Shown here piece by piece: positions 1 to 64,000 of a stretch of 64,000 bases of DNA (position 1 is its first letter; each line of letters opens with the position of its first letter). Source of the stretch: Taibaiella koreensis (lineage in GTDB: Bacteria; Bacteroidota; Bacteroidia; Chitinophagales; Chitinophagaceae); assembly GCF_003545715.1 (NCBI RefSeq), contig NZ_QVNU01000001.1, positions 186,001-250,000 on the forward strand, in the 5' to 3' direction. The position numbers and the translations under genes are program-made. The notes under the pieces were generated by a model. The model ran no database searches. It saw nothing but the letters and a program-made list of their open reading frames with translations, and was not told where the DNA came from.

Positions 1-684
1 GCGGTACGTAGCAACCAATGGAAGCTGAAATGGAAGACGATTAAAGAGCTGCTGCATATCGGCATTCCCAGCAGCCTCCAGGTGGGTATGGAGGCCGGCG
101 CCTTTGCCGTATCCGGTATTCTTATCGGTACCATAAGCCCGGTAGCGCAGGCAGCGCACCAGATCGCGCTGGTTTGTGCCTCCTTTACCTTTATGGTATC
201 GATGGGGCTGGCTCAGGGCGGTTCGATACGCACCAGCAATGCTTTTGGGCGCAACAGTTGGGCGCACATCAATGCGATTGGCAAAAGCACGCTCATCATG
301 GCATTAATGTATGGCCTTTTTTGTGCGATCAGTTTTATTTCCTTACGGAATGTGCTGCCCTTCGCCTTCAACGATGAAAAGGTTGTGGTGGAAATGGCTT
401 CGATGCTGCTGCTTTTTGCAGCTATATTCCAGATCTCCGACAGCACGCAGGCGATAGCAGCCGGTCTGCTGCGCGGCATCAAGGATGTGAAAACACCTAC
501 TATCCTTATTGCCGTTGCTTATTGGGTAGTAGGAATACCAGTGGGTTGCCTGCTGGCTTTCACCTTTAATATGGGCGCTTCGGGCATATGGCTGGGCTTC
601 ATTACCGGCCTTACCCTTTCGGCCCTTTTCCTGTCGCTGCGCTTTTTGCGGATGACGGGAAAAAAGCACATGGCTACTGTGTAA
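1..684 (+). CDS. MATE family efflux transporter, C-terminal part
   Basis: The gene enters from the left edge: the reading frame is open from base 1 and ends at TAA 682-684, leaving 227 residues. The protein is strongly hydrophobic with about six membrane helices. It contains the pattern GIPSSLQVGMEAGAFAVSG, which resembles the start of the second half of MATE (multidrug and toxic compound extrusion) exporters such as NorM. These inner-membrane antiporters push cationic drugs out in exchange for Na+ or H+. The substrate cannot be told from the sequence. The N-terminal half lies outside the window. Confidence 0.85.
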   Translation, partial: AVRSNQWKLKWKTIKELLHIGIPSSLQVGMEAGAFAVSGILIGTISPVAQAAHQIALVCASFTFMVSMGLAQGGSIRTSNAFGRNSWAHINAIGKSTLIMALMYGLFCAISFISLRNVLPFAFNDEKVVVEMASMLLLFAAIFQISDSTQAIAAGLLRGIKDVKTPTILIAVAYWVVGIPVGCLLAFTFNMGASGIWLGFITGLTLSALFLSLRFLRMTGKKHMATV

Positions 685-732
685 GAAAGCCGCTCCCGGA
701 TTGTTTTTAGGTATTTTGATTTTGATAATCCT

Positions 733-755
733 GTAACGATAAATTCGTTACTTTG
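733..755 (+). promoter_or_regulatory. Promoter and palindromic operator of the toxin-antitoxin operon
   Basis: A perfect inverted repeat, GTAACGA (733-739) and TCGTTAC (745-751) with a 5-base spacer, overlaps a -7-like element TTACTTTG (748-755; consensus TAnnTTTG). A TTTG at 721-724 could be the -33 element. The antitoxin ATG follows at 776. Palindromes over the promoter are the usual binding site for antitoxin autorepression. Confidence 0.5.
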
Positions 756-775
756 TAGAATAATCACAGATAGGT

Positions 776-1027
776 ATGAACACAGCGGCCATCAGAGAGC
801 AGCTCTACGATTATATAAGAGTTGCAGATGAAAAAAAAATCAGGGCGATCTATATGATGCTGGAGGACGATATTGTTGAAGAAAAGGAATGGTGGAAGGA
901 TAACATTTTAATGGAGGAACTGGATCGGAGGTATACAGCCTGGGAAAGTGGTGGAGAGAAGGGTTTTACTTTGTCTGATATAGACACCTCTATTGCACAA
1001 TTGAAAAAGAAACGTGTGCATCGATGA
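776..1027 (+). CDS. Antitoxin of a ParE-type toxin-antitoxin pair
   Basis: An 83-residue, charged, mostly helical protein encoded directly before a RelE/ParE-like toxin and overlapping it by 4 bases (ATGA at 1024-1027), which implies translational coupling. The N-terminal region (about 1-45) looks like the short addiction-module antitoxin family seen with ParE toxins in Bacteroidota; the C-terminal half would wrap the toxin. No classical ribbon-helix-helix or HTH motif is obvious, so DNA binding is unproven. A palindrome overlapping the promoter suggests autoregulation. Confidence 0.7.
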   Translation: MNTAAIREQLYDYIRVADEKKIRAIYMMLEDDIVEEKEWWKDNILMEELDRRYTAWESGGEKGFTLSDIDTSIAQLKKKRVHR

Positions 1028-1323
1028 GTTTTACCATTCTGCTTGCTGCAAAAGCCCGTCAGGAATTTTTAAAAGCATGGCAATGGTACGAAGACCGGCA
1101 GCCTGGGCTCGGCGACAGATTCAGGGAGGAAGTGTACAAACAAATTGCTGCTATCTCACAATTTCCCGAACGTTATCCTGAACAGAAAAAGAACTATTGG
1201 GAAATAGGCATTCCTATTTTTCCCCTATCTCATTATCTATAGGATCAGGAAAAGAAGCGAGGAGCTACTGATCGTTTCCATTTTCATACCAGCCGCAATC
1301 CACGAAAGCGGTATTCGAAATGA
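1024..1323 (+). pseudogene. RelE/ParE-type toxin with two compensating frameshifts
   Basis: The frame starts at 1024 and reads like a ParE toxin (LAAKARQEFLKAWQWYEDR, then an FPERYPE segment) but stops at 1242 after 72 residues. Removing one C from the CCCC run at 1222-1225 continues as FPYLIIYRIRKRSEELLIVS, the conserved core of this family. Adding one T to the run at 1281-1284 returns to the first frame, giving FHTSRNPRKRYSK and a stop at 1321-1323. The repaired product would be 99 residues, the normal ParE length. Both indels are in homopolymers, so they could be sequencing errors or true inactivation. Between them about 20 residues are read out of frame. Confidence 0.7.
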
Positions 1324-1326
1324 GAT

Positions 1327-1388
1327 AAAGAGGCTGTCTAAAGTAGTGATTTTTTGTCAGGCTTAAAACCCTTTTAGACAGCCTCTTT
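1327..1388. terminator. Bidirectional terminator hairpin
   Basis: A perfect 16-bp inverted repeat, AAAGAGGCTGTCTAAA (1327-1342) and its complement at 1373-1388, with a 30-base loop. It sits between the plus-strand toxin gene and the minus-strand serine hydrolase. A/T-rich ends on both sides give a U-run in both directions. Long stems of this type are also common as dispersed repeats in Bacteroidota. Confidence 0.6.
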
Positions 1389-1424
1389 GCGTTTGGCCTT
1401 TAGCGTTGTGCCATTAGGCTTGGT

Positions 1425-2756
1425 TTACTCCCTGGTAAACAAAAATGTCCCGCCGCCCTGTTTCAGGGTCATTTCCTTTTGCTTTGGGCTAAACTCCAGC
1501 ACAATGCCGGCCGCATCAAATTTGAATTGATCCGGGGCAACGGCATCCAGCCGGAAAGCGCTCTGCCCGGTGGCCTGGGCGGTCAATGAGGCGCCTTCTT
1601 TCCCGATCGTGATCTTAAGCGGCAGCTGCTTGCTGCCGTATGTTCCGGTATATTGGTCCAGCTGTTCGGCAGTTAGTGTTAAGGTATTGAATGTTGGAAT
1701 AGCATAAGGCTTGTTGTAGTAAATACTGAGCGCACCCAGCATAATGTCGTTGGTACTGTAGCCGCCCTGGCCATTGCCGCAATAGGCAATAGTCATTTTG
1801 TCTGCCGGTATATAGCCAAGCAGGGAGCTGAACCCGTCGATCCCACCGTTGTGGCCATAGGCCTTTTTATCGTCGAAGGGAAAAGTGAACATGCCCAGGC
1901 CATAGCCATCTTTTATCGTTTTCATCAGCTCCAGGCTGGAGATTTTGATCAGCTTACCGGCAAACAAGGCTTCTATAAACTGGTCCAGCTCACATGGCGT
2001 GGACACAATAGCGCCGGCTCCTCCGGGTATGCTCATGTCGGTCTCTGGCATCACTTTCCACTCCTCGTTATATTGGTAAGAACGGCTTTCCTCTTTTGCC
2101 GCATCGGCCTTGCCGCCGATATAGGTGCTCTTCAGGCCGGCTTTGCTGCATATTCTTTCCTGCAGCGCTGTAGCATAAGGTTTCCGGGTTATGTGCGCTA
2201 TCATGTAGCCCAGCAGTACATAATTGGCGTTGCTGTACTCGCCTTTGCTGCCGGGTTCAAAATCGCTGCCACCTTTGGCAATAATGTCCAGCATTTCGGG
2301 TTCCGTCTTCGGCTGTTCCATATAGTTGCCGTAAGCATCGTCATCTGTAAAGTTGTGAATGCCGCTATGGTGCTGCAGCAGTTGTTCTACAGTGATTTTT
2401 TCAGCGTTGGGTACTTGTGGAAAGAAATTTTTAAGCGGTGTGCCGAGCGTGAGCTTTTTCTCTTCGATCAGCTGCAGTATCATGGTTGCAGTGAACATTT
2501 TGCTGATGGAACCGATGCGGTATTTTGTAGCAGCACCGGCCTTCTTTTGCTGGTCGGTAAAGCTATAGCCTATGCTGCGCCGGTAAACTTCTTTGCCGTC
2601 GTGGCGGATACAAATACTGCCCATGGCTTTATGCTTGTTTTCCAGTACCTGGAACAGGCTGTCCATTTTGGCCTGGTTAAAAGATTGTGCCTGCATGGGC
2701 CGGGCAAACAGCAGGGCGGCGGCAAGGGCGATCATTGGTCTGTAGATATTGCTCAT
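1425..2756 (-). CDS. Serine hydrolase, beta-lactamase/PBP4 (class C) fold
   Basis: 443 residues with a signal peptide (about 1-24, ending MQAQ). Catalytic motifs of the class C beta-lactamase and DD-peptidase superfamily are visible: S83-I-S-K86 (nucleophile and base), Y174-S-N176, and HNGG near residue 300 in place of KTG. The last 100 residues form a separate small domain common in secreted Bacteroidota members. The protein is probably periplasmic or surface-bound. Family members act as peptidases, esterases or D-amino-acid hydrolases, so the substrate is open. A -7-like TATCTTTA lies on the minus strand at about 2761-2768. It stands alone between a terminator and a divergent metal operon. 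Confidence 0.88.
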   Translation of the reverse strand: MSNIYRPMIALAAALLFARPMQAQSFNQAKMDSLFQVLENKHKAMGSICIRHDGKEVYRRSIGYSFTDQQKKAGAATKYRIGSISKMFTATMILQLIEEKKLTLGTPLKNFFPQVPNAEKITVEQLLQHHSGIHNFTDDDAYGNYMEQPKTEPEMLDIIAKGGSDFEPGSKGEYSNANYVLLGYMIAHITRKPYATALQERICSKAGLKSTYIGGKADAAKEESRSYQYNEEWKVMPETDMSIPGGAGAIVSTPCELDQFIEALFAGKLIKISSLELMKTIKDGYGLGMFTFPFDDKKAYGHNGGIDGFSSLLGYIPADKMTIAYCGNGQGGYSTNDIMLGALSIYYNKPYAIPTFNTLTLTAEQLDQYTGTYGSKQLPLKITIGKEGASLTAQATGQSAFRLDAVAPDQFKFDAAGIVLEFSPKQKEMTLKQGGGTFLFTRE

Positions 2757-2901
2757 GATGTAAAGATAGTATGTGGCCTTAACGGTTGTAAAAGAATAGG
2801 CCCAACCCTCTCTTTTTTTACACCAGTGCCGGGAATAATGGTACGAATGCCCGGCTCATCTGCTTTTACGCCCTGTTAACACCACTTATACAGATAATAC
2901 G

Positions 2902-2909
2902 TAGCTTTG
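2902..2909 (+). promoter_or_regulatory. -7 element of the metal-uptake operon
   Basis: TAGCTTTG matches the Bacteroidota -7 consensus TAnnTTTG exactly. It ends 9 bases before the likely ATG at 2919, so the transcript leader would be only a few bases long. No clear -33 TTTG is seen at the usual 19-21-base spacing. Confidence 0.5.
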
Positions 2910-2918
2910 CTGCGACTG

Positions 2919-3353
2919 ATGAAGAAGCTGATCGCCATACCGTTGTTGTTGCTGTATCTCGTTGCCGTCTCCGGCACGATGGTGCAACTGCATTTTTGTG
3001 GCAGTAAGCTGGCCTCCGTTACGGTCAATGAATCAGAAAAAGCTTCCTGTTGCTGCAGCCCGCAAAAGTCTGCCGCGAAGGCGCATAAAGCTATGCTGGC
3101 GACAGGCAAGGATGACTGCTGCCAGGATAAAACGATCACGTTAAAGATAGGCCAGGACCAGAATACAGTTCAGGGCATATTCCTGCAGCTTTCTTCTTTT
3201 CAGCTTGCCCTCTTGCCCCAGCCTCCGGCGCCTGTTATGGCGACATTGCCGCAAGCAGTGCCTGTTATGGCATACCGGGCCAATGCCCCGCCGGGCCGAT
3301 GGCAGGATATTCCGCTCTATAAATTACACTCCCGTTTCACTTATTACGGCTGA
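2919..3353 (+). CDS. HYC_CC_PP family secreted cysteine-rich protein
   Basis: 144 residues from the ATG at 2919; a TTG at 2907 lies inside the promoter and is less likely. The N-terminus is a single hydrophobic segment (MKKLIAIPLLLLYLVAVSG). Then come HFCGSK, a CCC cluster, a CC pair (KDDCC), a PPAP segment and PPGRWQDIPLY near the end. This is the arrangement of the HYC_CC_PP family. These proteins precede TonB-dependent receptors and HMA proteins in Bacteroidota, as here. The cysteines suggest metal (probably copper) handling in the periplasm. The molecular function is not established. Confidence 0.75.
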   Translation: MKKLIAIPLLLLYLVAVSGTMVQLHFCGSKLASVTVNESEKASCCCSPQKSAAKAHKAMLATGKDDCCQDKTITLKIGQDQNTVQGIFLQLSSFQLALLPQPPAPVMATLPQAVPVMAYRANAPPGRWQDIPLYKLHSRFTYYG

Positions 3354-3432
3354 GGTGCCGGACACGCCTATCGCAAAGGCATTCCATTTGTTTACAGCAC
3401 ACTCATTATTTAATCCGTAATTTTAAGAAAAA

Positions 3433-3786
3433 ATGAAACGCATTTTTGGCATTTTTGCCCTTCTCATAGCCTCGCTCAGCTTTGCCTCGGCCCAGGATAA
3501 AAAAGATATTACTACAGAAAAGATCAAGGTAAGCGGCACTTGCGGTCAATGCAAAAAACGTATTGAAAACGCGGCCTACATTTCCGGCGTAAAGCGCGCC
3601 GAATGGGATAAAGGCACCAAAGAGCTTACCGTTACCTACCGTCCCTCCAAAACGACCTTGCACCAGATTGAAGAGCATATAGCCAAGGCCGGGCATGATG
3701 CCGGTGAGGTAAAGGCTACCGAAGCAGACTATAGCAATCTTCCCCAATGCTGCGCCTATAAAGAAGAAGCTGCGGCCGAACATTAA
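3433..3786 (+). CDS. Periplasmic heavy-metal-associated (HMA) domain protein
   Basis: 117 residues: signal peptide (about 1-20, ending SFASA) followed by one ferredoxin-like HMA domain. The metal-binding site is GTCGQC, with C37 and C40. Two more cysteines (QCC near residue 107) lie in the tail. HMA domains bind Cu(I) or other soft metals and pass them between partners. The gene overlaps the next by one base (TAATG at 3784-3788), so receptor and HMA protein are co-translated. Its likely role is a periplasmic carrier serving the outer-membrane receptor downstream. Confidence 0.85.
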   Translation: MKRIFGIFALLIASLSFASAQDKKDITTEKIKVSGTCGQCKKRIENAAYISGVKRAEWDKGTKELTVTYRPSKTTLHQIEEHIAKAGHDAGEVKATEADYSNLPQCCAYKEEAAAEH

Positions 3787-6068
3787 TGACAGGCATAACG
3801 ATAAAGGCCTGGCGCAGGATTTCGCGTCAGGCAATATATAGTATGCTTTCCGCAATATGGCTTGTCCCTTCATGGGCATCGGCGCAGGATGCCCCACTCA
3901 AGCAATTGTCCGGGAAAATATATGATGAACAGGGCAGGGAAGCACTTCCCGGCGCAGTGATCCGCGCGCTGTATACAGGTCACGCAACGGTATCGGATGC
4001 TGATGGTCATTTTGAGCTCTCCGTTCCCGATACGGTAGGTCATGTAGTGATCAGCTATGTGGGCTACGGGAATGATACCCTAACGGTGGCAGACCTCTCA
4101 AGCGGCGCCGTGTTGCGGCTGAAGCCTGCCAGGGCGCTGGGTGAAGTAAAGGTGGAAAGCCGTAGAAAAAGCACGGAGATCAGTCTGTTGAGTACGGCCA
4201 AGGTGGAAAAGATCGGTTCGCGTGAATTGATGAAGGCAGCCTGCTGCAACCTGAGCGAAAGCTTTGAGACCACCCCTTCGGTCGATGTAGGCTTTACAGA
4301 TGCCGTAAGCGGCTATAAGCAGATCCAGATGCTGGGTCTGGCAGGTAGCTATACCTCCTTTACCCGTGAGAATATACCGGATATCCGGGGCCTGGCGGCC
4401 ATTACAGGGCTTACCTTTACGCCTGGTGCCTGGGTAGAGAGCATGCAGCTTAGCAAAGGCGCCGGTAGCGTAGTGAATGGTTACGAGGGTACTACGGGAC
4501 AGATCAATGTCGAATGGCGAAAGCCTTTTGCCGAAAAAGAACCTACCCTGTTCCTGAATGGTTACCAAAACTCGCAGGGACGTACCGAGGGTAACCTGGT
4601 GCTGAGCAAACGTTTTAGTGAGAGCCTGAGCACTAACCTGCTGCTGCATGGCCGCAGCGACTGGGCCAAGGTAGATCAGAACAAGGACGGCTTCCTGGAT
4701 CAGCCCCTGGGGCAAACTTTCGTCGGCTCCAACAGGTGGTTCTTCTTCGATAAATCGGGCTTCGAAGTCCAGGGCGGCGTTAAAGGCGTGTACCTGGACA
4801 ATACCGGGGGGCAGAAGGGTTACAAAAAGGGGATGGAACAGATAGACGGCAACCCCTGGGGATATCGGCAAAAGATCAGGCGTGTCGAGGGATGGGCCAA
4901 GATAGGGAAGGTATTTCCCGAAAAAGTATGGAAGAGCATGGGGCTGCAATTGTCGGGCGTGTATCATGATCAGCAAAGCAGCTATGGCAGCAGGGCCTAT
5001 AACGGCCGTCAGCAAAGCTTTTATGCCAACTATATCTACCAGACCATCATCGGCAATACGAATCATATCATCAAGGGAGGCGCCAGCTTTGTCGCCGACA
5101 ACTATAAGGAAAGCTTCATAGGAACGCCTTACAACCGCAGTGAGTATGTGCCCGGCGCTTTTGTTGAGTATAGCTATAATTATCTTAACCGGTTTGGCCT
5201 GGTTGCCGGCCTGCGCGCCGATCACCACAATATCTTCGGCACGTTTGTAACACCGAGGCTGCATGTGCGCTATGCTCCGGCTGAGAATAGCGTGTTCAGG
5301 GCCTCTGTTGGCCGCGCCCAGCGTACGGCCAATGTCTTTGCCGAGAACCTCGGCTATATGGCCAGCAGCCGTAGTTACATCCTGTCGGGCAATGCGCCTG
5401 GTAAGCCTTACGGGCTCAACCCGGAAGTGGCCTGGAATATGGGTGTCAATTTTACTCAGAAATTCATGCTCAACTATCGTGACGGCTCCTTCAGCACCGA
5501 CTACTATTATACCGATTTTACCAACCAGGTAGTGGTGGATATTGAAAAGCCGGGCGAGGTCCGTTTCTACAACCTCGATGGCCGCTCTTTTGCACACAGC
5601 TTCCAGGCGCAGCTGGACTATGAGCCTATCCGTAAGCTCGACGTGCGGCTGGCTTATCGCTACTATAATGTACGCAGCACCTACGATGGGGTGCAAAAGC
5701 TAAAGCCCCTGGTGGCGGCGCACAGGGCATTTCTTAACCTGGGCTACGAAACCGGCAACAACTGGAAGCTCGATTATACGGTGCAGTGGATAGGCCCTAA
5801 ACGCTTGCCGGTACGCTTTGGAAACGATCATGGTGAACAGCCGGAAGGTGATTCGCCCTCCTTTGTGCAAATGAATGCGCAGATCAGCAAAAGCTGGAAA
5901 GAAGGAAATCTGGAAGTCTATCTCGGCGGGGAGAACCTGACCGGCTATATGCAGCACGACCTCATCACCGGCGCCGATAATCCCTTTGGGCACAATTTCG
6001 ACGGTTCTGTCATCTGGGGACCGGGTATGGGCCGGAGCATTTATGCCGGCTTCCGGTATAAGCTTTAA
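3786..6068 (+). CDS. TonB-dependent receptor, probably for a metal
   Basis: 760 residues: signal peptide (about 1-34), a carboxypeptidase-regulatory-like beta-sandwich (about 38-115), a plug domain (about 135-240) containing the doublet KAACCNLSESF, and a C-terminal barrel ending in aromatic SIYAGFRYKL. The CC in the plug is typical of the receptor subfamily linked to HMA and HYC_CC_PP proteins and fits a thiophilic metal such as copper. The receptor would import substrate across the outer membrane with TonB/ExbBD energy. It is translationally coupled to the HMA gene and followed by a strong terminator. Confidence 0.85.
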   Translation: MTGITIKAWRRISRQAIYSMLSAIWLVPSWASAQDAPLKQLSGKIYDEQGREALPGAVIRALYTGHATVSDADGHFELSVPDTVGHVVISYVGYGNDTLTVADLSSGAVLRLKPARALGEVKVESRRKSTEISLLSTAKVEKIGSRELMKAACCNLSESFETTPSVDVGFTDAVSGYKQIQMLGLAGSYTSFTRENIPDIRGLAAITGLTFTPGAWVESMQLSKGAGSVVNGYEGTTGQINVEWRKPFAEKEPTLFLNGYQNSQGRTEGNLVLSKRFSESLSTNLLLHGRSDWAKVDQNKDGFLDQPLGQTFVGSNRWFFFDKSGFEVQGGVKGVYLDNTGGQKGYKKGMEQIDGNPWGYRQKIRRVEGWAKIGKVFPEKVWKSMGLQLSGVYHDQQSSYGSRAYNGRQQSFYANYIYQTIIGNTNHIIKGGASFVADNYKESFIGTPYNRSEYVPGAFVEYSYNYLNRFGLVAGLRADHHNIFGTFVTPRLHVRYAPAENSVFRASVGRAQRTANVFAENLGYMASSRSYILSGNAPGKPYGLNPEVAWNMGVNFTQKFMLNYRDGSFSTDYYYTDFTNQVVVDIEKPGEVRFYNLDGRSFAHSFQAQLDYEPIRKLDVRLAYRYYNVRSTYDGVQKLKPLVAAHRAFLNLGYETGNNWKLDYTVQWIGPKRLPVRFGNDHGEQPEGDSPSFVQMNAQISKSWKEGNLEVYLGGENLTGYMQHDLITGADNPFGHNFDGSVIWGPGMGRSIYAGFRYKL

Positions 6069-6094
6069 TACAGTACAAGCAATTCTTTAAAAGT

Positions 6095-6126
6095 AAAGAG
6101 CCAGGCATAATAGCCTGGCCTCTTTT
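6095..6126 (+). terminator. Intrinsic terminator after the metal receptor
   Basis: Hairpin AAAGAGCCAGGC / GCCTGGCCTCTTTTT with a short loop at about 6107-6111, followed by a T-run. It lies between two convergent genes and probably works for both strands. Confidence 0.75.
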
Positions 6127-6155
6127 TGTATCCATACTTACTCCGTAATCTTTCT

Positions 6156-7943
6156 CTAGTAAATGCTGACTTTTTTGGCTTCTGTAGTATGATCGGTATA
6201 GCTGATGCGGACCACGTAAATACCCGGAACAAGCAAAGTGCTGAAGGCATGCTCGTAACGGTTGGTCGAAAGGTTGGCTTCCTGTACAAGTGTTCTGCCG
6301 TCGATAGACAGGATCTGTATCGCTGCGATGTTTTTGCCCTTGGCGCTTACCTGCATTCTTGCCGCATCCATCTGCAAGGCACTGCTGGATGGCGTAGGGT
6401 CGGCAATACCTTTTTCAGGAGCTACTCCGGTTTCTTTAGCACATTCCAGTGTCACCGTTACGGCGACTTCATATGGATCCAGTTCGATAGGCTTCACATC
6501 GAATAGGCCAGGCGTATCTACGTATACGGTCTCTTTGGTTATGTTCAGCCGCTTATTGGATGCCGGGAGGATTTTATGAGGCTCGCTGCAAAAGAACTTA
6601 GCCGAACTAACAATCATGGAATTGCCGGTACCCCGGCGGAAGGTATTGGCCTCCTCCTGCTCATCGGCTATGAAGGTGTAGTTGTGGATGTACGCTCCCA
6701 TTTCTATGCGTCCCGGGTCATAGCTGGTGCTCGGAAAGCCGCCGTCTTTAAAAACGCTTTTGCCGGAAATGTCATAGACCCTGCTTTGCTTAAGGGCGCC
6801 GGTGTTACCATCATAATGTAACGCTGCTACCCTGGCTTTATCCGGTTCGCCAGTGGGCATTTCCGCACCAAGGAAATATCCTCTTTCATAGCCATCGATC
6901 TCGGGCACCAGGCCGGGCCCACGTTTGGTTGCCATACCGTCCCTGCCCGATGCCAGCCGGAATTCCACTTTGTCGGGAAATTGGTAAAACCTTTGCCATT
7001 GTGTTGTCACCAAGGTATCTCTCTGCTGGATGCAAATGCCACCTTCTTCATCGGTGAAGGCCATTTCAATGCGGTGGGTGACGCCGTTTTGTCCGTAATC
7101 ACCGCTCATCTGCACGCCGGTAACGCCTTTGATCCCGTGGACAGAAGAGAGATCATAACGTTCAAATATGGCCAGGTGCGGCGAATCGACGGGTTCGTAA
7201 TAGCAAAATGCTGAGGTAACCTTGCCATCATTCATCAGGCCGTAGAAAGACGGATTACCGATAGTGGAGCGATTAAAATGATAAGCACGGACATAATGAA
7301 CGGATTGGTACGACTTGGGCGGATGTACCATTTTATACCGCCGTACCCGGTAAAAGGCGCTGTCGGCAACGTACAGCAGCTCCGCAATAAACGGCGTGTT
7401 TTCGTACTCCAGCAAGCAAAGAATGCGTTTGGGCCCCTGGGATAGGTCGATGTACTCGATCATATCGAAAATGCGGAGGAAGCTGTATCCCGGAGGGAGC
7501 GATGGCAACTGGACCGGTTTGATGATCTTTCCGTTTTCGTCATAGTGAAGAAAAACTGCAGCTTTTACGTCGCCTTTATCGTTTACTCTTTCCGCCAGTA
7601 CATTAACGCCATTTTGTCCCGATATAAACGGTTCATATCCTTTCAGCTGACGGAGATAGTCAGAGGTGTTTGTGAGCCCATGATGGCTGGTGTATACGAT
7701 ATTGTTTGCAGGACTTTGAAAGCTGATTGCTCCTATCAGGTGTTTCCCGTTGAAATCCAGGTTATAGGTTTCGACGGTATTTTCTTCATAAATGGTACCG
7801 AGCTCTTCCCCGCCAATGTGGTCGGCCACCTGCAATTTGGCACTGGCATCGCCTACTTTAAAGAGGTAGGTTTGGGCAGGCGCCGTTACAGCAACAAGTC
7901 CCTGCAGGGCGAAAAGCCCCGCAAACAGGTTTAATTTTGTCAT
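6156..7943 (-). CDS. Secreted protein with T9SS type A sorting domain
   Basis: 595 residues: signal peptide (about 1-24, GLVAVTAPAQ), a long beta-rich region without a recognisable catalytic motif, and a C-terminal type IX secretion sorting domain of about 75 residues (IQILSIDGRTLVQEANL ... PGIYVVRISY ... KKVSIY). The domain sends the protein through the outer membrane by T9SS, where it is removed and the protein is attached to surface lipopolysaccharide or released. The body may be a propeller-like surface protein. No function is proposed. It sits alone between two terminators. Confidence 0.75.
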   Translation of the reverse strand: MTKLNLFAGLFALQGLVAVTAPAQTYLFKVGDASAKLQVADHIGGEELGTIYEENTVETYNLDFNGKHLIGAISFQSPANNIVYTSHHGLTNTSDYLRQLKGYEPFISGQNGVNVLAERVNDKGDVKAAVFLHYDENGKIIKPVQLPSLPPGYSFLRIFDMIEYIDLSQGPKRILCLLEYENTPFIAELLYVADSAFYRVRRYKMVHPPKSYQSVHYVRAYHFNRSTIGNPSFYGLMNDGKVTSAFCYYEPVDSPHLAIFERYDLSSVHGIKGVTGVQMSGDYGQNGVTHRIEMAFTDEEGGICIQQRDTLVTTQWQRFYQFPDKVEFRLASGRDGMATKRGPGLVPEIDGYERGYFLGAEMPTGEPDKARVAALHYDGNTGALKQSRVYDISGKSVFKDGGFPSTSYDPGRIEMGAYIHNYTFIADEQEEANTFRRGTGNSMIVSSAKFFCSEPHKILPASNKRLNITKETVYVDTPGLFDVKPIELDPYEVAVTVTLECAKETGVAPEKGIADPTPSSSALQMDAARMQVSAKGKNIAAIQILSIDGRTLVQEANLSTNRYEHAFSTLLVPGIYVVRISYTDHTTEAKKVSIY

Positions 7944-8188
7944 AGTTTGGATTTTGTTTGGTCCCTACTTTGTTGAAGGCTTTTCGGGTATGGCCTTTAC
8001 GTTGATATGCTGATCGTAGCAAGAAATAGCTTCCGGAAGACTTGCTCTAAGGATAGACAGTAACCAATATTTAACGGTTGGTCATCGTATTGAAAAACAA
8101 TGTATAAGAAATGGCCTTATAGCGATTGTTTTAAGCGGACTGCAGGGAGGAAGACGGAAATTACTCGCCTGGGGCATGTATAAACGCG

Positions 8189-8217
8189 AAAAAGCCAGGT
8201 TGAGCAACCTGGCTTTT
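8189..8217 (-). terminator. Intrinsic terminator after nusG
   Basis: AAAAAGCCAGGTT (8189-8201), loop GAGC, AACCTGGCTTTT (8206-8217). Read on the minus strand it is a 12-bp stem followed by a U-run, just past the nusG stop. It ends the secE-nusG transcript, which usually runs on into rplK. Confidence 0.8.
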
Positions 8218-8237
8218 CATTATCTGGTAAAAATAAA

Positions 8238-8813
8238 TTAAGCGATCTTTTCTACCTGAGAATAGTTGAGCTCTACCGGTGTAGCGCGTCCGAAGATCTT
8301 AACCACGATCTTCAGCTTCTTTTTCTCTTCGTTTACTTCTTCGATGGTGCCATTGAAGTCGTTGAACGGACCGTCGATGATCTTAATGGTCTCTCCTACG
8401 ATATAAGGTTCTGCATAGCCGATACCCTGTTCTGAAACTTCGTCCAGCTTGCCAAACATCTTGTTCACCTCGGTTTTACGCAGGGCTATGGGATGCTCTT
8501 TGCCTAGGAAGTGGATTACACTGGTTACGCCGGTAATGCCCTGGATCATCGTGTCGTTCAGCTTGCCTTCTACTGCTTCCAGCATGATATAGCCGGGAAA
8601 CAGGGTTTTTTCACGCAATACCTTCTTGCCGTTCTGCACTTTGAACACTTTTTCCACGGGGCAGAGTATCTGCAGGATGACATTACCCCATCCGTTGATC
8701 TTCACCTCTTTGTCAAGGTGCTCTTTTACTTTTCTCTCTTTTCCGCTCACAATGCGAAGCACGTACCATTTGGTTTCCTGCTCGACAGCCTGAGGCGTAT
8801 TTACATCACTCAT
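8238..8813 (-). CDS. nusG: Transcription termination/antitermination factor NusG
   Basis: 191 residues, normal size. The N-terminal NGN domain starts KWYVLRIVSGKERKVKEHL and contains LFPGYIMLE; the C-terminal KOW domain carries GPFNDFNGTIEEVNEEKKKL (about 140-165). NusG binds RNA polymerase, promotes elongation and couples it to the ribosome or Rho. It follows secE as usual, 48 bases downstream. Unusually it is followed by a terminator and an unrelated T9SS gene rather than rplK. Confidence 0.97.
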   Translation of the reverse strand: MSDVNTPQAVEQETKWYVLRIVSGKERKVKEHLDKEVKINGWGNVILQILCPVEKVFKVQNGKKVLREKTLFPGYIMLEAVEGKLNDTMIQGITGVTSVIHFLGKEHPIALRKTEVNKMFGKLDEVSEQGIGYAEPYIVGETIKIIDGPFNDFNGTIEEVNEEKKKLKIVVKIFGRATPVELNYSQVEKIA

Positions 8814-8861
8814 TTCTCTAATTTAATTGCTTAAGTCCGGTGTGAATAGCTACCTGGCGGC

Positions 8862-9062
8862 TTATTTACCGGCCATGTTGTAGATCAGGTCCTTCAGGAT
8901 GAATTTGGAAGCGGCATCCATGCCCAATACCAGTAAGGTAATGATCGCCAGAGAAGCCAGGACAATAAGCGTGGTTTGCTGCAATTCATTCCAGGAAGGC
9001 CAGCTTACTTTATGGACCAGCTCGTCATAAGACTCCTGTATGTAAGTTCCGAATTTGCTCAT
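8862..9062 (-). CDS. secE: Preprotein translocase subunit SecE
   Basis: 66 residues with a short amphipathic N-terminus (SYDELVHKVSWPSWNELQQTT) and one membrane helix (about 30-52). The KVSWPS...EL motif is the SecE signature. SecE clamps SecY in the protein-export channel. It lies between tRNA-Trp and nusG in the same direction, the conserved order in Bacteroidota. Confidence 0.95.
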   Translation of the reverse strand: MSKFGTYIQESYDELVHKVSWPSWNELQQTTLIVLASLAIITLLVLGMDAASKFILKDLIYNMAGK

Positions 9063-9135
9063 AAAATGTTATAAATTAAAAATGCAAAAATCAAATTTAA
9101 CAATTTAAATCAATTTTTGCATCAAAAAAAATATG

Positions 9136-9206
9136 CACGGGTACTAGGATTCGAACCCAGATCAAAGGTTTTGGAGACCCGTATGCTACCGTTGCACCAT
9201 ACCCGT
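9136..9206 (-). tRNA. tRNA-Trp (anticodon CCA)
   Basis: Read on the minus strand the cloverleaf is complete. Acceptor ACGGGTA pairs with TACCCGT (7 bp), the D stem is GTGC/GCAT, the anticodon loop is CTCCAAA with anticodon CCA, and the T arm is CTGGG-TTCGAAT-CCTAG. The discriminator base is G. The 3' CCA is not encoded (next bases are CAT). The anticodon stem has a weak outer pair (C-T mismatch and G-T wobble). It sits 5' of secE as expected. Confidence 0.95.
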
Positions 9207-9226
9207 GTATCTAAAAGAGCTCAAAA

Positions 9227-9258
9227 CAAAAAGTCAAAAGAATGCCTTTTGACTTTTG
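9227..9258 (-). terminator. AT-rich hairpin upstream of tRNA-Trp
   Basis: CAAAAAGTCAAAAG (9227-9240) and CTTTTGACTTTTG (9246-9258) form a stem of about 12 bp with a 5-base loop. On the minus strand it ends in a T-rich tract, like a weak terminator, but nothing is transcribed toward it from upstream in this window (odhB is divergent). In related genomes tuf often precedes tRNA-Trp; this may be a leftover of that arrangement. The rest of 9259-9499 shows no gene. Confidence 0.4.
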
Positions 9259-9499
9259 CAATTGGTCCGCAAAGATAAAGAACATTTTCAAAACGATAAA
9301 ATATTTTTTAGGATTGCGGGGCCCTGCCTTGACGGGAACCAAAGCCGGTATCATGACAAAACGCAATAGATCGTAGTATAAAGCAGCTATTTTGCAATAA
9401 CTTTTGTGAAGTGAACACGGTTTCCTAATTTAGCAGCCCAATAGAAAATGCTCTTTTTTCTTCAGAGACACAAAATTAGCTAATCATATTTTTCATTCC

Positions 9500-10732
9500 A
9501 TGATTGAAATAAAAGTGCCCCCCGTTGGCGAGTCCATCAGCGAAGTAACCCTGGTAAAATGGATCAAAAATGACGGCGATTGGGTAGAGCGCGATGAGAT
9601 CATCTGCGAGCTGGAATCAGAAAAGGCTACGTTCGAGCTGAATGCCGAGCAGGCAGGTATATTACAAACAGTTGCTAAAGAGGGAGATACCCTGAATATT
9701 GGCGACATTGCCTGCAAAATCGATGATGCTGCCGAAAGGCCCGCCGCCGCGGCGCCCAAGGCTGAAGCGCCCAAAGCGGAAGAAAAAAAGGCCGAAGCGC
9801 CAAAGCAGGAGACACCCGCCCCGGCGGCTAAGCCCGCCGCCGATCCGGCTGTCAAGGCTTCTCCCGTAGCCAACGCGATCATGAGCGATAAAAATGTGAA
9901 GCCCGATACGGTAAAAGGCACAGGTTCGCATGGTCGTATTATGAAAGGCGATGTGTTGGCAGCCCTGGAAAACCCGGGACGCACACCCGGCAAGCCCCTG
10001 TTCAGCCGTGAGAACCGCCCCGAAAAAATGAGCAACCTGCGGAAAACCGTTTCCCGCCGCCTGGTGGAAGCCAAAAACACCACAGCGATGCTCACCACCT
10101 TCAACGAGATCGACATGACCCGTATCATGGACATCCGGAAGGTATACAAAGATAAATTTAAGGAAACACATGGGGTGAACCTGGGCTTCATGTCCTTCTT
10201 CACCAAGGCCGTTTGTATCGCTTTGCAGGAATGGCCCGCTGTGAATGCCTATATCGACGGCGAATCCATTATCTACCACGAATATTGCGATATTTCCATT
10301 GCCGTGTCGGCCCCCAAAGGTCTCGTGGTGCCGGTAATCCGCAATGCCGAGAGCCTGGGCATGTTCGAGATCGAGCAGAAGGTAATGGAGCTGGCCGGTA
10401 AAGCCCGCGACAACAAGCTTACCATTGAAGAAATGACAGGAGGTACCTTCACCATTACCAATGGTGGGGTATTCGGCTCCCTCATGAGCACACCTATCAT
10501 AAATATCCCGCAATCGGCCATTCTGGGTATGCACAAGATCCAGGATCGTCCCATGGCGATCAATGGCAAAGTCGAAATACGTCCTATGATGTATGTGGCC
10601 CTTAGCTACGATCACCGTATCATCGACGGCCGCGAGTCGGTAGGCTTCCTGGTAAGGGTGAAAGAGTTGCTGGAGAGCCCCGAGTTGTTGCTTATTGGTA
10701 AAGATCCTGTGAAAGCCTTGCTGGAGCTCTGA
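9500..10732 (+). CDS. odhB: Dihydrolipoyllysine succinyltransferase (2-oxoglutarate dehydrogenase E2)
   Basis: 410 residues. The lipoyl domain (1-75) has the lipoylated lysine K42 in [11 protein letters not shown]. An Ala/Pro/Lys-rich linker (about 76-115) leads to the E3-binding domain (about 120-160, [22 protein letters not shown]) and the catalytic domain with [11 protein letters not shown] (H372, D376). It transfers succinyl groups from E1 to CoA in the TCA cycle. Length and the E3-binding motif fit SucB/OdhB better than a pyruvate E2. The E1 gene (sucA) is not adjacent in this window. A terminator follows. Confidence 0.92.
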
Positions 10733-10763
10733 ATGTAACAGGCTGTAAACACAAAATAAAAGG

Positions 10764-10795
10764 AAGCGTTGCCCGGTAAGGAGCAACGCTTTTTT
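10764..10795 (+). terminator. Terminator after odhB
   Basis: AAGCGTTGC (10764-10772) and GCAACGCTT (10783-10791), 9-bp stem with a 10-base loop and a T-run to 10795. Confidence 0.85.
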
Positions 10796-10877
10796 GGTGC
10801 GGTGCGGTTGTAGCCGGTTTTGTGGTGATGCAGGTCGCTTGTTATGGCGTCTGCGTGGGTGAGGGGCCGGTCTTCTT

Positions 10878-11090
10878 TTAGGGTAAAACTTCAAGCTTCC
10901 GTATTACAAAGCCTTTATCAGTAGAGATACGTATTGTGTACAGGCCTGCGGCCATGCCGGATACGGGCAATTGGTGCTGCCGACTACCAGCAGCTTTACG
11001 ATCGTCGATCATAGCGCCAAGGGTGTTGAACGCGGTTCCCTGCGCCATCCGGACGTTTTTGCTCCTGTTGAATAGTAAGGATTTTTTCAA
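10878..11090 (-). pseudogene. Orphan fragment of a T9SS sorting domain, duplicated from the next gene
   Basis: A 70-residue frame that matches the end of the neighbouring secreted protein: both carry NRSK, then an FN-LGA segment, RQHQL-VSGMA-G-YT-RI and TDKGFVIRK. There is no signal peptide and no body, and an ATG is reached only because of a short 5' extension (MKKSLLF). This is best read as a relic of a partial tandem duplication of the last 200 bases of the gene at 11221. Whether it is expressed is unknown; without a signal peptide it could not be exported. Confidence 0.7.
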
Positions 11091-11170
11091 TGCGACGGAA
11101 TAGGTGAATTGTAAATATACAATTATTTTTTTTACCTACATCATTATGTGGTATTTATTTGTCACCATAA

Positions 11171-11198
11171 AAAAAGTAGCCCCAAGGGGCTACTTTTT
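11171..11198 (-). terminator. Terminator after the PKD/GEVED surface protein
   Basis: AAAAAGTAGCCCC (11171-11183), loop AA, GGGGCTACTTTTT (11186-11198): a perfect 13-bp stem directly after the stop at 11221, with T-runs on both strands. Confidence 0.85.
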
Positions 11199-11220
11199 AT
11201 TTCTGCAATGAGAAAAAGAA

Positions 11221-13257
11221 CTACTTCACGATTTCAAATTTACGGATCACGAAGCCTTTATCGGTAAGAATACGTACCGTATACATGCCCGGGGCCATAC
11301 CGGATACGGACAATTGATGCTGCCGGCCTTCGCTTGCCTTATGGTCGTATACCACGGCGCCCAATATATTGAATACGGTAACCTGTTGCATCTGTATGTC
11401 CTTGCTCCTGTTGTCAATGATAACCTGGTCTTTTGCCGGGTTGGGGTAGAGTATCATATCGGCCTGCGTTGCGCTAAGGGTAACAATGCCGGTGGCCAGG
11501 TCCACATTAATCACCTGGCTGATCGAGAAATCGCCGCAGCCGTTGAATACTTTCAGCGTTACGTTATAATAGCTGGTGCCCGAATACACATGCAGCGGCT
11601 CAGGGTCTGTACTGTGCGGGCTGCCGTCGCCAAAATCCCATTCATAGGCTTGTACATCCCGCGGACGGAGCGCCGCAAATTTTACCTTTCCCAGGTCTTC
11701 ATAAAATAAAGGAACAAAATTGAAGCCTTCCACAACGGGCGAGGGAAGGTAAGCGATATGTTTGCTGTCGGTAGCCACACAAGAATAAGGCGTAGTCACG
11801 GTCACGGTATAATCGCCCGAATCGGTAGCGGAGATTACCCGTGTGGTTGCGCCTGTGTTCCAGGTATAGCTATAGCCGGGATTACCGGCATCTACCGGGA
11901 TCACATCCCCTTTACAGATCGCCGTATCGTTGCCAAGGTCCAGTACAGGCAGTGGCCTTATCACCACATTGGTGCTGCTGTGGATAACGCAGCCATGCAC
12001 ACTTTTTATACTTGCGGTATAGATACCGCCGGTGGTCGTATTGATCGTTTGCGTAGTGGCGCTGCCTGGCGTCCAGCTGTAGGTGCTGCCGGCATTGCCC
12101 GCGTTCAGCGTTGCGGTTTCACCTGCGCACAGATCGGTCGTGGCGGGAAGCACATTTACCGGGACCACGCCGGGAGTAATGGTAATGGCGTCGGAACCAC
12201 TGCAGCCGCTGGGCAGTGTTACCGACACAGAATAAGTGCCGGCGGTATTTACATTGATCGTTTTGGTCGCAGCGCCGGTATTCCAGGCATAGGTAGCACC
12301 GGTATTGCCGGCATCAAGGGTGTAGGTGACACCGGGACAAATGGTGGTATCGTTGCCCAGGTTGACGGCTATGGCCGTTACACTTACGGTAACCGGAGCT
12401 GAATTGCTACTGCTGCCGCCGGGATTGGTACAGGTGATCCGGCAGCGGAATTGTGTCGGTTGTGTTATCGGAGGTGTGGTCTGTGTAGCAGTGTTGGCGC
12501 CGAAGTTAACCCAGGTGCCGCTGCTATTGTATTGCCATTGATAGGTGATGCCGGCCCCGGAAGTGCTGCCTGTAAGACTTAACGATGTGGTCGCATTACA
12601 GGCTACGGTAGCAGCGGCAGCATTGGCGGTACCACCGGCCGGTGTACCGCTGCAGGTAGAAGGCAGCACATTTACAGTATAGTCTTCTACTTCTCCATAC
12701 AGATTATTGGTACAGGGGAGCAGCGGATCGGTAGCCCAATCCCGGAGGATCCTTACCCGCATCCTGGTATTGCCGGTAGTCGCGGCAGCAGGAACAGTAA
12801 CTGGTGCGGTGATTGTCGAAACACCGGTGGTGGTTAAAAGTGAATACACTGTTTCCCCCGTATCGTCGAAGTCGCCATCGTGGTTCCAATCGATCCATAT
12901 CGCCCATTTATAGGTAAATAACGCGTCGGAGCTGGCGTTGACCGTGAAGCTCCCCCCGGCGATCGAGGTGACGACCATGCTGGTATAGTCGGCATAGCCA
13001 TTGGTAGAGGCTACCGTGCCGGTATTGTTGATGTTGGTAGAGCCGCCGGTAGTGGTTACGCTGGCGATATAATAAATGCCGGTATTGGTATTGCTCGTGA
13101 CCGCGCAATACGTCTGGGCCGATACGTTACCCTGAATGCTCAGTAACGCAAGCAAAATAAACAAACCCTGAAATGTCCTCGTAATGCCACAGGAAGTTTG
13201 CCTGAATAGTTGGTTTAGGAAAGTGTACCGTGTAAATAATTTGGTCATCATCATCAT
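11221..13257 (-). CDS. Large secreted T9SS protein with GEVED, repeat and PKD domains
   Basis: 678 residues: signal peptide (about 28-48, LLALLSIQGNVSAQ), a GEVED domain (about 110-195, with WIDWNHDGDFDD and YGEVEDYTVNV), three Ig-like repeats of about 80-90 residues built on LGNDT-IC-G-...-LDAGN-G-Y-W-TGA, a PKD domain (WDFGDGSPHSTDPEPLHVY, about 540-590), and a T9SS sorting domain ending KGFVIRKFEIVK. The layout is that of a surface adhesin or matrix protein; no catalytic site is seen. The start is uncertain because several ATGs run together (MMMMTKLF). It is cut off from neighbours by a terminator on the 3' side. Confidence 0.85.
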   Translation of the reverse strand: MMMMTKLFTRYTFLNQLFRQTSCGITRTFQGLFILLALLSIQGNVSAQTYCAVTSNTNTGIYYIASVTTTGGSTNINNTGTVASTNGYADYTSMVVTSIAGGSFTVNASSDALFTYKWAIWIDWNHDGDFDDTGETVYSLLTTTGVSTITAPVTVPAAATTGNTRMRVRILRDWATDPLLPCTNNLYGEVEDYTVNVLPSTCSGTPAGGTANAAAATVACNATTSLSLTGSTSGAGITYQWQYNSSGTWVNFGANTATQTTPPITQPTQFRCRITCTNPGGSSSNSAPVTVSVTAIAVNLGNDTTICPGVTYTLDAGNTGATYAWNTGAATKTINVNTAGTYSVSVTLPSGCSGSDAITITPGVVPVNVLPATTDLCAGETATLNAGNAGSTYSWTPGSATTQTINTTTGGIYTASIKSVHGCVIHSSTNVVIRPLPVLDLGNDTAICKGDVIPVDAGNPGYSYTWNTGATTRVISATDSGDYTVTVTTPYSCVATDSKHIAYLPSPVVEGFNFVPLFYEDLGKVKFAALRPRDVQAYEWDFGDGSPHSTDPEPLHVYSGTSYYNVTLKVFNGCGDFSISQVINVDLATGIVTLSATQADMILYPNPAKDQVIIDNRSKDIQMQQVTVFNILGAVVYDHKASEGRQHQLSVSGMAPGMYTVRILTDKGFVIRKFEIVK

Positions 13258-13570
13258 GTTTTGAGGTTAGCTAAAAACAATGCAATTGGTTTATTGGTAA
13301 TCAAGGCTAAAGAAATGCCATTTCCCAAAATACAATTACCTGGTGATAAATCATAAATTATTTTATGCATGATGCTCCCCTTTGTACAGCCGTATAATGC
13401 CGGTTATCTGCAGACGACCTGGCATACTTGGCGACCGGGTGAGTGGCCGGATAGCATAACAGTAGACAGGGGCAAAACGATAGTATATCTGCCGGGAACA
13501 CAGCGCATGACCGCTGAGCTCAGGAAGCGCAACCGCCTGGCTTAGCAAATAAGGTTAAGCAGGGAGAGAT
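13258..13570. other. Intergenic stretch without a recognisable gene
   Basis: 313 bases between two minus-strand genes. The part next to 13258 is AT-rich and should hold the promoter of the surface-protein gene. A short open frame at 13363-13548 (minus) has no coding character I would trust. Confidence 0.5.
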
Positions 13571-14953
13571 TTAAATATTGCCTACGGTGACATTGCTGTT
13601 CTGCAATGCCTTTTCGATCTCCTTCTCGCGCCGGATCAACTGCAGGCGGAGCGGACTGAGCAGCCAGCGTCCCCTGATACGCTTCAGGCGGTCTTCCGGT
13701 CGCAGCAGGAAAAGCCGCTTCAGCCAGGTCCAGGGAAGAAAGCTGCGGAACGTATCGGAAAGCTTTACATAATAAACTACCGTCTCGGCGCTGCATTGGT
13801 CGAGCAGTTGCGCTACTTCCGAAGGATCGTTGAAAGAAGAAATGCAAAGCACCGAACCATAACGGGGCTCAAAGTAGCTGGTCAACTCGCGGTCCTTATG
13901 CCAGGTGCTGTTGCTGATCACCCTTTGTACAAAAGCCGCTCCATTGAGCTGTTCCGGTATCTGCAGCTGCTGGTCGGGCAGGTACTTTACTTCCCATTCC
14001 TTGCCGGCCAGGATCTCGTAGGCCGTCCACACGCGTTCCTTATAGTAATTCAGCATCTCCGCGGCAAAATCGTTGTGACGCTGGGCGGTTTTCAGATTGG
14101 TATGAAAGCTGGCATAGAAATAGATATGAGAAGCATACGGATCAAATATTTCCGGAACCCTTACCACGAGCTCACGGCTCTTTGCATAGACCTTCCATAC
14201 GATACGCCGTACATCGTCGCCGCCTTCAAAGCCCTTATAATTGAGGTATTCTCCTTCAACCTTTCGCAACTGGTCGATCCGGGTTTCTGTCTGTTCGGCC
14301 CTGCGGGGCAAGGCCTCCTGTTCATGCAAAGACACCTGGCCGGGCGCCTGGTAAAAATGACCTTTAACCCTTTGGATGACGGGGAGAGAGAACAGTTGCA
14401 GCATATCCTCGAAGTAGACGGCGCCGCCATTGATCGCATATTCTTTAATGTCGGGAAGCAATATCCTGCTTTTGCCCGATACGCCCTCGCGCCAGAATTG
14501 CCGTGCCTTTCGCTTGTCGGAGGCCATGGGGAACTTATCCGTCAGCCTGCGATCGTCGTAAAAAAGCCTGCCCTTGATGAAGCCGAGGAAGGGGCGCCGG
14601 GCTTTTCGCAGCAGGGTCTCTATCCATAAACCTTTATGCTGCCCGTCCGGTTTGAAATCAAACTCCAGCTGGTACCGGTTATGCCGGCGCAGCAGCAGGT
14701 AGTGCAGCCAGCAAAGGAAAGTGGTAAGGACAGAAAAACCGATCAGCGCTACGATGAACCATAGCGCCGTTTTGCCCATCAACTGGATCAGGGGCTTAAA
14801 AGAAGACACTTCCTCTCCTTTTACCGGCTCTGTGGGCCTTACGATCCTGAAACACAGCCAAAGCGCCAGGGCGACTACAAAGGCATTAAGGGTTAACGGA
14901 AAATACTGCCCATAATAACGCACGCGCGTTCTGAGATCTTTCCACTTCATCAT
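13571..14953 (-). CDS. DUF58 domain membrane protein
   Basis: 460 residues with two N-terminal membrane helices (about 20-40 and 58-85) and a soluble part. The DUF58 signature is present: GGDDVRRIVWKVYAKSRELVVR (about 240-265), where the conserved G-D-x-R-x-I-W...A...L-V-R lies. DUF58 proteins are von Willebrand-like and often work beside MoxR ATPases in envelope stress or maturation. No MoxR gene is adjacent here. The role is unknown. It is transcribed away from the inositol-lipid operon, sharing the intergenic region with it. Confidence 0.75.
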   Translation of the reverse strand: MMKWKDLRTRVRYYGQYFPLTLNAFVVALALWLCFRIVRPTEPVKGEEVSSFKPLIQLMGKTALWFIVALIGFSVLTTFLCWLHYLLLRRHNRYQLEFDFKPDGQHKGLWIETLLRKARRPFLGFIKGRLFYDDRRLTDKFPMASDKRKARQFWREGVSGKSRILLPDIKEYAINGGAVYFEDMLQLFSLPVIQRVKGHFYQAPGQVSLHEQEALPRRAEQTETRIDQLRKVEGEYLNYKGFEGGDDVRRIVWKVYAKSRELVVRVPEIFDPYASHIYFYASFHTNLKTAQRHNDFAAEMLNYYKERVWTAYEILAGKEWEVKYLPDQQLQIPEQLNGAAFVQRVISNSTWHKDRELTSYFEPRYGSVLCISSFNDPSEVAQLLDQCSAETVVYYVKLSDTFRSFLPWTWLKRLFLLRPEDRLKRIRGRWLLSPLRLQLIRREKEIEKALQNSNVTVGNI

Positions 14954-15183
14954 TTGCGGGGAAAGTTACGGATTAAATGAATATCCGCATTTCTTTTTCA
15001 GCTTGCAGGGCCTGCAAAACCCTGCCTGCGGGCATCCGGGAACAACCAAAGGAATCTTTCTGACCTGTTATAAATATTCTCAATAATATTTTGGTGCGTA
15101 TTTCTGTGAACAATTACGACCTTTGCCCGCGATTTTGGCGCAAGCCTGGCCGCAATGAGCAAGCGTAACCAAAGAAAATTTAA

Positions 15184-15199
15184 TTAAACGTTTGTTTAA
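15184..15199. promoter_or_regulatory. Palindromic site A, TTAAAC-N4-GTTTAA, inositol-lipid operon
   Basis: TTAAAC (15184-15189), GTTT, GTTTAA (15194-15199). Together with the four bases before it, TTAATTAAACGTTTGTTTAA, it is identical over 20 bases to site C in front of the inositol-phosphate synthase. The TTTG inside it (15191-15194) is 19 bases upstream of a -7 element TAATTTTG, so the palindrome would cover the -33 element. TetR-family fatty-acid regulators such as PsrA bind AAAC-N2-4-GTTT, which suggests the type of regulator (inference). Confidence 0.65.
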
Positions 15200-15213
15200 T
15201 TTCTGGAATTGGT

Positions 15214-15221
15214 TAATTTTG
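15214..15221 (+). promoter_or_regulatory. -7 element of the inositol-lipid operon
   Basis: TAATTTTG matches TAnnTTTG. The -33 candidate TTTG at 15191-15194 lies at 19 bases. The ATG at 15253 follows 31 bases later. Confidence 0.6.
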
Positions 15222-15252
15222 CATCTGAAAACAAGTGACAACTAACTGGTGT

Positions 15253-16575
15253 ATGAGTGATGTTTCTTTCAGGGAAAAAGCGCAAAAGGGAATTTATAAG
15301 GTTATCAATCCTTTTGTACGTTTTCTGATCCGGCTGGGGCTTACGCCCAATGCAGTAACGACTATAGGGTTGTTGCTGAATGTGGGTGTGGCGGTGATCT
15401 TTATCATCGGCGCCGAAAAAGGGAACCGTGGCGAGCTGGGTTACGTAGGCTGGGCCGGCGGCCTCATCCTGTTTGCCGGTCTTTTCGATATGCTGGACGG
15501 ACAAGTAGCACGGCTGGGCAAAATGTCTTCGACCTTTGGCGCCTTGTACGACTCGGTACTGGACCGCTACAGCGAGCTTATCCTTTTCCTTGGCATTTGC
15601 TACTACCTTATCTCCCACCACTATTTTCTCAGTTCGCTCTTTGCCTTCATCGCCATGATCGGCTCGATGATGGTAAGCTATACCCGGGCCCGCAGCGAAG
15701 GGCTGGGCATTGAAAATAAGGGCGGCTTGATGCAGCGGCCCGAGCGGGTGATCCTGATCGCCCTGTCGGCCATTACCACCGGCGTGGCAGGCGCCTTCGT
15801 AGAGGGCGACGGCAAAGTATTCATACCGGGTATCCGGTTTCATGTATTCGAGTTAATGAGCATTTTTACAATCCCTATAGCAATAATGGCTGTTTTAACC
15901 AATATCACTGCGTTCAAGCGACTTGTTGATGCCAAAAAGGCCCTGGATAAGATCGACGCAGAAAAAGCGAAAAAAATTTCCTCCGCTAACATGGCCGCTG
16001 TGCTGTTGTTAGGTGCTGCGCTGCTTGGCCTGCCCACTGCCACGCATGCCCGTATCGACGATGGCCGGGCGACCTTTACTGAGGCGGTAGATACTTTTCC
16101 CGTGCCCAAATTCACGGCCAAAACCCAGTTCTATGTGCAGCGTACGCCCAATACCAATACGATCATGTATGAGCTAAACCTGAAGAACGGCGAGCTAAAC
16201 GAAGATAATCCCATCCATGTATACTGGATAAGGTATGCAGACGGTGGCGGGACACAGGAATTATCATATATTCAGCGTAAATTTGCCTACGGTGTCAAAA
16301 CGTCGAAGATCGCTGATGAAAAATTCAAGTTGCTCTTCGCTGCATACGACAAGATTCCCTTTTACCTGATGAAGTCTTCCGCCGGCATCTATCATACTTA
16401 TGTAGAGCTCGACGGGAAAATGGTTGTACTGAGAAGATTGTATATCCGTATTGATCCCGGTGGCACTTTCTGGTCGCCTAATGTAAAATACGTGGAGTTC
16501 AAAGGGACTGAAGTGGCGAGCGGAAAAGAGGTGATCAAAAGAATAAACCCCAAATGGAAGCCCCCTAAGCAATAA
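15253..16575 (+). CDS. CDP-alcohol phosphatidyltransferase fused to a DUF4833 domain, likely PI-phosphate synthase
   Basis: 440 residues from ATG 15253 (a GTG at 15235 is an alternative). Residues 1-225 are a multi-helix CDP-alcohol phosphotransferase with the full metal-binding motif D-x2-D-G-x2-A-R-x8-G-x3-D-x3-D (about 79-104). A further hydrophobic segment (about 246-264) leads to a predicted periplasmic DUF4833 domain (FPVPKFTAKTQFYVQRTPNTN ... to the end). Beside a fatty acid hydroxylase and an Aur1-like enzyme, and sharing an operator with the inositol-phosphate synthase at 33512, it probably joins CDP-diacylglycerol to inositol phosphate. The fusion with DUF4833 is notable; that domain's function is unknown. 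A phosphatidylglycerophosphate or other alcohol substrate is not excluded. Confidence 0.82.
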   Translation: MSDVSFREKAQKGIYKVINPFVRFLIRLGLTPNAVTTIGLLLNVGVAVIFIIGAEKGNRGELGYVGWAGGLILFAGLFDMLDGQVARLGKMSSTFGALYDSVLDRYSELILFLGICYYLISHHYFLSSLFAFIAMIGSMMVSYTRARSEGLGIENKGGLMQRPERVILIALSAITTGVAGAFVEGDGKVFIPGIRFHVFELMSIFTIPIAIMAVLTNITAFKRLVDAKKALDKIDAEKAKKISSANMAAVLLLGAALLGLPTATHARIDDGRATFTEAVDTFPVPKFTAKTQFYVQRTPNTNTIMYELNLKNGELNEDNPIHVYWIRYADGGGTQELSYIQRKFAYGVKTSKIADEKFKLLFAAYDKIPFYLMKSSAGIYHTYVELDGKMVVLRRLYIRIDPGGTFWSPNVKYVEFKGTEVASGKEVIKRINPKWKPPKQ

Positions 16576-16611
16576 CGATTGCCCGGTTCCCGTCGAGAAA
16601 AAAACAAGACA

Positions 16612-17238
16612 ATGAAAAAGAATTACGTTTCCAACTCTCCCGAATCCATACGTATGTTCAAAAGCAATTTCCTGGAGACCTTCTCGAAGGTCCACTGGAC
16701 TGTGCCTATGATCCTGTATATCCCGGTAGTGCTGGTATTCGCTTACCTGGGTCTGTTTGTTGCGCATACGCCCGGGCTGGTATTCCTTGGCATGTTCGCA
16801 GTGGGGCTAATCTCCTGGACACTGTTTGAATATGTGCTGCATCGCTGGATATTCCACTATGTACCAAAGCCCAAATGGGCCCTCCGCCTGCATTTCATTT
16901 TCCATGGGGTACACCACGATTATCCCAATGATATGAAAAGGCTTGTTATGCCGCCATCGGTGAGCATTCCGCTGGCGTTCGGCGTCTATTTTGCTTTATA
17001 TGCCTTTTTGCCATCTGTATACCTCTATCCCTTCTTTTCTGCATTTGTGCTGGGCTATATCATCTACGATACCATGCACTATGCCCTTCATCATTTCAAT
17101 TTTAAAGGTGAGGTCTGGAAAAAGATCAAGAAGCACCATATGCTGCATCACTACTCCGATTCAAGCAAAGGCTTTGGCGTGAGTTCCGAACTGTGGGATA
17201 AGGTGCTCAGTTCCGGCTTCCCGAAGAAGAAAAGCTAA
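16612..17238 (+). CDS. Fatty acid hydroxylase (FA2H/sterol desaturase superfamily)
   Basis: 208 residues from ATG 16612, 36 bases after the previous stop. Four membrane helices are interrupted by the histidine clusters of a di-iron hydroxylase: HRWIFH (HxxxH), HGVHHDYPND, HYALHH and HHMLHH. The HGVHHDYPND-KRLVMPP block matches fatty acid 2-hydroxylases, which hydroxylate the N-acyl chain of ceramides. It is inside the inositol-lipid operon and overlaps the next gene by one base (TAATG). It probably produces 2-hydroxylated ceramide (inference); 3-hydroxy chains in Bacteroidota come from other routes. Confidence 0.85.
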   Translation: MKKNYVSNSPESIRMFKSNFLETFSKVHWTVPMILYIPVVLVFAYLGLFVAHTPGLVFLGMFAVGLISWTLFEYVLHRWIFHYVPKPKWALRLHFIFHGVHHDYPNDMKRLVMPPSVSIPLAFGVYFALYAFLPSVYLYPFFSAFVLGYIIYDTMHYALHHFNFKGEVWKKIKKHHMLHHYSDSSKGFGVSSELWDKVLSSGFPKKKS

Positions 17239-18194
17239 TGAGTTCGACTACAATAACCAATATTTCCCGCATCAATCCTATGCCCGTACACCGGCGGTTG
17301 CTGCTTGCGGGAGGTATCAGCGTCGCGTACCTGATCCTTTCCTGTTTCCTGATCGGTTTCCGGCCCGAGCAGATCTTTATTTCCGGCTTGTTCTTCGTGC
17401 TGTACACCGTTTCCAAGAAGACGCGCAACTTCCTGCTTACCCTGATGCCGTTCATCGTTTTTTGGGTGATCTTCGACTATATGAAGGCTTTCCCCAATTA
17501 CCGCTTCAATACGGTGCATGTGGGCGATCTGTACGCTTTGGAAAAAGAGTATTTCGGGTTCAATTACCGGGGGACCATACATACCATCAACGAATTTTGG
17601 GCATTAAACCGCAGCACCTTGCTCGATGTACTGAACGGTTTTTTCTATCTCTGCTGGATGCCGGTGCCTATCTCATTTGCCGGCTACCTGTTCTTTAAAG
17701 ACCGTAAAGCGGCCATCGAATTCTGTCTTACCTTCCTGCTGACCAATTTCGTAGGATTCATAGGCTATTACGGCTATCCTGCCGCGCCGCCATGGTATAT
17801 CCACGAGCACGGAATGGTATTCAACCCGGCTACCCCGGGCAATGTCGCCGGCCTGGCAGGTTTCGATCATTTCTTTGGTGTGCAGATCTTCCATGGGCTA
17901 TATGCCAAGAGCTCCAACGTATTTGCCGCCATGCCCTCGCTGCATGCGGCGTATGCATTGGTTTCCGTATATTATGCGTATAGGAAGAATGTGGCTACGG
18001 GCTGGAAAATATTCCTCACCATCGTTTGCCTGGGTACCTGGTTTGCGGCGCTATACACCGATCACCATTATCTGATCGATGTTCTGGTAGGCATTCTTTG
18101 CGCTACCATCGGAATCGCACTTTTCCGCAGTGTATTGCTGAAGAGCAAAGCTTTCAGCAGATTCATGAGGAGCTATTACCAGCAAGTGGCCTAG
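17238..18194 (+). CDS. PAP2/Aur1-like membrane enzyme, likely inositol phosphoceramide synthase
   Basis: 318 residues with about six membrane helices. The lipid phosphatase/phosphotransferase motifs are PPWY in YGYPAAPPWY, then AAMPSLHAAY with the catalytic histidine, then YTDHHYLIDVLVG (second histidine and aspartate). The order and spacing match the Aur1 branch, which moves phosphoinositol from phosphatidylinositol to ceramide and releases diacylglycerol. The start codon overlaps the hydroxylase stop (TAATG). The final bases overlap by three the end of a convergent diacylglycerol kinase gene. A plain PAP2 lipid phosphatase remains possible, but the operon strongly favours IPC synthase. Confidence 0.82.
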   Translation: MSSTTITNISRINPMPVHRRLLLAGGISVAYLILSCFLIGFRPEQIFISGLFFVLYTVSKKTRNFLLTLMPFIVFWVIFDYMKAFPNYRFNTVHVGDLYALEKEYFGFNYRGTIHTINEFWALNRSTLLDVLNGFFYLCWMPVPISFAGYLFFKDRKAAIEFCLTFLLTNFVGFIGYYGYPAAPPWYIHEHGMVFNPATPGNVAGLAGFDHFFGVQIFHGLYAKSSNVFAAMPSLHAAYALVSVYYAYRKNVATGWKIFLTIVCLGTWFAALYTDHHYLIDVLVGILCATIGIALFRSVLLKSKAFSRFMRSYYQQVA

Positions 18195-18559
18195 TGTAGG
18201 GGAAAGAAGAAGACGATGATGCCGGTAAGCAAGGCAAACAGCGCTGCGATGAGTACTGCCGCCGCACCAATGTCCTTTACTTCTTTGATCAGGGGATGGC
18301 GTTCCGTGCTCACCTTATTACAAAGCCGTTCCAGTGCAGTATTGAGCGCCTCCGTGATCCATACCAATGCGATCGCCAACAGCAGCAGCCACCAGCGCAT
18401 ATAGGTAAGCCCTTTTAGCCAGCCCAGTAAGAGTATCACCACTGTCGCCAGCAAATGCAGCTGTATATTCCTTTCTGAACGGACCAGGGTAGACAAGCCC
18501 TGGAAGGCATAATGGAAGCTGTGAAGGAGCTTATAAACCGATCTCATGCGTTCTGTCAA
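18191..18559 (-). CDS. dgkA: Diacylglycerol kinase family protein
   Basis: 122 residues, three membrane helices, and the DgkA signature EALNTALERLCNKV plus KDIGAAAVLIAA. It phosphorylates diacylglycerol or undecaprenol at the inner membrane. Its stop overlaps the stop of the Aur1-like gene by three bases in a tail-to-tail arrangement. Since IPC synthesis releases diacylglycerol, a kinase returning it to phosphatidate next door makes sense, but the Gram-positive-type DgkA is usually an undecaprenol kinase, so this link is inference. Confidence 0.88.
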   Translation of the reverse strand: MTERMRSVYKLLHSFHYAFQGLSTLVRSERNIQLHLLATVVILLLGWLKGLTYMRWWLLLLAIALVWITEALNTALERLCNKVSTERHPLIKEVKDIGAAAVLIAALFALLTGIIVFFFPLH

Positions 18560-18588
18560 TAGTACCTCCTGTTAACAGCCCTGTACGT

Positions 18589-20037
18589 TTAAAGTTGTTT
18601 TGCCAGACCGGTTGAACAGGCTGCCGCCGAGGTGTCCTGTTGCTGCGTCGCTACCGGATGTTCCTGTCGGCCGGTTCCTTTCTTTACTTTGGCCAGGACT
18701 GATTCCAGAACGGGCAGCATATTGTTCAGGTTGCGGGTCTTGATCAGGAAATTCCATACCGCTTCAAATTTTTTCCAGCCGCCGGCATAAAAGAAGTGTT
18801 TCAGCTTGTGCTTGTGTGTATCGTGCTGCAGGCTGGCTTTAACGATATTGCTCCAGCTGTAAAAGGATCTGTAAGCCCAGTCATATCCCTTTTTTAATGT
18901 TGCCGCATCAATCCTGGCGGTTTGGTACACGACATTCCGCGTATCATATTGATCCCAGTCGTACGTCAGTATGCGTCCCTGTTGCTCCATGTCTTTGTAC
19001 AGGCGTGTGCCCGGGTAGGGTGTCAGGATATGATAAGTGGCCGTAGTGATCGCATTGTTGACGCCCCAGTCCACCGTTCTTTTAAATACATCGCTGTCGT
19101 CATCGTCCAGGCCAAACACAAAGCTCCCGTTGATCATAATACCCAGCGAATGGAGCCTGTTCACGGCTTCCCGGTAATCCTTGGCAAGATTCTGCTTCTT
19201 ATTGCTTTGTTTCAGGTTGGTGGGTGAAAACGTCTCGAAACCCACGAACAGGCTTCGAAGCCCGGCTGCGGCTGCTTTCTCGATCAGGTCGCCCCGCAAT
19301 ATGGAATCGACCGTACCTGCAGCCTGGAATACCCGGTTCATGCCTTTCATGCCTTCAAAAAGCGCTGAGGCAAAGCGGGTATTGCCCAACAGGTGGTCGT
19401 CAAGAAAATAGAGGTGTCTGCCTTCAAGACGGTCAATCTCGGACAGAGCATCGTCTACAGCCTGGGTATAAAAGCTTTTACCCCCTTCAAAAAAAGCGTC
19501 CTTATAGCAGAAGTTGCAATGATGGGGGCATCCCCTGGTGACCACAATAGAATTCGGCACGAGGTAACGGTTCCTTTTGATGAGGTCGCGTCGTAACGGG
19601 GGTATATGCTCCAGTGTTCTTATCGCAGAGCTGTAGCGCTTCTGCGGTATTTTATTCCTGAAATCCTTCAAAAAGCGCGGAAAGGTTTCCTCTCCCGGTC
19701 CCAGGAAAATGGTATCCGCATGTTCTGCAGCCTCATCGGGCAACGAGGTCACGTGCAGGCCACCCAGGATCACATAAGCGCCCCGGCTCCTGTAATGATC
19801 GGCAATGCGGTAAGCCCGGTAAGCATTGGTAATATATACCTGGATCACCACAAGGTCCGGCTCATCTTCCAGGTACAACGTTTCCACATGCTGGTCCTGC
19901 AGGTCTACTTCATCATCGGGCGACAGGTAGGCGGCAAGCGTGGCCAGACCCAATGGAGGAAACAGGGAATACTTAATGGGCCGCCAGAAAGGGCTTTCCG
20001 CTTCGGTAAGCGCGGGCAATATCATTTTGACTTTCAT
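18589..20037 (-). CDS. B12-binding-domain radical SAM protein
   Basis: 482 residues. The N-terminal half (1-150) is a cobalamin-binding-like Rossmann domain (LATLAAYLSPDDEV, VILGGLHVTSLPDEA, GPGEETFP). The radical SAM barrel follows with the cluster motif C-x3-C-x2-C in RGCPHHCNFCYKD (about 175-187). Such enzymes methylate or rearrange unactivated carbons, for example in hopanoid, antibiotic or lipid modification. The C-terminal 100 residues resemble family members acting on membrane lipids, but the substrate is unknown. It is the last gene of an operon with a sugar-phosphate transferase (one base apart) and a Coq4-like gene. Confidence 0.83.
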   Translation of the reverse strand: MKVKMILPALTEAESPFWRPIKYSLFPPLGLATLAAYLSPDDEVDLQDQHVETLYLEDEPDLVVIQVYITNAYRAYRIADHYRSRGAYVILGGLHVTSLPDEAAEHADTIFLGPGEETFPRFLKDFRNKIPQKRYSSAIRTLEHIPPLRRDLIKRNRYLVPNSIVVTRGCPHHCNFCYKDAFFEGGKSFYTQAVDDALSEIDRLEGRHLYFLDDHLLGNTRFASALFEGMKGMNRVFQAAGTVDSILRGDLIEKAAAAGLRSLFVGFETFSPTNLKQSNKKQNLAKDYREAVNRLHSLGIMINGSFVFGLDDDDSDVFKRTVDWGVNNAITTATYHILTPYPGTRLYKDMEQQGRILTYDWDQYDTRNVVYQTARIDAATLKKGYDWAYRSFYSWSNIVKASLQHDTHKHKLKHFFYAGGWKKFEAVWNFLIKTRNLNNMLPVLESVLAKVKKGTGRQEHPVATQQQDTSAAACSTGLAKQL

Positions 20038-20038
20038 G

Positions 20039-20587
20039 TTACTTCAGGTTGTTTTTTTGGAAAAGGATGCGGCGCACCCTGGTCTTCCCGAATACATTCA
20101 TCAAGAAGGATACGACAACCACGCCGGCATCGGCGACGACGTTATGGTTCCTGATATAGTACCGGTCCCAGAACCAGGATGTTTTGCGGTGCTGGCCGCC
20201 ATACAGCTGGGCGTAGCCGGTAATACCCGGCTTCACCTGCCATCGGAGGGCATGATAGGTATCGTGCCACCGGAGTCGTTCAATATCTTCCGGGGTTAAA
20301 GCCCTGGGGCCAACGATGCTCATATCGCCTTTGAGCACATTAATAAATTGCGGCAACTCGTCCAGGCCGGTCTTGCGCAGTAGCCTGCCCGTTGCCGTAG
20401 GGACCTGCCGGGTCATCGTGCGGAACTTGAATATGCGGAAGGTTTTCTTGTTTCTGCCGGTCCTTTGCTGCAGGAAGAAAACAGCATGACGTTCTTTCAA
20501 CAGCAGTATAGCCGCAATGATAATAGCGGGTAGGAAAAAAACAGCCAGTGCGATCAGGGAAAACAATATATCAAACAGTCTTTTCAT
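20039..20587 (-). CDS. Undecaprenyl-phosphate sugar-1-phosphate transferase family
   Basis: 182 residues: one N-terminal membrane helix, then the bacterial sugar transferase motifs KFRTM, LRKTGLDELPQFINVLKGDMSIVGPRAL and VKPGITGYAQLYG. This matches the catalytic core of WcaJ/WbaP-type enzymes, which load the first sugar phosphate onto undecaprenyl phosphate. No glycosyltransferase, Wzx, Wzy or Wza genes are nearby, so this is not an ordinary polysaccharide locus. It overlaps the Coq4-like gene by 4 bases (ATGA) and lies one base before the radical SAM gene, so the three are co-translated. Confidence 0.88.
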   Translation of the reverse strand: MKRLFDILFSLIALAVFFLPAIIIAAILLLKERHAVFFLQQRTGRNKKTFRIFKFRTMTRQVPTATGRLLRKTGLDELPQFINVLKGDMSIVGPRALTPEDIERLRWHDTYHALRWQVKPGITGYAQLYGGQHRKTSWFWDRYYIRNHNVVADAGVVVVSFLMNVFGKTRVRRILFQKNNLK

Positions 20588-21075
20588 AAATCCTGGGCTT
20601 TTGCGCTGAAGAGTTCATGGCGTACTTCCTGTAGTTGTTGCGGTACCAGGTCAAACCAATTGAGCCGGTTCAATGAAGGCGTTTGTCTTCCCCTGTTCCA
20701 GGCCTGCCGGAAGCTGCGCCACTTATCGGGCATGATGAGCAGGCCTACCGCCACGCTGAACAGTACCGGCGCCGTAATACGGCCATTGGCCAGCATAAAG
20801 CATTGCAGACTTACTTCGCCTTCTTCTGTTGGCGGATAGCCCAGCACTACATGCTTGATATCGTGCTTCTCATAATGGGGCAGCAGATGGATGTCGTTAT
20901 CGTTGAAAAAGCGATACAATGCCCTGCCCACGGTGCCATCGGGCAAGTGCTGTAATTGCTTCAGCGAATAAGGGAAATGATAGCCCTTCCGGACCAGTTT
21001 GAAATAGGGGAGAGCAACCTCATGCGCGAGATATACCAATAGCCGTTTACGGATGTGGTTAAGCTGTATTTTCAT
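20584..21075 (-). CDS. Coq4-like protein
   Basis: 163 residues from ATG 21075; a longer frame to 21441 is rejected because it runs antisense-like through another gene. The Coq4 metal motif H-D-x2-H-x11-E is complete (HDIKHVVLGYPPTEEGE, about 77-93). LPDGTVGRALYRFF precedes it and LMPDKW follows. Yeast Coq4 works in ubiquinone synthesis, where it was reported to act in C1 oxidative decarboxylation. Bacteroidota use menaquinone, so a different substrate is likely here. Its operon partners (sugar-phosphate transferase and B12-radical SAM) point to a modified lipid or glycolipid. Confidence 0.78.
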   Translation of the reverse strand: MKIQLNHIRKRLLVYLAHEVALPYFKLVRKGYHFPYSLKQLQHLPDGTVGRALYRFFNDNDIHLLPHYEKHDIKHVVLGYPPTEEGEVSLQCFMLANGRITAPVLFSVAVGLLIMPDKWRSFRQAWNRGRQTPSLNRLNWFDLVPQQLQEVRHELFSAKAQDL

Positions 21076-21125
21076 AAGAAGTATGTTTTTAGAAGTATGA
21101 AGAAGGTGTTCTGATTCCGGGCGGC

Positions 21126-21452
21126 CTACAGCTGTAAGCCGCTCATGCAGTATCCCGCAACCAGGTAGTACAGGATGGCAATGGTGCCGGCGATGCCCAG
21201 AAAAATGGCCAGTATGGTGGCACCGGCCATAACCAGGGACCATGTGCCGGGCAAGTATTGTCGTAACCAGCGTCCGGCGCCTTGCAACAGCAGTACGAGC
21301 AGGAAGCAACAGATGGCACCGGCAATCCCGGCCGGTACTACCAGCATACCGGCCAGCCCGGTATCCCGCCCCATAAGAATAAGGCTGCCGATCATAAACA
21401 GGAGGAAGCAGGCGGCCGCGATTGCAATTCCTGCTGTACATCTTGCTTTCAT
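21126..21452 (-). CDS. Small membrane protein, paralogue of the gene at 21502
   Basis: 108 residues with three to four membrane helices. It aligns along its whole length with the next gene upstream: FLLF, G-A-G-L-V-AGI-G--CFLL, LR---PG-W--..AG-T-LAIFLG, and LVAG. The pair arose by tandem duplication. No known domain is recognised. It is 50 bases before the Coq4-like gene in the same direction and could be part of that operon. Function unknown. Confidence 0.6.
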   Translation of the reverse strand: MKARCTAGIAIAAACFLLFMIGSLILMGRDTGLAGMLVVPAGIAGAICCFLLVLLLQGAGRWLRQYLPGTWSLVMAGATILAIFLGIAGTIAILYYLVAGYCMSGLQL

Positions 21453-21501
21453 GGTGTAAACATGTTTTGCGGATTATAGGGAGAAATAAGTCATGCCAGG
21501 A

Positions 21502-21828
21502 TCAAAACCGGAGGTTTTCCATTGCGCTCCCTGCAAGCAGCACAATCAGTGTCGCAATGAAGGCCAGAAAACCCAGGAATATAGCCAGGTAGGTGATTCC
21601 CGCCGACAAAACGGCCCAATCCCCTGGACGGTTCTTCCGTAGCCGGCTCACGGTCCTTTGCAGCCATCGTGCAATCAGGAAGCAGATCATACCACCGGGT
21701 ATGCCTGCTACCAGCACCAGTATACCCGTGGCGCCGGCGCCCTGATGCAATAAGTTGATGCCGGCCAAGGCAAACAGGAGATAGCAGGTAACGCTGATAG
21801 CAGTGACAGGTACCCATTTTGTATTCAT
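21502..21828 (-). CDS. Small membrane protein, paralogue of the gene at 21126
   Basis: 108 residues, three to four membrane helices, same length and layout as its neighbour 49 bases downstream. A basic loop (LQRTVSRLRKNRPGDW) separates the helix pairs. Lies downstream of the HTH/membrane pair on the same strand, with 88 bases between. Function unknown. Confidence 0.6.
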   Translation of the reverse strand: MNTKWVPVTAISVTCYLLFALAGINLLHQGAGATGILVLVAGIPGGMICFLIARWLQRTVSRLRKNRPGDWAVLSAGITYLAIFLGFLAFIATLIVLLAGSAMENLRF

Positions 21829-21916
21829 GTAAAAGTGCTTTGTTTTTCAAAGTGAAAAGAGAAAAATAAAACTGCACAATCACCGGGAATCTTAAATACC
21901 GGGCTGGTGCAGTAGG

Positions 21917-22216
21917 CTAATTGATGGTTTTAATGATCTTTTCGAGCGCATCGAGGTGCTGGCGGAATGCTTTTTCGCCGGCGCGGGTAATCGAATACAC
22001 GGTATTGGTCTTGCGACCGATAAATCCTTTTTCCACCTTGATATACTTATGCTCTTCAAGGGTCTTCAGGTGCGTGGCCAGGTTGCCGTCTGTAGCATCG
22101 ACCAGCGCCTTAAGGTCGTTGAAGTTGATGTCTTCATTCACCATCAGGGCGCTCATGATGCCGATACGGAGCCGGCTGTCGAATACCTTGTTGAGCTGTT
22201 CGAGTTCTTTCCTCAT
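21917..22216 (-). CDS. Winged-helix transcriptional regulator
   Basis: 99 residues forming one winged helix: RLRIGIMSALMVNEDINFNDLKALVDATDGNLATHLKTLEEHKY... then a wing (VEKGFIGRKTNTVYSITRAG). It resembles the single-domain HTH_34/MarR-like repressors of Bacteroidota. The ATG directly follows the TAA of the upstream membrane-protein gene (no gap), so the two are translated together. Such pairs are thought to control their own operon and membrane neighbours. Effector unknown. Confidence 0.82.
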   Translation of the reverse strand: MRKELEQLNKVFDSRLRIGIMSALMVNEDINFNDLKALVDATDGNLATHLKTLEEHKYIKVEKGFIGRKTNTVYSITRAGEKAFRQHLDALEKIIKTIN

Positions 22217-22867
22217 TTACTGATCATATTTCCGCCACATGATAATGCCATAGACAATGTGCAGCACGCCAAAACCAAAAGCCCAAAGATAAAGCCCATA
22301 TCCGGGCGAAAGAAATAATCCTGCACAACCCAGGATCACCTCGGTAAGCCCCAGGTACTTGATGTCGGATACCGTATACTTGCTGCCGTTGATCAAGGCA
22401 AGGCCATAGAACACAAGGCAGCCAGGGGCAATATAGATCCAATCGCCCTGCGCGATAAACGCCAGCGTCATCAAGGCGCCGGCAGCCAGAGGAATGGCGA
22501 GATTGATCACCATCTTGCGTGAGGCAGTATTCCACATTTTGATGCCTGCCTTCCGGTTCTTACGATAAGTAAAATAAAAGCCACCCAGGAAGGCAACGAT
22601 GAAGATCGCAATGCCCAGACCCAGTAGATCAAAGGGATAAGCGACAACAGGACCTTCGGTATAACGCTCGCTATAGTTACCTGCCCGTATTCCATAGCTA
22701 TTATACTGCTCTAACAAGAGATAGGCAAGACCCGATCCCGCCAACGCCACCATGCCGGCCCATATCCCGCTCCAGCCGCTGAGCGACAGGAACCGGGACG
22801 AACGTTCCATAATATTGCGGATCTCCTGCAGGGTTTCCAGGGATGTCTCTTTTTGTTCAGTGTCCAT
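22217..22867 (-). CDS. Multi-pass membrane protein paired with a winged-helix regulator
   Basis: 216 residues from ATG 22867 (MDTEQKETSLETL...), preferred over an ATG at 22915 because the extra part is hydrophobic and atypical. About six membrane helices follow a cytoplasmic helix (LQEIRNIMERSSRFLSLSGWSGIWAG). This LSLSGWSGI-AG motif with a regulator immediately downstream is a frequent Bacteroidota gene pair of unknown function. It could sense membrane state and control the regulator (inference). Confidence 0.72.
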   Translation of the reverse strand: MDTEQKETSLETLQEIRNIMERSSRFLSLSGWSGIWAGMVALAGSGLAYLLLEQYNSYGIRAGNYSERYTEGPVVAYPFDLLGLGIAIFIVAFLGGFYFTYRKNRKAGIKMWNTASRKMVINLAIPLAAGALMTLAFIAQGDWIYIAPGCLVFYGLALINGSKYTVSDIKYLGLTEVILGCAGLFLSPGYGLYLWAFGFGVLHIVYGIIMWRKYDQ

Positions 22868-23080
22868 AAAAGCACTTTGAAAGACAAAGTAAATTGATAT
22901 TTTTGAAAAGAACAACTATCGGGCCAAAATATTTTTGGTATTTCCCTGCAGCGGCCTCGCATGTTATGCCGCTACAATGAAATGTTTTGGGTCCTGATCG
23001 AAAGATGCTATGTTGCTACCGAAGGCTCTGCCCGAATGAAATGGTATGAACCGGTTTATTGCTTTGCGGGAAAAAAGTGC

Positions 23081-25195
23081 TTAGCTGATCTTGCTCCACT
23101 GCTGCACCTGTTGATTCCGGCTTTTGTGGATATCCGTTTTCAGCTGCTGGTGCTGCGGCAGCTCCAGGTGGGGATCGGCCGACAGGATCTCCTGCGCGGC
23201 GACCTTGGTTTCTTCCATAATGTCGGCATCATGGATAATGTCGGCGATCTTGAAGTCCAGCGCACCGCTTTGTCTGGTGCCATAAATATCGCCGGGGCCG
23301 CGCATTTTCAGGTCCTCTTCCGCGATCAGGAAGCCGTCGTTGGTCTGCGTCATAATGTGCATGCGCTGCCGGCTTTCTTTGCTCAGCTCGTGGCCGGTAA
23401 GCAGGATGCAATAGCTTTTCTCGCTGCCGCGGCCCACACGGCCCCGCAACTGGTGTAGCTGGGACAGGCCAAACCGCTCGGCGCTCTCGATCACCATTAC
23501 CGAGGCATTGGGCACATTCACACCTACTTCGATCACTGTAGTAGCAACCAATATGTGTGCGTGTCCGTTCACAAAGCGTTCCATATTGCGTCCCCTTTCA
23601 TCCAGCGGCTGCCGGCCATGTACCATAGCCACCCGGTATTGCGGATCGGGAAACCAGGCCCGTACCTGCTCATAGCCGGCTGTCAGGCTTTCATAGTCCA
23701 GCTTTTCCGATTCTTCGATCAACGGATACACAATATATACCTGGCGGCCCTTTTCGATCTCATGCTTCAGGAACTGCATCACTTTGGGCCTGAAGTTCTC
23801 GCTGCGGTGGATCGTTTCGATGGGTTTACGGCCAGGCGGCAGCTCATCGATTACCGATACGTCCAGGTCGCCGTATACCGTCATCGCCAGGGTACGGGGA
23901 ATAGGCGTGGCCGTCATCACCAGCACATGGGGCGGCCGTTCGTTCTTGGTCCACAGCTTGGCGCGTTGCGTTACGCCGAAGCGGTGCTGCTCGTCGATCA
24001 CCGCCAGGCCCAGGTTGTGGAAGCGGACGCTGTCCTCTACCAGTGCATGCGTGCCGATCACTACCGGGATCAATCCCTTGGCCAGGCCTTCCAGCACCTG
24101 CTTGCGTTCCTTGCCCTTTACCGAACCTGTGAGCAGCGCCACAGGGATCTGCATGGGTTCCAGCAGCTCTTTAATGCCCTGATAATGTTGCTGGGCCAGT
24201 ATCTCGGTAGGCGCCATCAGGCTGGCCTGGAAACCGTTGTCGAGCGCCAGCAGCATGGCCATTAGGGCCACTATCGTTTTGCCGCTGCCTACATCGCCCT
24301 GGACCAGCCGGTTCATCTGCTTGCCGGAAAAGGTATCCTGCCTGATTTCCCGAAGCACTCTTTTTTGTGCTCCGGTAAGGGCAAAAGGAAGATGCCGTTC
24401 AAAGAAATGGTTGAAATGATCGCCCACTGTAGGAAATACAAAACCGGCTTGCTGGTGGTGGTTCAGCTTCAGCCGCAGGATGCGTAGCTGGGTCACCAGC
24501 AATTCCTCCCATTTCAGGCGGCGTTCGGCATGGCGGCGATGGGCTTCGCTGGCCGGGAAATGGATCTGACGATAGGCTTCGAAGCGGGGTAGCAGCTGGT
24601 ACTGCTGTCGCAGGGCTTCGGGCAATATCTCGGGAATGTCTTTTGGGGAAAGGCGCTCCCACAGGCCTTGAAGCACTTTAGCGAACGCCCGGTTGCTCAG
24701 ACCTTTGGCCTTCAGCTTCTCGGTGGTGGAGTATACCGGCTGCATACCGGCTATCTCCTGGGCATTGGGCTGGTATAGCTCGACCTCGGGATGGCTGATG
24801 GTAGGAAGACCGTTAAAATAAGTGAGCTTGCCAAAGACACTATAGGTAGCGTTGGGCTGTATGCTTTTCTGTACATAGCTGATGCCCTGAAACCAGATAA
24901 GTTCTACCCGGCCTGTTTTATCATACAGGGTGGCTGAAAGCCGCTTCTTAAAAGACCGGCCCTCTTCGCTCAGGTTTATGATGGCCCCTCTCAGCTGCAC
25001 ATAGTCCTGTTCGGGCGACAGGTCGCCGATATGCTGTACCCGGGCGCTGTCGAGGTAACGCAGGGGAAAGTGCTGCAGCAGGTCGCCAAAAGTATGGATG
25101 TCCAGCTCTTTGCGCAGGAGCTCGCCCCTGAACGGCCCTATGCCCTTCAGGAATTCGACAGGTGTATCTAAAATCGTTTCTATAGACAACGGCAC
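23081..25195 (-). CDS. recG: ATP-dependent DNA helicase RecG
   Basis: 704 residues, typical size. Wedge/OB domain (about 1-160), helicase motif I GDVGSGKT, motif II DEQHRFG, motif III TATPIPRT, and the C-terminal QLRGRVGRG motif with the TRG region behind. RecG remodels stalled forks and Holliday junctions. The start is probably GTG 25195 (GTG-CCG-TTG), 14 bases after a minus-strand -7 element TATTTTTG (25210-25217). It is monocistronic. Confidence 0.96.
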   Translation of the reverse strand: MPLSIETILDTPVEFLKGIGPFRGELLRKELDIHTFGDLLQHFPLRYLDSARVQHIGDLSPEQDYVQLRGAIINLSEEGRSFKKRLSATLYDKTGRVELIWFQGISYVQKSIQPNATYSVFGKLTYFNGLPTISHPEVELYQPNAQEIAGMQPVYSTTEKLKAKGLSNRAFAKVLQGLWERLSPKDIPEILPEALRQQYQLLPRFEAYRQIHFPASEAHRRHAERRLKWEELLVTQLRILRLKLNHHQQAGFVFPTVGDHFNHFFERHLPFALTGAQKRVLREIRQDTFSGKQMNRLVQGDVGSGKTIVALMAMLLALDNGFQASLMAPTEILAQQHYQGIKELLEPMQIPVALLTGSVKGKERKQVLEGLAKGLIPVVIGTHALVEDSVRFHNLGLAVIDEQHRFGVTQRAKLWTKNERPPHVLVMTATPIPRTLAMTVYGDLDVSVIDELPPGRKPIETIHRSENFRPKVMQFLKHEIEKGRQVYIVYPLIEESEKLDYESLTAGYEQVRAWFPDPQYRVAMVHGRQPLDERGRNMERFVNGHAHILVATTVIEVGVNVPNASVMVIESAERFGLSQLHQLRGRVGRGSEKSYCILLTGHELSKESRQRMHIMTQTNDGFLIAEEDLKMRGPGDIYGTRQSGALDFKIADIIHDADIMEETKVAAQEILSADPHLELPQHQQLKTDIHKSRNQQVQQWSKIS

Positions 25196-25301
25196 GCAAT
25201 CTGTTCGCGCAAAAATAAGAACTATCTCCTGGTTTGGCGGCGCTGCTTTGTACTAAAAGCACAGCCGGCAAAAGACCGTGGGAAAAGCGGGCAAAAAGAA
25301 A

Positions 25302-25321
25302 CCCGGCAAAAGATTGCCGGG
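25302..25321 (-). terminator. Terminator downstream of kdsD
   Basis: CCCGGC (25302-25307) and GCCGGG (25316-25321); on the minus strand the stem is followed by TTTCTTTTT. It lies 160 bases past the kdsD stop and upstream of recG, so it most likely ends the kdsD transcript. Confidence 0.55.
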
Positions 25322-25479
25322 CCCTCATTTGAACCAATTTGCATAATCGAACCACATATTGGAACGATTATTTTCCCAAAGGTTTAATGCCGTTTGTGAA
25401 AATGAAATATTTATTTGCCTTTAATTTTTATAGCTTTTATTGCGACTTATTTGCGGCCTTGTTTTTTTGAGACAACAGC

Positions 25480-26448
25480 CTAGATTAAGCCTTCGCGTAC
25501 CAGGTCGTGCAGGTGTACCATACCGGCGTAGCTGCCATCGTGCGTTACGATCAGTTGGGTTATATCATGCTGTCGCATCAGCTCCAGTGCTTGTACCGCC
25601 AGTTCGCTGTCCTCGATGCTTTTGGGATTCCGCGTACAAATATCCTTAGCGGTAAGCTGTGAAGTATCGGTATTGTTTTCGAGCATACGGCGGAGATCGC
25701 CATCGGTGATCACCCCGATGAGCTGCTCATCTTCCATAACCGCTGTGGCGCCGAGGAACTTGCCCGATATCTCGATAATGACTTCCCTGAGCGACGCGTC
25801 TGCAGTTACTTTGGGCTGCGCGTTGCGGCTGCTCAGGTCCTGCACAGTAAGGTAAAGCCGTTTGCCCAGCGCGCCGCCGGGATGAAAACGGGCAAAATCG
25901 CGGTCGCTGAAGCCTTTCAGCTGCAGCAGGCTTACCGCCAGGGCATCGCCCATCACCAGCTGCGCTGTAGTGCTGGTGGTTGGTGCCAGGTTGTTGGGGC
26001 AGGCTTCCGCATCGATGGTTGTATTGATAAAATAGTCGGCATGTGTGGCCAGGTAGCTATCCTTATTGCCACAGATGGCGATCACTTTATTGCCAAAGTT
26101 TTTTACAAAAGGCAGGAGGGCCTTGATCTCGGGGCTTTCACCGCTTTTGGAGATCACGATCACCACGTCGTCGGGCTGTATCATACCCAGGTCGCCATGG
26201 ATGGCATCGGCTGCATGCATGAACAGAGCCGGCGTTCCGGTCGAGTTCATAGTGGCAACGATCTTTTGCGCGATAATGGCGCTTTTGCCGATGCCGGTGA
26301 TCACCACGCGTCCCTTGGCTTCATGCATCAGCGTTACGGCCTGTACAAAATCACCGTCGATAAAATCGTTCATGCGCTGCAGGGCAGCGATCTCGCTTTG
26401 TATGGTTTGAACGGCATACGCGCGTATCTTCTCCGGATTGGGTAACAT
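25480..26448 (-). CDS. kdsD: Arabinose-5-phosphate isomerase (KdsD/KpsF/GutQ family)
   Basis: 322 residues. The SIS domain (about 30-190) contains VVITGIGKSAIIAQK, SGESPEIKALLPF and APTTSTTAQLVMGDALAV; two CBS domains follow (about 205-320). The enzyme makes arabinose-5-phosphate from ribulose-5-phosphate for Kdo synthesis in lipopolysaccharide. A minus-strand -7 element TACCTTTG (26454-26461) ends only 5 bases before the ATG, so the mRNA is probably leaderless. Divergent from the DUF4287 gene. Confidence 0.93.
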   Translation of the reverse strand: MLPNPEKIRAYAVQTIQSEIAALQRMNDFIDGDFVQAVTLMHEAKGRVVITGIGKSAIIAQKIVATMNSTGTPALFMHAADAIHGDLGMIQPDDVVIVISKSGESPEIKALLPFVKNFGNKVIAICGNKDSYLATHADYFINTTIDAEACPNNLAPTTSTTAQLVMGDALAVSLLQLKGFSDRDFARFHPGGALGKRLYLTVQDLSSRNAQPKVTADASLREVIIEISGKFLGATAVMEDEQLIGVITDGDLRRMLENNTDTSQLTAKDICTRNPKSIEDSELAVQALELMRQHDITQLIVTHDGSYAGMVHLHDLVREGLI

Positions 26449-26453
26449 GGGCG

Positions 26454-26461
26454 CAAAGGTA
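26454..26461 (-). promoter_or_regulatory. -7 element of kdsD, leaderless arrangement
   Basis: TACCTTTG on the minus strand, exact match to TAnnTTTG, five bases from the ATG at 26448-26446. With transcription starting a few bases after the -7 element, the transcript would begin at or next to the start codon. Confidence 0.55.
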
Positions 26462-26609
26462 TCAAGTTTTTACACGTGTTTATCCATTTTCCGGTCTCTC
26501 TATATTGACGTATCAGCCCCTTTATTTGTCGCCATAAGCCGCGGTAATGCTCACCGGAGGCCGGTATTTTTGTACAGCAATCCATTCATCCTTAAAAATA
26601 TTACAGATC

Positions 26610-26840
26610 ATGTCTTTTCAAGCTTATCTCGACAACATACAGGCCAAGACGGGCAAGAGCCCTTCCAATTTTAAGCAGCTGGCCGAGCAAAAGGGCTTCC
26701 TGAAGGCCGGCAAGCTGGCCGCCAGTATCAAAGCAGGGGAGATCGTGCAATGGCTTAAAGAGGATTATGCGCTGGGCCATGGGCATGCTATGGCCTTGTT
26801 TGCCTTATTTAAGGGTATTAAAAAAGAAGGCGATCAATAA
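26610..26840 (+). CDS. DUF4287 domain protein
   Basis: 76 residues from ATG 26610. SFQAYLDNIQAKTGKSP at the start and VQWLKEDYALGHGHAMALF near the end are the DUF4287 signature. A -7 element TATTTTTG (26565-26572) lies 37 bases upstream. DUF4287 is a small cytoplasmic helical domain, sometimes fused to DUF5655; its function is unknown. The central KAGKLAASIKAGE segment looks a few residues longer than usual. Confidence 0.85.
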   Translation: MSFQAYLDNIQAKTGKSPSNFKQLAEQKGFLKAGKLAASIKAGEIVQWLKEDYALGHGHAMALFALFKGIKKEGDQ

Positions 26841-26846
26841 TTCTTA

Positions 26847-26988
26847 CTGACTATTCCCGATGTAGGAAACAAAATAATCTCCGATCCTTGAGCACATCGA
26901 GGGGATAGCTATAAATGGGCGCTTCGATGGGTCCCGCAACCGTTATCAAGACGAATTTGACCAATGTTTCCTATATCAGCGTAGTCAG
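26847..26988. repeat. MITE-like element or long hairpin with imperfect terminal inverted repeats
   Basis: CTGACTATTCCCGATGTAGGAAAC (26847-26870 region, 24 bases) faces GTTTCCTATATCAGCGTAGTCAG (26966-26988) as an imperfect inverted repeat: the outer CTGACTA and the inner TAGGAAAC are perfect. About 95 non-coding bases lie between. It resembles a small miniature element or structured RNA. No clear target duplication is visible. The rest of 26841-27226 holds the typA promoter and nothing else I recognise. Confidence 0.4.
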
Positions 26989-27123
26989 CTTATGTAAAAC
27001 GAACTATGGCGAGATAAAATATGCATATTATGCGTTTTTGTCCGGATCGCGATGACGGTTAGCTGATTGTGTTTTTGCAGATGCCACAATAGTATAATTC
27101 GTAATGCTCTCAACTATTTTCCT

Positions 27124-27131
27124 TACCTTTG
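27124..27131 (+). promoter_or_regulatory. -7 element of typA
   Basis: TACCTTTG, exact TAnnTTTG. It predicts a leader of about 90 bases before the typA ATG at 27227. Confidence 0.5.
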
Positions 27132-27226
27132 CGCACTTTTTAGATACAATACAAGAGGAAAAAAGTAAAGACATCTTAACACCCGGCACAGCCGGGAATG
27201 TCTCTTCTCTGTTTTATTTTGCACAT

Positions 27227-29029
27227 ATGAACATTCGCAACATTGCCATCATCGCCCACGTTGACCACGGCAAAACAACATTGGTAGACAAGATCATTCA
27301 TGCCACACAGGTATTCCGCGACAACCAGGAAACCGGTGAGCTGATCATGGACAGCAATGACCTGGAACGTGAGCGGGGCATCACCATTCTGAGCAAAAAT
27401 ATTTCGGTAACTTATAAAGGAGTAAAGATCAATGTGATCGATACTCCAGGCCACGCCGACTTCGGTGGCGAAGTGGAACGCGTGCTTAAAATGGCGGATG
27501 GTGTGCTGCTGCTGGTCGACGCCTTTGAAGGCCCCATGCCGCAAACCCGTTTCGTATTGCAAAAAGCGCTGGGCCTGGGCCTGCGCCCCATCGTGGTGAT
27601 CAACAAGGTGGATAAGCCCAACTGCCGCCCCGATGAAGTGCACGATAAAGTATTTGACCTGTTCTTCCAGCTCGATGCTACCGAAGAGCAGCTCGATTTT
27701 CCCACCCTGTACGGCTCGGCCAAGCAAGGCTGGTACAATACCTCCCTCACGCCCACCGACAATATTAATGCCGTACTGGACGCTGTGCTGGAAAAAGTAC
27801 CCGAGCCGGTAGTAACAGAGGGCAACCTGCAAATGCAGATCACTTCCCTCGATTACTCTTCGTTCCTGGGCCGTATCGCAGTAGGCCGTGTAGCCCGCGG
27901 TACCATCAAAGAAGGTCAAAATATACAACTGTGCAAGCTGGACGGCAGCATGGTGCGTAATAAAGTAAAGGAGCTCTATACTTTCGAAGGTATGGGCAAG
28001 AAAAAAGTATCTGAAGTAGCTGCCGGCGATATTTGCGCTGTGGTGGGTATCGAAGATTTCCAGATCGGTGAGACTATTGCCGATTTCGAAAACCCCGAGC
28101 CATTGGCCGTTATCCATATTGACGAGCCCACGATGAACATGCAGTTCAGCATCAACAACTCACCTTTCTTCGGCCGTGAAGGTAAATTCGTTACCAGCCG
28201 TAACCTGCGCGACCGTTTGACCAAGGAGCTGGAAAAAAACCTGGCCCTTCGTGTAAAGGATACCGACGATGCAGATAAATTCCTGGTCTACGGCCGTGGC
28301 ATCCTTCACCTTTCCGTATTGGTGGAAACTATGCGTCGCGAAGGTTATGAGCTGACTGTCGGACAACCGCAGGTAATTACCAAAGAGATTGACGGACAGA
28401 AATGCGAGCCGTTTGAAACCCTTGTGGTAGATGTACCGGAAGAATTTGCCAGCAAAGTGATCAACCTGGTAACGATACGTAAAGGCGAAATGCTGATCAT
28501 GGAGTCTAAGGGCGAAATGCAGCACCTCGAATTCGATATGCCTTCCCGCGGTCTGATCGGCCTGCGTTCGCAAATGCTGACCGCTACAGCGGGTGAAGCG
28601 GTAATGGCGCATAATTTTGCATCCTATAAGCCCTGGAAAGGCGCTATTCCCGGTCGTAACAACGGTGTGCTGATCGCCAAACAAGGCGGTTCCAGTACCG
28701 GGTATTCCCTGGATAAGCTGCAGGATCGTGGCTCTTTCTTCATCGATCCGGGTGAAGAAGTATACGCCGGCCAGATTGTTGCCGAGCATATCAAGCCAGG
28801 CGACCTGGTGGTAAACGTGGTGGAAGGCAAAAAACTGACCAATATGCGTGCGAGCGGAACAGATGGTGCCGCCAATATTGCACCAAAAATTCAGATGAGC
28901 CTGGAAGAATGTATGGAATACATCCAACAGGACGAATGCATTGAGGTAACACCGCAGAGCATCCGTCTACGTAAAATCTTACTGGACGAGATCGAACGCA
29001 ACAAGTATGCCAAGACAATGAAAGCTTAA
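27227..29029 (+). CDS. typA: Translational GTPase TypA/BipA
   Basis: 600 residues from ATG 27227 (a frame extension to 27104 includes the promoter and is rejected). The G domain has [26 protein letters not shown] and NKVD; then a beta-barrel domain, EF-G-like domains III and V, and the BipA-specific C-terminal domain ([20 protein letters not shown]...). A ribosome-bound GTPase that helps 50S assembly under cold or other stress. Single gene with its own promoter. Confidence 0.97.
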
Positions 29030-29100
29030 TCGCTTGACGATTAGCTTGTTTTGGACAGTAGCTATCCGTTCTGGTCCTCGAAAAAAAGAAACAAAACAGT

Positions 29101-29131
29101 GCAAAAGCTACCGGAGTCTGGTGGCTTTTGC
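29101..29131. terminator. Hairpin between typA and arfB
   Basis: GCAAAAGCTACC (29101-29112) and GGTGGCTTTTGC (29120-29131): 12 bp with one G-T pair. Plausible terminator for typA or a leader hairpin of arfB; it ends 18 bases before the arfB ATG. Confidence 0.5.
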
Positions 29132-29149
29132 CTATTAATAGAGAGGGTC

Positions 29150-29542
29150 ATGATCGATTTTTCGAAGGAAATAGCTTTCCGTACGGCCCGCAGCGGCGGG
29201 AAAGGCGGCCAGAACGTGAACAAGGTGGAGACCATGGCGGAGGCGCTTTGGGAGATCGGCAGCACTGCTTTCTTTACACCGGAGCAGCAAATGATGATCC
29301 GCGAAAAGCTGGCTGCCAGGATCAACGGTGAAGATTGGCTTATGGTAAGATCGAGCGAGGCGCGTACCCAGCTCGCCAATAAAAGAAGGGCTGTGGAAAA
29401 AATGTTGCTCCTGGTCAACCAGAGTATACAGAAGCCTAAAAAGCGGCTGGCCTCAAAGCCCTCTAAAGCGGTGCTTGAAAAGCGGTTGGAAATGAAGAAG
29501 CGATTGGCAGAGAAGAAATTATATAGAAGAAAAGATTGGTAA
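29150..29542 (+). CDS. arfB: Alternative ribosome-rescue factor, peptidyl-tRNA hydrolase ArfB
   Basis: 130 residues from ATG 29150. It carries the release-factor GGQ motif (RSGGKGGQNVNKVET; GGQ at 19-21) and a basic C-terminal tail (PKKRLASKPSKAVLEKR...KKLYRRKDW) that enters the empty mRNA channel. It frees stalled ribosomes on mRNAs without stop codons. The length is typical of ArfB (YaeJ) and too short for a class I release factor. Confidence 0.93.
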   Translation: MIDFSKEIAFRTARSGGKGGQNVNKVETMAEALWEIGSTAFFTPEQQMMIREKLAARINGEDWLMVRSSEARTQLANKRRAVEKMLLLVNQSIQKPKKRLASKPSKAVLEKRLEMKKRLAEKKLYRRKDW

Positions 29543-29648
29543 TTTTTACATGGAAAGGACGGAAGCATAGGAAAGAAATGGAATTCAAAAGCATTAAATT
29601 TTCTTCATTAACTTCCGTTTAGTAAATTCTTAATGCGCTTTTTTGCCT

Positions 29649-29664
29649 TTAAACAAGTGTTTAA
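29649..29664. promoter_or_regulatory. Palindromic site B, TTAAAC-N4-GTTTAA, spt promoter
   Basis: TTAAAC (29649-29654), AAGT, GTTTAA (29659-29664). It lies between a -33 TTTG (29642-29645) and a -7 TATTTTTG (29667-29674), spaced 21 bases, so a bound protein would block RNA polymerase. Same architecture as sites A and C but with a different 4-base centre. Confidence 0.62.
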
Positions 29665-29666
29665 TT

Positions 29667-29674
29667 TATTTTTG
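29667..29674 (+). promoter_or_regulatory. -7 element of spt
   Basis: TATTTTTG (TAnnTTTG). It predicts a leader of about 140 bases before the spt start. Confidence 0.55.
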
Positions 29675-29693
29675 TACTTAATTTTTTAATTAG

Positions 29694-29761
29694 TTTTGGG
29701 AAACCGGCACCTAATGTATTGGTGTAGAAAATGGAAAAAACGCCGGCCCTACTTCCCAAAA
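29694..29761 (+). other. Structured 5' leader of spt
   Basis: Nested inverted repeats: TTTTGGGAA (29694-29702) with TTCCCAAAA (29753-29761), CCGGC (29704-29708) with GCCGG (29742-29746), and a small inner hairpin ACCTAAT/ATTGGT (29709-29723). They form a three-tier stem that closes about 55 bases before the spt ATG. It has no U-run, so control of translation or stability rather than termination would be expected. I recognise no known riboswitch class. Confidence 0.45.
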
Positions 29762-29794
29762 CAAAAAGGGAACACTAAATTAAATTTATATTAA

Positions 29795-31024
<1,230 letters not shown>

Positions 31025-31055
31025 TTTGCTGCTTTGCAGATGATGATAATTAAGA

Positions 31056-31097
31056 ACAGAACGCTGAAATGATCCATGACGGCGTTCTGTTTTTTTA
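31056..31097 (+). terminator. Terminator between spt and the bCerS-like gene
   Basis: ACAGAACGC (31056-31064) and GCGTTCTGT (31082-31090), 9-bp stem with a 17-base loop and eight T. The spt transcript should mostly end here, separating its dose from the downstream ceramide genes. Confidence 0.8.
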
Positions 31098-31165
31098 GGA
31101 CCGTCCCGGTCTGCAACCATACCAATTAACCAACCATTGATTAACGCGCTTACCATACGCACCCT

Positions 31166-32296
31166 ATGATCAAAGTAGCTGCCATCCCATCCAAAGGAAA
31201 GGACCTAAGGGTCTTTATTGATTTTCCCCACGATCTGCACCGGGACGATCCGTACTACGTGCCGGAGCTTTTTATGGCCCAGCGCGACCTGCTGAATCCT
31301 GCCAAGCACCCCTTCTTTGAGCATGGACGCATGCAGCTGTTCCTGGCCTACAAAGATGGCAAGCTGTCGGGACGCGTAGCAGCTATTTTTAACGGTAACC
31401 ACAACACCTTCAATAAAAGCAACGACGGTTTTTTCGGCTTCTTCGATTGCGTCGACGATCAGGAGGTGGCCAATGCCTTGCTGCAGGCGGCTGAAGGCTG
31501 GCTGCGCGACCAGGGGCTCTCTACGATGATAGGACCGGTCAACCCCTCTACCAACGAGGCTTGTGGCCTGCTGGTAGACGGTTTCGACAGCGCGCCCATG
31601 ATCCTGATGCCGTATAACCCGCCCTACTATAAAAAATTGCTGGAGCAATACGGGCTCGCCAAGCAGGTGGATCTGGTGGCCTATGCCCTGTACGATACCG
31701 ACCTGGGCGACAAGCCGGTGCGCCTGCAGGAAGCCTTGACGGCACGTTTGGCAACTAAAGGCATTACCATTCGTCCTTTCGACCTCAAGCATAACTTTAA
31801 GCGGGAGCTGGAGCAGTTTGGCAAAGTCTATAATGCTGCCTGGGACAAGAATATGGGCTTTGTACCGATGACCAAGGCGGAATTCGACTTTATGGGAAAA
31901 GACATGAAGCTGATTGCCGATACCGACTTTTGCCTGGCTGCCGAGCACAATGGCGAAGTGGTGGGTATAGCGCTTTGCCTGCCCGATATTAACCAGGTGC
32001 TGAAGAAGATCAAAAGAGGCCGCCTGTTTCCCACTGGTGTATTCCACTTCCTCTTGGGCCGTAAAAAGATCAATGCGCTGCGTATCCTGGCCTTGGGCGT
32101 ACTGGAACCCTATCGTAAAATGGGGATCGAGGCCTGCTTCTATGCGACCATTATGAAGAAGGGTAGGGAAAAAGGATTCAACATGGCCGAAGCCTCCTGG
32201 ATGCTGGAGCATAACGATCTTATGAATAGGGCGATAGAGCATATGCATGGCGTGCGGTATAAAACCTACCGGATTTTTGATAAGCAATTGTCTTAA
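31166..32296 (+). CDS. GNAT-like acyltransferase, probable bacterial ceramide synthase (bCerS)
   Basis: 376 residues, cytoplasmic. It resembles the large GNAT-fold family next to spt in sphingolipid bacteria: DPYYVPELFMAQRDLLNPAKHPFFEHG at the start, GPVNPSTNEACGLLVDGF in the middle, and a GNAT-like second half (LALGVLEPYRKMGIEACFYA, MAEASWMLEHN). The Caulobacter member of this family was shown to N-acylate the sphingoid base. Here it would acylate 3-ketosphinganine or sphinganine. The position between spt and a CerR-like gene supports this. I recognise no promoter consensus before it. Confidence 0.75.
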   Translation: MIKVAAIPSKGKDLRVFIDFPHDLHRDDPYYVPELFMAQRDLLNPAKHPFFEHGRMQLFLAYKDGKLSGRVAAIFNGNHNTFNKSNDGFFGFFDCVDDQEVANALLQAAEGWLRDQGLSTMIGPVNPSTNEACGLLVDGFDSAPMILMPYNPPYYKKLLEQYGLAKQVDLVAYALYDTDLGDKPVRLQEALTARLATKGITIRPFDLKHNFKRELEQFGKVYNAAWDKNMGFVPMTKAEFDFMGKDMKLIADTDFCLAAEHNGEVVGIALCLPDINQVLKKIKRGRLFPTGVFHFLLGRKKINALRILALGVLEPYRKMGIEACFYATIMKKGREKGFNMAEASWMLEHNDLMNRAIEHMHGVRYKTYRIFDKQLS

Positions 32297-32352
32297 TGGC
32301 CGTTCCCGGCAGGGCGCTTGTGCCGTAAGAAGAGAAACCAAACAGAAAACGA

Positions 32353-33354
32353 TTGGCAAAACAGGGCAAAATCTTCCTGACCGGAGCCTCCGGCTTCATT
32401 GGCTATCACCTGGTCGCCCAAGCAGTGGCCAGGGGCTTTGAAGTGGTGGCCGCTATACGCAGGAGCAGCCAGGTAAGCCACCTGGAAGGCTTCCCGGTGC
32501 GCTACATTTATCCCGATTTCAACGATATTGCCGCTTTGCGGCAAGAGCTGGTGGCGGGGCAATACGACTATATCATTCATCTGGCAGGCGCCATACGCGC
32601 CAGGGATCAGGAAGCGTTTAACCGTATCAATGCCGAACTGACCCGCAACCTGGCGCTTGCGGCGCTGCAGTCGGGCATTCCTTTGAAAAAATTTGTTTTC
32701 CTCAGCAGCCTGGCCGTCGTTGGCCCTGTAGCGTATGATAGCCCGGTACCCATTACGGAAGAGAAGCTATCGGAACCCATTACGGCTTACGGCCGCAGCA
32801 AGTTGCTGGCCGAGCAATACCTGTCGGAAATAAAAGAGTTGCCCCTGGTGACCCTGAGGCCTACTGTCGTGTACGGACCCCGCGAAAAGGATTTTTTTGT
32901 GATGCTACGCAGCCTGTCGAAGGGCTGGGAGCCTTATATAGGACGGCGCTGCCAATGGCTGAGCTTTGTTTATGTGACCGACCTGGTGAACCTTTGCCTT
33001 GATGTACTGTCGCAAGAAACGGAGCCTGGTATCACCTGCAATATCAGCGACGGAAACGTATATGCCAGGGAAGAAGTCGCGCAGATCATTAAAAAAATAC
33101 TGGATCGCAAGACCTTCCGGTTCTATGTGCCTGTAGGGGTAGTGAGAGCCCTGGCTGTCCTTATAGAGCGGTTGTACCGCAACAGCGCCCGGTTGCCCCT
33201 GCTGTATCCGGAGCGGGTAGGCGAGATCACGGCGCCGAACTGGAATGTGAGCATTGAAAAAGCGCGGGCCCACCTGGGTTATATACCCCGGTACTTCCTT
33301 GAGGAGGGATTGACGCAAAGCCTGGCCTGGTATCGTGAGCAGAAATGGTTGTGA
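32353..33354 (+). CDS. NAD(P)-dependent epimerase/dehydratase family, probable ceramide reductase (CerR)
   Basis: 333 residues starting at TTG 32353; the frame is open only back to 32329 and has no ATG, so TTG is the best start. Extended SDR fold: nucleotide motif TGASGFIG (10-17) and catalytic Y146-x3-K150. The family includes CerR of Caulobacter, which reduces the 3-keto group during ceramide synthesis, and the gene sits in the same spt neighbourhood. A sugar-nucleotide epimerase is the alternative, but no sugar genes are near. It begins 56 bases after the bCerS-like gene. Confidence 0.75.
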   Translation: MAKQGKIFLTGASGFIGYHLVAQAVARGFEVVAAIRRSSQVSHLEGFPVRYIYPDFNDIAALRQELVAGQYDYIIHLAGAIRARDQEAFNRINAELTRNLALAALQSGIPLKKFVFLSSLAVVGPVAYDSPVPITEEKLSEPITAYGRSKLLAEQYLSEIKELPLVTLRPTVVYGPREKDFFVMLRSLSKGWEPYIGRRCQWLSFVYVTDLVNLCLDVLSQETEPGITCNISDGNVYAREEVAQIIKKILDRKTFRFYVPVGVVRALAVLIERLYRNSARLPLLYPERVGEITAPNWNVSIEKARAHLGYIPRYFLEEGLTQSLAWYREQKWL

Positions 33355-33411
33355 GCCAATGAAATCGTTGAGACTGGCAACGAACGAAAATGAACCAATT
33401 GAAAAAATTAA

Positions 33412-33427
33412 TTAAACGTTTGTTTAA
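33412..33427. promoter_or_regulatory. Palindromic site C, TTAAAC-N4-GTTTAA, inositol-phosphate synthase operon
   Basis: TTAAAC (33412-33417), GTTT, GTTTAA (33422-33427), preceded by TTAA so that 20 bases are identical to site A. Its internal TTTG (33419-33422) lies 21 bases upstream of the -7 element TATCTTTG (33444-33451); the palindrome therefore covers the -33 element, as at site A. Confidence 0.65.
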
Positions 33428-33443
33428 ATTACTTAATTGTTAC

Positions 33444-33451
33444 TATCTTTG
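33444..33451 (+). promoter_or_regulatory. -7 element of the inositol-phosphate synthase operon
   Basis: TATCTTTG, exact TAnnTTTG; leader of about 55 bases to the ATG at 33512. Confidence 0.6.
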
Positions 33452-33511
33452 CGGCATTAAGTTGCATTTTAGTCAAGCATTTCTACAATTTTACATACAA
33501 AACAGAATACA

Positions 33512-34837
33512 ATGGATTATCAAATCGAAGCAGCAAAAGGTAAGCTGGGTGTGCTGATACCCGGTATGGGCGCTGTAGCCACTACCTTTATTGCCGGTGT
33601 GGAAGCGACAAAAAAAGGTATTGCCAAGCCGATTGGCTCCCTGACCCAGCTGGGTAATATCCGCCTGGGCAAGCGTACCGAGAACCGTTATCCCAAGATC
33701 AAAGACTTTGTACCCCTGGCAGGTCTGGAAGACATCGTTTTTGGCGGATGGGACGTATACAATGATAATGTTTATGAAGCCGCTTCGAATGCCAAAGTAT
33801 TGCAGCAGCACCAGCTGGATGCGATCAAAGCTGAGCTGGAGCAGATCAAGCCGATGCCGGCGGTATTCGACCATGAATACGTGAAAAACCTGGATGGCAC
33901 CCATATCAAGGCAAAGGATACCAAATACAACTGGGCCCTGGCTTTGATGGAAGATATCCGCAACTTTAAGGAGCAGAACAATTGCGAACGCCTGGTGATG
34001 GTTTGGTGTGCTTCTACCGAGAAATATATCGAGCCAACTGATATCCATAACGATATCGCCTTGTTTGAAGAAGCCATGAAGAACGATGACCCGCGTATCG
34101 CACCCAGCATGGTCTATGCCTATGCTGCGATCAAGATGGGCGTTCCTTTTGCCAATGGCGCTCCCAATCTCTCCTGTGATATTCCCGCCCTGGTAGAGCT
34201 GTCCAAAGAGCTGAATGTGGCTATTGCCGGTAAAGACTTCAAAACCGGGCAGACCCTGATGAAGACCATCGTGGCTCCCGGTCTGGCGGCACGCGCCCTG
34301 GGCGTGAACGGCTGGTTCTCCAGCAATATCCTGGGTAACCGCGACGGCCTGGTGCTGGACGATCCCGACAACTTCAAGACCAAAGAGGTATCCAAGCTGA
34401 GCGTACTGGAAGAAATTTTCCAGCCGGAGCAGAATCCCGAATTGTATGGCGAGCTGTACCACAAGGTGCGCATCAACTATTATCCCCCTCACGGCGACAA
34501 TAAGGAAAGCTGGGACAACATCGACATCTTCGGATGGATGGGTTATCCTATGCAGATCAAGATCAACTTCCTGTGCCGCGATTCTATCCTGGCAGCGCCT
34601 ATTGTGCTTGACCTGGCCCTGTTCATGGACCTGGCCCAGCGCGCCAATATGAGCGGTATCCAGGAATGGCTGTCATTCTACTTCAAGTCGCCGCAGACCG
34701 CCGAAGGCCTGAAGCCGGAACATGACATTTTCAAGCAATTGATCAAGCTGCAGAATACGCTGCGTCACATTATGGGTGAAGACCTCATCACGCACCTGGG
34801 CCTCGACTACTACCAGGACCTGGTAGAGGCGCTGTAA
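33512..34837 (+). CDS. ino1: Inositol-3-phosphate synthase (MIPS)
   Basis: 441 residues. N-terminal Rossmann domain (KLGVLIPGMGAVATTFIAGVEA), then the MIPS core with NGAPNLSCDIPALVELSKELNVAIAGKDFKTGQT, NGWFSSNILGNRDG, and NYYPPHGDNKESWDNIDIFGWMGYPMQIK. It cyclises glucose-6-phosphate to inositol phosphate with internal NAD turnover, giving the head group for inositol lipids. First gene of an operon with a PgpA-like phosphatase, GtrA and a DUF5686 protein, and under palindromic site C. Confidence 0.94.
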   Translation: MDYQIEAAKGKLGVLIPGMGAVATTFIAGVEATKKGIAKPIGSLTQLGNIRLGKRTENRYPKIKDFVPLAGLEDIVFGGWDVYNDNVYEAASNAKVLQQHQLDAIKAELEQIKPMPAVFDHEYVKNLDGTHIKAKDTKYNWALALMEDIRNFKEQNNCERLVMVWCASTEKYIEPTDIHNDIALFEEAMKNDDPRIAPSMVYAYAAIKMGVPFANGAPNLSCDIPALVELSKELNVAIAGKDFKTGQTLMKTIVAPGLAARALGVNGWFSSNILGNRDGLVLDDPDNFKTKEVSKLSVLEEIFQPEQNPELYGELYHKVRINYYPPHGDNKESWDNIDIFGWMGYPMQIKINFLCRDSILAAPIVLDLALFMDLAQRANMSGIQEWLSFYFKSPQTAEGLKPEHDIFKQLIKLQNTLRHIMGEDLITHLGLDYYQDLVEAL

Positions 34838-34866
34838 CCAAGGTGATAGCACAACCCGCTTCATCA

Positions 34867-35322
34867 ATGAAATGGATCGCATCTATTTTTGGAATAGGAT
34901 ATATACGCAAAGGCGGTGGTACTGTTGCTGCCGCCTTTGCTGCATTTATATGGTGGCTCCTGTTCCGTGACCATGGCGCCTTATGGGCATGGCAAATAGC
35001 GCTTACCGTGGCCACTACCCTGCTGGGCGTATGGGCCGGCAATGTAGTCGAGAAAGACTGGGGCAAAGACAGCTACCGTGTCGTGATCGACGAAGTGGCC
35101 GGTATGTTCATCAGTGTGCTGTTTATCCCTGTGGATTGGCGGTGGCTGCTCATCGGCTTTGTCCTGTTCCGCTTTTTTGATATCGCCAAGCCGCTGTTTA
35201 TCCGCAGGATGGAAGCATTCAAAGGCGGTTGGGGTGTGATGCTCGACGATGTGTTGGCTGGCGTGTATGCCAATATCATCCTGCAGGTCATCGTCGTTCT
35301 TTTTAATAATTGTTGTTTTTAA
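34867..35322 (+). CDS. PgpA-family lipid phosphatase
   Basis: 151 residues from ATG 34867 (a GTG at 34843 would add eight). Motifs of phosphatidylglycerophosphatase A: GIGYIRKGGGTVA, DSYRVVIDEVAGM (metal site), RFFDIAKP and GVMLDDVLAG. Three or four membrane helices. In this operon with MIPS it more likely removes the phosphate from phosphatidylinositol phosphate, as reported for the equivalent gene in the Bacteroides thetaiotaomicron inositol-lipid cluster (from memory), than makes phosphatidylglycerol. Both remain possible. Confidence 0.87.
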   Translation: MKWIASIFGIGYIRKGGGTVAAAFAAFIWWLLFRDHGALWAWQIALTVATTLLGVWAGNVVEKDWGKDSYRVVIDEVAGMFISVLFIPVDWRWLLIGFVLFRFFDIAKPLFIRRMEAFKGGWGVMLDDVLAGVYANIILQVIVVLFNNCCF

Positions 35323-35350
35323 ACATCCCGGACAACCGGTTATCTCGGGA

Positions 35351-35740
35351 ATGCGTACTTTTTTAAAAGCACAGGCCTCCTCCCTGATAGCAACGGGAGT
35401 CGATTTTGGGGTCACTTTTATCTGCAAGCAACTACTCGGGTGGTTCTTTGCCGCCAGCGTGATCGGCAATATCTGTGGCGGAATTACCAATTTCTTGCTA
35501 GGCAGGAACTGGGTTTTTTCGTCTAAGACAAACAAGGCAGGCTGGCAGGCGTTAAAATACATTGTCGTATGGGCCGGTAATCTCCTGCTTAATGCCGGCG
35601 GAGTGTACGTGTTCACCGAAATCATCAAACTAGAGGACTGGATATCCAAGATCATCATATCCTTACTCGTAGGCATAGGTTATAATTATGTACTTCAGAA
35701 ATTTTTCGTTTTCAGAAAGCAGCAGGAGCATGGGGCTTAA
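35351..35740 (+). CDS. GtrA family membrane protein
   Basis: 129 residues from ATG 35351, the first one that gives a normal GtrA start (RTFLKAQASSLIATGVDFGVTF). Four membrane helices, with ITNFLLGRNWVFSS and YNYVLQKFFVFR, both GtrA hallmarks. GtrA proteins are proposed flippases for lipid-linked sugars. In an inositol-lipid operon it may help to move or present the lipid (inference). Overlaps the next gene by 11 bases. Confidence 0.85.
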   Translation: MRTFLKAQASSLIATGVDFGVTFICKQLLGWFFAASVIGNICGGITNFLLGRNWVFSSKTNKAGWQALKYIVVWAGNLLLNAGGVYVFTEIIKLEDWISKIIISLLVGIGYNYVLQKFFVFRKQQEHGA

Positions 35741-38279
35741 AATAAGTAGATGGCTGGGGCTGGTATTGGTACTGCTTATTGCCGTACAGGTACCGGGCTG
35801 GGCGCAAACCATAGTACGGGGTACGGTAAAGGATGCTGTTTCAGGCGATCCGATGCCGTTCGTGAGTGTGGCGATCAAAGGAACTACCTCCGGCACGACT
35901 ACCGATGTGCAGGGCAATTACGAGCTGCAGACCACCGAACAGGCCGGCAAAATACAATTTACTTTCCTGGGCTATCTTACCGAGACCCGTGAGATAGCCA
36001 TCGGCCAGACGCAGACGATCAATATATCGCTCAAAGAAAGCAACAAGACCCTGGATGAGGTGGTGATCAAACCGAAAAAGGAAAAATACCGCAATAAGAA
36101 CAACCCCGCAGTAGAGCTGATTCGCAGGGTGATTGAGCATAAGAAGCAGAACCGTATGGAACATTACGATTACGTTTCTTACCAGGAGTATGAAAAGATG
36201 CAGGTGGCCATCAACAACACGCCCGAAGCGATCAAGAAGAACTTCTTGTTCCGGAAATATAAGTTTGTACTCGACAATGTCGATACCACCAAGATCGCCG
36301 GCAAGGCATTGCTCCCGGTTTATCTCGAAGAAAATATCTCCCAGAAATATTTCCGTAAAAGCCCGGAAAAGAAAAAGGTGATCGTAACGGCGACCAAGCG
36401 GATCAATTTCGACGAGCGTTACATCAATAATGAAAGTATTACCACTTACCTGAAGCACCTGTACCAGGATGTGGACCTTTACGAGAACAATGTGTATGTG
36501 GTGACGAACTCGTTCCTGAGTCCCATTGCCGACATGTCGCCTACCTTTTACAAATTCTATATCACCGATACCGTTTCTGCCGACGGGATCAAGCTGGTAG
36601 AGCTGTCCCTGTTCCCCCGCAACAAGAACGATCTGCTCTTCCAGGGTAAGCTGTATATCACGCTCGATGGCAACTATGCGGTACAGAAAGCGGTATTGGG
36701 TGTGAGCAAAGATGTGAACCTCAACTGGGTTACCAGCCTGGATCTTACACTGGATTTTGAACGCAGCGCCGACGGCCGCTACCACCCTTCCAAAAGCAAT
36801 CTGCTGGTGAATTTTGGCCTGTTCCAAGGCAAGAAAGGCCTTTTTGGCGAGCGCTCCGTTACGATCCGAAACTTCAATATGACCGATCGTATTGCAGATA
36901 GCGTATTCAAAGGACAGGAAACAGTAAGGGCCGACAGCTCGCTTAACCATACCAACGATTACTGGCTGCAGAACCGCCCCGATTCGCTTACGGCTGTGGA
37001 AGCGAATACGTACCGCAATATGGATAGCCTGAACAACATGAAGTCGTTCAAGACACTGATGTGGATCGGTACTACTTTCCTGGCTGGCTATAATGTGAAC
37101 GGTCCCGTGGAAATAGGTCCGTTGAGTACCTTTTACAGCTTTAATCCGGTCGAAGGTTTCCGGCTGCGTTTTGGCGGCCGTACCACAACGCAGTTCAGCA
37201 AGCGTTTTTACACCGAGGCTTATGGCGCCTACGGCTTCAAAGACGAACGCTGGAAATTTTACCTCGGCGGTACCTATTCAATCAACAACAAAAGTATTTA
37301 TACCTATCCGCTGAGTTATTTCAGGGCCAGCTTCCAGCGGGAAACGAGCATTCCCGGCCAGGACCTGCAATTTGTGCAGGAAGACAACCTGCTGCTTTCC
37401 TTCAAACGCGGAATCAACGATAAGTGGATGTACAACGACATCCTGCGCCTGGAATACGTGTACGAGTTCGGCGATCACATGAGTGTAAGGGCGCAGTACA
37501 AGAACCAGAAGCAGGAGGCTGCCGGCGGTCTTGACTTCATTTATTCCGATGCGGCGCTGAAGGATACCGTACGGTCGTTCCGCAATTCAGAATTCGGCGT
37601 GGAATGGCGCTGGGCGCCGCATGAGCAATTCTTCCAGCGCAAGCTGTACCGTACGCCTATTCCCAATCCTTATCCGATCATTACGGTGCGGTTCAATGCC
37701 GGTGTGAAAGGCTTCCTGGGTGGCGAATACAACTACCAGGCCATCAGGGGAAATATCTATAAGCGGTTCTATCTCTCTCAGCTCGGACTTGCCGATGTGA
37801 TCGTGGGCGGCGGCTATATCTTTGGCAAGGTGCCTTATCCGTTGCTGGATATAGCCAAAGCTAACCAGACCTATGCTTACCAGCTGCAGGCTTACTCGCT
37901 GATGAACTTCCTTGAGTTTGTAAGCGACCGCTACGTAAACCTGAATATCGACTATCACATGTATGGCTTCATCTTTAACAAGATACCCTTGTTCAAGAAG
38001 CTGAAGCTGCGTGAGGTAGCAACTTTCAAGCTGCTGTATGGCGGCGTACGGGCTGAGAACCGCCCCACGAACGATCCAACCCTGTTCCGCTTCCCGGTAG
38101 ACCAGTATGGCCGCACCACAACTTATTCGCTCGAGAAAGAGCCCTATATGGAGGTCAGTGTAGGGGTTGAAAATATCCTCAACCTGTTCCGGGTCGACCT
38201 GGTAAAACGCTTGTCTTACCTGGATCATCCTTATATCTCCGACCTGGGCATCCGTGCCAGGATCAACTTCGATTTCTAG
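35730..38279 (+). CDS. DUF5686 outer-membrane protein with carboxypeptidase-like regulatory domain
   Basis: 849 residues from ATG 35730, preceded by AGCAGGAG and overlapping the GtrA gene by 11 bases. Signal peptide (about 1-27), a carboxypeptidase-regulatory-like domain (about 30-110, TIVRGTVKDAVSGDPMPFVSV, GNYELQTTEQAGKIQFTFLGY), then a DUF5686 region and a long beta-barrel ending LGIRARINFDF. There is no TonB plug. It is an outer-membrane protein of unknown function; its place at the end of the MIPS operon suggests a link to inositol lipids in the outer membrane. Confidence 0.83.
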   Translation: MGLKISRWLGLVLVLLIAVQVPGWAQTIVRGTVKDAVSGDPMPFVSVAIKGTTSGTTTDVQGNYELQTTEQAGKIQFTFLGYLTETREIAIGQTQTINISLKESNKTLDEVVIKPKKEKYRNKNNPAVELIRRVIEHKKQNRMEHYDYVSYQEYEKMQVAINNTPEAIKKNFLFRKYKFVLDNVDTTKIAGKALLPVYLEENISQKYFRKSPEKKKVIVTATKRINFDERYINNESITTYLKHLYQDVDLYENNVYVVTNSFLSPIADMSPTFYKFYITDTVSADGIKLVELSLFPRNKNDLLFQGKLYITLDGNYAVQKAVLGVSKDVNLNWVTSLDLTLDFERSADGRYHPSKSNLLVNFGLFQGKKGLFGERSVTIRNFNMTDRIADSVFKGQETVRADSSLNHTNDYWLQNRPDSLTAVEANTYRNMDSLNNMKSFKTLMWIGTTFLAGYNVNGPVEIGPLSTFYSFNPVEGFRLRFGGRTTTQFSKRFYTEAYGAYGFKDERWKFYLGGTYSINNKSIYTYPLSYFRASFQRETSIPGQDLQFVQEDNLLLSFKRGINDKWMYNDILRLEYVYEFGDHMSVRAQYKNQKQEAAGGLDFIYSDAALKDTVRSFRNSEFGVEWRWAPHEQFFQRKLYRTPIPNPYPIITVRFNAGVKGFLGGEYNYQAIRGNIYKRFYLSQLGLADVIVGGGYIFGKVPYPLLDIAKANQTYAYQLQAYSLMNFLEFVSDRYVNLNIDYHMYGFIFNKIPLFKKLKLREVATFKLLYGGVRAENRPTNDPTLFRFPVDQYGRTTTYSLEKEPYMEVSVGVENILNLFRVDLVKRLSYLDHPYISDLGIRARINFDF

Positions 38280-38293
38280 ATATACCTGCCTTG

Positions 38294-38677
38294 TCAGGCA
38301 ATGCTCACCGGCCGTTTGTTTTCGTCTATGGCGACGAAAGTGAATGTGCCGGTGATCGCTTTTTCGCGGGTTGTCGAATACATTTCCTCGATAAAGATAT
38401 CCACCTTCACCTTGAGGCTGGTGGTGCCAATATAGGTTACGCGGCCAATCAGCTCGATAATGGTACCGCCGGGGATCGGCATTTTAAAATCAATCTTATC
38501 TGAAGATACAGTCACCACCTTTTTACGGGTAAACCGTGTAGCGGCGATAAAAGCCACCTCATCCATCAGCTGCATAGCGGTACCGCCGAACAGGGTGTCG
38601 TAATGATTGGTATTGTTGGGGAAAACGGCTTTGAAAATACGGGTTTCTGAGTCCTGGATACGTTGTTCTAAGGTCAT
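38294..38677 (-). CDS. Acyl-CoA thioesterase (hotdog fold, YciA-like)
   Basis: 127 residues, one hotdog domain. PNNTNHYDTLFGGTAMQLMDEVAFIAATR is the YciA/ACOT helix with the catalytic aspartate region; VTVSSDKIDFKMPIPGGTIIEL follows. It hydrolyses acyl-CoA in the cytosol. The start codon overlaps the stop of the upstream Cys-rich gene by 4 bases (38674-38677), so the two are coupled. Confidence 0.9.
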   Translation of the reverse strand: MTLEQRIQDSETRIFKAVFPNNTNHYDTLFGGTAMQLMDEVAFIAATRFTRKKVVTVSSDKIDFKMPIPGGTIIELIGRVTYIGTTSLKVKVDIFIEEMYSTTREKAITGTFTFVAIDENKRPVSIA

Positions 38678-38916
38678 TGCTTTTGTATAGGAGGAATAAT
38701 CTGGTTTACTTTTTCATTAAAGGCCTTTACCCGCATTTCATGCCGGATCTCCAGCAGGCACTTACGGCAGAGGCAATCGGCATAGCTTTGCGCGATATAG
38801 TCTTTTTCCGCCTCGTTGAAGCTGATACCGCTGCATTGGCACTCGTTTACAGTGCCCACCTTACATTCGAAGGGAGCATTGCAGCGCGGGCAGGATTTGG
38901 TTTCATGACAAGGCAT
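38674..38916 (-). CDS. Cysteine-rich CWC family protein
   Basis: 80 residues. Metal-binding cysteines CPRCNAPFEC at the start, then CQCSGISF and CLCRKCLLEI, the pattern of the Cys_rich_CWC family (probably a zinc-binding protein). Function unknown. Coupled to the thioesterase. It lies on the same strand as, and downstream of, a cobalamin-riboswitch-like element at about 39155-39275. Confidence 0.8.
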   Translation of the reverse strand: MPCHETKSCPRCNAPFECKVGTVNECQCSGISFNEAEKDYIAQSYADCLCRKCLLEIRHEMRVKAFNEKVNQIIPPIQKQ

Positions 38917-38936
38917 ACTGATGCAAAGGTAAGTGG

Positions 38937-39152
38937 TTAGGCGTAACAGGTTAACGGCAGGTAATGCGATTGCAACATGGTGCTGCTATTGCGTTTAAAA
39001 AATGATGAACTTGCTGTAATAAGCTTTGCGAAGCGGAGCATGGGGAAGACGGAAAAAGCAACAGCGGGAACAACGCCTGCGGACAGGCGTATGCCTGGCT
39101 TTATTTTCGTCGGCGCCATAGCTTCAGATCGCGAAAGCATGAACCATAACAT
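38937..39152 (-). CDS. Short open frame directly after the cobalamin-riboswitch-like element
   Basis: A 71-codon frame from ATG 39152 (MLWFMLSRSEAMAPTK...) ending at 38937. It begins at the edge of the riboswitch-like element and would be the first frame read from it. The sequence has no domain I recognise, no signal peptide and only modest coding character. It may be a leader peptide, a remnant of a deleted B12-related gene, or chance. Confidence 0.2.
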   Translation of the reverse strand: MLWFMLSRSEAMAPTKIKPGIRLSAGVVPAVAFSVFPMLRFAKLITASSSFFKRNSSTMLQSHYLPLTCYA

Positions 39153-39154
39153 AG

Positions 39155-39275
39155 CAGGCAAGTATCTGGCTCTCCTTTTGGGATTACAGTTGCGCGACAG
39201 CCCGTGAATTACACACGGTTCCTTTTTAAGTCCTTCAGGTAATTGCTTTACCAAAGGGCACCAGGCTATGAGAAA
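39155..39275 (-). ncRNA. Cobalamin-riboswitch-like element without a B12 gene
   Basis: Read on the minus strand, the core resembles a compact (class II-like) cobalamin riboswitch. AAAAAGGAACC and GTGTAATTCACGGGCTGT lead to CGCGCAACTGTAA (B12 box). AGAGCCAGATACTTGCCTGC then closes the structure against the 5' GGTGCC region. The usual downstream targets (btuB, cob, nrd) are absent; the next clear genes are Cys-rich CWC and a thioesterase, 240 bases away. GCCTG-CGGA-CAGGC near 39081-39094 could be part of the expression platform. Confidence 0.55.
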
Positions 39276-39349
39276 AAAAATAAGAACTGTATTGCCGGAG
39301 CAACGGGGCAAATATAGGAAGAAAGCGAAAACAATGTGGGTGATAAAAA

Positions 39350-39377
39350 TCAAAATTCAAAAATCAAAAGTCAAAGA
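39350..39377. repeat. Heptamer run H1, unit TCAAAAN
   Basis: Four consecutive 7-base units beginning TCAAA: TCAAAAT, TCAAAAA, TCAAAAG, TCAAAGA. The period is exact. The same type occurs at 51754-51781. Confidence 0.6.
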
Positions 39378-39591
39378 CCAATGTCGTTTTTTAAGAAAGA
39401 AGTTATCTACAATATTTCAAAATTTCGTCCTGCGAAGGCAAACTCTTAAGTTAAAGAAATAGCGTTCATTTAAAGTATGCCAATGTCCTTTCTCAACAGA
39501 AAGAGGTCCTTCAATCGCAAGCTGCGCAAGCGTCGGATGCTAATGATAACTATTTAAGAGGCAGTAATTTTTTGCAGAAATTTTTGCCGGG

Positions 39592-39693
39592 CTTCGACTC
39601 CGCTCAGCCTGACAAAAATTTGATCGCAAGTTCGAGGAGGAACACCACAACACAAATGCTTTATATCGATGGTCACCCTGAGCGAAGTCGAAG
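39592..39693. repeat. Inverted pair of a dispersed CTTCGACT-CGCTCAG repeat
   Basis: 39592-39613 and 39672-39693 are inverted copies matching at 19 of 22 bases. This motif is common in intergenic DNA of Bacteroidota. Here the two copies could form a long hairpin with a 58-base loop. Confidence 0.6.
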
Positions 39694-39961
39694 GTTAAAG
39701 GAGCAGTTTAACGTTGGGTTACCAGCATGTCATTTTCTAATGACTGTATCAGGATGGCAATGGAGCGCTTACGAGATCGGATACTAAGCAAAAACATCGC
39801 ATTGTCATGCCGAGGTCTGCGGGCGCCACCGAAGCATCTCAGTACCTTTGAACAATTGAAGACACTGATCCGAAAGGTGCAAATGATCAAGGTCGGTTGT
39901 TGGCTACCGGCATGTCCCTTTAGCGGGAAAATGCTTCTAAGCGAGGCATTTCACGCTGATT

Positions 39962-40002
39962 CTTTGTGCTCTTTGCGCACAGCTTAGCGCCCTTTGCGGT
40001 TA
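39962..40002. repeat. Dispersed 41-base repeat, copy 1
   Basis: Matches copy 2 at 62423-62463 at about 32 of 41 positions without gaps; both end in CTTTGCGGTTA and contain GCGCA-AGCTT-GCG. Located in gene-free DNA. Confidence 0.55.
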
Positions 40003-40015
40003 TCTGTCTGGTGCG

Positions 40016-40113
40016 CAATGGGCAATCGGGTAGTCGGCAATTTCAAATATTAAACTCCAAGGTCCAAATCTCAATACTCAAATCTCAATACCCAATACTC
40101 AACGCCCAATATT
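40016..40113. repeat. Heptamer array H2, unit CAANNNN
   Basis: Fourteen consecutive 7-base units; most start CAA (CAATGGG, CAATCGG, then later CAAATCT, CAATACT, CAATACC, CAACGCC). The phase is kept for 98 bases while the last four bases of each unit drift. It ends 13 bases before the TetR operator. Confidence 0.65.
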
Positions 40114-40125
40114 TTTTTGAAAATA

Positions 40126-40146
40126 AGACCGATCGGTTTATATTTG
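40126..40146 (+). promoter_or_regulatory. TetR operator and -7 element upstream of the tetR gene
   Basis: Palindrome core ACCGATCGGT (40128-40137) directly abuts and slightly overlaps the -7 element TATATTTG (40139-40146). The ATG at 40152 is five bases further, so the mRNA is probably leaderless. A second copy lies after the gene (40767-40780). Confidence 0.65.
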
Positions 40147-40151
40147 TGTCC

Positions 40152-40748
40152 ATGCTGACCAAATCAGAACGGACAAGACAATTGATCATCGAACGTGCTG
40201 CACCGGTATTTAACCGTAAAGGCTATGCCGGCACCTCGATGAGCGACATCCTGGAAGCAACCGGTCTGGCCAAAGGTGGGATCTACGGTAATTTTGAAAG
40301 CAAAGACGATATCGCCGCGGCCGCCTTCGACTATTCCTACCAGATGGTGCTGACAGCGGTAAGGGCCAGGGTGATGGCCGAAAGGACTGCTGCCGGCAAG
40401 TTGCAGGCAATATTTAAGTTTTATCATAACTATACGGTCAACTCCCTCTTCCCCGGCGGTTGCCCTGTGCTCAATACCGCAGTGGAGACAGACGATCAGC
40501 TGCCCTTTCTTAAACGGAAGGCGGCAGCTGCTATGCAGGAAATGCTGCAATCGCTGCAGTATATCATTCAAAAGGGGATCGACACCGGCGAATTCGATAA
40601 CCGGTTGCATGCAGAAGAAGAGGCGATGCTCATCTACAGTATTATCGAAGGCGGTATTATGATGAGCAAGCTTTCTGACCAGCCAGGTGTCCTGAACAAG
40701 CTGTTGAAGCATTTAGGACGGGAAGTAAAGCAACGTTTTATGGTGTAA
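40152..40748 (+). CDS. TetR/AcrR family transcriptional regulator
   Basis: 198 residues from ATG 40152. N-terminal HTH: RQLIIERAAPVFNRKGYAGTSMSDILEATGLAKGGIYGNFESKDDIAAAAF. The ligand domain contains FPGGCPVLNTAVETDDQLPFL; a cysteine at the same kind of place senses electrophiles in E. coli NemR, and the operator ACCGATCGGT resembles the NemR box (from memory). It is flanked by two copies of that palindrome, one at its own promoter and one before the thioesterase gene, so it probably represses both. Ligand unknown. Confidence 0.87.
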   Translation: MLTKSERTRQLIIERAAPVFNRKGYAGTSMSDILEATGLAKGGIYGNFESKDDIAAAAFDYSYQMVLTAVRARVMAERTAAGKLQAIFKFYHNYTVNSLFPGGCPVLNTAVETDDQLPFLKRKAAAAMQEMLQSLQYIIQKGIDTGEFDNRLHAEEEAMLIYSIIEGGIMMSKLSDQPGVLNKLLKHLGREVKQRFMV

Positions 40749-40766
40749 TTTTTTTTATTCAATATT

Positions 40767-40780
40767 AGACCGATCGGTCT
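40767..40780. promoter_or_regulatory. Second TetR operator, before the thioesterase gene
   Basis: AGACCGATCGGTCT, a perfect 14-bp palindrome sharing ACCGATCGGT with the site upstream of tetR. It lies 18 bases before the thioesterase ATG at 40798. Confidence 0.65.
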
Positions 40781-40797
40781 TTTTTAAATTATTTCTT

Positions 40798-41295
40798 ATG
40801 GATAAGCATCCTTCTTCCGCTTATGTTATCCGCTTTGCCGATTGTGATCCTTTTGGTCACCTGAACAATGCACGCTACCTCGATTATTTTTTGCATGCCC
40901 GCGAGGAACACCTGGAGCAGGCTTACCAGCTGAACCTGGCTGATCACTACAAAAAGGGGCTCAGTTGGGTTGTCGGTGGTCACCAGGTCAGCTATCTGAA
41001 GCCCGCCGCCTACCGTGAGCGGGTATGCATCAGCAGCATGCTTATCGGTGCAGACGCCAATAGTCTGCTGGTGGAGATGATGATGACGGATGCTGCGCGG
41101 GCACAGCTGAAATCATTGCTCTGGACAAGATTCATTCCAGTGGATATACAGTCTGGCAAGCGGCGCGAGCATCCCGCTGACTTTATGACTTTTGCCCATT
41201 CTATAACGGTTGCCGGTATAGACGTTGCCGCTGGCTACGATCATCGACTGAAAGCCATATTGGCTTCCTTTAAAAAAGAGCTGCAGCAAACCTGA
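40798..41295 (+). CDS. Acyl-CoA thioesterase, 4-hydroxybenzoyl-CoA type hotdog protein
   Basis: 165 residues. RFADCDPFGHLNNARYLDYFLHAREEHL is the hotdog thioesterase signature with the active-site aspartate; GHQVSYLKPAAYRERV follows. A cytosolic thioesterase of unknown acyl preference. Preceded by a TetR palindrome; probably controlled by the TetR gene upstream (49 bases away). A bidirectional terminator separates it from nrdA. Confidence 0.85.
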   Translation: MDKHPSSAYVIRFADCDPFGHLNNARYLDYFLHAREEHLEQAYQLNLADHYKKGLSWVVGGHQVSYLKPAAYRERVCISSMLIGADANSLLVEMMMTDAARAQLKSLLWTRFIPVDIQSGKRREHPADFMTFAHSITVAGIDVAAGYDHRLKAILASFKKELQQT

Positions 41296-41336
41296 GCCGC
41301 TTCCATATCGTCGCTGCTGTTCTGTCTGGCAAAAAG

Positions 41337-41365
41337 AAAGTCCCCGGTACATGGCCGGGGACTTT
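41337..41365. terminator. Bidirectional terminator between thioesterase and nrdA
   Basis: AAAGTCCCCGG (41337-41347) and CCGGGGACTTT (41355-41365), perfect 11-bp stem with a 7-base loop between two convergent genes. Confidence 0.8.
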
Positions 41366-41404
41366 CGGATGACCTTAGGTCGTCCTTATAACAAATCAAA
41401 AAAC

Positions 41405-43765
41405 TCAGCTTCCGCAAGCCAGGCACTCGTCGCGGTTGTCGAGCGAGCAAGCGATGTCGCTTTGCTGCTGGGCCTGGGCTTCTACCTGCGGACGGTTTAA
41501 GGCGGCTACGTCGACGGTAAACTTGATCGCGTCGGCTGCTGCTTTGGTACGCAGGTAATACATACCGGTCTTGAGGCCCCTGCGCCATGCGTGGAAATGC
41601 ATAGAGGTCAGTTTGGCAAAATTGGGCTGGTCTACAAACAGGTTCAGCGACTGCGACTGGCAGATGTAAGCGCCCCTGTCGGCAGCCATATCGATAATAG
41701 AACGTTGCTTGATCTCCCAAACGGTTTTGTAAATATCTTTCAGTTCCTGGGGCACTTCGGCGATGTTTTGTACAGAGCCGTTCTCGGCGATCAGCCTGTT
41801 CTTCATGCTGTCGTTCCATAAGCCAAGACCGATCAGGTCTTTCAGCAGGTGCTTGTTCACTACGGCAAATTCACCGGAGAGCACGCGGCGGTTATAAACA
41901 TTGCTGGTATAAGGTTCAAAGCACTCGTTGTTGCCCAGGATCTGCGAGGTGGAAGCGGTAGGCATAGGCGCCAGCAGCAGGGAGTTGCGTACACCGTATT
42001 GCATGACATCCTTACGCAGACCTTCCCAATCCCAGCGGTCAGTAGGCGTTACATTCCACAGGTCAAACTGGAATTGACCTTCACTCAGCGGAGAGCCTTT
42101 GAACGTTTCATAAGCGCCGTCTTCCTTAGCCAGTTCCATAGACGCTTCCATAGCGCCGAAATAGATGGTCTCAAAAATATCACGGTTCAGCAGCGCGGCT
42201 TCATCACTTTCAAAAGGCAGGCGCAATAGCATAAAGGCATCTGCCAGGCCCTGTACACCAATACCGACGGGTCGGTGGCGCTTGTTGGAGTTTTCGGCCT
42301 CGGCCAAAGGATAGTAATTGCCATCGATCACCTTGTTCAGGTTCCGGGTTACGATCTTAGCGATCTCGTACAGCTTTTTAAAGTCGAAGGATTTGCCATC
42401 GACAAAGCGGGGCAGGGAGATCGAAGCCAGGTTACATACCGCTACTTCGTCGGGCGCTGTATACTCGATGATCTCGGTGCAGAGATTGGAGCATTTGATG
42501 GTACCCAGGTTCTTCTGGTTGGACTTCTGGTTGGCAGCATCCTTATACAGGATATAAGGGGTTCCGGTCTCGATCTGCGCTTCCAGTATGGCGTTCCAAA
42601 GCTCACGGGCGGGCAGGGTTTTCCTGGCTCGACCTTCTTGCTCATATTGGATATAGCGTTCTTCAAAGGCGGAGCCGTACAACTCTTCCAGGCCTTGCGC
42701 TTCATTGGGGCAGAAAAGGGCCCACTCGCCATTCTCTTCCACACGCCTCATAAACAGGTCGGAAACCCACAGGGCAGGGAAAAGGTCCCTGGCGCGCATT
42801 TCTTCTTTGCCATGGTTCTTACGCAGCTCGAGGAAGTCGAGGATATCGGCATGCCAGGTCTCCAGGTAAATGGCAAAGGCGCCTTTACGCTTGCCACCGC
42901 CCTGGTCTACATAACGAGCGGTATCGTTGAATACGCGCAGCATGGGGATAATACCATTGCTCACGCCGTTGGTACCTTTGATATAGCTGCCGGTAGCGCG
43001 GATATTGTGGATGTTGAGGCCAATGCCGCCGGCGCTCTGTGAGATCACCGCACAACGTTTCAATGTTTCAAAAATGCCGTCGATACTATCCTCTTTCATG
43101 CTCAGCAGGAAGCAGGAAGACATCTGCGCCTTAGGGGTGCCTGCGTTAAACAAAGTCGGTGTGGCATGCACAAACCACTTTTCACTCATCAGGTTGTATG
43201 TCTCGATAGCGGCGTCGATATCGTTCTTATGGATGCCGATAGCAACACGCATAAACATATGCTGGGGGCGTTCCGTGATCTGGCCATCGGTGCGCAGCAG
43301 GTAAGAGCGCTCGAGGGTCTTGAAGCCGAAATAATCGAAGTGGTAATCTCTTTCGTAAATGACAGCGGAGTCGATCCGGTCGGCATTCTCCTTCACGATC
43401 TCATACACTTCATCGGAGTACAGCGGTGCTTTTTCGTTTGTTTTCGGATCGATATAGTTATACAGGATGTCGGCTACCTCGGAAAATGATTTCCGGGTGT
43501 TTTTATGGAGGTTGCTTACAGCAATACGGGCGGCCAGCACGGCAAAGTCGGGATGCAGCGTCGTGAACGATGCTGAAGTTTCCGCAGCGAGGTTGTCCAG
43601 CTCGGTGGTCGTGACGTTATTATAAATACCCTGGATCACCTTTTTCGCGATCTCGATAATATCGTCGGAGCTCACCTGGAGGCCATAGCTCAGTTTCATG
43701 ATCCGGGAGGTGATCTTGTCGAAGTGTACGGCTTCCGGCTTGCCGCTGCGTTTAATTACAAACAT
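41405..43765 (-). CDS. nrdA: Ribonucleoside-diphosphate reductase, alpha subunit (class I)
   Basis: 786 residues. N-terminal ATP-cone (about 1-90, [22 protein letters not shown]), then the reductase barrel with [31 protein letters not shown], and a C-terminal redox pair C-x2-C (ECLACGS). It reduces ribonucleotides to deoxyribonucleotides with radical transfer from NrdB. It follows nrdB on the same strand but a four-helix-bundle cassette of about 475 bases is inserted between the two genes, which normally are adjacent. Confidence 0.95.
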
Positions 43766-43789
43766 ATATTGGAGGTATTTTAGTCGATT

Positions 43790-43838
43790 GGGGTTTTTGG
43801 ATAGGGTTTGTTAGGTATTAGGTATTAGGTCAGGGATA
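43790..43838. repeat. Heptamer array H3, unit TTAGGTA
   Basis: Seven units in exact 7-base phase; the core is TTAGGTA, TTAGGTA, TTAGGTC (43811-43831). On the other strand it reads as repeats of ACCTAAT, so it is an inverted partner of array H4 at 44217-44265, with which it shares 16 bases (AATACCTAATACCTAA). The stop codon of the four-helix-bundle gene lies inside it. Confidence 0.7.
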
Positions 43839-44175
43839 CTTTTAGTTTCCATAATTTGTTCAGTATCGCAGTTGCCTTCTCCGATAAGTTATTCGATGCT
43901 TCTTCTGGTATCATACCTAAGCGGCTGGCGATGATTAGCTGGGTTTCCACTTCGGCAATTGAACCGGAAGAAATGCCCAGAAAATGATAAAATTCCTTTG
44001 CTGTATTCCTGCATGCTCCTTCTGCAATGTTGGAAGCTACCGAAATAGCTGCCCGTCTTAATTGTGTCGTTAGTCCAAATTTTTCTTCTGATGGGGAATT
44101 TTTGGTAATTAGGTAAATCTCAACGGCAAAATCAACGGCATTTTGCCATACATCTAATTTCTTGTACTGATGCAT
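43825..44175 (-). CDS. Four-helix bundle protein (S23/IVP family)
   Basis: 116 residues. YKKLDVWQNAVDFAVEIYLITKNSP, FGLTTQLRRAAISVASNIAEGA, and KEFYHFLGISSGSIAEVETQL are the signature of the four-helix bundle family first seen as 23S rRNA intervening-sequence proteins and related to Avd of retroelements. Function in most settings is unknown. Here it sits between nrdB and nrdA, with inverted heptamer arrays on both sides; its TAA is part of the array. That layout suggests an inserted, possibly mobile, cassette in an otherwise normal nrd operon. Confidence 0.9.
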   Translation of the reverse strand: MHQYKKLDVWQNAVDFAVEIYLITKNSPSEEKFGLTTQLRRAAISVASNIAEGACRNTAKEFYHFLGISSGSIAEVETQLIIASRLGMIPEEASNNLSEKATAILNKLWKLKVSLT

Positions 44176-44216
44176 AGACTTTTTGTTTTAGATAAGGTAT
44201 GGAATACATCTTTCAT

Positions 44217-44265
44217 AGTACACAGTACTCAATACCTAATACCTAATACGCAATACCTAATACTT
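44217..44265. repeat. Heptamer array H4, unit AATACCT
   Basis: Seven units: AGTACAC, AGTACTC, AATACCT, AATACCT, AATACGC, AATACCT, AATACTT. It lies between the nrdB stop and the four-helix-bundle gene and is the inverted counterpart of H3. Confidence 0.7.
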
Positions 44266-44276
44266 TAACATAAGCA

Positions 44277-45257
44277 TCAAAAATCTTCATCCAGGGAAAA
44301 AGAAGCGGAGCCTTTGTCTTTGTTGGCCACACCACTTTTTTGGTATTCGCCCACGCGCCGTTCAAAGAAATTGGTTTTGCCTTGCAGGGAGATCAGCTCC
44401 ATGAAGTCAAAAGGATTAACGGCATTCCATATCTTGGAGCAACCGAGTGCAAGGAGCAGCCGGTCGGCCACAAATTCAATATACTGGCACATAAGCTCTG
44501 CGTTCATACCGATAAGCCTTACCGGGAGCGCATCGCTTACAAACTCTTTTTCTATCTCAACGGCATTCCGGATGATATCTTTCACCGTGGCTTCGGGCAG
44601 CGGATTGATGATGTGGCTTTGGTACAGCAGGCAGGCAAAATCGCAATGCAGGCCTTCGTCCCGGCTAATGAGTTCGTTGGAGAAAGTGAGACCAGGCATA
44701 AGGCCGCGTTTTTTCAGCCAGAAGATAGAGCAGAAGCTACCGGAGAAGAAGATGCCTTCCACGGCAGCAAAGGCGATCAGGCGCTCGGCAAAGGTACCCT
44801 GCTGTATCCAGCGCAGGGCCCATTCGGCTTTCTTCTGTACGCAGGGGATCGTGTCCACAGCGCGCAGGAGGCGGTCCTTTTCCGGGGCGTCTTTGATATA
44901 GGTATCGATAAGCAGGGAATACATTTCCGAGTGGATATTCTCGATCATGATCTGAAAGCCGTAGAAACAGCGGGCTTCGGGATATTGTACCTCCTGCAGG
45001 AAGTTAATGGCCAGGTTTTCGTTTACAATGCCATCGCTGGCCGCGAAAAAGGCCAGGATATGCGAAATGAAATAGCGTTCATCGGCATTGAGCTTATTGT
45101 TCCAGTCGTTGAGGTCGGGCGACAGGTCTACTTCTTCTGCTGTCCAGAAGCTGGCTTCCGCCTTCTTGTAAAATTGCCAGATATCATCGTGCTTGATAGG
45201 AAAAATGACAAAACGGTCTTTATTGTCTTCGAGTATAGGTTCGATCTGCATTTGCAT
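44277..45257 (-). CDS. nrdB: Ribonucleoside-diphosphate reductase, beta subunit (class I)
   Basis: 326 residues. Iron ligands and radical tyrosine are visible: ENIHSEMY (E-x2-H-x3-Y), [10 protein letters not shown] and [10 protein letters not shown] (E-x2-H). The subunit houses the di-iron tyrosyl radical that starts catalysis in NrdA. It comes first in the operon, before nrdA. A cobalamin riboswitch lies about 130 bases upstream, implying repression by B12 and probably a B12-dependent class II reductase elsewhere in the genome. Confidence 0.95.
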
Positions 45258-45389
45258 TGATTTTTTTTAACCGGCTATAAGCTTCTGGAAAATCGCGGGG
45301 TCGGCAAAACGTTCCTGTTTTTTAAACCAAAGACAGGAAGACGACAAAGCACCGCTTTTCCTCCGAAAGCAAAAATGATTGATGTGAGT

Positions 45390-45545
45390 GTTGAGGCAGG
45401 TCTTCTGGCTTGTAGTTCTTTCTTTTTGCGCCTTCCCGTTCTAAAAAATATCAGTGGCCTATGCAAAACGATCATCCCGTTCAGGAGCTACTTACAGCTG
45501 CGGGGACAGCGCCGGCACTGCACCGGACTTCCCTTTTAATGAGAC
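45390..45545 (-). ncRNA. Cobalamin riboswitch of the nrdB-nrdA operon
   Basis: On the minus strand all conserved blocks occur in order: GGGAAGTCCGGTGCAGTGCCGG, GCTGTCCCCGCAGCTGTAAGT (B12 box), GCCACTG, CGGGAAGGC, and AAGCCAGAAGACCTGCCT. This is a full-length class I cobalamin riboswitch. The next 130 bases to nrdB contain CCTGT/ACAGG repeats and a GGAGG that may form the expression platform. B12 would be expected to switch off nrdBA. Confidence 0.9.
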
Positions 45546-45658
45546 GTTTTCATCAAAAACGATGTGAAAACAAATCAACCTAACACTTGTACAAAGATGG
45601 TTCTGAAAAAAAGAAAAATGCATCGAAGATTTACACAGGGTGTGCATAACGTGGGAAA

Positions 45659-46048
45659 CTATTTTTGGTCTTTCGCCCGGCTGCGCCTGGCGCGCCATTC
45701 CTCGAGCGTGGTACGGTCGCCACGCTCCAGATCTTCGATATAGATCATGTTATTGGCGAGGTCTACGTAAAAGTAGAAATGAGGCTGGAAACGGTTATTG
45801 CCCTGGTAGCCGGCCTCCACATGGTACATGGCCACCGCCGAATCGGGAGGCGTGATCCGGATAATAATGTTTTGCCTTCTGTTGGTCAGGGAATCATATA
45901 CATGATCTTTTTCCCTCACTTCCGGCAGCGCCTCGATCAGGTTGCGTACCGAATCTTCTGCAGTAAGCACTACCTGCTGCCGCTGCTGTGCCTGGCAAAA
46001 TGAGGTAGTGATAAAGGCGATGAAAAATAAACTATATAGCTTTTTCAT
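45659..46048 (-). CDS. Small secreted protein of unknown function
   Basis: 129 residues with a signal peptide (about 1-20, FFIAFITTSFCQAQ). The mature part is polar: LTAEDSVRNLIEALPEV, then IIIRITPPDS, and a C-terminal basic helix (TTLEEWRARRSRAKDQK). No domain recognised. It stands alone, followed by the riboswitch region of nrdB (divergent function). Confidence 0.6.
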   Translation of the reverse strand: MKKLYSLFFIAFITTSFCQAQQRQQVVLTAEDSVRNLIEALPEVREKDHVYDSLTNRRQNIIIRITPPDSAVAMYHVEAGYQGNNRFQPHFYFYVDLANNMIYIEDLERGDRTTLEEWRARRSRAKDQK

Positions 46049-46125
46049 ATCTGTTTTAACAACCTGGGCGTTTTTTTGTTCACCGGCAATGCTGCCCGAA
46101 CCGGCTCTGCGTAGCCACTAATAAA

Positions 46126-46159
46126 AAAGAGGTTGCCCCATAAATGGAGCAACCTCTTT
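46126..46159 (-). terminator. Terminator after the T9SS protease gene
   Basis: AAAAGAGGTTGC and GCAACCTCTTT (46149-46159) form an 11-bp stem with a T-run on the minus strand, 20 bases past the protease stop. Confidence 0.8.
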
Positions 46160-46180
46160 AAAATGATATTTTCAGACGGT

Positions 46181-48004
46181 TTAGCGCGCGATCATGATCT
46201 TTTTGCCAGTCAGCGATTGGCCATCGGAGCATTGCAGCAGGTATATGCCATTGCTGAGCCCGTCGAGGTTGAGCGGGTACAGGCCCGAACGCACCTGTTT
46301 GAGCTGGTAGCTACGTATTTTTTTACCATTCACCTCATAAAGATCCATGGTCATATCGACAGCAGCAGGCAGGTTGATCTGAACAGTTACCTTACCATCC
46401 CGGCTGGGATTGGGATAAATGCCGATCGCGCTGCTCAATGTTTCGCCTGTACCACCGATACCCATAGGCGGTGGATTGGTGCCCAGGGAAGAGCAATCCG
46501 ATTTTACCGGTTCGAGCCTTACGGCGCCGGTATTGACAGGATCGAGCCAGGGCTTCAGCTTGCGATTGGTGGCGCTGCCGTCGACGGTATAATCCCAATC
46601 GTAGGCAAACTTGCTGTAGAAGATCACATTGGCTGTACCGGTCACTGCTACGCCGGCGGCATTTTTCTTACAATTGGCCGGTACGCCGTAGTCGCCGGCT
46701 ACAGAAGCAATACCCACCAGGTAACCGTCGCCGTCGAAGAGTCCGCTACCCGAAGAGCCGGAGGACACCAGGCCCGAATCGAGCTGCATGGCCCAATGGG
46801 TATCTTCCGGAGCGCTGGGCTGCAAAGGCGTGGATTCTATGCTTTGTGCGGAAGATACTTTTTTAACATCGCCGTTGGGATGATGAAAACCGATATATTT
46901 TTTTGGGGCAGCTACGGTAGAGGGAAGATTGGGGTTATTGTTCCAGCCGGCCAGGTTTACATTCCAGCCTGAAGGCAGGTTGCTCCTCAGCTCCAGCAGC
47001 AAGAAGTCGCCTTTGATATCGTTGGCAGAAGCTGAGGCGTTATAATTGGCCCTGGCAACGAAATTGGCGCCGGTAAGGGTATTGGATTCGGGTATGGCCG
47101 TGCCGGTACAGGTAGGCTGCTCAAAATTGAAGCGCAAGAGCAGTTGGTCAAAATGGGAAGAGGCGGTGCTATTCTCCTGGTCACAATGCGTCGCCGTAAG
47201 GACGTAGTGCTTGCAACTGGCGGTTGTATTGCCCGTATTATTAACCATAGTAGCGCTGCAGAGCCCGACGCCCTGGTTGCCTATGGGTATTACGGTCTGC
47301 AAGATGGCTTTGCGTTGTATCTGGTAGTTGGCGCCCAGGGGACAGACGGCATTGATCATACAGGCCGAAGACCTGCCGGCAAGCTGGTTGTCGACCTGGT
47401 CGATCTCGTGCAATTGACCGGGATCAATAGCAAAGCCGGCCAGGTAAGCAATATTCCTGAAGTAAACAGCCGACCGGTCGATGTGAAAACGAATGTTGTT
47501 GAGGTCGACGCCAGGCTCGATCTCCATCTGCAGGTTGACTATGTTGCCTTGTACAGCTTCATTGGCAAAGTACCCTGAAGGAGCATTGTTGTCGGCAGTA
47601 TAGGCCCCCAGCATCTGGGTTTTAGCGGCATTGGTCACATAGTATTTTACACCTTTGGGTAGCTCAAATTTATCGTAGTACAGGCCGATGGCGGGCGCGC
47701 CGGCGATGCTGATCTGCGCCTGCCAGATGATGCTGCCGTCATCCTGCGTAAGCAATGTGCCCGATCCGGGAAAGGATATGTCGGAGGGAGTGAATAAACC
47801 AACGAGATAAGGTCGCGGCTTTCCGGCCGTCTCTTCCAGTTCCGCCTTTTTCAAGGTTGTCTGCCAGTCTGGTAAGGCATATTGCGATGTAGGCACATAA
47901 CGATCTGCCTGGCGCGGCGTAAGGGGCACGCCGCCTTGTCCGATTTGTGCTGTTGCTGCATGCCCGGCAGCAACCAGCAGTAATCCGGATATTATTTTCT
48001 TCAT
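46181..48004 (-). CDS. Secreted trypsin-like serine protease with T9SS sorting domain
   Basis: 607 residues from ATG 48004 (MKKIISGLLLVAAGHAATAQ is a good signal peptide; a frame extension to 48055 is rejected). The protease domain has VLTATHCDQ (histidine), NDIKGDFLLLEL (aspartate) and GSSGSGLFDGDG (serine nucleophile), in the order of lysyl-endopeptidase/trypsin-like enzymes. The C-terminal 75 residues are a type IX sorting domain (IYPNPSRDGKVTVQINLP ... GIYLLQCSDG). It would be secreted and surface-attached or released. Cleavage specificity cannot be read from the sequence. Confidence 0.87.
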   Translation of the reverse strand: MKKIISGLLLVAAGHAATAQIGQGGVPLTPRQADRYVPTSQYALPDWQTTLKKAELEETAGKPRPYLVGLFTPSDISFPGSGTLLTQDDGSIIWQAQISIAGAPAIGLYYDKFELPKGVKYYVTNAAKTQMLGAYTADNNAPSGYFANEAVQGNIVNLQMEIEPGVDLNNIRFHIDRSAVYFRNIAYLAGFAIDPGQLHEIDQVDNQLAGRSSACMINAVCPLGANYQIQRKAILQTVIPIGNQGVGLCSATMVNNTGNTTASCKHYVLTATHCDQENSTASSHFDQLLLRFNFEQPTCTGTAIPESNTLTGANFVARANYNASASANDIKGDFLLLELRSNLPSGWNVNLAGWNNNPNLPSTVAAPKKYIGFHHPNGDVKKVSSAQSIESTPLQPSAPEDTHWAMQLDSGLVSSGSSGSGLFDGDGYLVGIASVAGDYGVPANCKKNAAGVAVTGTANVIFYSKFAYDWDYTVDGSATNRKLKPWLDPVNTGAVRLEPVKSDCSSLGTNPPPMGIGGTGETLSSAIGIYPNPSRDGKVTVQINLPAAVDMTMDLYEVNGKKIRSYQLKQVRSGLYPLNLDGLSNGIYLLQCSDGQSLTGKKIMIAR

Positions 48005-48114
48005 GTCGGTTAAATTTTTAGCAAAAAAAAATAACCTGGAGCATAAACCAGACAAAAATCTGGACTCTTTTGTTAATTAGTGCTAAGCCATATGAAAAAG
48101 GATTGACATTCAGG

Positions 48115-48122
48115 TATCTTTG
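48115..48122 (+). promoter_or_regulatory. -7 element of the histidine kinase gene
   Basis: TATCTTTG, exact TAnnTTTG, 21 bases before the ATG at 48144. Confidence 0.5.
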
Positions 48123-48143
48123 GTTGGTTGAAAACTGTATTGG

Positions 48144-49565
48144 ATGCAACTGAAGCTTACCCGGCTGGTCTGGATTACGTGTATTGCGCTGCTGGGCATT
48201 GTCGCCTTGCAGGTCTTCTGGTTGTTCCGGGCTTATGAGGAGCAGGAGGAAAAGCTGCTAAGCGCCGCCAACGCCGTGATGCTGCAGACCCATATCAGGA
48301 CAGGTGTCAATGCAAGTCTGAACCGGTCCATACAATCATTGGCTACGGATATGCTGGATAAGCTGGATCCGAAAGGTACGGATAAGGACACCATAGTGCT
48401 GCGGGGCATGGAGCATCATTCAGTGAGCAATATCCTGCCCGAAACACTGATCGCAGGCAGGGCCGAGATCAAGCAGCGCATTAAAGAGGTATTTGATGTG
48501 GACAATGCCGACCACAAAAGCTACACCCTCTCTGGTTATAAAGAGCAGCTGGAACAAAGCCTGAGGCAATTGGGACTTGATGCGCCTTTCGAACTGGCGC
48601 TTGTCGATGGCAACGGCGGGATCGTTGCCCATACTGGTACCAGGGAAAACTTTGAGCGGTCAGGGTTAAAAACAGAACTGACCTCGGCGATACCGGTAAC
48701 ACTCGGCCCCAGGCTGGAAGGCCGTATGCAGCTGGCGTTTCCCAAGGCTGGCTTTTACCTCCTCAAAGGTATGTGGGTAGTGCTGGTGCTCTCACTTTGC
48801 TTCATCGGTGTATGCGCCTTTTCCTTTTCCTACATGGTAGCTTTGTTCTATAAGCAAAAGAAGGAGGCGGAGATACGGACCGACTTCATGAACAATATGA
48901 CGCATGAGCTGAAGACGCCTATTGCTTCTATCTCCGTAGCGTTGGAATTGCTCCAGGACCATTCGGTTACCGTTTCGGATGAAGTGAAGGATGAATATTT
49001 CAGCATAGCGGGCAATGAGCTAGGACGGTTGTCGGGGCTCATCGATAAGGTACTGCGGATGTCGGCCTTCGAAAGAACACAGATCAAGATCAGCAGGCAA
49101 ACCTTTGAAGTCAAGGAATGGGTCGATACCGTGATGCATTCGGTAAGGCCGTTGGCCGAGGCCAACCAGGCTCATTTCCGTATTGCAATATACCCGGAGA
49201 CCCTGGAGTTTGATGCCGACAAACAACAACTGAGCAGCGTGTTGCAAAATCTGCTGGAGAATGCGATCAAATACGCCGACAAGAACAAGCCGCGGCTCAA
49301 TATCGAGGTCATTGCCGGTAGGCGCAATGGTAAAATGTACCTGCAGGTAAAGGATAACGGAAAGGGAATTCCGGAGCAGTACCAGGACCGCATCTTCGAT
49401 AAGTTTTTCAGGGTGCCTACCGGCGATGAGCATGAGATCAAAGGCTATGGCCTGGGCCTCAGCTATGCCTGCGCTATTGTGAGGCTGCATCATGGCGATA
49501 TCGTGATGGACAGCGAGCTGAAGAGAGGCACTACATTTACAATTACCTTACCCGAAAATGATTAA
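48144..49565 (+). CDS. Sensor histidine kinase
   Basis: 473 residues. Two membrane helices (about 8-30 and 208-232) frame a periplasmic sensor region. Kinase motifs: phosphorylated histidine in FMNNMTHELKTPIAS, N-box LQNLLENAIKYAD, G1 DNGKGIP and G2 GYGLGLSYA. Typical HisKA/HATPase class. The next gene, an OmpR-type regulator, starts 5 bases after its stop. The signal and target genes are not evident from context. Confidence 0.93.
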   Translation: MQLKLTRLVWITCIALLGIVALQVFWLFRAYEEQEEKLLSAANAVMLQTHIRTGVNASLNRSIQSLATDMLDKLDPKGTDKDTIVLRGMEHHSVSNILPETLIAGRAEIKQRIKEVFDVDNADHKSYTLSGYKEQLEQSLRQLGLDAPFELALVDGNGGIVAHTGTRENFERSGLKTELTSAIPVTLGPRLEGRMQLAFPKAGFYLLKGMWVVLVLSLCFIGVCAFSFSYMVALFYKQKKEAEIRTDFMNNMTHELKTPIASISVALELLQDHSVTVSDEVKDEYFSIAGNELGRLSGLIDKVLRMSAFERTQIKISRQTFEVKEWVDTVMHSVRPLAEANQAHFRIAIYPETLEFDADKQQLSSVLQNLLENAIKYADKNKPRLNIEVIAGRRNGKMYLQVKDNGKGIPEQYQDRIFDKFFRVPTGDEHEIKGYGLGLSYACAIVRLHHGDIVMDSELKRGTTFTITLPEND

Positions 49566-49570
49566 AACAT

Positions 49571-50260
49571 ATGGCGACAATATTGCTGGCAGAAGATGAG
49601 GTAATACTGGGCAAGCTGGTCAAGGAAGCCCTGGAACGCAAGTCCTTTGAGGTGTTGTGGGCAAAGGACGGGCAGGAAGCCTATGACCTGTTTTGCAGCA
49701 GGCAGCCCGATCTATGCATCCTGGATGTAATGATGCCCGCTATCAATGGATTTGTACTGGCCGAAATGATACGTACTTTATCGAAAGATATTCCCTTGCT
49801 TTTTCTTACAGCCCGTTCGGAAACAGATGATGTGGTAAGAGGATTTGAAGTAGGGGGCAACGATTACCTGAAAAAACCGTTCAGCCTCGAAGAGCTGATG
49901 TTGCGTATTAAAGAGTTGCTGCGGCGCAACAGCCAGCCGGCGACGACCCAAACATCGGAACATTACCAGATCGGTAAATACAGCTTTAGTCCCGTCACCC
50001 AGATACTGCGTTCAGATGAGGAAACATTTAAGTTGTCGTTCAAGGAATCGGAGCTGCTCAATGCGCTCATCGCCTACAAGAATTCACTGATGCCCCGCAA
50101 GGAAATATTGTTGCAGCTATGGGGCGACGATAGTTTTTTTCATAGCCGTACCATGGACGTGTACATTGCCAAGCTGCGCAAATACCTAAAGCACGACCCG
50201 GCCCTCTCTATCGTCAATATCCGCGGCTTCGGCTTTAAGCTTGTGGAGGAAAATCAGTAG
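49571..50260 (+). CDS. OmpR-family response regulator
   Basis: 229 residues. Receiver domain with phospho-aspartate in LCILDVMMPAINGF, switch T in FLTAR and lysine in YLKKPFS. The C-terminal winged helix (about 135-229) ends RTMDVYIAKLRKYLKHDPALSIVNIRGFGFKLV, the OmpR/PhoB recognition region. Partner of the kinase just upstream. Confidence 0.95.
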   Translation: MATILLAEDEVILGKLVKEALERKSFEVLWAKDGQEAYDLFCSRQPDLCILDVMMPAINGFVLAEMIRTLSKDIPLLFLTARSETDDVVRGFEVGGNDYLKKPFSLEELMLRIKELLRRNSQPATTQTSEHYQIGKYSFSPVTQILRSDEETFKLSFKESELLNALIAYKNSLMPRKEILLQLWGDDSFFHSRTMDVYIAKLRKYLKHDPALSIVNIRGFGFKLVEENQ

Positions 50261-50285
50261 CCGCGATCTTTTCACTATGCCCCGG

Positions 50286-51692
50286 TTACAGGTTCTTCAG
50301 TTCGCTGATCAGCTCCTGGAGCACTTTTTTAGCATCACCAAACAGCATCGAGGTCTTGGGCTTGAAAAACAGATCGTTCTCGATCCCCGCATAGCCGGGC
50401 TTCATACTGCGTTTGTTGACGATAATGTGCTCGGCTTGCTCTACCTCGAGAATAGGCATGCCGTATATGGGGCTTGAAGGATCTTCTTTGGCAGCAGGGT
50501 TTACCACGTCGTTGGCGCCCAGGATGAGCACGACATTGGTTGTCGGAAATTCCTGGTTGGCTTCTTCCATTTCCATCAACTTTTCATAGGGCACATCGGC
50601 CTCGGCCAGCAATACGTTCATATGCCCGGGCATACGGCCTGCTACCGGGTGGATACCATATTTTACTTCGACGCCTTTTTCTTCCAGCAGCTTCTCCAAC
50701 TCATGACACGCGTGCTGCGCCTGCGCTACGGCAAGGCCATAGCCAGGTATGATGAATACCTTGCGGGCATAGGCCATCAATACAGCTGAGTCGTTTATGG
50801 ATATTTCTTTATAATTACCTTGCTCTTTGCTGTCGCCGGCACTTGCCGTCTTATTGCCGCCCATAGCCCCGATGAGCACATTCTTCAACGAACGGTTCAT
50901 TGCCTTACACATCATAATAGTGAGAATGGTACCCGCCGATCCTACAAGGATACCGCCGGTCAGCATTACGGGGTTATCGTACAGGAAGCCGCCACAGGCC
51001 GCTGCTACACCGGTGAAGGAGTTGAGCAGGGAGATCACCACCGGCATATCGGCGCCACCGATCGGCATCACGAAAAGGATACCGTATAAGGCGGCCAGCA
51101 CTAGTGTCGCGTAGAATAGCATATGAGGGTTAATTCCGCCTCCCAGGAGCAATAAGATTGCCAGAACAACAATACCGCCCAGTAAGATGAAATTCAGTAC
51201 CTGTCCGCCGGGAATACGGCGGTCCTTGATGCCGCCGTTGAGCTTGCCCCAGGCGATAATACTGCCGGCAAAAGATACGGTGCCGATAATCAGGCCCAGG
51301 ATAATGATCAGCAAGATGCCTTTCCCGATGTTTTCTGTGCCGCCATGCAGCAGGTGATTGAATTCCACTACGGAAATGAGCATGGCGCAGGCGCCGCCCA
51401 TACCATTGAACAGGCTCACCATTTCGGGCATAGCCGTCATCTTTACTTTCTTTGCCGCAAGCGTGCCCAAAACAGTACCTATGGCTAATCCTCCAAAGAT
51501 CCAGCCATAGTTGCGCAAGGGCTGACCCGAATCGCCATGGTACAGGAATATAGTGGCAATGATCGCCATGGTCATACCGAAAGCCGCCACCAGGTTGCCT
51601 TTGCGTGCAGAGTCGGGATGCGACAGCATCTTCAGGCCTATGATGAAGGTAACAGAGCCAACCAGGTAGGAAAGTAAAAGAAGGGCATTCAT
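50286..51692 (-). CDS. pntB: NAD(P) transhydrogenase beta subunit
   Basis: 468 residues. N-terminal membrane half with about nine helices (GGIKDRRIPGGQVLNF), C-terminal NADP-binding domain with VAQAQHACHELEKLLEEKGVEVKYGIHPVAGRMPGHMNVLLAEADVPYEKL and GANDVVNPAAKEDPSSPIYGMPIL. It uses the proton gradient to pass hydride from NADH to NADP. Same strand as pntAB and pntAA upstream, but separated from them by a 309-base gap with heptamer repeats. Confidence 0.95.
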   Translation of the reverse strand: MNALLLLSYLVGSVTFIIGLKMLSHPDSARKGNLVAAFGMTMAIIATIFLYHGDSGQPLRNYGWIFGGLAIGTVLGTLAAKKVKMTAMPEMVSLFNGMGGACAMLISVVEFNHLLHGGTENIGKGILLIIILGLIIGTVSFAGSIIAWGKLNGGIKDRRIPGGQVLNFILLGGIVVLAILLLLGGGINPHMLFYATLVLAALYGILFVMPIGGADMPVVISLLNSFTGVAAACGGFLYDNPVMLTGGILVGSAGTILTIMMCKAMNRSLKNVLIGAMGGNKTASAGDSKEQGNYKEISINDSAVLMAYARKVFIIPGYGLAVAQAQHACHELEKLLEEKGVEVKYGIHPVAGRMPGHMNVLLAEADVPYEKLMEMEEANQEFPTTNVVLILGANDVVNPAAKEDPSSPIYGMPILEVEQAEHIIVNKRSMKPGYAGIENDLFFKPKTSMLFGDAKKVLQELISELKNL

Positions 51693-51753
51693 GTTTCTAG
51701 TCCGGGATTTAAAGACCTATGTTTGAAAGATAAATTCTCATTAACGCAATGAA

Positions 51754-51781
51754 AAAATCAAAATGCAAAAATCAAAAACAA
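51754..51781. repeat. Heptamer run H5, unit AAAATCA
   Basis: AAAATCA, AAATGCA, AAAATCA, AAAACAA in exact 7-base phase; same type as H1. Confidence 0.55.
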
Positions 51782-51895
51782 AGTAAATATGAACCGTGAT
51801 TCGTAATTGGGAAATAGAAGAAGAACGCAAAAATTATAATTATCTGTTCCAATTACAATTAAGATAAAGACGGGTCTGCTATATCCAATTTGATA

Positions 51896-51993
51896 TCTAA
51901 CGTCTAATATCTAATGTCTAATGTCTAATGTCTAATGTCTAATATCTAACGTCTAATGTCTAATGTCTAATGTCTAGTGTCTAGTGTCTAATA
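51896..51993. repeat. Heptamer array H6, unit TCTAATG
   Basis: Fourteen units of exactly 7 bases: TCTAATG predominates, with TCTAATA, TCTAACG and TCTAGTG variants. It is the most regular of the arrays and lies just downstream (3') of pntAB, whose stop follows at 52002. Confidence 0.75.
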
Positions 51994-52001
51994 CCTACGA
52001 G

Positions 52002-52316
52002 TTATCTCGTTTTCTTTTTCCGGAACATCTCCAGCATCCTGTCGGTAACCACAAAGCCGCCCACTACATTTAATGTGCCCAGCACTACGGCGAGGAACCC
52101 AAGGACGAGCGCCAGGTAATTGTCGGCTTCGGCCTGTCCCATAATAATAATGGCGCCAATCACGACCACGCCATGTATGGCGTTGGCCCCACTCATCAGC
52201 GGTGTATGCAGCACCGACGGCACCCGGCCGATGATCTCCACACCCAGGAAAATAGAAAGGATCACGATGGTGATCTTGTCATAATGTTCACTAAAGAAAG
52301 CAATGATCTGATCCAT
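52002..52316 (-). CDS. pntAB: NAD(P) transhydrogenase alpha subunit, membrane part
   Basis: 104 residues with three membrane helices (IVILSIFLGVEIIGRVPSVLHTPLMSGANAIHGVVVIGAI). This is the split second half of the alpha subunit found in alpha-beta-gamma type transhydrogenases. Located 32 bases after pntAA. Confidence 0.92.
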   Translation of the reverse strand: MDQIIAFFSEHYDKITIVILSIFLGVEIIGRVPSVLHTPLMSGANAIHGVVVIGAIIIMGQAEADNYLALVLGFLAVVLGTLNVVGGFVVTDRMLEMFRKKKTR

Positions 52317-52348
52317 ATAAGTGAATGTTTAATCTTAAATGAGGCAAT

Positions 52349-53479
52349 TTATCCGGCAATCAGCTGGGCTACCCTTTCGTTGACGATCTTGCCATCGTGG
52401 GTAATGCAGCAGCCCTGCACCAGGTCGTCCTGGAAATTCAGGTTCAGCTGCCCTTCATTATCTAGGATCAGCTTCATAAAATTCTGGATGTTTTTACTGT
52501 ACAGCTTGCTCGCATCTGCCGGAGCAGTTGTATGTAAGGCGGAATGTCCGATAATGGTAACCCCGTGTTCGGTTACGGTTTCATTGTTTTTGGTATATTC
52601 CGTATTGCCACCGGTTACGGCCGCGAGATCAATGATCACAGAACCGCCTTTCATGGCCGCGATCATTTCTTTGGTGATCAGTATGGGAGCTGTTCTGCCA
52701 GGTATCTGCGCCGTTGTAATGATCACGTCTGCTTTCGCCGCATGCTCGGCAATTTTGGCCTTTTGCTTTTGCTTGAAATCATCCGATTGTTCTACTGCGT
52801 AGCCACCGGCTTTACTCGCATCCGCTGCGCCTTCCACTTCCACAAACTTCGCGCCCAGGCTCATCACTTCTTCTTTAACTGCCGGCCGGGTATCAAACAC
52901 CTCAACCACAGCGCCCAATCTCCGGGCTGTAGCAATGGCTTGCAGACCGGCTACTCCGGCGCCCAATATCAGTACCTTGGCGGGAGGGATGCTCCCGGCA
53001 GCGGTCATGAACATAGGAAAGTAGCGTGGATAAACATTGGCGGCCAGTAGCACGGCCTTATAGCCGGCAATATTGGCCTGGGAGCTGAGCACATCCATGG
53101 CCTGGGCCCTGGTGGTACGGGGCAAGGTGTCCATACTGAAGACGGTAAGACCTTTTGCTGCCCAATCCTTCATCTTTGCTGCCGCAAACAGAGGTTGATA
53201 AACGCCCAGCAGAATACAGCCTGCGCGTAACGCCGCGATCTCCTGCGCTGCCGGTTCATTAATGCTCAGCAGGATGTCGGCGCGGGAAAGAATTGCAGCC
53301 CTGTCGGCCAGCTGCGCGCCTGCCTGCTCGTATTGCTGGTCAGCATAAAAGGCCCTGGCGCCGGCGCCATATTCTGTAAGTACGGTAAGCTTATTTTTGA
53401 CAAAAATTGCTGCTATATCCGGTACGAGCGATACGCGCGGGTCGTATTCGGGCTCTTTCAATACACCTATTACCAGCAT
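52349..53479 (-). CDS. pntAA: NAD(P) transhydrogenase alpha subunit, NAD-binding part
   Basis: 376 residues from ATG 53479 (MLVIGVLKEPEYDPRVSLVPD is the usual start; a frame extension to 53518 is rejected). It carries KVLILGAGVAGLQAIATARRLGA (NAD site), RTTRAQAMDVLSSQANIAGYKAVL and PGRTAPILITKEMIAAMKGGSVIIDLAA. It binds NADH on the cytosolic side. First gene of the pnt operon. Confidence 0.95.
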   Translation of the reverse strand: MLVIGVLKEPEYDPRVSLVPDIAAIFVKNKLTVLTEYGAGARAFYADQQYEQAGAQLADRAAILSRADILLSINEPAAQEIAALRAGCILLGVYQPLFAAAKMKDWAAKGLTVFSMDTLPRTTRAQAMDVLSSQANIAGYKAVLLAANVYPRYFPMFMTAAGSIPPAKVLILGAGVAGLQAIATARRLGAVVEVFDTRPAVKEEVMSLGAKFVEVEGAADASKAGGYAVEQSDDFKQKQKAKIAEHAAKADVIITTAQIPGRTAPILITKEMIAAMKGGSVIIDLAAVTGGNTEYTKNNETVTEHGVTIIGHSALHTTAPADASKLYSKNIQNFMKLILDNEGQLNLNFQDDLVQGCCITHDGKIVNERVAQLIAG

Positions 53480-53612
53480 GAAGTAGGAATGTTTTAAGTG
53501 ATGAGCAATTGAAAACACAATATAAGCATTTGGACAAGGAAAGCAAATTTTTTTGAACGGTATATGCCTAATATTAAATTGTTGCGGTGAAAAGCAATTG
53601 GGGGAAATTTCC

Positions 53613-53620
53613 TTACTTTG
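53613..53620 (+). promoter_or_regulatory. -7 element of the CoA-transferase gene
   Basis: TTACTTTG, one mismatch to TAnnTTTG, the same variant seen at the toxin-antitoxin promoter (748-755). The ATG follows at 53657. Confidence 0.4.
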
Positions 53621-53656
53621 TGCGGCATAAAAATTACAATGCTGTAAACAGATTAT

Positions 53657-54313
53657 ATGGCTCTAGATAAAAATCAGATCGCAAAAAGGATATCCAGGGA
53701 ACTGAAAGATGGAATGTATGTCAACCTGGGCATTGGTATTCCTACATTGGTGGCGAATTTTGTACCGGAAGATATCGAGATCGAGCTGCAAAGCGAAAAT
53801 GGCATGCTGGGCATAGGTCCTTTTCCTACTGAAGAGGAAGTAGACGCCGACCTTATCAATGCAGGAAAGCAAACGGTAACCCTGCGTACCGGCGGTAGCT
53901 ATTTCGATAGCGCATTAAGCTTTGGTATGATCAGGGCGGGTAAAGTAGATATTACGGTGCTGGGCGCCATGGAAATAGCCGATAATGGCGATATCGCCAA
54001 CTGGAAGGTGCCGGGTAAGATGGTGAAAGGCATGGGCGGTGCAATGGATCTTGTCGCGTCTGCCAAGAATATTATCGTTGCGATGCAGCATACCGACAAG
54101 GCAGGCAATTCCAAATTACTGGCGGAGTGTACACTGCCCATTACCGGTCTGAAGTGTGTGAAGAAAGTTGTGACAGACCTGGGTGTGTTTGAGATCACGC
54201 CGGAGGGCTTCCTGTGTACGGAGTATGCGCCGGGTGTGAGCCTCGATGAGATCAAGGCAAAGACAGCCGGAAGACTGCGGATATCGGATCAGGTGAAGGA
54301 AGTGGAACTATAA
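53657..54313 (+). CDS. scoB: 3-oxoacid CoA-transferase subunit B
   Basis: 218 residues. GIGIPTLVANF and LQSENGMLGIGP with the catalytic glutamate E47 are diagnostic of the beta subunit of succinyl-CoA:3-oxoacid CoA-transferases. It moves CoA from succinyl-CoA to acetoacetate, in ketone-body or branched-chain amino acid use. The alpha subunit (scoA) is not adjacent, although the enzyme needs both; it must lie elsewhere. Single gene with terminator. Confidence 0.92.
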   Translation: MALDKNQIAKRISRELKDGMYVNLGIGIPTLVANFVPEDIEIELQSENGMLGIGPFPTEEEVDADLINAGKQTVTLRTGGSYFDSALSFGMIRAGKVDITVLGAMEIADNGDIANWKVPGKMVKGMGGAMDLVASAKNIIVAMQHTDKAGNSKLLAECTLPITGLKCVKKVVTDLGVFEITPEGFLCTEYAPGVSLDEIKAKTAGRLRISDQVKEVEL

Positions 54314-54341
54314 ACAGAAAAAAGCGAAAAATAATTGGAAC

Positions 54342-54367
54342 GCCCGGCCGAACAGCCGGGCTTTTTT
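54342..54367 (+). terminator. Terminator after scoB
   Basis: GCCCGGC (54342-54348) and GCCGGGC (54355-54361) with six T following. Confidence 0.85.
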
Positions 54368-54495
54368 ATAAGGCGATTATGAAAATCACCCCTTTGGGGT
54401 GACGTCGAAAAGCGCTATGGTAAAGCATTTCACCCGGTTGGGGTTATGGTAGTGGAAGTCGCTTCCGCTTACCTTTAGACCCTAAACCGCTCCCT

Positions 54496-56934
54496 ATGAA
54501 ATTAACCCTACTCCTTAGCTGTCTCTTTTCTTTATGCGGTAGCGTTTCCTTTGCGCAGTCCACCTGCTCCCTTTCCGGCAAGCTCAAAGACACAAAGGGC
54601 GAGCCTTTGCCCGGTGCTTCGCTGATGCTCTTTCGTGATACGGTTCTGCTCAGGACGGCTATTTCCGATGCCGGCGGCGGGTTCATCCTGGAAGCGCTGC
54701 CTCAAGGCACTTATACCGTAAAGGCTTCCTCCGTAGGTTTTGAGCCCTATACATCGACACCTGTAATGCTACAAGCAAACCTTATCTTGCCCGATATCCT
54801 GCTGAAAGAGCAAGGCGGTCAGCTCCGGGAAGTCACGATACAGGCCCAGAAACCCTTTATAGAGGTAAGAGCAGATAAAATTGTGGTCAATGTAGAGAAC
54901 AGCATCGTTAGCGCCGGTTCTTCCGTTATGGATGTGCTGCAACGTTCGCCCGGTGTTAATGTGGACAACAACGACAATATATCCTTGAAGGGGAAGGTTG
55001 GTGTTGTGATATGGATCGATGGTAAGCCTTCTCCCATGCAAGGCGCCGATCTGGCTACGGTGTTGCGTGCCATGCCTGCCGGTTCGGTAGATAAGATCGA
55101 GATCATCGCCAATCCCGGCGCACGGTTTGATGCGGCGGGCAGCGGCGGCATCATCAATATCAAAACAAAGAAGGACAAACGGCTGGGCCTGAACGGGACG
55201 GCTACCTTGAGTTACGGGCAAGGTCAATATCCCAAATACGGTGCAGGAATTAATCTCAACTACCGCAACAAAAAGCTGAATGTGTATGCCAACTATAATT
55301 ATGCCTACCGTTACTGGTTCAATCACCTGATGCTGGACCGCAAATTCCTGGACACCACCGGCGATAGTCGCCAGCTATTCCGCTACAACCAGGATAACTA
55401 TTCTTTGTATAATTTCAGCAACCATATCGCCAGTGCCGGAGTTGACTATAGTATAGGTCCCCAGACTACGGTGGGTGCGGCGTTAAGCTTCAGCAGCAAC
55501 AGCTTTGATCCCAAGGCCGACAATGTTTCGCAGGCCCTGGATGGTAGCAACAGGCTGCTGTACAATTTCAATACGACCGGACGGCATACCAATTTTTATT
55601 ACAACTATGCTGCCAACATCAACCTGCGCCATAGTTTCGACAGCAGCGGCAGGGAGCTGAGCATTGATGCAGATTACGCCGCTTTTGAAAACCAGAGCAA
55701 CCAGTACTTTGTAACTACTTACCGCAATCCCGATGGCAGCGTTTATCAACCCGACTATTATCTCAAGAGCGACCTGGAAGGCGTAACTCGCATCCAGTCG
55801 CTTAAAGCCGACTATGTTCATCCCCTGGATCATGGGCTGCGATTGGAAGCCGGGCTGAAAGCCAGCTTTGCGCAAGCCGACAATGAACCGCTTTTCTATG
55901 AGATGGTCAACGGCGACTATACATTGGATACCAAAAGGAGCAATCATTTTATATACCAGGAAAATATCAATGCCGGTTATGTGAATGCCAGTAAAGACTG
56001 GTCTAAATGGAGTATGCAGCTGGGGCTGAGGGTGGAAAATACCAATGCGCAATGGGAGCAGCGCACCACAAGCCAGCAATATGATACCAGCTATACGCAG
56101 TTGTTCCCCAGCCTGGCGCTACAGTATCACCTCCACGCAAAGCATGACCTGGGCATTACCTTCAGCCGCAGGATCGAAAGACCTAATTACCAGCAGCTGA
56201 ATCCCTTTAAATACTTTATCGATAAAACGACCTACCGGGAGGGCTATCCTTATCTGCAGCCGGCCTCGTTCTACTCTGTCGAGCTGTCGCATACCTTCAA
56301 TCAACGCTTTGTAACCACCTTTACGTTCGGTATCAATAAAGGGGTGATCACCGAGGTAATCCAACCTAGCGAAACGGAAGATTCTGTTACGGTGCAAACC
56401 AATAAGAACCTGAGGCAGATGACCTTCGTGGGATTAAGCGGAGCCTATCCTTTTCAGCTTACCCGCTGGTGGAGCAACGTGACCAATTTTAATATTTATT
56501 ACGCCCTTTACGAGGGTAATATTGCCAACACGCCCTTGCGTAACGGCAGCCCTACCTTCGACCTGAACACCAACAATACTTTCCTGTTGCCGGGTGACTT
56601 CTCTGCCGAGCTGGGCTTTTTTTACCAGGCACGACAGATATATGGTTATATGGATGTGCAACCTTTATGGATGCTGAATGCAGGTATTCAGAAGCATCTG
56701 CTGAGGAAACGGGCCACGATCAAGCTCAATATCCAGGATATATTTTTTACGGGTTATCCCAGGGCGACTTCGGTTTATACCGGCTATCGCGAAGATTTCG
56801 TAGCGGAACGGGAGACACGGGTAGCCAATATCGCTTTTATTTATCGTTTCGGGAAAAATACCGTTTCACCGGTGCGAAAGCGTGGTGGCGGTGCGGAGGA
56901 AGAAAAGAACAGGGCCGCAAGCGGCAATTCCTAA
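54496..56934 (+). CDS. Outer-membrane beta-barrel family protein with carboxypeptidase-like domain
   Basis: 812 residues. Signal peptide (about 1-21, LFSLCGSVSFAQ), carboxypeptidase-regulatory-like domain (about 25-105), a plug-like segment (VMDVLQRSPGVNVDNNDNISLKG, IEIIANPGARFDAAGSGGIINI), and a long barrel with RIERPNYQQLNPF and a last part GYREDFVAERETRVANIAFIYRFG. This is the OMP_b-brl_3 type, a TonB-receptor-like family with no known ligand. A small hairpin (TCACCCC/GGGGTGA, 54386-54402) lies in its leader. A strong terminator follows. Confidence 0.82.
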   Translation: MKLTLLLSCLFSLCGSVSFAQSTCSLSGKLKDTKGEPLPGASLMLFRDTVLLRTAISDAGGGFILEALPQGTYTVKASSVGFEPYTSTPVMLQANLILPDILLKEQGGQLREVTIQAQKPFIEVRADKIVVNVENSIVSAGSSVMDVLQRSPGVNVDNNDNISLKGKVGVVIWIDGKPSPMQGADLATVLRAMPAGSVDKIEIIANPGARFDAAGSGGIINIKTKKDKRLGLNGTATLSYGQGQYPKYGAGINLNYRNKKLNVYANYNYAYRYWFNHLMLDRKFLDTTGDSRQLFRYNQDNYSLYNFSNHIASAGVDYSIGPQTTVGAALSFSSNSFDPKADNVSQALDGSNRLLYNFNTTGRHTNFYYNYAANINLRHSFDSSGRELSIDADYAAFENQSNQYFVTTYRNPDGSVYQPDYYLKSDLEGVTRIQSLKADYVHPLDHGLRLEAGLKASFAQADNEPLFYEMVNGDYTLDTKRSNHFIYQENINAGYVNASKDWSKWSMQLGLRVENTNAQWEQRTTSQQYDTSYTQLFPSLALQYHLHAKHDLGITFSRRIERPNYQQLNPFKYFIDKTTYREGYPYLQPASFYSVELSHTFNQRFVTTFTFGINKGVITEVIQPSETEDSVTVQTNKNLRQMTFVGLSGAYPFQLTRWWSNVTNFNIYYALYEGNIANTPLRNGSPTFDLNTNNTFLLPGDFSAELGFFYQARQIYGYMDVQPLWMLNAGIQKHLLRKRATIKLNIQDIFFTGYPRATSVYTGYREDFVAERETRVANIAFIYRFGKNTVSPVRKRGGGAEEEKNRAASGNS

Positions 56935-56985
56935 AGAGGGTAGTAGTCTCAGGCAAGAACCATATCGCAAGGTTTTTTTGCCGCA

Positions 56986-57010
56986 GCCGGTGTTCTCACC
57001 GGCTTTTTTT
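56986..57010 (+). terminator. Terminator after the outer-membrane barrel gene
   Basis: GCCGGTG (56986-56992), loop TTCT, CACCGGC (56997-57003), then seven T. Confidence 0.85.
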
Positions 57011-57049
57011 AGGTACATAATGTCCCCTTTTTAGGTATATTCTGTCCCT
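57011..57049 (+). promoter_or_regulatory. Tandem direct repeats upstream of the NarL-type kinase gene
   Basis: AGGTACATAATGTCCCC (57011-57027) and AGGTATATTCTGTCCCT (57033-57049), 22 bases apart, that is two helix turns. Each has a weak inverted form (GGTACAT with ATGTCCC). A third related copy, AGGTATATATACCC, lies behind the regulator gene (59715-59728). Such paired sites suit binding of the response regulator encoded downstream. Confidence 0.5.
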
Positions 57050-57131
57050 TAAAATCACTGTAGACGGGTATTTTAAATTGTACTTTGTTTTTATACTTTT
57101 ATAGGAAGCCATTAAACCTAATTGGAGCCCT

Positions 57132-59057
57132 ATGAAAGGATGCCTGCTCGTCATATTGCTCTGCCTGCCGGTAACAGCCATCTTTTCTCAAACCAGGGCT
57201 ATAGACAGTATGCGTAGTAAAATCTACAGTGCTGCTGCTCCTGCTCTTAAAAAGCAGATGCTGCTGGAAGCGCTTCAGTCGCAACGTTCGCTTAACCTGG
57301 ATACTTTGTATAGCTACGTCGCCCAGGCGGATGGCATCCGGCCGCATACGCCTGAGGCAGCGCTGGAGATCGGAGAGGCCAGAGCGTATTATTACTTGCG
57401 TATGGGCAAGACCGATTCGGCCCAGGCGGTTGTTGACAAAGGGTTAAGGGCCCTTGCCGGTTTCGGGGGCAGGATCCCGGTACGGCTGCAGATGATCTTC
57501 GGGTTGCTGCACGGGAGTATTCATTTGCGTAAGAATGATCTTAAGCTGGCGCTTGATGATTTCTTTACCGTATTGAGCCAGGCCGAAAGAAGCCGGAGTG
57601 AGGCCTTGCAGATCAGGGCCTTGAATGGCATAGGCTGGGTGTATATGGAAATGGTGCAGTATGAAGAGGCGATCAAATGGTTTCGCAAAGCGCTCGCTGT
57701 GCCGCGACGGCTGGCGCGCGCCAACAACTTTTGCCCGGTATACAGCAACCTGGCTTCCTGCTACGGCGCCCTGAGCATAAGCGATTCGGCGCATCGCTAT
57801 GTAGAAGAAGCCCTCGCCTTCTCAATGCAATATGAGGATTTTACCTCTGAGGCCAATTCCCTGGTGATCAAAGCCAACATCGTTATGGCGGAAGGCCGGT
57901 ACCCGGAAGCGATAACCTTGCTGAAACAGACCATTACACTGCGTAAAATGCTGAAGGACCCTTATTATGTACTTTCCGACCTGTGCATTCTCTCCAATAT
58001 TTATGCGAGTATGGGCCGTACCAATGAGGCCCTTGCCGCTGCTAACGAAGCGATGATGATTGCCCGCAGGTACGATATCCGCGCCAAGTTGCCGATGATC
58101 TATACCTCCTTCGAAACGATCTACGCCCGGAGTAAGGATTATGAAAAGCTGGCCCGTACCTATGAAGAGCACCTGGCAATAAAAGATTCCGTTTACAGGA
58201 AGAACCTGGAAGAGGAGCTGGCCGACCGGGAGGCCTGGTACGAAACGGACAAAAAGGAAAGGGAGATCACACGTCAGAACCTCGTCATCCAGCACCAGCG
58301 CGATAGGGCCCAGGTAACCTTGTTCAGTCTATCAGGCCTTATTGTGCTCATCGGCGCCGGCGGCCTCATCTATGTTCAGCGCTATAAGGCCGGCCAGCAA
58401 AAGGAACGGTTTCGCTCTATGCTGGAGGCCGAGCAAAGGGAACGGATGCGTATTGCCAGAGATCTGCACGACAGCATTGGGCAAATGTTATCAGTGGTAA
58501 AGATGAATGTTTCCAATATACACTACCAGGCGCCGCCGGATGAGCAGGCAGCTACCGCAAACACACTGGCCATCGTCGATCGTACCATACAGGAGGTGCG
58601 GCATATTTCGCATAACCTCATACCCGAAGAGCTGGATTTTGGTATTGCCAATGCTTTGGAAGAGCTGTGCCGGAAGATCAATGAGGCCGGCGAAACACGG
58701 ATAAAGCTGGATCTCCCTGACGATATAGGGAGCCAGGAATGGGACAAGCCATTTGCTCTTTCTCTTTATCGCATCGTACAGGAGCTGCTGGCCAATATGC
58801 TGAAGCATGCCCGGGCCAAACAGATACAGTTAAGCCTGACGCAGAAAGAAGATACGCTGATGCTTATTGTGGCAGATAACGGAATCGGGTTCGATACTAA
58901 TATGTTGAAAGATGCCCGTGGGCTGGGCTGGAAGAATATCCGGGCCCGGGTACAGCTGCTGAATGGCCGCATGGCCATTCAATCGGAGCAAACAAACGGA
59001 ACACAAATAACCATTGTCATACCCTTATGCACGACGAAGAAAGAATGCCGATCCTGA
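57132..59057 (+). CDS. Tetratricopeptide-repeat sensor histidine kinase (NarL type)
   Basis: 641 residues: signal peptide (about 1-21), about six TPR-like repeats (about 90-340; AEGRYPEAITLLKQTI, GRTNEALAAANEAM), a coiled segment, one membrane helix (about 395-412), then HisKA_3 with the histidine in RMRIARDLHDSIGQML and an ATPase domain (LLANMLKHARAK, DNGIGFD, GLGWKNIRARV). The periplasmic TPR region is the likely sensor. It overlaps the response-regulator gene, which confirms the pair. Ligand unknown. Confidence 0.92.
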   Translation: MKGCLLVILLCLPVTAIFSQTRAIDSMRSKIYSAAAPALKKQMLLEALQSQRSLNLDTLYSYVAQADGIRPHTPEAALEIGEARAYYYLRMGKTDSAQAVVDKGLRALAGFGGRIPVRLQMIFGLLHGSIHLRKNDLKLALDDFFTVLSQAERSRSEALQIRALNGIGWVYMEMVQYEEAIKWFRKALAVPRRLARANNFCPVYSNLASCYGALSISDSAHRYVEEALAFSMQYEDFTSEANSLVIKANIVMAEGRYPEAITLLKQTITLRKMLKDPYYVLSDLCILSNIYASMGRTNEALAAANEAMMIARRYDIRAKLPMIYTSFETIYARSKDYEKLARTYEEHLAIKDSVYRKNLEEELADREAWYETDKKEREITRQNLVIQHQRDRAQVTLFSLSGLIVLIGAGGLIYVQRYKAGQQKERFRSMLEAEQRERMRIARDLHDSIGQMLSVVKMNVSNIHYQAPPDEQAATANTLAIVDRTIQEVRHISHNLIPEELDFGIANALEELCRKINEAGETRIKLDLPDDIGSQEWDKPFALSLYRIVQELLANMLKHARAKQIQLSLTQKEDTLMLIVADNGIGFDTNMLKDARGLGWKNIRARVQLLNGRMAIQSEQTNGTQITIVIPLCTTKKECRS

Positions 59058-59680
59058 TTGCCGATGACCACCAGCTGGTGATCGACGGGCTCAAGAGTAT
59101 GCTGGTTTCAGAGCCACAGTACCATATTGCGGCCGAGGCCAATGACGGGGAGCAGGCCTGGGATCTGATCACCGCTACCTCCGGCCAATTCCGCTTGCTG
59201 ATTACCGATGTCAACATGCCTCTGCTATCGGGTGTGGCGCTTTGCCGTAGGGTGAAGCAAAGCTATCCCGGTATCAAGGTGCTGATCGTGTCGATGTACA
59301 ATAGTGTCTCAGTCGTAAAAGAAGCGGTCGCTGCCGAAGCAGATGGCTATATCCTGAAAAATACCGGTAAGACGGAGTTCCTCAAGGCCCTGCATCGCAT
59401 CTCCGATGGTGGCACTTATTTTACCCAGGATATCTTACCGATCATCTACGGGCAGTATCAGAAGGAAAAGCAGCAAGAGGAGGCGTTGGACCATCTTTCA
59501 CAGCGTGAGAAGGAAATACTGGCGCTCATCGTCAAGGAGCATACCAGTGAGGAAATTGCAGCACAGCTGTTCATCAGCAAGAAAACAGTAGATAATCACC
59601 GGGCGCACCTGCTGGAAAAAACCAATTGCAAATCGACTATAGGATTGGTAAAATATGCTATCAAGAACGGAATAGAATAA
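59045..59680 (+). CDS. NarL/LuxR-family response regulator
   Basis: 211 residues from ATG 59045, which starts the receiver directly (MPILIADDHQ); an ATG at 59027 would add six residues. Phospho-aspartate in LLITDVNMPLLSG, lysine in YILKNTGK, and a C-terminal LuxR HTH (LSQREKEILALIVKEHTSEEIAAQLFISKKTVDNHR). It overlaps the kinase gene by 13 bases. Likely binds the AGGTAYAT-type sites at 57011-57049 and 59715-59728. Confidence 0.93.
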   Translation: MPILIADDHQLVIDGLKSMLVSEPQYHIAAEANDGEQAWDLITATSGQFRLLITDVNMPLLSGVALCRRVKQSYPGIKVLIVSMYNSVSVVKEAVAAEADGYILKNTGKTEFLKALHRISDGGTYFTQDILPIIYGQYQKEKQQEEALDHLSQREKEILALIVKEHTSEEIAAQLFISKKTVDNHRAHLLEKTNCKSTIGLVKYAIKNGIE

Positions 59681-60224
59681 AGTATAAACAGGTACGGGAG
59701 AACCGGCCGGGAATAGGTATATATACCCATAGATTACCGCAGGAATCCCTATTGCAGAATAAGCTCTTTCTTGCCAACTTTGTATTACCCGTTTTAAACC
59801 CTGAACCTGCATGATGAAACGACAACTACACGCACATCCTACCGTTTTAATGTTGGTAGCTGCCTTCCGGCAACACAATAATCGCATTCATTCCGGTACG
59901 GCCAACCAGCTGTACGCTTAAAATGGTTATCATCAGGAACGATTTGCTGACACCGTGCCTGAAACTAACCCATAAACAGTAAACAGCAGCTGACGGAACC
60001 GGCCAGACTGAGGTGTACGATATACCCGACCTTTGTTGGATAGCCGGAGCAGTGCCGCACTCACTGCAACCGTACGACGCGCCAATGCGCCGGTCCGTCC
60101 CCTGCCTGTGTTCCCGATCTTATTCTCCCCCAAACCAGCCCAGAACTAGCGGTGGCCCGGCTGCCCCGTTGCCGGCCATCTCTTGGCACAGCGGCTCCTA
60201 TATGCCCTGCCCTGAAGACAAATG
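59681..60224. other. Long intergenic region before the aldehyde dehydrogenase gene
   Basis: About 545 bases. It contains the palindrome GGTATATATACC (59717-59728). A 36-codon frame lies at 59811-59921 (MMKRQLHAHPTVLMLVAAFR...), behind a TTGCCAACTTTG promoter-like sequence. I cannot support it as a gene. The frame open from 60013 into the aldehyde dehydrogenase gene lacks coding character upstream of 60271. Confidence 0.5.
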
Positions 60225-60253
60225 CAAAAGGGATGGTTTTTTCCTCCCTTTTG
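60225..60253. promoter_or_regulatory. Inverted repeat over the aldehyde dehydrogenase promoter
   Basis: CAAAAGGGA (60225-60233) and TCCCTTTTG (60245-60253), perfect 9-bp arms with 11 bases between. It lies 5 bases upstream of the -7 element, covering the -33 region, so it could be an operator. With the T-run inside it could instead be a weak terminator hairpin. Confidence 0.5.
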
Positions 60254-60258
60254 TATTT

Positions 60259-60266
60259 TATCTTTG
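60259..60266 (+). promoter_or_regulatory. -7 element of the aldehyde dehydrogenase gene, leaderless arrangement
   Basis: TATCTTTG, exact TAnnTTTG, four bases before the ATG at 60271. Transcription would begin at about the start codon. Confidence 0.6.
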
Positions 60267-60270
60267 TACC

Positions 60271-61728
60271 ATGAAAATAGCAGCACCCAAACAGATACTC
60301 AACTATATAGGCGGTGAATTTTGCGATCCTGAAAAAGGACAATTCATGGACAACGTCAATCCCGCTACAGGTGAGGTATACAGCCAAACCCCGGATAGCG
60401 ATGAAGAGGACGTGCAACTGGCTGTTGACGCTGCGCAAAAGGCTTTTCCTGCCTGGAGCACTGCTACACCCGAATTCCGGTTTAAGATACTCAACCGTAT
60501 AGCCGAACTGATCGAGACTAACCTCGACGACTTTGCCCTGGCAGAAACGAATGATAACGGCAAGCCGCTTTGGCTCAGCAAGAAAGTAGATATTCCCAGG
60601 GCCTCCGACAATTTCCGGTTCTTTGCTACCGGATTGATGCATTTTGCCTCGGAAAGCCACAGCATGCAGGATAAGGCAATCAACTATACGCTACGCAGCC
60701 CTATTGGTGTAGTGGGTTGCATCTCTCCCTGGAACCTGCCGCTCTACTTGTTTACCTGGAAAATAGCGCCAGCCCTGGCGGCAGGCAATTGTGTGGTGGC
60801 CAAGCCTTCCGAAGTAACACCTATGACAGCTTACCTGCTTTGCGAGATCGCACAGCAAGCCGGGCTGCCGGCCGGTGTGCTCAATATCGTTCATGGCGGT
60901 GGTCCCCGCTGCGGATCGGCTATTGTAGCCCATCCCGGCATCAAAGCGATATCGTTTACCGGCAGCACCCGTGCCGGCAAAGACATTGCGGCCACAGCGG
61001 CGCCTATGTTCAAGAAGCTGTCGCTGGAGCTGGGCGGAAAGAATCCCAATATCATCTTCGCCGATTGTGACTGGGAAAAGATGATGCGGACTACGTTGCA
61101 GTCTTCATTCGCCAACCAGGGGCAGATATGTCTTTGCGGCAGCCGTATCCTGGTAGAAGAAAGCATTTATGAAAAATTCAAATCGGAGTTTGTCGAAAAA
61201 GTACGGGCCCTGCATCCCGGCGATCCGCTGGAACCCACATCAAAGCAAGGTGCAATAGTGAGCAAGCTTCATTTTGATAAAGTGCTGGGCTGTATAGCGC
61301 TGGCCCGCGAGGAAGGTGGAACCATACTGCTGGGCGGCAAGGCGGTTGAGCCCGAAGGGCGCTGTGCCAATGGCTATTTTATCGAGCCCACCATTATTGA
61401 AGGTCTTGGCCCCGATAGCCGCACTAATATGGAAGAAATATTCGGCCCTGTTGTGACCCTGCAATCTTTCAAAACGGAAGAGGAAGCGTTACGCCTGGCC
61501 AATGCCAGCGACTACGGTCTGGCCGCTACCATCTGGACCGAAAACGTAACGCGCGCTCATCGCGTGGCTGCCATGGTGCATAGCGGCATCATATGGGTCA
61601 ACTGCTGGTTGCTGCGCGATCTGCGCACTCCCTTTGGCGGCTTCAAAAACAGCGGTGTGGGCCGTGAAGGCGGCTGGGAGGCCCTGCGCTTCTTTACCGA
61701 ACCCAAAAATGTTTGTATTGAGCTTTAA
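60271..61728 (+). CDS. Aldehyde dehydrogenase (ALDH8-like)
   Basis: 485 residues from ATG 60271. Catalytic cysteine C287 in NQGQICLCGSRI, general base E253 in LELGGKNPN, NAD-binding FTGSTRAGKDI. The ICLCGSRILVEESIYEKF stretch resembles 2-aminomuconic/2-hydroxymuconic semialdehyde dehydrogenases, so a role in tryptophan (kynurenine) breakdown is possible. No other kynurenine gene is adjacent. The promoter has an inverted repeat that may serve as operator. A terminator follows. Confidence 0.88.
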   Translation: MKIAAPKQILNYIGGEFCDPEKGQFMDNVNPATGEVYSQTPDSDEEDVQLAVDAAQKAFPAWSTATPEFRFKILNRIAELIETNLDDFALAETNDNGKPLWLSKKVDIPRASDNFRFFATGLMHFASESHSMQDKAINYTLRSPIGVVGCISPWNLPLYLFTWKIAPALAAGNCVVAKPSEVTPMTAYLLCEIAQQAGLPAGVLNIVHGGGPRCGSAIVAHPGIKAISFTGSTRAGKDIAATAAPMFKKLSLELGGKNPNIIFADCDWEKMMRTTLQSSFANQGQICLCGSRILVEESIYEKFKSEFVEKVRALHPGDPLEPTSKQGAIVSKLHFDKVLGCIALAREEGGTILLGGKAVEPEGRCANGYFIEPTIIEGLGPDSRTNMEEIFGPVVTLQSFKTEEEALRLANASDYGLAATIWTENVTRAHRVAAMVHSGIIWVNCWLLRDLRTPFGGFKNSGVGREGGWEALRFFTEPKNVCIEL

Positions 61729-61750
61729 TCTTCGCGGTATCAATATATAA

Positions 61751-61781
61751 ATGCTCCGGTGCTTGGCGCCGGAGCATTTTA
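61751..61781 (+). terminator. Terminator after the aldehyde dehydrogenase gene
   Basis: ATGCTCCGG (61752-61759 region) and CCGGAGCAT (61769-61777), stem of 8-9 bp followed by TTTTA. Confidence 0.75.
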
Positions 61782-61874
61782 TTATCATAGAAGATGTCGT
61801 ACAGTCGAGGCTCGCTTCCGATTGCTTGCAAGGCATAACTACCGGTCATCGCTCTCCGCCGTTCCTTCAGGACC

Positions 61875-62261
61875 TTACATGAGCAGGACATTGAACTTAT
61901 GGCCATCCGGATCGGCAAAGGTGAAGCCATAAAAGCTTCCGCCAAAAGCTTCCGGTGGGGAAATGATCTGGCCGCCGGCTGCTTCTACTTCTTTTGCCCA
62001 GCTATCCACCTGCTCTCTGCTATCGGTTGAAAGGGAGAACATCACTTCGCTTGCTTTTTGTGCATCGGCTATTTCGATCTTCATATTCGTTTGCAGCACC
62101 TCCTTCAGAAAAAAGTGTATGATGAGATTGTTCTCTCCGAAGAAAAAGCTAGTCAGGTCTTTGGAAGAGCCGTTGGACCTGAACCCGAGTTGTGTATAAA
62201 ACCGGGTGGTCCGGTCCAGGTCGCTTACCGTCAGGTTGGCCCATATCATTTTAGGTGTCAT
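61875..62261 (-). CDS. VOC family (glyoxalase/extradiol dioxygenase fold) protein
   Basis: 128 residues, two beta-alpha-beta-beta-beta units. WANLTVSDLDRTTRFYTQLGF at the start and GFTFADPDGHKFNVLLM at the end are typical of the VOC superfamily. It resembles the lactoylglutathione lyase-like/PhnB group of small cytosolic enzymes or resistance proteins. The metal ligands are incomplete, so enzyme activity is uncertain. Confidence 0.88.
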   Translation of the reverse strand: MTPKMIWANLTVSDLDRTTRFYTQLGFRSNGSSKDLTSFFFGENNLIIHFFLKEVLQTNMKIEIADAQKASEVMFSLSTDSREQVDSWAKEVEAAGGQIISPPEAFGGSFYGFTFADPDGHKFNVLLM

Positions 62262-62422
62262 AATCGTTTCGTTTTAGAATTAAAGAATGGTAGGTTATTA
62301 TAAGAGGTCATTTTTTATCTTCTCAACCCGATGTCGCTTGGTGAATAAGGACGGTACCTGTTCGCCGGCGGCGTATTTCCTAATGAGGAAATGTTTCTCG
62401 ATTTAGCATGTTACACCATCTT

Positions 62423-62463
62423 CTTTGCGTCCTTCGCGCATAGCTTGGCGGTCTTTGCGGTTA
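62423..62463. repeat. Dispersed 41-base repeat, copy 2
   Basis: Partner of copy 1 at 39962-40002, about 32 of 41 identical without gaps. It is intergenic again, 50 bases from a gene end. Confidence 0.55.
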
Positions 62464-62513
62464 ACCGGATGACATTTATTTTGGAAAGTGTTTTGCTAAA
62501 GGATATGCTCTTC

Positions 62514-62816
62514 TTAATCCGCTGGTTTGAAATCCAGTCCTGCGTCCTGTAATGCTTTCTTCAAAGCAGGTATGCTGGCCGGTCCCATGCCATGCAGCTT
62601 CAGTATTGCTTTCTGTGTATACGTTGCCAATTTCTTCAGGCTTGTAATATCCGCGTGTTCCAATGCCCTGCGCGCAGGTGCGCCCAGCAAAGCCAGGAAT
62701 CCTTCCTCCGGACGGCTTTCGCGCTCACATACAGGACAAGTGGGACAATCGCTGCTTTTATAGTAGACGTGGCCTTGCGGGCAGGTGCGCTTCGTTCCTT
62801 TTTGCTGGTTCATCAT
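62514..62816 (-). CDS. Zinc-ribbon protein with RpoA C-terminal-like helix-hairpin-helix domain
   Basis: 100 residues from ATG 62816 (or 99 from 62813). N-terminal zinc ribbon: CPQGH...CPTCPVC. C-terminal domain ADITSLKKLATYTQKAILKLHGMGPASIPALKKALQDAGLDF matches the helix-hairpin-helix of the RNA polymerase alpha C-terminal domain. Such small proteins are common in Bacteroidota and of unknown role. The ATG overlaps the DinB stop by one base (TGATG), so the two are co-translated. Confidence 0.83.
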   Translation of the reverse strand: MMNQQKGTKRTCPQGHVYYKSSDCPTCPVCERESRPEEGFLALLGAPARRALEHADITSLKKLATYTQKAILKLHGMGPASIPALKKALQDAGLDFKPAD

Positions 62817-63316
62817 CAGGCCGGTTGTTGTACAATATCCCTTATCTGTTCGGTGTGCCGCTGTGTGTGGAATAGCACAAAATTGAGCCACTCCCGCCGC
62901 GTAAGCTGTCCGAAGCCCGGGAATTCCGGTTGACTGCAGACCCAGTCGAGATCCATACTGCCGGCTAGTCCGTCGAGCTCAAGGCTGATGTCCTTCAGTG
63001 AAGCGATTATTCTTTCTTTGGGATGGTCTTTGTCTGTAGGCAGGATAAAATCGGGTGATTGCATTTTTATGTCCCGGTTAAGAAAAAGTTCGCGCAAGGG
63101 CTGTACTTGTTCGTCCGGTTGCCGCCGGGCGGGTTCACAAGGGCCGTTAAACAAGCCGCTCATGCCTGACGAAGCTTTGATAATATGTTCGGTTACCTGT
63201 CCTGCCGACCAGCCCTGTGTAGGCAGGCGATCGATTTGTTCCTGGTCGAGACCCGAGAGGAGGCCGGTAAGGTCATTGAACGTATTCCGGACCGATTGCT
63301 GCAATAACGCTTCCAT
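62816..63316 (-). CDS. DinB family protein
   Basis: 166 residues, a four-helix DinB/YfiT-like bundle. LPTQGWSAGQVTEHIIKASSG near the start and LNFVLFHTQRHTEQIRDI near the end carry the metal-binding histidines. DinB proteins include thiol-dependent S-transferases for bacillithiol or mycothiol-like thiols; many are uncharacterised. Paired with the zinc-ribbon gene downstream. Confidence 0.87.
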   Translation of the reverse strand: MEALLQQSVRNTFNDLTGLLSGLDQEQIDRLPTQGWSAGQVTEHIIKASSGMSGLFNGPCEPARRQPDEQVQPLRELFLNRDIKMQSPDFILPTDKDHPKERIIASLKDISLELDGLAGSMDLDWVCSQPEFPGFGQLTRREWLNFVLFHTQRHTEQIRDIVQQPA

Positions 63317-63765
63317 AATATATCGATTTTAATGTTGGAGAGATCTGATTTAGTTTTGTACGGATTCAAGTGGCCCACCTATCATTGGAGCCACCTGGCC
63401 GGTAAGCGCCGATATGTCCCATATCTGTCGTCGGTTATTGCCGACCCATTGAAACGCTCTGTTCATAACGTTTGTTTTGCTTCACAAAGATCGCTGCTCT
63501 CTCTCTGTATCCTGCTGTGCCAATAGGGCAAAATGAGGGGGCGCATGCGACAATGAACAGGGCGGCCCATGTGAAAACAAGACCAACCCTTCGATAGTTC
63601 ATTTCCGTTTGTCGGGATGCCTGAATATTAGAAACGTGAGATTGGTTTGTTTACCAACACGGTTACTGAACTTGTCGAAGCACGTCACTGCGCTTGTGCC
63701 TTTCGATAGCTCAGGAGCAGGAATGCCTTGCCAGGCTTATAGAGAGTAGATTGCTTCAGCTTATA
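63317..63765. other. Intergenic stretch without a recognisable gene
   Basis: 449 bases. A degenerate copy of the CTTCGAC/TGTCGAAG-type dispersed repeat lies around 63671-63720. I see no gene or clear RNA. Confidence 0.5.
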
Positions 63766-64000
63766 TCAAAACCGTATTAGCTTGACCAGCTCGGTGCCGG
63801 CAGCGGTGTGCAGCGATACGAAATAGATGCCGGGGGCGATGCCGGTCAGAGGGATGGTGTATTCGTTGTCACCGGTCAGCGAAGGGATATTGACATTGCT
63901 CCAGCGGGAATTACCGTTTATATCAGTCAGTGTCAGCTGAATCACTTCCGGGGCGCTTAAGGTATAGCGGATCTGGACCGTGCTGCCACTCGCGGGGTTG
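63766..64000 (-). CDS. C-terminal end of a T9SS-secreted protein
   Basis: Minus-strand frame running out of the right edge, stop TGA at 63768-63766, 78 codons visible. It reads NPASGSTVQIRYTLSAPEVI, then LTLTDINGN and APGIYFVSLHTAAG, ending in VKLIRF. This is a type IX secretion sorting domain; the body lies outside the window. Confidence 0.85.
   Translation of the reverse strand, partial: NPASGSTVQIRYTLSAPEVIQLTLTDINGNSRWSNVNIPSLTGDNEYTIPLTGIAPGIYFVSLHTAAGTELVKLIRF

Follow-up and report, generated by a model that had tools for sequence, protein, structure and literature searches.

Sphingolipids and inositol lipids of the Bacteroidota are important to the cell envelope and, in relatives that live in the gut, to the host as well. 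Our searches of openly licensed PMC papers, judged by title and abstract, listed none that deals with a transcription factor of their synthesis. A 64,000-nucleotide stretch of the Taibaiella koreensis genome (hereafter, the window) raises the question of such a regulator, as the 16-bp palindrome TTAAAC-N4-GTTTAA stands there in front of three lipid operons. What reads this palindrome, and is lipid synthesis its original target? An earlier, sequence-only reading had proposed a lipid regulon under one regulator. Our analysis indicates that the palindrome is probably the operator of a predicted TetR repressor from an EmrAB efflux operon, which would also control an RND pump and the three lipid operons. 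This reading draws on features observed in the sequences: where the sites lie, how well they are conserved, how they go together with the TetR, the geometry of the promoters and the content of the pathway.

Occurrence of the palindrome in the window and the genome

An exact-match scan located TTAAACNNNNGTTTAA at the three positions that had been read by eye (Table 1) and nowhere else in the window. A scan allowing up to two mismatches added a single match, at 3324, with two mismatches, and 100 dinucleotide shuffles of the window contained no copy. The 20-mer TTAATTAAACGTTTGTTTAA, said to be common to operators 1 and 3, is indeed found at both. Whole-genome site statistics were obtained by comparison with a reversed control of the same search. 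The 5.94-Mb genome holds six exact copies of the palindrome versus one of the control; at up to one mismatch there are 13 sites versus 31, and near-misses are thus not enriched. The genome-wide scan that the sequence-only reading had called for returned only three exact copies beyond the window. These precede a TetR gene (where the site is doubled), a TolC-RND efflux operon and an FAD dehydrogenase. A gene start lies 51 to 170 bp downstream of each of the six. Four of the six sites carry the 20-mer, namely those in the promoters of the phosphatidylinositol-phosphate (PIP) synthase, ino1 and TetR genes and, reversed, that of the RND operon. One mismatch adds seven genome sites, and the two that were inspected proved to be the second TetR operator and the promoter of a TetR paralogue. 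Fatty-acid genes had been named as a further place to look for the site; no gene at the six exact sites was recognised as fab or fad.

Table 1. Operators, predicted promoters and genes of the three lipid operons in the window.
Feature	Coordinates	Strand	Evidence and remarks
Operator 1, TTAAACGTTTGTTTAA	15184..15199	.	Overlaps -33 TTTG; within TetR-promoter 20-mer 15180-15199
PIP-synthase predicted promoter	15191..15221	+	TTTG 15191-15194, TAATTTTG 15214-15221, spacing 19
PIP synthase (CDP-alcohol phosphatidyltransferase) fused to DUF4833	15235..16575	+	NF052561 PIPSynBT1523; Pfam
Fatty-acid hydroxylase family protein, probably in PIP-synthase operon	16579..17238	+	PF04116
PAP2 family protein, probable phosphoinositol-dihydroceramide synthase	17238..18194	+	NF052609; Pfam PAP2_3
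Operator 2, TTAAACAAGTGTTTAA	29649..29664	.	Between -33 and -7
spt predicted promoter	29642..29674	+	TTTG 29642-29645, TATTTTTG 29667-29674, spacing 21
Serine palmitoyltransferase (spt)	29819..31024	+	NF047600 above cut-off
GNAT-like acyltransferase, probable bacterial ceramide synthase (bCerS)	31166..32296	+	PF00583; pathway in the available part of PMC11087976
NAD-dependent epimerase/reductase, probable ceramide reductase (CerR)	32353..33354	+	Pfam; pathway in the available part of PMC11087976
Operator 3, TTAAACGTTTGTTTAA	33412..33427	.	Overlaps -33 TTTG; 20-mer 33408-33427 also in TetR promoter
ino1 predicted promoter	33419..33451	+	TTTG 33419-33422, TATCTTTG 33444-33451, spacing 21
Myo-inositol-phosphate synthase (ino1/MIPS)	33512..34837	+	Pfam; 7nwr best solved relative, E 1.6e-173
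PgpA-family phosphatase, probable phosphatidylinositol-phosphate phosphatase	34843..35322	+	PF04608; BT_1525 is of the PgpA family (available part of PMC9246714)
GtrA-like membrane protein, probably in ino1 operon	35249..35740	+	PF04138
DUF5686/carboxypeptidase-regulatory-like protein, probably in ino1 operon	35688..38279	+	PF18939

Lipid operons and their promoters

The three operons together probably encode a near-complete inositol-phosphoceramide pathway. The BT_1523-type PIP-synthase profile NF052561 was matched with 391.6 bits (cut-off 350), and the profile NF047600 of the Bacteroidota serine palmitoyltransferase with 730.7 bits (cut-off 640). For the PAP2 protein, NF052609 was the sole family at 1e-10; its 333 bits fall under the cut-off of 480, and the role as phosphoinositol dihydroceramide synthase is therefore only probable. 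The gene order suggests the bCerS role of the acyltransferase.

The -33 TTTG and -7 TAnnTTTG elements are present at all three window sites, as had been described. The geometry of the PIP-synthase and TetR promoters is identical in 4/4 Taibaiella species. The spt promoter is a partial exception: its elements are there in the window, yet a suitably spaced -33 TTTG was found in only two of the four species. At the five operons examined (three lipid, tetR and RND), the operator covers one of the -33 and -7 positions or falls between them, where a repressor usually sits. This placement argues against an alternative in which the TetR is an activator or a weak modulator of the lipid operons, with their main control elsewhere (growth phase, nutrient). 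The operator is single at the Taibaiella lipid promoters and double at the tetR promoter, as such modulation might have it. Also in its favor, PsrA, whose site is of this kind, is a repressor of its own gene but supports the expression of rpoS, according to the available portion of PMC13104628. We consider this alternative unlikely, and favor repression by the TetR.

A candidate regulator in an efflux operon

A TetR gene whose promoter carries the palindrome had been predicted and was found, with the site doubled, at G000:C10:998294-998941 (L007:8294-8941), 0.75 Mb from the window. The palindromes stand 72 bp upstream of the gene as tandem sites 17 bp apart. The gene heads a tetR-tolC-emrA-emrB operon with the make-up of an EmrAB-TolC system: a DHA2-type permease (TIGR00711, 433.6 bits against a cut-off of 230.2), an EmrA-like adaptor and a TolC-like channel, the best families of the last two (TIGR00998 and TIGR01844) both scoring under their cut-offs. 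We aligned 24 TetRs that had been picked for having the operator (L049 and L181, also with the operator, were omitted). The TetR_N helix-turn-helix (PF00440) was present in 24/24, and N40, A42, M43, Y46, Y47, F48 and G49 of the recognition region were invariant.

The genome contains seven other TetR-like matches (E 0.01), at most 32% identical over the matched stretches, which speaks for the EmrAB TetR. One could ask whether a different TetR reads the lipid sites, alone or with the EmrAB TetR. The paralogue L318 (G000:C10, near 1,058 kb) is a case in point, as its recognition segment NLALLNYYFRSKEKL is close to NVAMISYYFGSKEKL and its promoter holds a one-mismatch site. However, that promoter is better explained by a longer palindrome of its own, CATTTGATT...AATCAAATG (read by eye), and L318 and the EmrAB TetR are only 27% identical over the matched part. 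It is with the EmrAB TetR that the lipid sites are linked, by the 20-mer they have in common and by promoters of identical geometry. We regard a reading by L318 or another such TetR as very unlikely and retain the EmrAB TetR as the candidate regulator.

Conservation within Taibaiella

All four Taibaiella genomes retain the sites of the three lipid operons, of tetR and of the RND operon with no more than one mismatch, amid flanks that have diverged (Fisher p 4e-4 to 1e-12 per promoter). Across the four, 12/12 core bases of operator 1 are invariant against 16/82 flanking bases; the values are 11/12 and 12/82 for operator 2, and 12/12 and 33/82 for operator 3. The spt site is the weakest, with one mismatch in T. 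lutea and an unconserved center, and it is absent from the second spt copy of T. helva. The FAD dehydrogenase was rejected as a core member of the regulon, its site being present in two of the three Taibaiella that have the gene.

Distribution beyond Taibaiella

Upstream regions of ino1, spt and the PIP-synthase gene were read strand-aware. Conservation upstream of the orthologues, which the sequence-only reading had taken as decisive, holds in 4/4 Taibaiella and breaks down outside the genus, where a site was seen at 0/30 spt, 0/24 PIP-synthase and 1/23 ino1 genes read. On the first two counts, a family-wide spt or PIP-synthase regulon was rejected. Among 80 named spt loci, 78 had sufficient upstream sequence and seven had a site at up to two mismatches: two Taibaiella (0 and 1 mismatch), Nubsella L289 (two sites, one mismatch each) and four with two mismatches.

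The place where the operator recurs across the Chitinophagaceae is the TetR-EmrAB operon. An EmrB search covered the genomes with ino1 as well as G001 and G123 (27 in all) and listed 45 matches. Twenty loci were taken from it. Seventeen of these, together with G001, G003 and G020 (all three with sites), account for all 20 matches with at least 62% identity. The remaining three, G046, G145 and G105, had joined the sample after their sites were seen and hence stand outside the 17-locus count; other loci chosen by motif were likewise kept out of the counts. With the groups divided at 33% TetR identity, a line set after the data had been seen, the operator (up to one mismatch) was present at 10/10 of those among the 17 loci whose TetR reaches this identity and at 0/7 of the others (p 5e-5). 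The result was 9/9 versus 0/7 (p 9e-5) when G123, whose sites had been seen beforehand, was left out, and 13/13 versus 0/7 (p 1.3e-5) with G046, G145 and G105 included. In the sampled family loci, the operator goes with the TetR: loci whose TetR has diverged or is lacking do not have it.

These patterns also bear on whether GTTTAA palindromes are a convergent by-product of A/T-rich Bacteroidota promoters with TTTG, with no regulator in common. The overlap of the -33 TTTG with two of the sites and the excess of the reversed control at one mismatch speak for such an origin. The count of exact copies, in the genome and in the shuffled windows, goes against it, as do the persistence of the site while its flanks diverge and its tracking of TetR presence. 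At the RND promoter, moreover, the site is in reverse orientation and no TTTG was found 17-23 bp from the -7 element. A by-product is very improbable on this evidence, which favors a shared operator read by the TetR.

In G043 and G074, for example, a TetR of this kind has its operator and the lipid genes are the same, but the lipid sites are lacking. Such other genera, with TetR operator and lipid genes but no lipid sites, suggest that the lipid link is young. In G020, of another genus, the operator precedes both ino1 and the TetR gene. The two promoters have in common a different proximal operator, TTAAACAATTGTTTAA followed by TTTTGC, and a second copy upstream. G020 stands apart from Taibaiella on the ino1 tree, which asks for two separate changes; lipid biosynthesis was apparently captured by the efflux repressor more than once. 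The notion of a regulon with lipids at its heart is not supported by these results, as the operator stands at two efflux operons and its family-wide recurrence is at TetR-EmrAB. The comparison across genomes indicates that the old target of the regulator is efflux, not lipid.

Discussion

For binding, repression, ligand and physiological purpose, we infer the following mechanism. A TetR dimer on the core promoter, from the -33 TTTG to the -7 TAnnTTTG, would block RNA polymerase. The two operators at the tetR promoter, 17 bp apart, would give tight autorepression, and the TolC-RND pump would be repressed as well. Held down with them would be spt-bcerS-cerR, ino1-pgpA-gtrA-DUF5686, and the operon of the PIP synthase, fatty-acid hydroxylase and PAP2 synthase. 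An amphiphilic ligand, most likely a long-chain, perhaps iso-branched, fatty acyl group, or else a membrane-active compound, may free all targets together, so that the cell would pump out amphiphiles and rebuild its envelope with sphingolipids. Fatty-acyl sensing is suggested by the PsrA-like DNA binding and the FadR-like relatives of the TetR. It is quite unlikely, in our estimate, that the TetR senses a sphingolipid precursor (an iso-branched acyl chain or a long-chain base) and that both pumps, beyond being drug pumps, help to move sphingolipids or inositol lipids towards the outer membrane. If true, this lipid class would be built and exported under one switch, with ino1 wired in twice in evolution. 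The available part of PMC11087976 describes bacterial sphingolipid transporters as still unidentified, and the co-regulated pumps are therefore worth testing. What emerges is a candidate regulator with a 16-bp operator and three target operons, together with a link between efflux and membrane building that can be tested. It also suggests a way in which lipid biosynthesis can come under an efflux repressor.

The likeness of the Taibaiella TetR to PsrA is limited to about 70 N-terminal residues. Its nearest solved DNA-binding domain is 2fbq, which we take to be PsrA of P. aeruginosa; the match covers residues 11-77 only and not the full length, and the protein was therefore not filed as PsrA. 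With FadR of Bacillus, which is acyl-CoA responsive, the similarity (3whb, 5gp9) extends across some 165 residues and takes in most of the ligand domain. The site and targets of FadR differ from those of the Taibaiella TetR, and the score of 68.3 bits for NF053878, far under the cut-off of 200, speaks against assignment as FadR. RefZ (YttP, Bacillus) is the best NCBIfam match, and 6mj1 the best PDB profile match, a likeness by protein profiles; NF037937 at 81.9 bits is under its cut-off of 180, and the TetR was not assigned to RefZ, which positions the septum in sporulation (PMC6657595, available part).

The available texts on PsrA (Pseudomonas) and Smlt2053 (Stenotrophomonas) describe TetR-family regulators responsive to long-chain fatty acids, with the half-site AAAC-N4-GTTT and with autoregulation, which is predicted here too. 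The PsrA sites given there are C/GAAAC-N2-4-GTTTG/C and TTCAAAC-N4-GTTTGAA (PMC13104628). The operator of the Taibaiella TetR has the core AAAC-N4-GTTT, with the outer base mostly T/A and with TCAAAC and GTTTGA variants. Smlt2053, which is released by iso-C15:0, has two inverted repeats in its promoter (PMC10304680, available part), which resemble the tandem sites of the tetR promoter. The targets in these texts are beta-oxidation genes, rpoS, lasR and the regulator's own gene, in contrast to efflux and sphingolipids.

Homologues of the MIPS, PIP synthase, PgpA-type phosphatase and PI-dihydroceramide synthase of the B. thetaiotaomicron cluster BT_1522-BT_1526 are present here too. No transcriptional regulator of that cluster is named in the available portion of PMC9246714; unlike the cluster, the Taibaiella genes are divided between two operons that have an operator in common. 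Local TetR/AcrR efflux repressors likewise have a TetR-TolC-EmrA-EmrB operon and tandem sites before tetR. Unlike in those systems, the Taibaiella operator is found as well in front of membrane-lipid operons at other places in the genome.

Results

An exact scan bore out the sequence-only reading that the palindrome TTAAAC-N4-GTTTAA (TTAAACNNNNGTTTAA) has three copies in the window, with no fourth. It appeared in none of 100 dinucleotide shuffles of the window, and allowing up to two mismatches added a single match, with two mismatches. The genome-wide scan that the same reading had called for (5.94 Mb, 24 contigs; the window corresponds to G000:C10:186001-250000) returned six exact copies, versus one for the reversed control, and three of the six lie outside the window. 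For six scattered sites, the probability of three landing within a particular 64-kb stretch is 2.4e-5. Sites with one mismatch were rarer across the genome than in the control (7 versus 30), so the information is carried by the exact palindrome only. The exact motif is not rare family-wide, with at least one copy in 110 of 147 genomes and the reversed control equally frequent in many. Several exact sites in other genera, in T. helva and in a further Taibaiella genome (G001) stand beside unrelated genes (LolA, Mqo, ECF sigma factor and others), and some of these must be chance.

Exact operators in T. koreensis and further features discussed in the text
Feature	Position	Distance to gene	Genes
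Operator 1	window 15184		PIP synthase-DUF4833 fusion, fatty-acid hydroxylase family protein, PAP2 enzyme
Operator 2	window 29649		spt, GNAT-like acyltransferase, epimerase/reductase
Operator 3	window 33412		ino1, PgpA-type phosphatase
TetR site	before the gene at G000:C10:998294	72 bp upstream	215-aa TetR, then TolC-, EmrA- and EmrB-like genes
RND site		107 bp upstream	TolC, RND adaptor, RND permease
FAD site		100 bp upstream	FAD-binding dehydrogenase
PIP synthase gene	window 15235-16575		fused to DUF4833
Second T. helva spt (L365)	G003:C31:119586-120764		spt, 69% to that of the window
Second TetR (L318, L357)	G000:C10 near 1,058 kb		TetR

The TetR gene with the same site in its own promoter, which had been proposed as something to look for, is thus present, and its site is doubled, a second operator (TCAAACGTTTGTTTAA) beginning 17 bp beyond the first. 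The promoters of PIP synthase, ino1 and TetR have an extended 20-mer in common, TTAATTAAACGTTTGTTTAA, and a reversed copy of it is found at the RND promoter.

With 391.6 bits against a cut-off of 350, the PIP synthase belongs to the BT_1523 type, and the single family listed for the PAP2 enzyme was phosphoinositol dihydroceramide synthase, with a score below that family's cut-off. The DUF4833 fusion is not family-wide, as 13 of 27 PIP-synthase matches align only to about residue 240-273. The spt product scored 730.7 bits against a cut-off of 640 for the serine palmitoyltransferase family, and the nearest named records of the gene come from T. helva, at 99%, and T. lutea, at 93%. The best solved relative of the ino1 product is 7nwr, presumably the BT_1526 enzyme. 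A crystal structure of BT_1526 is reported in excerpts of PMC9246714, which also place BT_1525 in the PgpA-type phosphatase family, the same family as the phosphatase 3' of the Taibaiella ino1. From gene order and fold, the GNAT-like acyltransferase and the epimerase/reductase would be bCerS and CerR, respectively, on the model of the Caulobacter ceramide pathway (excerpts of PMC11087976). Between them, the operons behind the three operators account for ceramide synthesis, for inositol phosphate and phosphatidylinositol, and probably also for the transfer of phosphatidylinositol to ceramide. In several other genera (G043, G132, G121 and others), ino1 is followed within a few kb by the PIP-synthase gene in the same orientation. 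In Taibaiella it lies about 18 to 44 kb away from ino1, yet the same operator is found at both.

All four Taibaiella genomes compared have exact sites at PIP synthase, ino1 and the RND operon. The spt site is exact in three, with one mismatch in T. lutea, and the TetR promoter carries two operators in all four, both of which differ at one position in T. lutea. Two of the three genomes that possess the FAD dehydrogenase gene have its site. In a site-anchored alignment of the genus, 11 or 12 of the 12 core bases per promoter are invariant, versus 3 to 33 of 82 in the flanks. The distance from operator centre to the -7 element (22) and the -33/-7 spacing (19) are identical for the PIP-synthase and TetR promoters in all four species. 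G001, the fourth Taibaiella, lies outside the draw of 147 family genomes and has all three lipid sites. The second T. helva spt copy is without an operator.

EmrB served as the anchor for the wider comparison, with 17 loci at EmrB identity of at least 62%, these being all such matches in 27 genomes apart from three, which also carry the site. With the line for TetR identity set post hoc at 33% or more, a promoter site with at most one mismatch was found in 10/10 loci having such a TetR at the operon head (beside the operon in G076), versus 0/7 where the TetR was missing or diverged (p 5e-5; 9/9 versus 0/7 and p 9e-5 without G123). In the two diverged relatives, the recognition segment is altered to NISMIAYYFGSKDK and NSAQVFYYFITKEN, and no site is present within one mismatch. 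With the site tracking the presence of the TetR, and the altered segments going without one, the palindrome is best read as the predicted operator of the EmrAB-linked TetR, and EmrAB efflux as its putative old target. At two loci with a missing or diverged TetR (L170, L173), a different TetR lies nearby, with the recognition segment TGTLYIYF or TGTVYTYF. Most TetR promoters have their sites in tandem, with 17, 18 or 21 bp from one to the next (at most two mismatches), a single site occurring in 2 of 26 TetR loci. Residues N40, A42, M43, Y46, Y47, F48, G49, K51, E52 and L54 are invariant in 24 aligned TetRs, all selected for carrying the operator. The RND operon would be a second target that reaches beyond Taibaiella: among loci picked by motif, it has the site in G009, G052 and, with a larger distance, G008.

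A point against this assignment is the second TetR of T. koreensis, which might read the palindrome instead, its recognition segment (NLALLNYYFRSKEKL) being somewhat similar and its promoter containing a site with one mismatch; that promoter, however, contains another palindrome that fits it better, CATTTGATT...AATCAAATG. We retain the EmrAB-linked TetR as the predicted reader. There is good support for one TetR regulator common to the sites, and we consider it highly probable.

The sphingolipid/inositol-lipid regulon proposed by the sequence-only reading stands within Taibaiella, where its sites are kept in 4/4 genomes, and did not extend to the rest of the family. In the 147-genome draw (at most one mismatch, within 400 bp upstream), ino1 was present in 26 genomes, with an operator in 3/3 Taibaiella and 1/23 others, and PIP synthase in 27, with 3/3 and 0/24, respectively. 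The 34 spt matches in 33 genomes had it at the three Taibaiella orthologues and at 0/30 outside the genus. Among 78 named spt loci, mostly of Mucilaginibacter, only the two of Taibaiella had a convincing site. The spt of Nubsella zeaxanthinifaciens (L289) has two sites with one mismatch within 350 bp upstream. Since the counts nearly confine the lipid sites to Taibaiella, the proposed regulon is a genus-level innovation; the lipid link is real as sequence, but young, and would rest on an efflux regulon.

The single exception at ino1 is G020, a genome of another genus, in which the exact motif occurs just twice, once before ino1 and once before the TetR gene. Each of these promoters has a second, imperfect upstream copy, and both share TTTAAACAATTGTTTAATTTTGC. 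Many losses, or transfer, could possibly have given G020 and Taibaiella their ino1 operators. The operator centre in G020 differs from that of Taibaiella, and on the ino1 tree G020 stands apart, the operator label needing two changes, forced by well-supported branches. Separate capture of the G020 ino1 by the local TetR would be the simplest reading. In the same genus, G123, for which spt gave no match at 1e-100, has an exact copy in the interval separating a LolA-like gene from a divergently oriented YfiO/BamD-like one (L187 at 5001). Two species of one genus (G096, G155; L197, L198 at 5001) have the exact motif 57 bp upstream of a gene for a 166-aa protein, which Pfam identifies as an ECF sigma factor in G096 and which is matched by size and position only in G155.

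Discussion

In the titles and abstracts of the matches listed, mostly from openly licensed papers, no regulator of sphingolipid/inositol-lipid synthesis in these bacteria was recognised. The matches listed for TetR, EmrAB and TolC in Bacteroidetes dealt with efflux, resistance and the microbiome in general, and a word search for TetR in sphingolipid papers turned up nothing beyond unrelated words and a cassette for inducible expression. The interest is high, since no switch already described for this pathway came up and a test would be simple.

The closest solved structure to the DNA-binding part of the TetR is 2fbq of P. aeruginosa, presumably PsrA (PA3006). Longer matches were to RefZ, HlyIIR, FadR and KstR2; the ligands of FadR and KstR2 are of the acyl-CoA type, and Bacteroidota commonly contain the fatty acid iso-C15:0. 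When assessed as a member of PsrA, FadR or RefZ, the TetR fell outside all three. A PsrA-like DNA-binding part, together with FadR and KstR2 as relatives, speaks for a TetR that may sense an acyl chain or amphiphile, a proposal to which we give even chances. In excerpts of PMC13104628, PsrA sites have the form C/GAAAC-N2-4-GTTTG/C (TTCAAAC-N4-GTTTGAA at rpoS), and oleate releases PsrA from fadBA5; excerpts of PMC10304680 describe a Stenotrophomonas counterpart with two repeats that is released by iso-C15:0. The ligand domain of the TetR differs in not being PsrA-like.
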